From a virus, in the IMG/VR virus record IMGVR_UViG_3300020463_000129, positions 1 to 24,159 of that record: a stretch of 24,159 nt of DNA; one strand, given 5' to 3'. Shown piece by piece: positions 1 to 24,159 of this stretch (position 1 is the stretch's first letter; each line of letters opens with the position of its first letter). The notes beneath the pieces were generated by a model, which was not told where the DNA came from, made no database searches, and worked only from the letters and a program-made list of their open reading frames with translations. The position numbers and the translations under genes are program-made.

Positions 1-478
1 CATTTGTGCCTACTACTTTAAGGTGTTTTTTCATCTTTTCTGTATTATACCATAGGACAGTTTGGTCCTTATTATTTAATATTATAGCTCTTTTATCGTA
101 TCTATCTATCCATTTTTTATAAAAATCTACTTTAAATGTCCTTCTAATCTCTGACTTAAAGTATTTTCCATTTTTTTGTCGGACATGATCTAATATTCCA
201 TGAAAAGCTTTTATTTTGGTTGGATTTGAGCCGCGCCTATTACTAAATAAAAACTGTATATGATTATAATTTTCACGCTCTTTTAAAAAAACGTAACAAA
301 TATCGTCGCAGTAGTAAATCTCACAATCACTACAGAAATCTTTGAAGTACCTTTTAGCTGCTGCTACCCTTATAGTTCTAGATCCAGAACAAAAAACCTT
401 GTAAGGCTTAGATCTCAAACAAAAATCGAGAAAGTCATCCCAAGCCTCTTCTTTGTGGATTAATTGTTTAATTATCAT
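1..478 (-). CDS. Unrecognised phage protein, C-terminus cut by window edge
   Basis: An open frame of 159 codons with no stop runs on the minus strand from an ATG at 478-476 off the left edge, so the C-terminus is missing. The product begins MIIKQLIHKEEAWDDFLDF. It is rich in Lys, Tyr and Cys, has a cluster of Cys at about residues 48-61, and a late segment (about residues 118-141) with the pattern FYKKWIDRYDKRAI then VLWYN. I do not recognise the family. The late segment loosely recalls small acyltransferase-like phage proteins, but I would not assign that. It is divergent from the tail operon across a 40-bp gap. The long open frame and the clean fit between its start and that gap make it a real gene. 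Confidence 0.8.
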   Translation of the reverse strand, partial: MIIKQLIHKEEAWDDFLDFCLRSKPYKVFCSGSRTIRVAAAKRYFKDFCSDCEIYYCDDICYVFLKERENYNHIQFLFSNRRGSNPTKIKAFHGILDHVRQKNGKYFKSEIRRTFKVDFYKKWIDRYDKRAIILNNKDQTVLWYNTEKMKKHLKVVGTN

Positions 479-502
479 TTCTACAGGTTATAATAGTAGA
501 AA

Positions 503-518
503 AGGTGTAATATTAAAC
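503..518 (+). promoter_or_regulatory. AGGTGTAA motif / candidate -10 before tail operon
   Basis: AGGTGTAA occupies 503-510 and is followed by 8 nt before the ATG at 519. TAATAT at 508-513 would serve as a -10 box and ends 5 nt before the ATG. No good -35 is visible at the expected distance. The same motif and spacing recur before 14677 (plus) and before 16527 (minus). The site sits in the 40-bp gap between two divergent genes. Confidence 0.5.
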
Positions 519-2540
519 ATGGCGGCTGAAGGAAGAAATGAAGTAGCAAGAAGTTTGTTGGATTTACAGCCAACAGCAATTGTTGAGTTATATAGATTGC
601 GTCCAGATACTACCAATAGCCCAAATCTGTCTGTCTATTTCCACGGCGGTTCAATGTTTGGCAAAAATATTACTTGGCAGGGCGTTGAATATATACCAGT
701 CCCTATAGAATCCGAAGGTTTTGGGGTTTTTGGCGATGGCACTTTACCTCGACCTAAAATTAAAGTAAGTAATAATAACAAGTTGGTTACCTTTTTACTG
801 GGTAAATATAAAGATTTTAAAAATGCTGCTATATCTAGAACAAAAGTTTTTGTTAAACACTTGGACGATGTAAACTTCGACGGTCAAAACCCTTTCGGTC
901 TATCTAATCCTGAATCTGAAATCTCAACAGAGAAATATTTAATAGGCCAAAAAGTTCAAGAAAATAAAGCATTTGTTGAGTTTGAGCTTAATTTACCTTT
1001 AGATCTTGACAACTTTGACATAAATTATAGAACGGTAAATGCAAAATACTGTTATTGGACATATAGAGGTTTAGGTTGCCAATATGAAGCTAAACCTGTT
1101 GAACAAGAAGATGGAAGTGCCTTCGTTAACGTGCTTGGAGAAAGGGTAACGGTAGATGCTACCGAAGAAATGATAAGGACGGGTCAATTATTCTATGAAG
1201 CGGAGAAAACTTACAATGCTGGAGAACCTGTTTACTTAGAAAACTCAAGAATAATAGTTGGGAGAGAACAGGATAGTGAACCAATTTTTCATAAAACTTG
1301 GTATGTTTGCGTTAGTGGTAATTCTGGTCAGCACCCAGAGGACAACTCATCTTTCTGGCAAAAAGATGGATGCAGCAAAAAAATCGAAGCGTGTCAAAAG
1401 AGATTTACTAGTGATAGCTTAAAAAGAATATCTTTAGGTGATGAGGAAACGGGCTTTAATTACTTACATCTAGATGGGGAGGAGGGTGCAACTTTAGCTA
1501 CTTTACGTCCCGATGTAACAGGAGTATTCAATCAACCAGAGTGGACCGTGTCTCTTTGGATGCGTGGAGACAAACAATTTGAAGATAGTTCAGGCAATTT
1601 TACGCACCCTACAGTATTCGCTACTAAGGCTTTACCTAGAACAAATAAACTTTTTAATCCTGTAGACGAGGGTGAAGTTTCTACTTCAGGCTCATTTACA
1701 AATAGAGTTACAGCTAACCTACATTTTTCTTCTGCAATTCAGGGTCAAGAGGATCAAAAGGGTCTCTTCTTAGAGTTGTCGGCTCCTCAAGTAAAGAATG
1801 ATAGAAGCTATACAAAAAGAATACCCACAAAAATAGCATCATCAGAACATTTTCACTGTGTGATTCTTAGAGGTTTTTCCCGAGGTTCAAGAGGACCAAC
1901 AAGAGGCCATATTGAAATACTTGTTAATCCACACAAAAATCAATACGGAACATTTAGTTACTCAAGCAAAGTTGACATGAGATCAAATCGTTTTAATTTA
2001 GGTGTTGATTTCTTTTCTATATTTGGTGAAGCTACAGGGGTAAACGAAGATCCCGTCAATCAAATAAATAAAGAAAATTGTTTTGGTGGTGATATAGCTC
2101 AGGTTTGTGTTTGGGGCAGAAAACTTTCTAACGATGAAGTTACTTGGATTGGCGCTGCTAATAGTGTAGCTGATTCAGAGTATTACTTGACCGATAATGG
2201 TCTACAAAAACGTGTGGATCTTTATTGTGATTATGCACCTCTTTCATATGGGGAAACCACAGGATACTTGTCATCTTTAAGGACGGATTTAAAGGGGTGG
2301 TACGACATGACTACAGCTACTGTTAGCGGTAAATTTCTTAGCCTTGATGAGTCGGATGGAGATAACCACCTAACAGGATTTGGCGACACCAACCAATTTG
2401 AAACACGGAGGCTAGATTACACAGTAGGTAAGTTTGAACAGTTTATAGCTAACCAAAACGCGCTACAACCTTTACCCTTTGGTGGGTTCCCGGGGACAGA
2501 CGGATTTGATTACAAAGCTTTAGGATCACAAAATATATGA
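519..2540 (+). CDS. Tail tip protein L-like, with inserted lectin-like (LamG/ConA) domain
   Basis: Residues 1 to about 190 follow the lambda gpL pattern (minor tail protein L): LQPTAIVELYRL near the N-terminus, a tryptophan-glycine strand (ITWQGVEY), LPRPKIKVSN, and the YCYWTYRGLGC block. Cys178, Cys187, Cys285 and Cys292 match the arrangement of the four cysteines that bind an iron-sulfur cluster in lambda gpL. From about residue 310 to 560 there is a long extra region with laminin-G/concanavalin-like strands, including VSLWMRG and the typical closing strand IAQVCVWGRKLSNDEV, so the protein is about three times the length of lambda gpL. A further in-frame ATG at 453 lies inside the divergent minus-strand gene, so I chose 519. 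The stop overlaps the next start (ATGA). Role: tail-tip structural protein, probably with added carbohydrate binding. Confidence 0.88.
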   Translation: MAAEGRNEVARSLLDLQPTAIVELYRLRPDTTNSPNLSVYFHGGSMFGKNITWQGVEYIPVPIESEGFGVFGDGTLPRPKIKVSNNNKLVTFLLGKYKDFKNAAISRTKVFVKHLDDVNFDGQNPFGLSNPESEISTEKYLIGQKVQENKAFVEFELNLPLDLDNFDINYRTVNAKYCYWTYRGLGCQYEAKPVEQEDGSAFVNVLGERVTVDATEEMIRTGQLFYEAEKTYNAGEPVYLENSRIIVGREQDSEPIFHKTWYVCVSGNSGQHPEDNSSFWQKDGCSKKIEACQKRFTSDSLKRISLGDEETGFNYLHLDGEEGATLATLRPDVTGVFNQPEWTVSLWMRGDKQFEDSSGNFTHPTVFATKALPRTNKLFNPVDEGEVSTSGSFTNRVTANLHFSSAIQGQEDQKGLFLELSAPQVKNDRSYTKRIPTKIASSEHFHCVILRGFSRGSRGPTRGHIEILVNPHKNQYGTFSYSSKVDMRSNRFNLGVDFFSIFGEATGVNEDPVNQINKENCFGGDIAQVCVWGRKLSNDEVTWIGAANSVADSEYYLTDNGLQKRVDLYCDYAPLSYGETTGYLSSLRTDLKGWYDMTTATVSGKFLSLDESDGDNHLTGFGDTNQFETRRLDYTVGKFEQFIANQNALQPLPFGGFPGTDGFDYKALGSQNI

Positions 2541-2932
2541 ATTTAAAACAAAAACTACAAGAAATAGTTGATTATTCAGATAATAACCCGTTTGTAGAAA
2601 TTTGTGGGTTTTTAGGTTTTGATGAGAAAACAGAAAGTTATGTAGTACAACATTTGGAAAATATATCGGAAGACCCCAGAAACAACTTCATGCTAGACCC
2701 TTTGGAGTATCTGATCTTTAAAGATAAATTTGATATGCTCGCTATATACCATAGCCATATCAACGTGGATGAGCAGCCCTCAGAGTTTGATGTAAAAATG
2801 TGTAATAATTGCTGCATACCCTTTCTCATATACAGTTTAGAAACTAAAAAATTTAATCTTTATGAGCCACAAAATCTAGAAACAGATGTAAATATACATA
2901 ACAGGTTTAAGGAGGATTATGACAACTATTAG
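2537..2932 (+). CDS. Tail assembly peptidase K-like, JAMM domain only
   Basis: The 131-residue product carries a complete JAMM/MPN+ zinc peptidase signature: Glu21 in VEICGFLG, then His72-Ser-His74, Ser82 and Asp85 in HxHx7SxxD spacing. Lambda gpK has this domain joined to an NlpC/P60 domain. Here the second domain is absent, and no separate NlpC/P60 gene is present in the window. Start overlaps the stop of the gpL-like gene (ATGA) and the 3' end overlaps the gpI-like gene by 14 nt, so these genes are probably translationally coupled. The position between L and I is exactly that of lambda K. Likely role: tail-tip maturation or assembly. The catalytic residues look intact. Confidence 0.9.
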   Translation: MNLKQKLQEIVDYSDNNPFVEICGFLGFDEKTESYVVQHLENISEDPRNNFMLDPLEYLIFKDKFDMLAIYHSHINVDEQPSEFDVKMCNNCCIPFLIYSLETKKFNLYEPQNLETDVNIHNRFKEDYDNY

Positions 2933-3518
2933 ATTACATGGGATTTTAGCTCAAAAATATGGCAAAGTGTTCAAAATGGACATAGATAAGCCTAGAGACG
3001 TAATCAGGGCTATAGATGTTAATAGGGGAGGCTTCCGAAAGACTGTTATGGATTTACAGAAACAGGGTTTTACTTACGAAATTATTGTAAACAAGGAAAG
3101 ACTAAGTAAAAAGACTTTTTTAGACAAAAAAAATCCTAAAGAGATAGACTTTGTGCCTTTTATTGTAGGCGCTGCGGATTTCGGCATATCAATTATTCTT
3201 ATGTTGGTTAGTACGGCTATACAATATGCTCTTATGGACCCGGGTACTATTGATGGTGGTGAACAAACTGTGGGTGGAGACAGTAAATCTTTAATGTTTA
3301 GTAGTAGTCTAATTAATTTGACCGCTCAGGGTTCTCCATTACCAATAGGTTACGGAAGATTAAAAGTTGGATCTAGCGTAATTCAGTCATCAATGAAGTC
3401 TCTACCTCAAACTGTTAGGACTGTGGATGCAATGCAATCTGATACTTATACACCTCAAAACGAAGATGGTCTTACTTATCAACAATCAGATATAGAGATT
3501 TCTAATCCTAGCTTGTAA
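2919..3518 (+). CDS. Tail assembly protein I-like
   Basis: This 199-residue protein has the lambda gpI layout. The N-terminal part (MTTIRLHGILAQKYGKVF onward, residues 1-80) resembles the ubiquitin-like fold of gpI. A long Gly/Ala/Ile-rich hydrophobic stretch follows at about residues 81-106, and then a Ser/Gly-rich part containing LPIGYGRLKVGS. It has one of the few strong Shine-Dalgarno sequences in the window (AAGGAGGA, 4 nt before the ATG), placed inside the end of the preceding gene. Its position between K-like and J-like genes supports the call. In lambda, gpI is needed for tail-tip assembly but is not found in the finished virion. Whether that holds here is inference. Confidence 0.85.
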   Translation: MTTIRLHGILAQKYGKVFKMDIDKPRDVIRAIDVNRGGFRKTVMDLQKQGFTYEIIVNKERLSKKTFLDKKNPKEIDFVPFIVGAADFGISIILMLVSTAIQYALMDPGTIDGGEQTVGGDSKSLMFSSSLINLTAQGSPLPIGYGRLKVGSSVIQSSMKSLPQTVRTVDAMQSDTYTPQNEDGLTYQQSDIEISNPSL

Positions 3519-3521
3519 ATT

Positions 3522-6500
3522 ATGAATCATCTATCTAGAAAAAAGAGGTTGTATGGAGCGGGTAAAAAACCCAAGGTTAAACCTGCGGTCTTGTCCCCCC
3601 CAAAAATAGGTGATTTTCAGTTTGGATCATCATTTAGTTTTGTAGAGACACTCGATCTTATTTCAGATGGACCTATTGAAGGTTTGGTAGACTCAAAAGG
3701 TAATCTGTTAGAAACTAAAGATATTTCAAGAGGGGTTTATTTGGATGCGACCCCCGTTTCAATAGCTATTGATACTGAAGACTCTGAAAACCAAGATTCA
3801 GTAATAGATTTATTAAGAATAAACGTATCTGTTTCTAGTACTTTTGAAAATTTAAATATAGCAGATCAAGGTGGAAAGTCAGGTGGTAGTATACGTGATA
3901 TAACTCACGTTAATCAAGAGTATAGCATAGGTGCTGATAAGACAAATCAGCTCTTAACTTGGGAGAACCTTGTTGATGGTGTAGATCCTTTAATTGCTCT
4001 TATGGAGCGCGAGACTTTTACGTCACTAAGCGCTAGCAAAAACAACTCCAGTAAAAAATATTATAATTATGACTCTGATTCAGAATCTTATAATCTGATT
4101 AGGGATAAAGTAAAATATAGAGTTAGCCTTCTTTGGGCTAATGCTAGCAATTTATCAGCTAGCACAACAGAACTTATTTTAGGTTTTTACAAAAATTATG
4201 ATACACGTGATAATGTTGGACCTAGAAATGTTAACGGCAAAAGAAGAATAATTGACACAATTGGAGCATCCAAAATCGGGGGGAATGAGAGTAAGGGGAC
4301 AGAGACTTTTATTAATTCTTTAATAGATGCATATAATGTAACTTACGAAAACAACGTTTTTATGAGGTCACTCATAGAAACTAAAATGAACAAAGTTTTT
4401 GGTATAGGTTGGCAGGAACGCAGCGTGACCAGCTTGAGAGATCAATTTTATTATACTCGCGATGATGCTGGATATTTTATAACTTACTATCCCAAACGAG
4501 ATATTTTGAATGGTACGTCTGCCGTGACATTTCAAGATCCAACACAAGTTAGGTTTACATTTACTGATTCTAACGGCGAAGAGTCTCCTATTGTAAGAAA
4601 TTCTAGTTACATAGACTTATTGATTCCAATATGTAATGAAAATGGCGTTGTTCAAACTGGCTCAAATATTCTTGGAGCTATATTTTTACACATTCCTCAA
4701 TTCTCTTCATTCCAGACGTTAATTCTTACTGTTGCGGAGCAGGAGGCACAGCTTCTCCGACAATTTATAAATGAAGGCTTGAGTTATTCCGCAGCATTAA
4801 ACAGAGCGGGTAATAGAGGACCAATCCCATTTTTAAAAGAGGAGTCTCACGATATAGATAGAACCATATCTGAATTTAAAAAAATATCAATCCTCTCTCT
4901 AACTGAAAAGCCTAATAATTCCTTAACAAGCTCAAAATACAACTACAATAATGTTTTAATTGAATCAAGATTGGGTAACGAGAAGCAATCTCCATTTAAA
5001 TATTTTAATAAAATAAATATAGATAAATCTGTAGACAAAAATGTCTATGGCCCATTCAAAACTAATGGTCAAGTTCAGAGATTGAAGAAGAACGCCAGCT
5101 TCAATAAAGAGAATATTAATATGTTAGAGTCTGACTTCGATGGCCCCAATCTAACTTTATCTCAAGGCTTACCAATTAATGAAGGTAGTAATGATAATAT
5201 ACGGGGTCGTGGGTCTGAGCCATCAACTTCCTTCTCTTCTTGGAATAATAATAGTCGAGAATATGAGTTAGAGGAAGCAGCTTCTCCGATTACTTATGTG
5301 GTGCAAAACCCTAATGTTACTGAAGTTTTTGTTACTCTTAAGATAGATAGTCTTTTTGATACTATTGAAACGCCTTATATTCCGGAGCCAGAAGCTAAAG
5401 ATTTTAAAGCTGGAGATAAACTACCAGCGATAATGAACGTTCAAATTGAAGTCGGGAAAATGCTTTCTGACGGATCATTACAACCTACATCCTCAAGAAC
5501 TTATAGAATATCTGCTCTCATAGAAGGGCCGACTTTAATAGATATAGGCAACCCGATTAACGAAGGGACAGAAGAGCAGCTTCAACATATTAGAGACGTA
5601 ACAAATCTAGGGGAAGACGCTGATTTATCTACCCCATACTATTTGCCAAGAGTAAATAATTATTCAGAAAATAACGTATACTCTTCTCCAGAAAAAAGAT
5701 ATGTTAAAGTCAGCAAATTATCTACAGAAACTTTTTCAATATTAATATCTAAAGAATTAAGCTTTTTCAAGGTAACTGAGATTATACCTGTAAACTTAAC
5801 GTATCCTTTTTCAGCCATCATTGGCACAAAGATAGATTCTAAGAACTTTTCTGGAATGCCTCAAAGATCTTTTGATGCAAGATTGAAGCGTGTAAAAATA
5901 CCAATAAATTATTTCCCCACTGAAAATACAGGTCCAAAAAAAGATAAAAGATATTACGACCGCAAATCAGAATTTGATTCAGCTAGCGACATAAACAAAC
6001 AGATTTATATTGGTGACTGGGATGGTACTTTAAAAGAAGGTTGGACAGATAATCCAGCTTGGATTCTATATGACTTATTAGTAAATACTAGATATGGTCT
6101 AGGTCAACATATTGATTCTTCAGATATCAATAAGTGGGAGCTGTATAAAATAGGAAGATTTTGTGATGCTGTTGATGAAGAAGGATTCTTTGAGGGTGTT
6201 CCTGATGGAAGAGGGGGGCTAGAACCAAGATACTCTTGTAACATCGTATTTAACAGTGATGAGAAGGTTTTCGATTCAATACAGCTCATTTCTAAGCTGT
6301 TTAGGGGTCACACGTTTTTTAGAGCTTCAGAGGTTTCTTTTACTGACGATAGAGTCAAGCTTCCTATCGCATTATTTAATAATAATAATGTCAAAGATGG
6401 AGTGTTTAACTACTCTAACTTGAGAAGGGATCAACAATTCAATACTGTTGAAGTGTCTTATTTAGATAGGTTTGAAAACTTCACCCCAAAAGTCGAGGTT

Positions 6501-7988
6501 GTCGAGGATGAGGAGGACATACGAAGTAGGGGCGTATTCAAACAAAGGGTAGATGGTTTGGGGGTTACATCTAGAGCGATGGCTAGAAGGATCGGGCAAC
6601 ATTTAATTTTTAGAACAATTAAAGAGAATCAAAGGATTGCTTTCTCATCAGGATTAGAGGCTTTACTCTGCCAGCCCGGGGATCTAATTGTTGTAGACGA
6701 TGATTTAAAAAACAAAAAATCTAATTTCGGTAAGATTCTCAATGTTGATGTCGAAAAACAATTTATCCAACTTAGCGGCCCTTATGACGGGGATTCTATG
6801 ACGGGTCAGCTTACCGTATACAATCCCACTGGAATAAGTTCAATTAGCGAACTTGATGGCGATGCAATAATAGATCGCCGAAGGGCTGAGATGTTTCAAA
6901 TTACAGGTAGTCCTTTTGACAGCCCATTCCATAGATATACTGGTCAGTATGTATTCTCTGGATATAGAGAAGGTTTCGCTGACTCAGGCCCTACTAAAAG
7001 TACCTTTGCTCAATACGGAGTTTACACAGGCGAGATCTCCTCACAATCTCGATTGCTATATTTTAATACAGATCACACAGGTTGGGTTTTCTCAACCAGC
7101 TTTAGTGAGAGTGATGCGGAATATATTAATGCGGGGACAGGTATTCACACTTTAGTTGATCTTAATACAGGCGTGGTAGTGCCTTTTGACTCTTCAACTA
7201 CTGATAGGAGGAGTGCTACTCATACTTACCCATTCGCTAATTACATTAGTGGAGATATAAGTACTTCAAGAAACAAAGGTGTTTTAGAATCCGAAATATC
7301 TCTTAATTCACCATCTCAAATAGTCACTTTGAATGTTGTTGGATCTGTTGGTAATATGAGTTATGGATCTTTTGTTAGTGGCGTTGATTCTTCTGAATAT
7401 TTACCATTTATCAAGTTGGGTAGCCCATACAGATTTGAGCTTAAAGATACCAATGATTCGATCTATAAGATTGATTCAATTAAGGAAAACTCACCTAACG
7501 AGTATCTGGTTGCTGCTGCAAAATTCGATACTGGCAAGTTCAATTTAATTGAACAAAATATATCAATCGAAACTAAAGAGAATACATACGATTATAATGT
7601 CGCAACACAGTTAGGAGACAAAACCTATAAAGTTTTAAATTCTCCACAAAATCTTGTTTTAAGCACTGGGGATTCATCTGATCATACTGACCCTTCAACA
7701 TTTTTCATTAGTGGTAACTGGGACGATGTGACAAACGCTACTAGTTATATAGCTACTCTTAATATGCCTAACCTTAAATCTACAATAACAGGGACCACTA
7801 ATAGTTCAGTTAGATTTAGTAATTTAGTTAGTGTTGGGGGTTATGCTTTAAGTGTTCATGCTGTTGGCGACTCCTCGTCTTCTAACGTTTTTTTAGATTC
7901 TGAAGCGTCAACTAAGAGAGTATTTGCATTATATGAAGATCTTGAAGAATTCGATAGACCATTTATTAACTTTATAACATTCGAATAG
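3522..7988 (+). CDS. Tip attachment / host specificity protein J-like
   Basis: The 1488-residue product has hallmark J-family segments: ETLDLISDGPIEGLVD at about residues 42-57 and GVYLDATPV near 72-80. In the middle (from about residue 832) lies GDWDGTLKEGWTDNPAWI followed by LYDLLVNTRYGLG and IGRFCDAVDEEGFFEG. Downstream is the region that in gpJ forms the baseplate-hub-like domains, ending in a fibronectin-III-like stretch near residues 1380-1470. It is longer than lambda J (about 1130 residues), and the extra material lies mainly before the DWDG block. Three nucleotides separate it from the I-like gene and one from the fibre gene. Role: central tail fibre that contacts the host receptor. 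Start follows A/T-rich sequence without a Shine-Dalgarno. Confidence 0.92.
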   Translation: MNHLSRKKRLYGAGKKPKVKPAVLSPPKIGDFQFGSSFSFVETLDLISDGPIEGLVDSKGNLLETKDISRGVYLDATPVSIAIDTEDSENQDSVIDLLRINVSVSSTFENLNIADQGGKSGGSIRDITHVNQEYSIGADKTNQLLTWENLVDGVDPLIALMERETFTSLSASKNNSSKKYYNYDSDSESYNLIRDKVKYRVSLLWANASNLSASTTELILGFYKNYDTRDNVGPRNVNGKRRIIDTIGASKIGGNESKGTETFINSLIDAYNVTYENNVFMRSLIETKMNKVFGIGWQERSVTSLRDQFYYTRDDAGYFITYYPKRDILNGTSAVTFQDPTQVRFTFTDSNGEESPIVRNSSYIDLLIPICNENGVVQTGSNILGAIFLHIPQFSSFQTLILTVAEQEAQLLRQFINEGLSYSAALNRAGNRGPIPFLKEESHDIDRTISEFKKISILSLTEKPNNSLTSSKYNYNNVLIESRLGNEKQSPFKYFNKINIDKSVDKNVYGPFKTNGQVQRLKKNASFNKENINMLESDFDGPNLTLSQGLPINEGSNDNIRGRGSEPSTSFSSWNNNSREYELEEAASPITYVVQNPNVTEVFVTLKIDSLFDTIETPYIPEPEAKDFKAGDKLPAIMNVQIEVGKMLSDGSLQPTSSRTYRISALIEGPTLIDIGNPINEGTEEQLQHIRDVTNLGEDADLSTPYYLPRVNNYSENNVYSSPEKRYVKVSKLSTETFSILISKELSFFKVTEIIPVNLTYPFSAIIGTKIDSKNFSGMPQRSFDARLKRVKIPINYFPTENTGPKKDKRYYDRKSEFDSASDINKQIYIGDWDGTLKEGWTDNPAWILYDLLVNTRYGLGQHIDSSDINKWELYKIGRFCDAVDEEGFFEGVPDGRGGLEPRYSCNIVFNSDEKVFDSIQLISKLFRGHTFFRASEVSFTDDRVKLPIALFNNNNVKDGVFNYSNLRRDQQFNTVEVSYLDRFENFTPKVEVVEDEEDIRSRGVFKQRVDGLGVTSRAMARRIGQHLIFRTIKENQRIAFSSGLEALLCQPGDLIVVDDDLKNKKSNFGKILNVDVEKQFIQLSGPYDGDSMTGQLTVYNPTGISSISELDGDAIIDRRRAEMFQITGSPFDSPFHRYTGQYVFSGYREGFADSGPTKSTFAQYGVYTGEISSQSRLLYFNTDHTGWVFSTSFSESDAEYINAGTGIHTLVDLNTGVVVPFDSSTTDRRSATHTYPFANYISGDISTSRNKGVLESEISLNSPSQIVTLNVVGSVGNMSYGSFVSGVDSSEYLPFIKLGSPYRFELKDTNDSIYKIDSIKENSPNEYLVAAAKFDTGKFNLIEQNISIETKENTYDYNVATQLGDKTYKVLNSPQNLVLSTGDSSDHTDPSTFFISGNWDDVTNATSYIATLNMPNLKSTITGTTNSSVRFSNLVSVGGYALSVHAVGDSSSSNVFLDSEASTKRVFALYEDLEEFDRPFINFITFE

Positions 7989-7989
7989 T

Positions 7990-10900
7990 ATGCCTATTAT
8001 TTTAAGAGAATTTGACACCACACAACCGAACATTGATTTTACAGACTTATCGACAACGATAACTGTAAGTGGTGTTAGGTTGTTAAAAGATGTTACTATA
8101 AATACATCCATCATCGACAACATAAGTGGTGAGGTAGATAGCGCATCCGACTTCTTAGAGAACCCTTTCACTAGTAAGTTAAATGTAGATATTCTTAATC
8201 AAGACGGTTCGGTAGCTTATCAAAATTTCTTACAGGATTACAAATCCAACAACTTCACATTCACTGAATATGATAACATTAATGTTTTCGGTGAATACGA
8301 AAAAGATTTTGGTGTTCAAATGAAAGTTGTAGGTAATGATGACTCAGAGCAAACAACGAAACTATTTCTGTATGGAAACCATCCGTATATTAGCGGTATT
8401 GATATTCAAGATGTTAGTGGAGCAAAGAGGTTTAGCGGTTCGATGGGGGTTGGATCTGGAATTTCGGCCATTGGTCAAACGGGTGCTATAACTGGCGTTA
8501 TAAGTTTTTTTAATGACCCTGAGTATATAGTTTTTGATAAACTAGAAGTATATAGTTCTAAAAGTTCCAGTGAGTTCGTTAATCAAATAAATCCTAATAT
8601 TGTTTTAACTAGACCCATATTAGAGTCAAGTTCTCAATTTGCATTTAACATCGACGAGAATTCTTTTGCTTTTTCTGATTCTTCAGAATTTTTCTTACAT
8701 TTTGTTACCTATGGCCAATTTGGTACGGGAGATGTCTGGACTATTGGACCCCACAACTTTGCAAATACCCCTCTGGGTAGTAACGAACTGGGCTTACAGA
8801 GTCTTCAGTCGGTCACAGATATAGGTAGTACTACATCTAATGAAATTTCCTTGCTTAGTAACCTCAATATGAGTAATGAAAGCTCTGAGATTAATTTTCT
8901 CGGTGGAGCTGCTAAAATTAGCGCTAGCAGTGCAGAATCATCTACCTCTACCGTAGCGGGTTTTCAAATAAAAGCTGATAAATATAGCTTCAACGTCGGA
9001 TCTGATGAAAACTCTAACGAAGTTAATTCTTTTGCATCTGTAGTTTTAGCTGGAACCCAAAATAAAATCTTTGGTGATTACGATGGTATTGTGGCAGGAA
9101 CTAATAATGTTATTTCTGGCGCTTCTGGGTCAGGTGATTTTGGTTTCATAGGTGCTGGTTCTGGTATAGATATCCTACATTCAAATTACGCTAGTAGTAT
9201 TGGTGGTGTTAATAATGATATAACTGGATCAGACTACAGTTTAATTGGTGGTGGTCAGAACAACTCTATAAAGAAATCGGATCATGCTTTAGTCGCTGGA
9301 GGCGTCACAAACGCTATTTTAGATTCTTATAGTTCAGCACTTGTTGGAGGTGGGTCTAATATTATTAGAAATCATTTTAATAATTTTATTGGTGGAGGAG
9401 GGGGCAATACAATAGATGCTCCAGCGTCCGTTATCGCTGGAGGTATTACTAATTTAGTTACAGGAGATGGTTATTCCTTTGTAGGAGGTGGAGAAGGAAA
9501 TGAAATCTATAGTATTTTTGGAGGTATACTAGGTGGTGAAAACAATATAGTCTCTGGATCAGACTCCGCTATTGTAGGTGGTTCTCAAAATAAATTATTC
9601 GGCACTCACTCTCTTATAGCAGGAGCGAAACGTTCTATTTCAAGCGGAGATTATTCTGTTGGTTTAGGAAGAAGAACCATGATTGCAGATGGTCATCATG
9701 GAGCTTTTGTGGCTGGCGATGGTATTAACAGAGATCATAATTCTACTGGGGCGCATACAGCGGTTTTAGATTTTACTGGAGGTGTTCACATTCCTAATGG
9801 AGGTTTGTTTATCAGTAGGAACATTACCGCTGAAGCCATTACAGGTTCCGCGCTCACCATTGATACTGATACACTTTTTGTTGATTCGTCTAACAATAGA
9901 GTTGGTATAGGAACAACTAGTCCATCCTCCATACTCCATATTGACGATGATGCTTCCACTGGAACGGGTCTTAAAGTGACTGGAGGAGGTTCTGGGGGGC
10001 CATTAGCCACATTTACCCGCGATGTTGGTAGCACAGGGACAATCTCTATAAACTCAGCCGCAGGTGACCCTCAAATAAGCCTCGCTTCATCATCGAATAC
10101 TTTTGCTCTAGGCACTAATGGTGCTAATTTTGAAATTTGCGATAATGACGCTGTAGGAACAAATACACGATTAATTATTGCTAGCGATGGTGATGTTGGT
10201 ATAGGGACAACAAGTCCATCAGCTAAATTAGATGTAATAAGCAATCACTCTCAATTAAGATTAGAAGATTCAGACGACAGCAAATTTGTATTATTCAGTT
10301 ACTCTGGAGGCAAGTTAGTAATAAGAAATAATTCAACTAGTACAACAACAAATCAATTCACATTAACAGAGGATGGAAAGTTTGGTATAGGAACAACTAG
10401 CCCGGGTAATAAGCTTACTGTTAGTGGTGCTGGCACAACAGCTTCGTTTGTGAGCAGTAATAGTAAAAGTATAATTAACTTATCTGACGATGGGGCGGAT
10501 GTAAACCTTATTTCAAATAGTGGTACTTTTCATATTGGTAGCACAAGTACTGATTTAGCTAAGTTTATGATTAACTTAGGTAATGGTAAAGTTGGTATAG
10601 GAACAACTAATCCAGCGGATCAACTACATGTGGTAGGCACTAGAATTAGGTTATCCTCTAACGCTGGAGGTTTTTATAAGTATACAGCGGGGGGTGGATT
10701 CAGATTCGCTCTCTATGATGATTCATCAAAAACACAACTTTTTGCAGATGGAAATGGCTCTACTCCACACATGACTTTTAATGCTGGTTTTGTTGGTATA
10801 GGGACAGAAAATCCAGCTTCTCTACTTCATTTAGCATCAACAGGCCCAGCGGTATTGACTATTGAAGCGGATACCGATAATGCAACTGAAACAGATAATG

Positions 10901-13107
10901 CTCGTATCGTCTTAAAACAAGATGGCGCAATAGTAGTCGGCAGAATGGGATATGAAAACAACACTAATGCATTAGAATTTATTAATGAATTTAATGATAG
11001 CTTATCTCTAGGAACAAATAATACAAAAAGATTAACTATTACTGGGGGTGGTGCTGTTGGTATAGGAACAACTAGTCCAGTTGGGAAATTATGCGTAGAG
11101 CAACTTGATAACAATGAAGATGCATTAGTCTTAAGAGGTGGTGGATCATCGAGCAGTGTTCAAGGCAATGTCAGCCTCTCTATGAGTCATTTTAGTAGCA
11201 CTAATCCAGCCGTGAGAATCACGGCAGAAGAACGTGGAACCGCAGATTTTAGAGCAAATTTATTATTTTTATTGAGAGACGTAAACAGCAATGTTGCACC
11301 AACAGAAAAAATGCGTATTACGTCTGATGGCAGAGTTGGCATAGCAACAACGAGTCCAAGTGCTAAATTAGATGTTACTGTTACAAGCGGCAACGCTTGG
11401 ATGAATTTAATAAATGCTACTGAAACTGCATTTAGGCTAACTACTTATAATAACGGCACAGGTAACGGGAGTAACGCTTATGCTTTTAAACATGGATTAT
11501 ATTATAACACCACAGAGAACGCCGCTGTAACCTTCTACAGAGGGGGTGGTACTACAGGAGGGTTTTTAACTTTCACTACACATACTGGTAATGAAAGAAT
11601 GCGTATTAATTCTTCAGGTAATGTCGGCGTAGGAACAACTGATCCGACTCAAAGGTTAAACGTATCAGGACCAAACACTAGCCCGAATTTACAATCTTCA
11701 ACAGTTAGTGGAGCTTCACTGCATTTATCAAATTCTGATAATGCTTATGGCATGTATTTCGCGAGCCTATCAAGCGGAAAAGGTATAATACAACAAAGGA
11801 GACAAACAAGCACTACTACATACGATCTTCTCTTACAGCCATACGGGGGTAATGTTGGTATAGGAACAACTAGTGCAGCTTATCCTTTTGCTTTAGAGAA
11901 TAGTGGGACAGGATTAATAGCAAGGATATATAATACCAATGCTGATGGTGATGGAGTGCTTATTAGAGCTGGATCAACCTCATCTGCAACTAGAGCGTTA
12001 CAAGTAGCTTCTACTAACGATACTAAAATTTTAACAGTTAATTCTAATGGCAGAGTTGGAATAACAACAACAAGTCCAGACTATCTCTTAGATATAGGAG
12101 GTGATACAGGTAGTGCTGATAACACAATCAGAATGGTTCAAGCTGATGGCGGTACTGCTATAAGAATAGGCGCTGGAGGAGGCGCTAATGATGTAAACCT
12201 TTTGAGGGTCGATGGAAACTCTAGCGTCAACAAGGGAGAGAGTAACTCTTCTAATTTCGGATTCTCTCTAAGATACAAAGGTTCAGGTGTAGGAGCTAAT
12301 AATTCTCTAGCATTTTTTGCTGATAATTCAACTGCTGGTTCTCAAATCGAAGCTCTTACTATTTTAAATGATGGTAAAGTGGGTATAGGGTCAACTTCAC
12401 CATCAGAAAAATTACATGTTGTTGGTAAAGTTTTAGCGGATAACCTTTTTACACCACAATGGGTTACTCCATTAATGCTGGGAGCATGTAACACAAACAC
12501 ATCTGGTAGCGGTTCAGTTACCAGTGAGGGTAAAGGGGTATCACTTGCAGCTGGGGCGGGAGCTACTGATTCAGCAGCGATAAGACTAGATCGTTACTTT
12601 GCTGCGGCGCGAGGCTCTGGACAGACTACAAGATGTGATTTTTGGAATACTATAGTTGGTATTGGCTTTCAACGAACTCTAGTTGATGATACTGAATTTT
12701 TTATTGAGATAGGAGTAGCAGGTTCACCAGTTGGTCCACCATCAGATTCAGATAAGGGTATATTTTTCTGTTTAAAAAGAGTAAGCGGTGCGTATACTTA
12801 TGACATTCGACACAACAGAGGTACGGCAGAAACTAACACTACAGCAGTAGATCAATCTACATCATTCAATCTTAGTTTTAAGTTTAGTGTAGAAATAAGA
12901 ACTTTAAAAACTGGCACACTTCAATTGTACATTAGTAACGATGGAGACGAGCCGACACTAGTACAGGAATTTACAGGTCTAACGTTCGGTCAAAACGGAA
13001 CAACTAGCCAACATGAAGTTTGGGCTGGATACAGAAGTATAGGTCGTACCTCTGGCAACCATTTTGTTGGTGCAAATAGCGGCTATGTTGGTTACTGGAA
13101 AAATTAA
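7990..13107 (+). CDS. Giant tail fibre: beta-roll plus GIGTTSP repeats
   Basis: This 1705-residue protein is a modular fibre. Residues 1 to about 350 form an N-terminal part, presumably for attachment to the J-like tip. Residues about 350-590 are a Gly-rich ladder of 14-17-residue repeats of the type IxGGGxNNxI, as in YadA-like or hexapeptide-style beta-rolls. Residues about 600-1480 contain eleven repeats of the VGIGTTSPxxKLxV type, common in phage fibres and probably beta-prisms in a trimer. The last ~230 residues form a separate beta-rich domain with no repeats and end in YVGYWKN. The usual partner of such repeats, a C-terminal S74 self-cleaving chaperone, is not evident. Role: receptor binding. 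The start lies immediately after the J-like stop and has no Shine-Dalgarno. Confidence 0.9.
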   Translation: MPIILREFDTTQPNIDFTDLSTTITVSGVRLLKDVTINTSIIDNISGEVDSASDFLENPFTSKLNVDILNQDGSVAYQNFLQDYKSNNFTFTEYDNINVFGEYEKDFGVQMKVVGNDDSEQTTKLFLYGNHPYISGIDIQDVSGAKRFSGSMGVGSGISAIGQTGAITGVISFFNDPEYIVFDKLEVYSSKSSSEFVNQINPNIVLTRPILESSSQFAFNIDENSFAFSDSSEFFLHFVTYGQFGTGDVWTIGPHNFANTPLGSNELGLQSLQSVTDIGSTTSNEISLLSNLNMSNESSEINFLGGAAKISASSAESSTSTVAGFQIKADKYSFNVGSDENSNEVNSFASVVLAGTQNKIFGDYDGIVAGTNNVISGASGSGDFGFIGAGSGIDILHSNYASSIGGVNNDITGSDYSLIGGGQNNSIKKSDHALVAGGVTNAILDSYSSALVGGGSNIIRNHFNNFIGGGGGNTIDAPASVIAGGITNLVTGDGYSFVGGGEGNEIYSIFGGILGGENNIVSGSDSAIVGGSQNKLFGTHSLIAGAKRSISSGDYSVGLGRRTMIADGHHGAFVAGDGINRDHNSTGAHTAVLDFTGGVHIPNGGLFISRNITAEAITGSALTIDTDTLFVDSSNNRVGIGTTSPSSILHIDDDASTGTGLKVTGGGSGGPLATFTRDVGSTGTISINSAAGDPQISLASSSNTFALGTNGANFEICDNDAVGTNTRLIIASDGDVGIGTTSPSAKLDVISNHSQLRLEDSDDSKFVLFSYSGGKLVIRNNSTSTTTNQFTLTEDGKFGIGTTSPGNKLTVSGAGTTASFVSSNSKSIINLSDDGADVNLISNSGTFHIGSTSTDLAKFMINLGNGKVGIGTTNPADQLHVVGTRIRLSSNAGGFYKYTAGGGFRFALYDDSSKTQLFADGNGSTPHMTFNAGFVGIGTENPASLLHLASTGPAVLTIEADTDNATETDNARIVLKQDGAIVVGRMGYENNTNALEFINEFNDSLSLGTNNTKRLTITGGGAVGIGTTSPVGKLCVEQLDNNEDALVLRGGGSSSSVQGNVSLSMSHFSSTNPAVRITAEERGTADFRANLLFLLRDVNSNVAPTEKMRITSDGRVGIATTSPSAKLDVTVTSGNAWMNLINATETAFRLTTYNNGTGNGSNAYAFKHGLYYNTTENAAVTFYRGGGTTGGFLTFTTHTGNERMRINSSGNVGVGTTDPTQRLNVSGPNTSPNLQSSTVSGASLHLSNSDNAYGMYFASLSSGKGIIQQRRQTSTTTYDLLLQPYGGNVGIGTTSAAYPFALENSGTGLIARIYNTNADGDGVLIRAGSTSSATRALQVASTNDTKILTVNSNGRVGITTTSPDYLLDIGGDTGSADNTIRMVQADGGTAIRIGAGGGANDVNLLRVDGNSSVNKGESNSSNFGFSLRYKGSGVGANNSLAFFADNSTAGSQIEALTILNDGKVGIGSTSPSEKLHVVGKVLADNLFTPQWVTPLMLGACNTNTSGSGSVTSEGKGVSLAAGAGATDSAAIRLDRYFAAARGSGQTTRCDFWNTIVGIGFQRTLVDDTEFFIEIGVAGSPVGPPSDSDKGIFFCLKRVSGAYTYDIRHNRGTAETNTTAVDQSTSFNLSFKFSVEIRTLKTGTLQLYISNDGDEPTLVQEFTGLTFGQNGTTSQHEVWAGYRSIGRTSGNHFVGANSGYVGYWKN
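9045..9740 (+). repeat. Coding repeats for Gly-rich beta-roll of the fibre
   Basis: About fourteen degenerate repeats of 42-50 bp encode the pattern (V/I)(A/G)GGxxNxI. The DNA copies have diverged, so this is a protein-level repeat. Typical copies are LIGGGQNNSI, LVGGGSNII and VGGGEGNEI. Confidence 0.75.
9901..12402 (+). repeat. Eleven GIGTTSP-type coding repeats in the fibre gene
   Basis: Cores begin near 9901, 10195, 10381, 10591, 10792, 11056, 11335, 11623, 11854, 12055 and 12379. Several are nearly identical in DNA (GTTGGTATAGGAACAACTAG at 9901, 11056 and 11854), whereas the segments between them are unrelated. Spacing varies from 186 to 324 bp. These short, conserved DNA islands could act as sites for recombination that changes the number of modules. 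Confidence 0.85.
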
Positions 13108-13131
13108 AATATTAACAAATAATAAAAAAAA

Positions 13132-13506
13132 ATGGCTAACACATATAATTGGGAAATTAACGCAATGGATAGGTATCCAACGCAAAATTCATTAACTGGA
13201 GTAGTTCACACAATTCATTGGCGCATGAATACCATCTCAGATCAGAAGAGCGAAGATGGTAGTCTTTACACCGCTACTGTATTTGGAGCTTACAATTTGG
13301 GTGAACCTGAAGCTGGAGATTACATTGAATATGAAGATTTAACACAGTCAATTGTGGAAGGTTGGCTTGAGAATGGCGATTTAGATATCGCGCAAATCAA
13401 GAGTGATCTAGACGATCAAATCAATCTATTAATAGCTCCAATAAGTTTACAAGAAGCCCCCCCGTGGACGGACCTTAATGAAGATATTGACTCACCAGAT
13501 GTTTAA
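13132..13506 (+). CDS. Fibre-adjacent small conserved phage protein (DUF7936-like)
   Basis: The 124-residue product starts MANTYNWEINAMDRYPT and contains GVVHTIHWRM, FGAYNLGEPEAGDYIEYEDL and VEGWL. This layout is one I know from small proteins next to tail-fibre genes in marine phages. I believe it corresponds to DUF7936 but could not check. It is acidic and shows no membrane segment or catalytic motif. Its position 24 bp after the fibre gene suggests a structural or fibre-accessory role, which is inference. The leader is A-rich (a run of A just before the ATG) with no Shine-Dalgarno. Confidence 0.8.
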   Translation: MANTYNWEINAMDRYPTQNSLTGVVHTIHWRMNTISDQKSEDGSLYTATVFGAYNLGEPEAGDYIEYEDLTQSIVEGWLENGDLDIAQIKSDLDDQINLLIAPISLQEAPPWTDLNEDIDSPDV

Positions 13507-13515
13507 AAAAAATCG

Positions 13516-13543
13516 TTGAAAATGTTGTTGATATTTATATTAT
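13516..13543 (+). promoter_or_regulatory. Candidate sigma70 promoter
   Basis: TTGAAA at 13516-13521 and TATTAT at 13538-13543 are separated by 16 bp and lie 9 nt before the ATG at 13553. The background is very AT-rich, so this is a moderate call. Confidence 0.45.
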
Positions 13544-13552
13544 TAAATAACA

Positions 13553-13729
13553 ATGAACGAAATTAAACTCTCTCTACAGGAAAACGAAACCACCGTACTT
13601 CTACAACTTATTGATATTGCAATCAAGGCTCAAGGTCTTCAGGTCGCTGAAGCTGGGTCTTTTCTAGCGAATAAAATTACTGAAGAGGTAAAAACTCAAA
13701 GCGCTCCATCTGAAGAAGCGGAAGAGTAA
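13553..13729 (+). CDS. Small conserved phage protein, 58 aa
   Basis: The frame encodes 58 residues beginning MNEIKLSLQENETTVLLQLI and ending in an acidic tail (SAPSEEAEE). The central helix contains IDIAIKAQGLQVAEAG. Small proteins with this kind of core occur in marine phages, in my memory without an assigned function. The length, the acidic tail and the amphipathic helix suggest a small regulatory or binding protein, but nothing in the sequence shows a specific role. A candidate promoter lies just upstream and a promoter-containing inverted repeat just downstream. Confidence 0.7.
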   Translation: MNEIKLSLQENETTVLLQLIDIAIKAQGLQVAEAGSFLANKITEEVKTQSAPSEEAEE

Positions 13730-13759
13730 AAAAAGCCTAATAATTTTTTAAAAAAGACA

Positions 13760-13788
13760 TTGACAGCCCTGCCATAGATCGTTATGGT
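13760..13788 (+). promoter_or_regulatory. Sigma70-type promoter for 13807 gene
   Basis: TTGACA (13760-13765) is a perfect -35, followed by a 17-bp spacer and TATGGT (13783-13788). The ATG is 18 nt beyond the -10. The promoter lies within an inverted repeat (13763-13796), which could serve as an operator. Confidence 0.7.
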
Positions 13789-13796
13789 TGGGCTGT
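13763..13796. repeat. Inverted repeat overlapping promoter, candidate operator
   Basis: ACAGCCC (13763-13769) is perfectly inverted as GGGCTGT (13790-13796). Nested inside, CCATA (13772-13776) is inverted as TATGG (13783-13787). The -35 overlaps the left arm and the -10 overlaps the inner right arm. There is no T-run after it, so it does not look like a terminator. Confidence 0.65.
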
Positions 13797-13806
13797 TACG
13801 TTAAAC

Positions 13807-14109
13807 ATGAGTCAAGAAATCATAAATATTTCAGTCAATAAATCCGACATATTTAATTATGTTGTGGGTAAAGCTTCTTATGATCCAATTGAGAAGTGTA
13901 TCGATCCAACTCTATACGAAACATATTCTGATTTCATCTTGCGTCATGATGGAGACCAGCAGGAATACATCTACCAAGATAGAGATTATGAACTGTTCTA
14001 CAAGGAGATGAGTAAACTAAAAAAACTATCCAAAGGCATGAGTGGAGGCGAAATCATTCGTATTTGTGAAGAATTAGAAGAGATGGCCCCAAAAACAATC
14101 AGCTTATAA
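13807..14109 (+). CDS. Unrecognised 100-aa protein
   Basis: I do not recognise this 100-residue protein. It begins MSQEIINISVNKSDIFNYVV and is mixed-charge and probably mostly helical. The second half is Lys/Glu-rich (KEMSKLKKLSKGMSGGEIIR), followed by an acidic helix and a short C-terminus. No membrane segment or metal-binding motif is visible. It has its own clear sigma70-type promoter and is separated by only 3 nt from the MazG-like gene, so the two are likely co-transcribed. A role linked to nucleotide metabolism would be a guess from position only. Confidence 0.75.
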   Translation: MSQEIINISVNKSDIFNYVVGKASYDPIEKCIDPTLYETYSDFILRHDGDQQEYIYQDRDYELFYKEMSKLKKLSKGMSGGEIIRICEELEEMAPKTISL

Positions 14110-14112
14110 GAC

Positions 14113-14502
14113 ATGCTACAAACACAAGAATTTATGGAATACGAAGAAATATGTGAATTAGTGATTGAGTGGGGGGAGAGTAAAGGAATTTTTGATTCAT
14201 CTACTCCACTTCGCCAACTAGACAAGACGCAAGAAGAACTTGACGAAACAAGAGAAGCCTTAAAAAAGCTAAATGATTTTAATTATCAGCGTGATTTGAT
14301 GGAAGGTCTTGGAATGCCTACTTCAAATAAAGAGGATATTCTTGCAGAAGTTAAAGATGGCATTGGTGATATGTTAGTCACCATTGTTTTGCTCTCTGAG
14401 ATGGTCGGATTCGACAGCACAGACTGTTTAAATACAGCTTATGATGTAATCAAGCAGCGCACTGGTAAGATGGTAGATGGGCAATTTGTTAAAGATAATT
14501 AA
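14113..14502 (+). CDS. MazG-like NTP pyrophosphohydrolase
   Basis: The 129-residue product is an all-helical MazG-type protein. It carries EELDE (residues 41-45), and about 34 residues later EVKDGIGDMLV, supplying Glu79, Asp82 and Asp86 in the E-E-x-x-E ... E-x-x-D pattern that binds magnesium. The C-terminal helix ends QRTGKMVDGQFVKDN, which is typical of phage MazG-like proteins. The family hydrolyses nucleoside triphosphates to monophosphates plus pyrophosphate. In phages it is thought to adjust nucleotide pools or stress alarmones. It fits functionally with ThyX encoded downstream. There is no Shine-Dalgarno; Met8 is an alternative start. Confidence 0.88.
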   Translation: MLQTQEFMEYEEICELVIEWGESKGIFDSSTPLRQLDKTQEELDETREALKKLNDFNYQRDLMEGLGMPTSNKEDILAEVKDGIGDMLVTIVLLSEMVGFDSTDCLNTAYDVIKQRTGKMVDGQFVKDN

Positions 14503-14514
14503 AAAACATTTAAA

Positions 14515-14646
14515 ATGAGAAAAGCAGTAATTTTTGAGAAAAAAAAGAAGATTAAGAGGAAAGGTATTCATGCTAAAAGCAAGACATCCACCACTAAAAC
14601 ATCCACAAATTACAAAAAACCTTATAGGGGCCAAGGAAAAATTTGA
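14515..14646 (+). CDS. Very basic 43-aa conserved small protein
   Basis: A 43-codon frame encodes a strongly basic protein with a run of Lys near residues 9-12. Its C-terminal half combines KGIHAKSKTS, a Thr/Ser/Lys-rich segment and YKKPYRGQGKI. I recall small basic proteins with this KGxHAKxKxS ... YRGQG pattern in marine phages and some marine bacteria, which supports a real gene. The charge suggests nucleic-acid binding, but no function is known to me. It starts 12 nt after the MazG-like stop and ends 30 nt before the next ATG. The promoter of the next gene begins within its stop codon region. Confidence 0.75.
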   Translation: MRKAVIFEKKKKIKRKGIHAKSKTSTTKTSTNYKKPYRGQGKI

Positions 14647-14671
14647 TTTTTGGCGTTTTTAGGTGTAATAT
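14643..14671 (+). promoter_or_regulatory. Promoter with GTGTAA motif, predicts leaderless mRNA
   Basis: TTGATT (14643-14648), a 17-bp spacer and TAATAT (14666-14671) lie upstream of the ATG at 14677, with only 5 nt between -10 and ATG. AGGTGTAA spans 14661-14668. The spacer contains TTTGGCGTTTTT, similar to TTTGGCGCTTTT in the promoter before 16908. Confidence 0.65.
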
Positions 14672-14676
14672 AATAC

Positions 14677-14871
14677 ATGGACGCTATTATTTCTCTTGTT
14701 GAGGACGAAGCTTGGTTTAGTTGGGTTACTGCTATTATTGCAGCAGCATCAATCATTACCGCCGCCTCCCCAACCCCAAAAAAAGGTTCTTGGTTATCTA
14801 AGATCTACTCCGTTATTGATTTTCTGGCTGTAAATGTCGGAAAAGCTAAGGACAAATCCGAAGATAAGTAA
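14677..14871 (+). CDS. Small one-helix membrane protein (possible holin)
   Basis: The 64-residue product has an acidic N-terminus (MDAIISLVEDEAWF), one Ala/Ile-rich hydrophobic helix at about residues 15-30 (WVTAIIAAASIITAAS), and a basic amphipathic C-terminal half (from TPKKGSWLSKIYSVID to KAKDKSEDK). Similar small proteins occur in marine phages. One helix with a charged tail would be compatible with a holin or pinholin, but the amidase lies about 8 kb downstream, so this is only a suggestion. It has its own promoter and is followed directly by a strong terminator, so it may be expressed alone or as the last gene of the operon. Confidence 0.75.
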   Translation: MDAIISLVEDEAWFSWVTAIIAAASIITAASPTPKKGSWLSKIYSVIDFLAVNVGKAKDKSEDK

Positions 14872-14900
14872 TACTTTTTAGTATATTATAAACCTTAAAC

Positions 14901-14936
14901 TCCCTCACTCTGAATATTCGGGGTGAGGGACTTTTT
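14901..14936 (+). terminator. Intrinsic terminator
   Basis: TCCCTCAC (14901-14908) pairs with GTGAGGGA (14923-14930). The stem can extend inward through wobble pairs to GAATATTC at the tip, and CTTTTT follows at once (14931-14936). It closes the plus-strand unit ending with the gene at 14677. Confidence 0.9.
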
Positions 14937-14971
14937 GTATAAAAATCTTTTCACCGAGGGGAAATATTCTC

Positions 14972-15001
14972 TTGACAATCCGAGGGTAAATAGTGTAATA
15001 C
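14972..15001 (+). promoter_or_regulatory. Sigma70-type promoter with GTGTAA motif
   Basis: A perfect TTGACA (14972-14977) lies 18 bp before TAATAC (14996-15001). TAGTGTAA occupies 14991-14998, leaving 9 nt to the ATG at 15008. It restarts transcription directly after the terminator. Confidence 0.7.
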
Positions 15002-15007
15002 ATACAC

Positions 15008-15259
15008 ATGAAGATTACAGGTAAGCAGGAAGTCGAAATTGAGATTTCCCAAGGGCAAAGACACTTGATCGCTCTTGATTACATTTCAGAGGTATTTGAT
15101 TGGGACTCAGACTACTTTATCGAAGGCGGTTGGGTGATTAAGCGTGATATAGCTCACACCTCGCACTCGTTTGAGATTAAGAATAAAGTGAGAGAGGCGA
15201 CCAAACAAGATCAATGCTTGTATGACATCTTTAAAACTTTGAAAAGGCAGGTTTTTTAA
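15008..15259 (+). CDS. Conserved small phage protein, 83 aa
   Basis: This 83-residue protein starts MKITGKQEVEIEISQGQRHL and contains ALDYISEVFDW, an acidic middle and AHTSHSFEIKNKVREATKQD. I recall small proteins of this type from cyanophages, always without a function. It is probably an alpha/beta protein without membrane segments. It has its own promoter and no same-strand partner. Its last codons overlap, tail to tail by 4 bp, the end of the minus-strand gene 15256-15498, so no terminator separates the two convergent transcripts. Confidence 0.8.
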   Translation: MKITGKQEVEIEISQGQRHLIALDYISEVFDWDSDYFIEGGWVIKRDIAHTSHSFEIKNKVREATKQDQCLYDIFKTLKRQVF

Positions 15260-15498
15260 CCGTTAAAAACGGAACCGTTCCCAGTGTAACGCAAGCCAGC
15301 ATCAAAGGGGGAAATATATAGAGACTCGTCTTGACCTAAGTCTCTGATCTTCTTATTGAATTCTCTGGTGATGTGGTCATTCAGTTCGCTATCAGGATAG
15401 TCATTGTAAAACCCAGTGACCTGCGCTCTGTAGCCAGTCCAAGTTCCTGATACAAAAGAGAAGTCTGAATGTATTTCTGATTGAGTTAATCGTGGCAT
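15256..15498 (-). CDS. Unrecognised 80-aa protein
   Basis: I do not recognise the 80-residue product. It starts MPRLTQSEIHSDFSFVSGTW and contains YRAQVTGFYNDYPDSELNDH and a Gly/Tyr-rich end (AGLRYTGNGSVFNG). No catalytic or membrane signature is visible. It is last in a tight minus-strand cassette and lies 12 nt downstream of the gene 15511-15987, so it should be co-transcribed. The ATG has no clear Shine-Dalgarno. Its 3' end overlaps the convergent plus-strand gene by 4 bp. Confidence 0.72.
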   Translation of the reverse strand: MPRLTQSEIHSDFSFVSGTWTGYRAQVTGFYNDYPDSELNDHITREFNKKIRDLGQDESLYISPFDAGLRYTGNGSVFNG

Positions 15499-15510
15499 AT
15501 CTTATTTTGT

Positions 15511-15987
15511 CTACAGTTTTTTCTTTTTGAGCTTCTCAAACGCTGGTTCATACGCTTTTATAGCTGCATTTAAGTTCTTTTTCTTTTCTGGGTCTGAAGT
15601 TCTTTTGAGTGCTACTTTTGCCCTTTGTATCATGACCAACATCGCTTGAACTTTATGGGCGTGTTTTCTATTAGAATTTTTAATTATTTTAATAGATTCC
15701 GTAGCAGTTTTAGCATCTTTGAATCCTAGCCCTTTTATTGTACGTTTTGGATCTTCATCTGTGTAAAGATCAGAATGTTCTGATTTAGGTCTTTTGGTTC
15801 CATCTTTTCTTTTCTCTGGCACTCTATCTTCATCGCCTTCTGATTTATATGCCCCACCTCTCTTTTGACGTTTACAATATTGCTTCTCGCTAAATCCTTT
15901 TGGATTATCGCAGTCTATAGAACGTTTTCTTTTAGCACTCCACTTGCTAGCTCTGATTTGTTCAGAAAAATCTAATTCTATATCCAT
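15511..15987 (-). CDS. Basic Cys-containing phage protein, 158 aa
   Basis: The 158-residue product is very rich in Lys and Arg. The first third contains SAKRKRSIDCDNPKGFSEKQ followed by YCKRQKRGG, with Cys26 and Cys38 as a possible metal pair. Next come a charged linker and a helical part built around GLGFKDAKTATESI and QAMLVMIQRAKVAL. It ends in a poly-Lys tail. I recall proteins with this KGFSxKQYC...YKSEGDE layout in marine phages and other large DNA viruses, but not a function. The basic character suggests nucleic-acid or virion association. It forms a cassette with the next upstream gene (18 nt gap), which also has a Cys-containing N-terminal region. Confidence 0.75.
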   Translation of the reverse strand: MDIELDFSEQIRASKWSAKRKRSIDCDNPKGFSEKQYCKRQKRGGAYKSEGDEDRVPEKRKDGTKRPKSEHSDLYTDEDPKRTIKGLGFKDAKTATESIKIIKNSNRKHAHKVQAMLVMIQRAKVALKRTSDPEKKKNLNAAIKAYEPAFEKLKKKKL

Positions 15988-16005
15988 TACAAAATTTTGA
16001 TGCGT

Positions 16006-16527
16006 TTATTCTCCTTTAGCCCTTTTAATTTGGTCTGGGGTAGGCGCACCTTTATCGCCTTTCTTCCTCATTTTTTCACCAGAGCCACTCTTGATTCGAT
16101 CTCTCTTCTTTTTGATGTTTTCCCACAAGCTGCTATCAGACTTCTCCTTCTCCTTCTCTTTTAAGACCTCGTCATGGCGCTTCATGAACGTTTTGTGATC
16201 TGGCCCAGCCATATATAAAGTCTTACCATCTTTTGTTTTGTGAGGGTGGATACCTTTAAGACCTAACTTCTTAGCATCCTTCAGAGCCTCTTCTTTTGTT
16301 TCAAAATAGTGCTGCATTACACTAGGCGCTGCGCTAGAGAAAAACAAAATCTTATCTTCGTCCCCAAGAACTACGGAAGCTTTACTTTCAGCTTCTTGGA
16401 ATTGAGAAGAGCAAACAGCAATCCTTTGCTTGATATCTTTGAACTCGTCCTTGGCTGCAATATCAACCATACAGCGGCTCATAAATTTAGATCTTTTTTC
16501 TCCGTTTTTGGGCGTTGGTAAAGGCAT
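16006..16527 (-). CDS. Phage protein with RCM...QRIAVC N-terminal motif, 173 aa
   Basis: The N-terminal ~45 residues read MPLPTPKNGEKRSKFMSRCM then, after an acidic stretch, KQRIAVCSSQF. This form of motif (Pro-rich start, FxxRC, about 20 residues, QRxAVC) appears at the N-terminus of various phage proteins, including some head-morphogenesis proteins. The middle (residues about 60-115) contains QHYFETKEEALKDAKKLGLK and a predicted small alpha/beta unit. The C-terminus is a long Lys/Glu coil with KSGSGEKMRKKGDKGAPTP. The function is unknown to me; virion or scaffold association is inference. The start is preceded by AGGTGTAA at the same 8-nt spacing seen at 519 and 14677. Confidence 0.78.
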   Translation of the reverse strand: MPLPTPKNGEKRSKFMSRCMVDIAAKDEFKDIKQRIAVCSSQFQEAESKASVVLGDEDKILFFSSAAPSVMQHYFETKEEALKDAKKLGLKGIHPHKTKDGKTLYMAGPDHKTFMKRHDEVLKEKEKEKSDSSLWENIKKKRDRIKSGSGEKMRKKGDKGAPTPDQIKRAKGE

Positions 16528-16535
16528 ACTAATTG

Positions 16536-16543
16536 TTACACCT
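16536..16543 (-). promoter_or_regulatory. AGGTGTAA motif before 16527
   Basis: On the minus strand AGGTGTAA ends 8 nt before the ATG at 16527. The embedded TAACAA would end 5 nt before the ATG. It sits in the 24-bp gap after the metallopeptidase gene, giving the last three cassette genes a possible promoter of their own. Confidence 0.45.
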
Positions 16544-16551
16544 AAAATGTC

Positions 16552-16851
16552 TTATTTTTTCACTTTTTTTAAGTCAGCATTTTCAAGAACCCAAGGAATT
16601 ACAAGGTTCTCAACACACCTTACATAAGCTTCTTCATCATTTGCTTCCATGAAGGCTAGACCCGTCATCTCGAAAATCATGTGAGTTACTTCATGAACTA
16701 AGGTCCACCAGTGCTGCTCTGGATCTGCTAGGCATTTTTTATTCAATTTAATTACCTTATCATCCATCAAACATTCTCCCCAATCCTCCATTTCCTCATA
16801 AATTATTTTAATCTTTTTACAAAGAACGTTTACGGAAGAAATCCTCTTCAT
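16552..16851 (-). CDS. HExxH zinc metallopeptidase-like protein (ImmA/IrrE- or SprT-like)
   Basis: The 99-residue product contains WWTLVHEVTHMIFEMTGL, with His53-Glu54-x-x-His57 as zinc ligands and catalytic Glu, and a downstream acidic helix (NDEEAYVRCVENL) whose Glu73 or Glu74 may be the third ligand. This minimal layout is seen in small phage metallopeptidase-like proteins related to ImmA/IrrE. ImmA-type proteases cleave repressors, but no repressor or helix-turn-helix gene is nearby, so the substrate is unknown. It opens the minus-strand cassette and is divergent from 16908, with AAGTGTAA 8 nt before the start. Confidence 0.82.
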   Translation of the reverse strand: MKRISSVNVLCKKIKIIYEEMEDWGECLMDDKVIKLNKKCLADPEQHWWTLVHEVTHMIFEMTGLAFMEANDEEAYVRCVENLVIPWVLENADLKKVKK

Positions 16852-16859
16852 GCTTATAG

Positions 16860-16867
16860 TTACACTT
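16860..16867 (-). promoter_or_regulatory. AAGTGTAA motif before 16851
   Basis: AAGTGTAA on the minus strand ends 8 nt before the ATG at 16851, and the contained TAACTA would end 5 nt before it. No convincing -35 is visible. It lies a few bases from the divergent TTGACA at 16873. Confidence 0.45.
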
Positions 16868-16872
16868 AATTC

Positions 16873-16900
16873 TTGACATTTTGGCGCTTTTAATTAAAAT
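16873..16900 (+). promoter_or_regulatory. Sigma70-type promoter, divergent from minus cassette
   Basis: TTGACA (16873-16878), a 16-bp spacer and TAAAAT (16895-16900) lie 7 nt upstream of the ATG at 16908. The spacer contains TTTGGCGCTTTT, shared with the promoter at 14643-14671. Confidence 0.65.
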
Positions 16901-16907
16901 AAAAAGA

Positions 16908-17132
16908 ATGAGCTTACAAGAAGAATTAGATTTGATTAAGAAAGCTAAAGAGTCCGTAGCGGAGCTAGACCTAGAAAAACGAAAGATTTTTAACGATTTA
17001 GTTGAAGAAATTGAGCCTTCTGGCAGGTTAGAAAGCACAATGTGGGACTATGTGATGCTTGGGGTGAACTGTTACGAATACGATCTAGAACCCCTGCTGA
17101 AAAATAGGCGAAAAACTCTTGACGCTGAGTAG
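16908..17132 (+). CDS. Unrecognised acidic helical protein, 74 aa
   Basis: I chose the ATG at 16908, just after a good promoter; the in-frame ATG at 16881 would lie inside that promoter. The product starts MSLQEELDLIKKAKESVAEL, a probable coiled-coil helix, and continues with WDYVMLGVNCYEYDLEPLL. It is acidic and has no membrane segment or catalytic motif. I do not recognise a family. It is divergent from the metallopeptidase gene and 23 bp from the next gene, which has its own promoter overlapping this gene's 3' end. Confidence 0.72.
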   Translation: MSLQEELDLIKKAKESVAELDLEKRKIFNDLVEEIEPSGRLESTMWDYVMLGVNCYEYDLEPLLKNRRKTLDAE

Positions 17133-17146
17133 CTATCCGATATACT
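17119..17146 (+). promoter_or_regulatory. Sigma70-type promoter for 17156 gene
   Basis: TTGACG (17119-17124), a 16-bp spacer and TATACT (17141-17146) precede the ATG at 17156 by 9 nt. GGAG lies 2 nt before the ATG, so the predicted leader is very short. Confidence 0.65.
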
Positions 17147-17155
17147 CGCGGAGTT

Positions 17156-17653
17156 ATGAATATATTCTGTTTAGACAAAGACCCAGAAATTGCCGCTCGC
17201 CAGCATTGTGACAAACACTGTGTCAAGATGATTCTTGAATGTAATCAACTTCTCTGCACGACATTTTGGATGCAGGGTCTTGAAGCTCCATACAAGAAAA
17301 CTCACTACAATCACCCATCTGCGATCTGGGCTAGAGAGTCTCGCGGAAACTTCGAATGGCTCGTCCAACACGCTTCCGCCTTACTTAACGAATATACTAA
17401 GAGATATGGCAAACGTCATAAAAGCACAGATACTTTTATTTGGATTCTGGAGAACAAGCACCGCTTACACTTCGATAAGCAAGAGCAAACAGAATTCGCT
17501 ATAGCTATTGCTCAAGACCAAAGGTGTAGAGAACTTCCAAACTTTGAGAAACTCCCTGTCGTTGAAAAGTATCGCGAGTATTATAATCACGACAAATCTT
17601 ACATGGCAAAATGGCAATACAGCGAAACGCCAAAGTGGTATACCATAAAATAA
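17156..17653 (+). CDS. Conserved marine-phage protein of unknown function, 165 aa
   Basis: The 165-residue product starts MNIFCLDKDPEIAARQHCDK, continues HCVKMILECNQLL, and contains THYNHPSAIWARES, a helix FEWLVQHASALLNEYTKRYG, and a C-terminal YMAKWQYSETPKWY. I recall a family in marine phages with this CDKHxVKMxxE...HPxxxWxRES...KxYMxxW layout, but not a demonstrated function. The clustered Cys/His residues near the N-terminus (Cys18, His21, Cys22) and the His-Pro motif could bind metal or form an active site, which is inference. Its last 43 nt overlap a possible small membrane-protein frame. Confidence 0.85.
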   Translation: MNIFCLDKDPEIAARQHCDKHCVKMILECNQLLCTTFWMQGLEAPYKKTHYNHPSAIWARESRGNFEWLVQHASALLNEYTKRYGKRHKSTDTFIWILENKHRLHFDKQEQTEFAIAIAQDQRCRELPNFEKLPVVEKYREYYNHDKSYMAKWQYSETPKWYTIK

Positions 17654-17760
17654 AAAAAATAATATTTGGAGTCACATTTTTTTCTTTAGTTATTGGATAT
17701 GCTATTGGAATTTGGGTTTCGGTTTTGTTGATTTGTATAAAAAAATACTTTAATTTATGA
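17611..17760 (+). CDS. Possible overlapping small membrane protein, 49 aa
   Basis: A frame different from the 17156 gene opens at ATG 17611 and ends in TGA overlapping the next ATG (ATGA at 17757-17760). It encodes a basic N-terminus followed by one strong hydrophobic helix (IIFGVTFFSLVIGYAIGIWV) and a basic C-terminus KKYFNL. GTG 17635 is an alternative start. It would otherwise be a ~100-bp gap in a genome with few gaps, and the ATGA junction suggests coupling to the glycosyltransferase. A small membrane partner is possible. I do not know a homologue. Confidence 0.5.
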   Translation: MAIQRNAKVVYHKIKKIIFGVTFFSLVIGYAIGIWVSVLLICIKKYFNL

Positions 17761-18527
17761 GATTATCTAATAATACTAAAGTAGCTTTTCTAAATCTCAG
17801 TTTAGATTCCTTCAATCAGAAGCGCATTTGGAAAAAATTCTTTGATGGTGGGAACAAAGAAACCTTCAACATTTACATCCACTCTAAAAATAAAAAGTGT
17901 TCTGTATTCAAAGACTACTTTATCAAGAATACTGTCCCTACAAAGTGGGGGCAGTTCTCTCTAGTAGAGGCTACCGTAGAGCTAATGAAATCTGCGCTAG
18001 TAGACGAACAGAACGAATACTTCACACTGATTAGTGATTCGCACTTACCTTTATACAGCCTAAATGAGACTGTAGATTTAATAAAGCAAAGATATAACAT
18101 CTTAACATTTGCAAAACACTTTAGTTTTCACACGAAAGTGAAGAGTCAAAAGATTTTTAGAGAAGGGATCAAAGGTTACGATTTTGGTGAGTATAACGCT
18201 GTTTGCCAGTTTTTTGTCTGCCGAAGAAGAGATGTTGAAATATTTATTGAGACTTTTGAACATTGGTCTCAGTTCTTTGTGAAAGAAAAAGTTGTATTCG
18301 CTGATGAATTTTATTTTTGGGGAGTAGCTAAACAGTTGGGCATGCATTTTAAGATGGGTCAAGCAACAACTTATTCTGATTGGAGCTTTAGAAAATTACC
18401 TGATGGAAAATTGGAGAGAAACCCAAAAGCTTTCACTACATTCAATCAGGTCATGCTTGAAAGCTATAGAAACCAAGACTTCTTGTATGCTAGGAAAGCA
18501 ATGCCAAGCACTTTAATAACATTTTGA
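17757..18527 (+). CDS. Core-2/I-branching-like glycosyltransferase (GT14-type)
   Basis: The 256-residue product matches the GT14/Core-2 I-branching pattern. It has FNIYIHSKNK (about residues 37-46), TKWGQFSLVEATVELMKSAL (62-81), FTLISDSHLPLY (89-100), CQFFVCRRRDVEIFI (150-164) and a late acidic pair in FADEFYFW (Asp183, Glu184). Family members transfer sugars, classically N-acetylglucosamine or xylose, from nucleotide sugars to glycan or protein acceptors, and are mainly described from eukaryotes with bacterial and viral relatives. Here it probably acts in the cytoplasm, since no signal peptide is seen. Possible targets are virion proteins, phage DNA or host surface glycans; none is shown by the sequence. 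A second, unrelated glycosyltransferase lies at 21962. Confidence 0.8.
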   Translation: MRLSNNTKVAFLNLSLDSFNQKRIWKKFFDGGNKETFNIYIHSKNKKCSVFKDYFIKNTVPTKWGQFSLVEATVELMKSALVDEQNEYFTLISDSHLPLYSLNETVDLIKQRYNILTFAKHFSFHTKVKSQKIFREGIKGYDFGEYNAVCQFFVCRRRDVEIFIETFEHWSQFFVKEKVVFADEFYFWGVAKQLGMHFKMGQATTYSDWSFRKLPDGKLERNPKAFTTFNQVMLESYRNQDFLYARKAMPSTLITF

Positions 18528-18536
18528 TTTAAAAAC

Positions 18537-19154
18537 ATGAAAAATACAGTAGAATTACTTGGACATTATGGATCTGATGAGGTCATCGCTTGTAGCGCGT
18601 GGACCTCAACAAGTAGAGAACTAGATGAAAAGAAGAGACAGAGAATTCCGAAGCTCATCGACATGCTTTGGAGTAACGGACATGAGACACCCTTTGAGAA
18701 GGGCAGCGTACACTTTCTTGTTGATTGTGATATTGCCAGTCATATACATTTGCTTAAACATAGGATTTCTTCGCTCAATGCTGAATCGGCTCGCTACAAA
18801 GAGCTTAAAGAAAATAAAATGTTTATTCCTGAAGATTGGCCAGCATTTTGGCAGAGGGTCTTAGAAGAGTATACCGAAGACGGAAATAGGCTTTACCATA
18901 AATGTATTGCTGATCTTGAGCCAGAGTTAGGTCGCAAACGAGCAAAAGAATCCGCACGGTTCTTTAAGACTTACAATAGTCGCATTCAAGCAGACGTTCA
19001 ATTCAACATGAGAAGCTTTGCTAACTTCCTAAAACTTAGGAATAGCGAACACGCTCAAAAAGAAATAAGAGAAATTGCTCAAAAAATGCTTGACTTGGTT
19101 GAGAATATCGAAGAAAATCCGTTCAGACATACCTTAAATAGTTGGGGTTATTAA
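18537..19154 (+). CDS. thyX: Flavin-dependent thymidylate synthase ThyX
   Basis: The 205-residue protein is a full-length ThyX, which makes dTMP from dUMP using FAD, NADPH and methylene-tetrahydrofolate. The ThyX signature is at residues 74-87, KHRISSLNAESARY, where the canonical form is RHRxxSxNExSxRY: the first Arg is Lys and Glu is Ala. Other family features are present: HETPFEKGSVHF (49-60), RSFANFLKLR with Arg168, and AQKEIREIAQKM. It probably serves phage DNA synthesis and works with the MazG-like protein on nucleotide pools. Start ATG follows an A-rich stretch with no Shine-Dalgarno, 9 nt after the glycosyltransferase stop. Confidence 0.95.
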   Translation: MKNTVELLGHYGSDEVIACSAWTSTSRELDEKKRQRIPKLIDMLWSNGHETPFEKGSVHFLVDCDIASHIHLLKHRISSLNAESARYKELKENKMFIPEDWPAFWQRVLEEYTEDGNRLYHKCIADLEPELGRKRAKESARFFKTYNSRIQADVQFNMRSFANFLKLRNSEHAQKEIREIAQKMLDLVENIEENPFRHTLNSWGY

Positions 19155-19157
19155 ATT

Positions 19158-19391
19158 ATGCAAATTAAAAAAATTGAACTTCGCTCTCTTCAGCAAGTTC
19201 GCACTTACGAGTTGGAGGACGGAGATATTATTGATAACTTTGGTTCTATAGAAAGATTCCAGAAGATACTTGATGACTCTGAACAACCTACAGAGGAGGA
19301 AAATGAAATGTTATCTAACATTCTGAGCGATTGTCCAATAGAGGAAGACAATATTATGGGTGACATTGAAGAGTCTTTTTTTGAATATTAA
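19158..19391 (+). CDS. Unrecognised acidic protein, 77 aa
   Basis: The product is small and strongly acidic, starting MQIKKIELRSLQQVRTYELE and continuing with DGDIIDNFGSIERFQKIL and long Glu/Asp-rich stretches to the C-terminal SFFEY. No motif is recognised. It follows thyX by 3 nt and precedes a tiny membrane ORF, so it is probably in the same transcript. The acidic charge could suit a DNA-mimic or regulatory partner, but this is only a charge-based thought. Confidence 0.72.
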   Translation: MQIKKIELRSLQQVRTYELEDGDIIDNFGSIERFQKILDDSEQPTEEENEMLSNILSDCPIEEDNIMGDIEESFFEY

Positions 19392-19400
19392 AGATTAAAA

Positions 19401-19478
19401 ATGAACACTGAAGAACTTTTTTTGTTAATCGCACTGATTGCAATGTTAGTATTACTAAATAAATGTTTTAATCAATAG
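19401..19478 (+). CDS. Tiny single-helix membrane peptide, 25 aa
   Basis: The frame encodes 25 residues: MNTEELFLLIALIAMLVLLN followed by KCFNQ. It is almost entirely one hydrophobic helix with an acidic N-terminus and a basic end, so it would insert N-out. It fills the 93-bp space between two supported genes and is spaced 9 and 6 nt from them. Such tiny ORFs can occur by chance, but the clean membrane-helix composition supports it. Confidence 0.5.
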   Translation: MNTEELFLLIALIAMLVLLNKCFNQ

Positions 19479-19484
19479 AATAAA

Positions 19485-19724
19485 ATGGCTAAAATGAAGA
19501 TGGATGGCTACGATGACTGTATTGTCGGGACAGTAGAGAGATTTGGCCAAGAGCCGATTCTCTGCTACGACAAAGAAAAAGTTCTTTGTAAACTGGAATC
19601 TCAAGACATGAATAGAAACGAGGCAGAAGAGTTTTTTTACTTTAATCAAATAGGAGCGTGGATGGGTGACTCTACTCCATGTTTTTTATCAAAGGAGCTT
19701 GACAATGACGAGCTTGTATCTTAG
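19485..19724 (+). CDS. Conserved small phage protein, 79 aa
   Basis: The product starts MAKMKMDGYDDCIVGTVERF and contains ILCYDKEKVL, EAEEFFYFNQIGAWMGDSTP and an acidic end. Proteins with a (M)DGxDDxIxG...FNxxGAWxGxxTPxFL layout are, in my memory, widespread in phages, with no established function. The conserved Asp and Gly-Ala-Trp residues are present. Met4 and Met6 are alternative starts. It is the fourth of a run of small genes after the glycosyltransferase and thyX. Confidence 0.82.
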   Translation: MAKMKMDGYDDCIVGTVERFGQEPILCYDKEKVLCKLESQDMNRNEAEEFFYFNQIGAWMGDSTPCFLSKELDNDELVS

Positions 19725-19750
19725 AGTCCCGAAATCAAACAAAAGAAAAA

Positions 19751-20197
19751 ATGAAAACACAATTATACTTAGCTGTATCAAAAACACGATTATTCTTAGC
19801 TGCATCACTAACGTTTTGTGTGCTTGTGACTTGGGATTACTTTAAGACTCCTGAAGTTAAAACGGTCATTCAAGAGGAGATCATTTATCCAGAAAAAATT
19901 GAGGCTTGTGTTTCGCTCACTAAATTTCAAGTGGAGAAAATGCTTAGTCATTTTAATGAGGACGATCATCCTTCCGAAATGAAGCGTTTTAAAAGTTTGG
20001 TTAAGAGAGAAGGGGACAGGTGGAGAATCTCTTCGACTCACTTAGCCAAGGGTGCAGAAAAATATTCTCTTCCAGATGGTAACTTCTTTGTAGTCGATGT
20101 TTCTTTTATTGATTATCATGGAAACTTTAAGGATTGTATCACCTACGCTCACAGCTATCAAGATAATCACGAATATATTGTAGTATCGGCCAAGTAA
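19751..20197 (+). CDS. Membrane-anchored protein of unknown function, 148 aa
   Basis: The 148-residue product begins with a basic end and a signal-anchor-like hydrophobic segment at about residues 14-28 (LFLAASLTFCVLVTW). A soluble domain follows with strands such as WRISSTHLA and FFVVDVSFIDY, and it ends YIVVSAK. No lipobox follows the hydrophobic stretch in the usual form. It is likely inner-membrane anchored with the domain outside the cytoplasm. Roles such as superinfection exclusion or lysis support would fit that location but are not shown. The ATG follows an A-rich leader without a Shine-Dalgarno. tRNA genes begin 6 bp after the stop. Confidence 0.78.
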   Translation: MKTQLYLAVSKTRLFLAASLTFCVLVTWDYFKTPEVKTVIQEEIIYPEKIEACVSLTKFQVEKMLSHFNEDDHPSEMKRFKSLVKREGDRWRISSTHLAKGAEKYSLPDGNFFVVDVSFIDYHGNFKDCITYAHSYQDNHEYIVVSAK

Positions 20198-20202
20198 ATT
20201 TA

Positions 20203-20288
20203 GGCTCTGTGGCGGAATTGGTAGACGCTGCGGATTTAAAATCCGTTGATCCTAGATCGTGAGGGTTCGATCCCCTCCAGAGCTACCA
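20203..20288 (+). tRNA. tRNA-Leu (anticodon UAA), CCA encoded
   Basis: An 86-nt cloverleaf. Acceptor arms are GGCTCTG and CAGAGCT (first pair G-T wobble), the T-arm is GAGGG-TTCGATC-CCCTC, and the anticodon stem GCGGA encloses TTTAAAA, giving anticodon TAA. A long variable arm (TTGATCCTAGATCGT) is typical of tRNA-Leu. The 3' CCA is encoded. Confidence 0.95.
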
Positions 20289-20293
20289 CTCAA

Positions 20294-20368
20294 GACCCGT
20301 TCGTCTAATGGTTAGGACTCCAGATTTTCATTCTGGCAATAGGGGTTCGATCCCCCTACGGGTTGCCA
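20294..20368 (+). tRNA. tRNA-Glu (anticodon UUC), CCA encoded
   Basis: A 75-nt cloverleaf. Acceptor arms GACCCGT and ACGGGTT, anticodon loop with TTC between CCAGA and TCTGG, T-arm AGGGG-TTCGATC-CCCCT, and 3' GCCA. It starts 5 bp after tRNA-Leu, so the two are likely processed from one transcript. Confidence 0.95.
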
Positions 20369-20396
20369 ACTTTAAAAAATACTAATAAAAAATAAT

Positions 20397-20600
20397 ATGA
20401 ATGCACATTTAAAAGCAATTAAGAAAAAGCACGAAGCTCTTGGAGATATCGCCAGAGCAGATCTAGAAACCTATTTGAATAATCAAGTAGCTATCGGAGA
20501 ACATCCTGATCTGGGCGTAGAAATCGAAAAGAAAGTAGAGACTATCGCTCATCATAATGAAGTAGTTGAAACGATTAATAATCTTATTGAAGTTCATTAA
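20397..20600 (+). CDS. Small helical protein, 67 aa
   Basis: The 67-residue product starts MNAHLKAIKKKHEALGDIAR and appears to be two helices, with a Pro-containing turn (GEHPDLGVEI) and a second helix rich in Glu, Val and His. I do not recognise a named family. It is located between the tRNA pair and the third tRNA. The heptad-like pattern suggests a helical hairpin or dimer. No motif indicates a function. Confidence 0.72.
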   Translation: MNAHLKAIKKKHEALGDIARADLETYLNNQVAIGEHPDLGVEIEKKVETIAHHNEVVETINNLIEVH

Positions 20601-20612
20601 TTTGGGCAAGTT

Positions 20613-20776
20613 ATGAATAAAAAAAAATTTGGAGAATATGGGCTAGGACAATGGGCCAAAAAATCTCAGATGATGGTGTAGAAGCAGATATTGCAGCAGT
20701 CATTAGAACTTTTTGGTGGTTAATACATATTACAACTTGCGGTTTCATTATCGCAAATACAATTAGACATTGGTAA
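20613..20776 (+). pseudogene. Small membrane-protein gene apparently split by a frameshift
   Basis: Two overlapping frames are present. The first (ATG 20613, stop 20681) encodes MNKKKFGEYGLGQWAKK then five residues out of register. The second (ATG 20651, stop 20776) encodes MGQKISDDGVEADIAAVIRT and a hydrophobic helix WWLIHITTCGFIIANTIRHW. A -1 shift at the run of six A (20657-20662) would join them into one 54-residue protein that keeps both well-formed parts. This could be a real mutation, a sequencing error in the homopolymer, or programmed frameshifting. If the second frame is used alone, it would be a 41-residue single-helix membrane protein. Confidence 0.55.
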
Positions 20777-20794
20777 AAAGAATTTATATTTAAT

Positions 20795-20870
20795 GCGCTT
20801 GTAGCTCAGTGGTTAGAGCAGGGGTCTCATAAACCCTTGGTCGTGAGTTCGAATCTCACCGAGCGCACCA
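20795..20870 (+). tRNA. tRNA-Met (anticodon CAU), CCA encoded
   Basis: A 76-nt cloverleaf. Acceptor arms GCGCTTG and CGAGCGC, anticodon loop CTCATAA between GGGGT and ACCCT, T-arm GTGAG-TTCGAAT-CTCAC, discriminator A and encoded CCA. The first acceptor pair is a true G-C pair, so it is not a bacterial initiator. Elongator Met is likely; an Ile tRNA read as CAU after lysidine modification cannot be excluded. Confidence 0.92.
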
Positions 20871-20900
20871 TTTTTAATTAGATAAATTTACACACAAAGA

Positions 20901-20906
20901 TATAAT
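20901..20906 (+). promoter_or_regulatory. Perfect -10 box 5 nt before protease start
   Basis: TATAAT at 20901-20906 ends 5 nt before the ATG at 20912. No convincing -35 is seen at 16-18 bp. Spacing matches the -10-like boxes before 519, 14677, 16527 and 16851, again predicting a nearly leaderless mRNA. Confidence 0.5.
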
Positions 20907-20911
20907 CAATT

Positions 20912-21937
20912 ATGAAAGCTATTTCTGTTCACTGCTCCAAACAAATTGATGACCTTCTAGATGAATCTATGACTATGGAGGCTAACGGGAAGGTGTTCTC
21001 CTCTCAGGATCATGCAAGCCCCACCTATGTTAGGAACCCTAATTTATGGTGTGGGGACTTGGACATTACATGCGTATCTCCTTGGAATAGTAGTGGTGGT
21101 CATAAGAAAGCGGGAACATTAGTAACCCCAAGGCACATTATAGGTGCAGCTCACTACGAGTATTCTGTGGGAACAGTGGTTAGGTTTGTAGAGAAAAACG
21201 GCACAGTGCATGACCGCACCGTGACGGGAAAGGCTCGACATCCCGAATGTAGAAACTACATCCCAGACTTAACAATATATACTTTAGACAGCGACCTCCC
21301 CTCTACGATAAAACCTTGTTCTGTAATGCCTAGTAATTACAGTGAATATTTAGATAACTTCAGCAGGATACCTAGCCTTGGTCTTGATCAAGAAGAGAAA
21401 GCTCTCATCATAGATTGGCGCTCTGGAGGTAGGATGCAGAAACCTACAGATCCTAAAAGACTTATTTTTCATGAGAATAAAATCAGTGGCGACAGCGGCA
21501 ACCCTGCATTTTTAGTTTTCGACGGTAAGCCTGTACTTGTTACTGTCTGGACATGGGGCGGGGCAGGAGGTGGGACTCCAGTGGCAGAGTATATTTCAGA
21601 TATTAAGGCCATGATTGTGACCGCTGACACACGGGCAGGTGTATCGACAAATTATACACTTACTGAAGCGGATTTTTCAACGCACGGTAGCAAAGCCTTC
21701 GATGCTAAAAAACTTTTGGCTCAATTCTTCGCTGCACTTCGTAAGTTACGACCTCGTTGGTTTAAGAAAAAGCCTGAAACCAGCGCCGAATACAGTAGCT
21801 CTGAGTCAAGTTCTGAGCCGCCTTGGGAGACCAGTGCGGAGACCAGTGCCGAAACGAGTGCAGAATACAGTAGCTCTGAGCCGCCTTGGGAAACCAGCGC
21901 GGAGTCTAGTTCAGAGGGTTTTTTTAAAAATAATTAA
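20912..21937 (+). CDS. Trypsin-like serine protease with Ser/Glu repeat tail
   Basis: The 341-residue product has a chymotrypsin-fold protease domain at about residues 40-235. Catalytic residues are visible in order: His81 in TPRHIIGAAHYEY (block before His is AGTLVTP), Asp119 in YIPDLTIY, and Ser195 in SGDSGNPAF. The triad therefore looks intact. Residues about 265-285 are basic and helical. From about 289 the tail is low-complexity, with repeated ETSAE, EYSSSE and EPPWETSAE units, ending in GFFKNN. No signal peptide is visible. Trypsin-like proteases are uncommon in phages; possible roles are virion maturation, cleavage of host envelope proteins, or action during infection from within. The tail may be a flexible, acidic linker. 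A TATAAT lies 5 nt before the ATG. Confidence 0.88.
   Translation: MKAISVHCSKQIDDLLDESMTMEANGKVFSSQDHASPTYVRNPNLWCGDLDITCVSPWNSSGGHKKAGTLVTPRHIIGAAHYEYSVGTVVRFVEKNGTVHDRTVTGKARHPECRNYIPDLTIYTLDSDLPSTIKPCSVMPSNYSEYLDNFSRIPSLGLDQEEKALIIDWRSGGRMQKPTDPKRLIFHENKISGDSGNPAFLVFDGKPVLVTVWTWGGAGGGTPVAEYISDIKAMIVTADTRAGVSTNYTLTEADFSTHGSKAFDAKKLLAQFFAALRKLRPRWFKKKPETSAEYSSSESSSEPPWETSAETSAETSAEYSSSEPPWETSAESSSEGFFKNN
21776..21916 (+). repeat. Tandem-like repeats encoding Ser/Glu-rich protease tail
   Basis: GAATACAGTAGCTCTGAG occurs exactly at 21788-21805 and 21863-21880, and GAGCCGCCTTGGGA at 21815-21828 and 21878-21891. Shorter ACCAGTGC/GGAG units are interspersed. The DNA is conserved enough to suggest recent duplication or slippage. 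Confidence 0.8.
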
Positions 21938-21961
21938 AATTATTTTAATTCTCTTAGGAGT

Positions 21962-22570
21962 ATGGAAGAAAAATTAAATGTAAGTGAAATCAAGTTGTTC
22001 ACAATAATTTTAACATGTGAGAAATACGAGCATAAAATGTTGTCACAAGATACGTCAAAACTTAGAGATTACATGTATTTTATTGGTGACCCCGCGCTAT
22101 CTTCCCCTTTAGTTAAGGGCGATATAGTCTATTTACCTTGTCCAGACAATTATGAAAGCTTAACTCTTAAAACTTTAATGGCTATTAAGTGGGTGGTTAA
22201 AAATAAAGAGTTCGATTTACTGCTAAAAACAGATGATGATGTTACTTTTTTAGATAGTTTTGATGAGATTGTTTGCCAAGCTTCGAATTACGATTATTGT
22301 GGTTCTTTGCGTAAAGGAGGTTATGTATCTACTTGGCATCGTGGGAAATGCGACAGTAAAGTATTAGACAATGCAGGGTTTTTGATCCCAGAAATAATGT
22401 ATTGTCATGGGGAAGGATACTTCTTGTCTAGGAAATCAGCTTTACTTTTGGCCAATAAGGAGATTAGAGATAATCATTCTATTTATGAAGACGTAGAGAT
22501 TGGAGATTTGCTGCAAAAATTTGGAATCATCGCAAAAGGTATCCTAACAAAAGAAGGCGACTTGAAATAA
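21962..22570 (+). CDS. GT31-type (beta-1,3-galactosyltransferase-like) glycosyltransferase
   Basis: The 202-residue product carries GT31 features: NYESLTLKTLMAIKWVVKN (about 63-81), FDLLLKTDDDVTF with the DDD metal/sugar-nucleotide motif at Asp91-93, CHGEGYFLSRKSALLL (148-163) and YEDVEIGDLLQKFGI (175-189) with the acidic EDV motif. GT31 enzymes typically transfer galactose or N-acetylglucosamine in beta-1,3 linkage and are best known from eukaryotes. No membrane anchor is present, so it is probably cytosolic. The acceptor is unknown: virion protein glycosylation or change of host surface glycans are options. AGGAG lies only 1 nt before the ATG, too close for normal use, and the gene starts 24 bp after the protease stop. 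Confidence 0.85.
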   Translation: MEEKLNVSEIKLFTIILTCEKYEHKMLSQDTSKLRDYMYFIGDPALSSPLVKGDIVYLPCPDNYESLTLKTLMAIKWVVKNKEFDLLLKTDDDVTFLDSFDEIVCQASNYDYCGSLRKGGYVSTWHRGKCDSKVLDNAGFLIPEIMYCHGEGYFLSRKSALLLANKEIRDNHSIYEDVEIGDLLQKFGIIAKGILTKEGDLK

Positions 22571-22590
22571 TTCATAAAATACAGTAATAT
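22562..22590 (+). promoter_or_regulatory. Sigma70-type promoter for the endolysin gene
   Basis: TTGAAA (22562-22567), a 17-bp spacer and TAATAT (22585-22590) lie 13 nt before the ATG at 22604. The -35 overlaps the end of the GT31-like gene. Spacing and box quality are good. Confidence 0.6.
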
Positions 22591-22603
22591 AAATGTAGAT
22601 ACG

Positions 22604-23236
22604 ATGAAATTTAAAGGTAAGAGCGACATAATTAAAGAGGTCCAAAATAAACTTGGTCTTAAAGCTGACGGGATTGATGGTCCCGCTACATGGAAAATGA
22701 TTTGGGAGAATCTAGTTCATGAGGACAAAGGAGAGCCAGAAAAGCCAGAGCCGCCAGTTCAAAAACTTAAAGATGATTACCCTGAAGTATATAAAGCGTC
22801 ACCAAACCAGTCTGGACCCATCAAACCTAAGTATGTGATTCTGCATCATAGCGGTGGAAGTCATGATGGGACTCGTTCATGGATTTTAAATTCCGCATCC
22901 AAGGTTAGTTATCACTATCTTATTGCTCCTGATGGGTCTCGCACACAATTTGTCTATGACAAAAAAAGAGCTTGGCATGCTGGAAGATCTTCTTGGAAAG
23001 GCACAAGCGGTCTAAATGGTCATAGTGTCGGCGTTTCTTTCTATGGTGACACGAATAAACGCACACCAAGTGTGGTTGAAATTGATTCTGCTGCCAAGAA
23101 ATGCAAATACCTTATGGATAAATTTGATTTGGGTATTGACAATATTTTAACGCACAAAATGATTGCGCCGAATAGAAAGAATGACGCTTCAGATGAAACT
23201 TATCAAATGGTTATTGATCGTATAAAGGAACTTTAA
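22604..23236 (+). CDS. Endolysin: N-acetylmuramoyl-L-alanine amidase with PG-binding domain
   Basis: The 210-residue product joins a short peptidoglycan-binding_1-like motif (QNKLGLKADGIDGPATWKMI, residues 14-33), a Pro/Glu linker (about 44-52) and an Amidase_2 domain (about 73-205). Conserved parts are KYVILHHSGGS with His81/His82, SYHYLIAPDGS, KRAWHAGRSS, SVGVSFYGD and ILTHKMIAPNRKNDAS, where His184 and Asp194 probably complete the zinc site. The enzyme cuts the amide bond between MurNAc and L-Ala in peptidoglycan. No signal peptide is visible, so release presumably needs a holin; the nearest obvious candidates are the small ORF at 23238 or the membrane protein at 14677. Confidence 0.93.
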   Translation: MKFKGKSDIIKEVQNKLGLKADGIDGPATWKMIWENLVHEDKGEPEKPEPPVQKLKDDYPEVYKASPNQSGPIKPKYVILHHSGGSHDGTRSWILNSASKVSYHYLIAPDGSRTQFVYDKKRAWHAGRSSWKGTSGLNGHSVGVSFYGDTNKRTPSVVEIDSAAKKCKYLMDKFDLGIDNILTHKMIAPNRKNDASDETYQMVIDRIKEL

Positions 23237-23237
23237 C

Positions 23238-23450
23238 ATGAGAAAACTAATTAAATTACTATTCGGTTTCTTTCGACGCAAACCAGCCTCTCAAGGAGCA
23301 TTTGACGTAGACCCCAAGATGTCAAAGAAAGTGAAAGAGGTATTTGGGACAGACCACAAGTTTGCTGAATTAGCGGCATACGAAGAAGATAATAGGAAAA
23401 AGGTGGAGAAATTGCTGGAAACTATTGATGAAGACCCAGATCGACTATAA
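23238..23450 (+). CDS. Small protein with basic amphipathic N-terminus, 70 aa
   Basis: The 70-residue product starts MRKLIKLLFGFFRRKPASQG, a short basic hydrophobic helix that could touch membranes but is brief for a transmembrane segment. The rest is charged and helical, ending in an acidic stretch (TIDEDPDRL). AAGGA lies at a normal distance before the ATG. It begins 1 nt after the endolysin stop, so it is probably coupled to it. A lysis-accessory role is inference from position only; I do not recognise a family. Confidence 0.72.
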   Translation: MRKLIKLLFGFFRRKPASQGAFDVDPKMSKKVKEVFGTDHKFAELAAYEEDNRKKVEKLLETIDEDPDRL

Positions 23451-23459
23451 TTTTTTCAA

Positions 23460-23951
23460 ATGAGTACTTTTAAAAATTCAGAAAGCTGGAAAAGAGGCCA
23501 GAAGGTCGAAGCTTTATTTGGTTCCTGTTTAGAAAAGAGAGGCATCAAGTATAGCCCTGCGTCCAGAACAGAACAAATCAAAGAGCATATTGATTTCCAC
23601 ACTGACGTAGGCACTGTTGATGTGAAAGCGATGAAGAATGTTAATCGCAAGGATTATAATCCTCAACAAGATCTTGTTTGGTTAGAGTTTAAGAATGTTA
23701 GAGGTAATACAGGATGGCTGTGTTCTAACGTAGATTATATAGCTTTTGAGCGTTCACATGATTTTGTGATTGTTAATCGTCAAGCTCTTCTAGAGTTAGC
23801 TAAAAATTTATGTGATTTAGTAAATATTACTAGACAGGGCGGTATGAAAGCTTTATACAGAGGGTATCAAAGGCAGGGGCGTGAAGACATTATCTCAATG
23901 ATCAAAATGAGCGACATCTTAACCTTGCCTCATAAGTCCATTCCGAAGTAA
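23460..23951 (+). CDS. PD-(D/E)XK nuclease-like protein
   Basis: The 163-residue product has the order of residues expected for a PD-(D/E)XK fold: a first helix with Glu17 (KVEALFGSCLEKRG), then HIDFHTDVGTVDVKAMK, where Asp45 and Asp54-x-Lys56 form the likely metal site, then a strand VWLEFKNV with Glu76 and SNVDYIAFERSHDFVIV. Such proteins in phages can be recombination, packaging or host-defence nucleases. It is similar to restriction-endonuclease-like phage proteins I know only as hypothetical. It lies just upstream of the Mom-like gene (3 nt gap), so a link with DNA modification is possible but unproven. Confidence 0.72.
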   Translation: MSTFKNSESWKRGQKVEALFGSCLEKRGIKYSPASRTEQIKEHIDFHTDVGTVDVKAMKNVNRKDYNPQQDLVWLEFKNVRGNTGWLCSNVDYIAFERSHDFVIVNRQALLELAKNLCDLVNITRQGGMKALYRGYQRQGREDIISMIKMSDILTLPHKSIPK

Positions 23952-23954
23952 AAC

Positions 23955-24159
23955 ATGGCCCTCAAGGACGATTATCTCATAAAGAAGATAACATACCAAG
24001 ATGCGATGGAAATCGTCGTGAATAAGCATTATATGGGTAGAAAAGGTCCATGTAGTCATGCTTTTGGTTTGTTTGAGAGGGGAACATCACATGAGCAACT
24101 AGATCTTTTTGATAATAACAAAGATAAGCTTATAGGGGTCATTACATATGGGGTTAGTG
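23955..24159 (+). CDS. Mom-like DNA modification protein, N-terminal part
   Basis: The 68 visible codons run off the right edge. The product reads KKITYQDAMEIVVNKHYMGR, then CSHAFGLFERG and, after an acidic insert, KLIGVITYGVS. The arrangement NKHYxGR...SHAFGLF...LIGVITYG is the N-terminus of Mom-family proteins (GNAT-like fold). Phage Mu Mom converts adenine in DNA to N6-carbamoylmethyl-adenine, protecting against restriction. Compared with Mu Mom there is an insert of about 15 residues, HEQLDLFDNNKDK, between the first two strands. Because the C-terminal acceptor-binding part is outside the window, DNA modification is inferred from family only. Confidence 0.75.
   Translation, partial: MALKDDYLIKKITYQDAMEIVVNKHYMGRKGPCSHAFGLFERGTSHEQLDLFDNNKDKLIGVITYGVS

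What the first reader, a model, noticed from the sequence alone, without database searches (positions are those of the whole stretch)
503..16867. Recurrent (A/T)(A/G)GTGTAA-N8/9-ATG start motif on both strands
AGGTGTAA occurs 8 nt before the ATG of genes at 519, 14677 (plus) and 16527 (minus). AAGTGTAA occurs 8 nt before the ATG at 16851 (minus), and TAGTGTAA 9 nt before 15008. In the four N8 cases the contained TAAnnn (-10-like) ends 5 nt before the ATG. This fixed spacing on both strands and in unrelated genes argues for a shared phage-specific control element: a promoter with TSS at the start codon, or a regulator site. AGGTG is too far away to act as a Shine-Dalgarno.
Basis: partly seen in the sequence, partly recalled or inferred. 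Interest (0 to 1): 0.72.

Follow-up and report, generated by a model that had tools for sequence, protein, structure and literature searches.

The report
Leaderless late promoter of marine phages
A short DNA signal, GTGTAA, sits 8 to 9 letters before the start codon of many virion and lysis genes in a group of uncultured marine phages, and it looks like a late promoter placed so that the messenger RNA begins at the start codon itself, with no ribosome-binding leader.

Summary
All five GTGTAA-N8/9-ATG sites exist, and only 2 of 1000 shuffles of the window's upstream regions give any hexamer as frequent at fixed spacing.
In 202 related IMG/VR contigs GTGTAA peaks at N8/N9/N10 before ATG in 21/13/7 gene families, against about 1 per position elsewhere. 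De novo EM finds the same motif. It favours operon-first genes and in three families abuts an intrinsic terminator.
The same phages carry a second start-proximal class: TTGACA-N16/17-TATAAT-N5-7-ATG. This gives an independent yardstick: promoters here sit where transcription would start at or next to the AUG. Seven known phages show neither peak.
GTGTAA precedes virion and lysis genes, TATAAT precedes DNA-metabolism genes. Larger relatives encode a divergent sigma factor whose operon begins with a TATAAT-class leaderless promoter.
Best reading: a single-element late promoter giving leaderless mRNA, plausibly read by the phage sigma, comparable to phiEco32 gp36 promoters. The sigma link is inferred, no TSS is mapped, and the host is unknown.

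The parts
505..510 (+). GTGTAA element, N8 before ATG 519 (tail tip protein L gene, first gene of the 519-13107 tail operon)
   Evidence: conserved in relatives, e.g. GTGTAATATTAAACATG
14663..14668 (+). GTGTAA element, N8 before ATG 14677 (64-aa gene, PHROG 9685 of unknown function)
14993..14998 (+). GTGTAA element, N9 before ATG 15008 (83-aa gene); part of a hybrid promoter with the TTGACA at 14972-14977, 16 nt upstream of TGTAAT 14994-14999
   Evidence: GTGTAA in 20/20 orthologs, TTGACA in 17/20
14972..14977 (+). TTGACA (-35 box) of the 15008 promoter
16536..16541 (-). GTGTAA element, N8 before ATG 16527 (173-aa gene on the minus strand)
16860..16865 (-). GTGTAA element, N8 before ATG 16851 (99-aa gene, weak Peptidase_M78 match, on the minus strand)
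16873..16900 (+). Class 1 promoter TTGACA(16873-16878)-N16-TAAAAT(16895-16900)-N7-ATG 16908, back-to-back with the 16860 minus-strand element
   Evidence: same class in 46 families with a -35
14900..14940 (+). Probable intrinsic terminator (CCCTCACTCTGAATATTCGGGGTGAGGG-ACTTTTTGT) between the 14677 gene and the 15008 promoter
   Evidence: read directly; not scored with a terminator tool
15761..15766 (+). GTGTAA decoy: chance match inside an antisense gene, NOT part of the system
   Evidence: 2-codon ORF

Best explanation
GTGTA(A/T)-N8/9-ATG is the core of a late-class phage promoter. It is a single -10-like element without a general -35 box, placed so that transcription starts at, or within about 2 nt of, the A of the ATG and gives a leaderless mRNA. 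The same phages place ordinary sigma70-type promoters (TTGACA-N16/17-TATAAT-N5-7-ATG) the same way before DNA-metabolism genes and before the operon that encodes the phage's own divergent, ECF-like sigma factor. Proposed cascade: host sigma70 reads the TATAAT class early and makes the phage sigma; RNA polymerase carrying the phage sigma then reads the GTGTAA class before virion and lysis genes; ribosomes load on the 5' AUG without a Shine-Dalgarno. Shown by sequence statistics: motif, spacing, two classes, functional split, sigma gene and the promoter of its operon. Inferred: that the TSS is at the AUG, that translation is leaderless, and that the phage sigma (rather than a host factor) reads GTGTAA.
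For: Spacing peak in 21/13/7 families at N8/9/10, about 1 elsewhere; controls GTATAA and AATGTG lack that peak. De novo EM motif. Pattern in 17 records: 66 matches against 3 for the reversed control. Operon-first bias: 18.6% of divergent and 8.8% of gap>=60 starts against 2.7% of close internal genes, p 8e-18 by sequence and 5e-4 by family. Terminator T-run ending at the motif in 17 of 56 gap>=60 motif genes against 13 of 510 others, but only 3 families. TATAAT-like N5-7-ATG genes have TTGACA at spacer 16 or 17 in 17 and 16 families, 0-2 at nearly all other spacings. Two-box promoters: 46 of 65 lying within 60 nt of a start have the -10 end 5-9 nt before ATG; controls show no comparable peak. 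Start triplets at the predicted TSS that open an ORF: ATG 170, TTG 10 (GTGTA class); ATG 79, GTG 7, TTG 0 (TATAAT class). Functional split: 0 of 7 annotated GTGTA families are DNA metabolism against 8 of 8 in the other class (Fisher about 1.6e-4, my calculation). Sigma factor in G001, G003 and G017; model with regions 2 and 4; class 1 leaderless promoter before the gene upstream of sigma in most of 33 members. Shine-Dalgarno near shuffled level at operon-first starts.
Against: No TSS is mapped. The sigma model contains a region 4 fold, which predicts a -35 element, yet no shared -35 was found for the GTGTA class. The window fragment itself holds no sigma gene. No sigma-promoter binding evidence exists; the sigma link rests on presence in related contigs. 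Neither MAG bin tested as a possible host shows the leaderless architecture, and the host is unknown. Forty close internal genes (11 families) also carry the motif. Functional annotation covers only a minority of the families.
Confidence: 0.8

Rival explanations
1. It is a promoter, but read by a host factor: sigma70 tolerating TGTAAT, an alternative host sigma, or sigma70 with a phage activator, rather than by the phage-encoded sigma. (This rival shares the promoter and leaderless parts of the best explanation and disputes only the reader of the element.)
For: TGTAAT matches TATAAT at 5 of 6 positions. In the 15008 family TTGACA stands exactly 16 nt upstream. No bipartite consensus was found although the sigma model has region 4.
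Against: The conserved part is GTGTA with G at the position where sigma70 wants A, and the last T only about 60%. No -35 in nearly all families. Functional split from the TATAAT class.
Confidence: 0.35
2. It is a translation-initiation signal in the 5' end of the mRNA (a non-Shine-Dalgarno ribosome or S1 site), independent of transcription start.
For: Fixed distance to ATG. Shine-Dalgarno sequences are scarce in these phages.
Against: Concentrated at operon-first genes rather than internal genes. Terminators end at the motif in three families. Same start-proximal placement as clear TTGACA/TATAAT promoters. GTGTAA does not match the anti-SD; only the occasional AGGTG does.
Confidence: 0.07
3. 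It is an operator for a phage regulator overlapping start sites.
For: One site (14993) is partly palindromic, GTGTA-ATACA-TACAC (read).
Against: Most other sites have no clear dyad. Some promoters would have to lie inside a terminator hairpin. Single-element phage promoters of this look exist.
Confidence: 0.08
4. Chance or compositional artefact.
For: Small number of sites in the window; AT-rich genome.
Confidence: 0.005

Closest known systems
phiEco32 gp36 sigma promoters (middle/late)
   Same: Single conserved element (tAATGTAtA, sharing TGTA), no -35, TSS 6-8 bp downstream, before middle and late genes, read by host core with a phage sigma (PMC8948821).
   Different: phiEco32 starts have Shine-Dalgarno in 81% of called genes and no GTGTAA-N8/9 peak. 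Here the element abuts the start codon. The sigma proteins show no significant similarity, and the sigma here has a region 4 fold whereas gp36 is reported to lack region 4 homology.
T4-type late promoters (TATAAATA, gp55)
   Same: -10-only late promoter element of about 8 bp read with a phage sigma (own knowledge).
   Different: Different sequence. The 50-kb T4 segment tested has no start-proximal peak and uses Shine-Dalgarno in 56% of genes.
Sigma70 leaderless genes of Actinobacteria and Deinococcus-Thermus (TANNNT about 12 nt before the start; Zheng et al. 2011, PMC3160421)
   Same: Class 1 promoters here have exactly this geometry.
   Different: Here in phages, low GC, with strong -35 boxes, and beside a second non-TATAAT class.
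Salmonella phage 7-11 late promoters (GTAAtg-N16-aCTA)
   Same: Late class read by a phage sigma that has region 4.
   Different: Bipartite; no second element was found here.

Membership tests
Leaderless sigma70 promoters (TANNNT near the start codon) | -10 box about 12 nt before the start codon | tested here: met
   TATAAT peak at N5/6/7 in 13/22/7 families
Leaderless sigma70 promoters (TANNNT near the start codon) | -35 box at 16-18 nt from the -10 | tested here: met
   TTGACA at spacer 16/17/18 in 17/16/4 families; applies to the TATAAT class and the 15008 hybrid, not to the other GTGTAA sites
Leaderless sigma70 promoters (TANNNT near the start codon) | Mapped TSS at the AUG | not testable with these tools
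   no RNA data
phiEco32-type single-element phage-sigma promoters | One conserved element without -35 | tested here: met
phiEco32-type single-element phage-sigma promoters | Consensus tAATGTAtA | tested here: not met
   GTGTA(A/T) with G before TGTA in 95%; it works like one but is not filed as a member
phiEco32-type single-element phage-sigma promoters | Phage encodes a sigma that reads the element | tested here: inconclusive
   sigma gene present in relatives; recognition not testable
ECF-like sigma factors (phage protein, G001/G003 family) | Sigma70 region 2 | tested here: met
   Pfam PF04542 above cut-off; residues 1-85 superpose on ECF region 2 at 2-3 A
ECF-like sigma factors (phage protein, G001/G003 family) | Sigma70 region 4 | tested here: met
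   residues 146-224 superpose on sigma region 4 (2h27 2.9 A, 6onu 2.0 A); sequence match only sub-threshold (PF08281)
T4-type late promoter | TATAAATA element | tested here: not met

The most novel reading that the evidence does not exclude
A widespread group of marine phages runs its detectable transcription programme on leaderless mRNAs. Two promoter classes (host sigma70 TATAAT for early genes, phage-sigma GTGTAA for late genes) are both placed so that RNA synthesis begins at the AUG, with a phage sigma that is itself expressed from a leaderless early operon.
Probability: 0.45. Interest if true: 0.78.

Novelty: new variant of a known kind. Interest (0 to 1): 0.62.

Why it matters
Leaderless mRNAs are known in phages mostly as single cases, lambda being the first found. 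Here the rule seems to hold for most recognisable promoters of a phage group found in many marine metagenomes, and for two promoter classes. If true, it gives a way to read early and late genes from sequence, a testable phage-sigma/promoter pair, a host clue (a host whose ribosomes accept leaderless mRNA well), and a natural system for studying leaderless initiation. It would also improve start-codon prediction in such genomes.

Tried and rejected
Host identification: the single genome-contig scan gave three MAG contigs carrying the sigma (Flavobacteriaceae bin, Halobacteriovorax bin, an unnamed bin). Halobacteriovorax bacterial sequence has SD 0.51 and GC 0.36 against 0.17 and 0.42 on the phage contig, and neither it nor the Flavobacteriaceae bin shows leaderless peaks; in the unnamed bin the motif appears on two contigs only, L387 and L395. 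I treat these as misbinned phage contigs. A single-subunit phage RNA polymerase (PF00940) gave no hit, but its control rang nowhere, so absence is not shown. A shared -35 for the GTGTAA class: none above shuffled level. A Shine-Dalgarno reading of AGGTG: rejected, since AGG is not conserved. A dyad operator: only one site shows a clear one. No close DNA relative exists among 50,697 phage records and no protein match of the sigma there. Whole-file download of the genome was not available. Paper searches gave no description of this motif.
Full report
OBSERVATION. A sixth pattern match at 15761 is antisense inside another gene and opens a 2-codon ORF, so it is chance. Over the window's gene starts, GTGTAA at N8/9 is expected 0.022 times and seen 5 times. 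When any hexamer at any spacing may win, only 2 of 1000 dinucleotide shuffles reach 5.

WHAT THE WINDOW IS. A 24,159-base IMG/VR fragment of a siphovirus-like phage: lambda-type tail genes L, a second minor tail protein, a tail assembly protein and the central fibre J at 519-7988, then a small-gene region with MazG, a pyrimidine-dimer glycosylase, ThyX and an amidase endolysin. It has no DNA match among 50,697 phage records but many relatives in viral metagenome contigs.

ENRICHMENT IN RELATIVES. In near relatives, deduplicated GTGTAA sites are followed by ATG at N8 42 times and N9 39 times, against a few at other spacings; GTATAA and AATGTG lack the N8/9 peak. In 17 records GTGTAA-N8/9-ATG has 66 matches against 3 for the reversed pattern. 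I called genes with a simple coding model and clustered 2639 deduplicated starts into 669 families. GTGTAA occurs at N8, N9 and N10 in 21, 13 and 7 families and in about 1 at other spacings. EM from random seeds finds W-GTGTA(A/T)TATAA with G 95, T 94, G 99, T 99, A 97, A 83 percent. Contigs that share only a distant homologue of the 17156 gene show no clear peak (set g17far).

PROMOTER RATHER THAN RIBOSOME SITE. The motif precedes 18.6% of divergently oriented starts and 8.8% of starts after a gap of 60 or more, but 2.7% of closely packed internal genes (p 8e-18 by sequence, 5e-4 by family). In three families an intrinsic terminator ends with its T-run directly at GTGTAA, so the gene's promoter, unless there is readthrough, must lie within about 17 nt of the ATG. 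This result is strong per sequence but rests on three families.

A SECOND CLASS THAT CALIBRATES THE GEOMETRY. TATAAT also peaks before ATG, at N5, N6 and N7 in 13, 22 and 7 families. Those TATAAT-like genes carry TTGACA with at most one mismatch at spacer 16 in 17 families and spacer 17 in 16 families, against 0-2 at nearly all other spacings, while ACAGTT shows nothing at those spacings. Of 65 two-box promoters lying within 60 nt of a start in 18 contigs, 46 have the -10 end 5-9 nt before the ATG; scrambled-box controls have no such peak. Six nt from -10 to +1 is the ordinary sigma70 distance (established knowledge; Zheng 2011 reads TANNNT about 12 nt before the start as leaderless). Hence sigma70-type promoters in these phages are placed for leaderless mRNA. 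GTGTAA(T)-N7/8-ATG, read as TGTAAT, has an almost equal geometry. The 15008 promoter is a hybrid with TTGACA 16 nt upstream of TGTAAT; GTGTAA is kept in 20 of 20 orthologs and TTGACA in 17. Start triplets that open ORFs at the predicted TSS are ATG 170 and TTG 10 for the GTGTA class, and ATG 79, GTG 7, TTG 0 for the TATAAT class. This fits the known preference of leaderless initiation for ATG/GTG (PMC4633059). Phages phiEco32, lambda, P-SSM2, S-H1, HTVC010P, HMO-2011 and T4 show neither peak, and six of them have clearly more Shine-Dalgarno.

TWO TEMPORAL CLASSES. Annotated GTGTA families are tail L, tape measure, a tail-fibre-assembly-like protein, a virion structural protein, endolysin, a hol-like protein and PhoH. 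Annotated TATAAT families are DNA ligase, HNH endonuclease, clamp loader, another endonuclease, endonuclease VII, DNA polymerase, a nucleotide-sugar epimerase (filed by PHROGs under DNA metabolism) and pyrimidine-dimer glycosylase. No GTGTA family is in the DNA category. Most families have no annotation, so 'late' and 'early' are inferred from function.

A CANDIDATE READER. G001, G003 and G017 encode a sigma70 region 2 protein above the Pfam cut-off. Relatives of the G001 protein are in at least 223 IMG/VR stretches, with no match in cultured phage records. Its model (mean pLDDT 71) has a region 2 domain and a region 4 domain that superpose on solved sigma factors at 2-3 A, and a low-confidence insert with four invariant cysteines. 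Z values are near 8 and the domains are small helical folds, so the sequence hit to PF04542 carries much of the weight. The gene just before the sigma is preceded by TTGAxx-N17-TAAAAT-N5-ATG or a close variant in most of 33 members, which suggests host sigma70 makes the phage sigma. The best analogue is phiEco32 gp36, whose promoters are a single tAATGTAtA element with TSS 6-8 bp downstream (PMC8948821). Against this, the sigma here has a region 4 fold yet the GTGTA class has no detectable -35. I put the phage-sigma link near 0.5 to 0.6, the promoter reading near 0.9 and the leaderless geometry near 0.8.

LIMITS. No TSS is mapped. The host is unknown: MAG bins containing related contigs look like misbinning. 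Family counts depend on a home-made gene caller (longest ATG start) and single-linkage clustering. The window itself holds no sigma gene. Paper searches covered only open-licence PMC text, so novelty is provisional.

Noticed in passing
window 13760-13806: A long imperfect dyad (ACAGCCC...CCATA...TATGG...GGGCTGT) overlaps a TTGACA-N17-TATGGT promoter-like pair just before the 13807 gene; it may be an operator or hairpin.
   Followed up: no
window 13553-22604: This region is shared at 49-97% protein identity with contigs such as G001 (118 kb), G002 and G003 that have no detectable match to the window's L, K/I or J tail genes, so it behaves like an exchangeable module.
   Followed up: partly
L262:10064-10735: Phage sigma factor with an insert carrying four invariant cysteines (CxxC...C...C), possibly a zinc site, in a large IMG/VR family without cultured relatives.
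   Followed up: partly
window 485-500: A TTATAATA stretch upstream of the 505 element is conserved in many tail L relatives (e.g. L017, L021, L026) between the divergent 478(-) and 519(+) genes; it may be a second or divergent promoter.
   Followed up: no
window 16851-16908: Back-to-back promoters within 56 bp: GTGTAA class on the minus strand and TTGACA/TAAAAT class on the plus strand.
   Followed up: partly
window 15511-15987(-): A 158-aa gene without any family match whose only found relative among the compared contigs is 91% identical in G016, suggesting recent transfer.
   Followed up: no
L344, L343, L342: Phage contigs with this sigma family sit in MAGs named Halobacteriovorax, an unnamed bin and Flavobacteriaceae; probable binning contamination.
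   Followed up: partly
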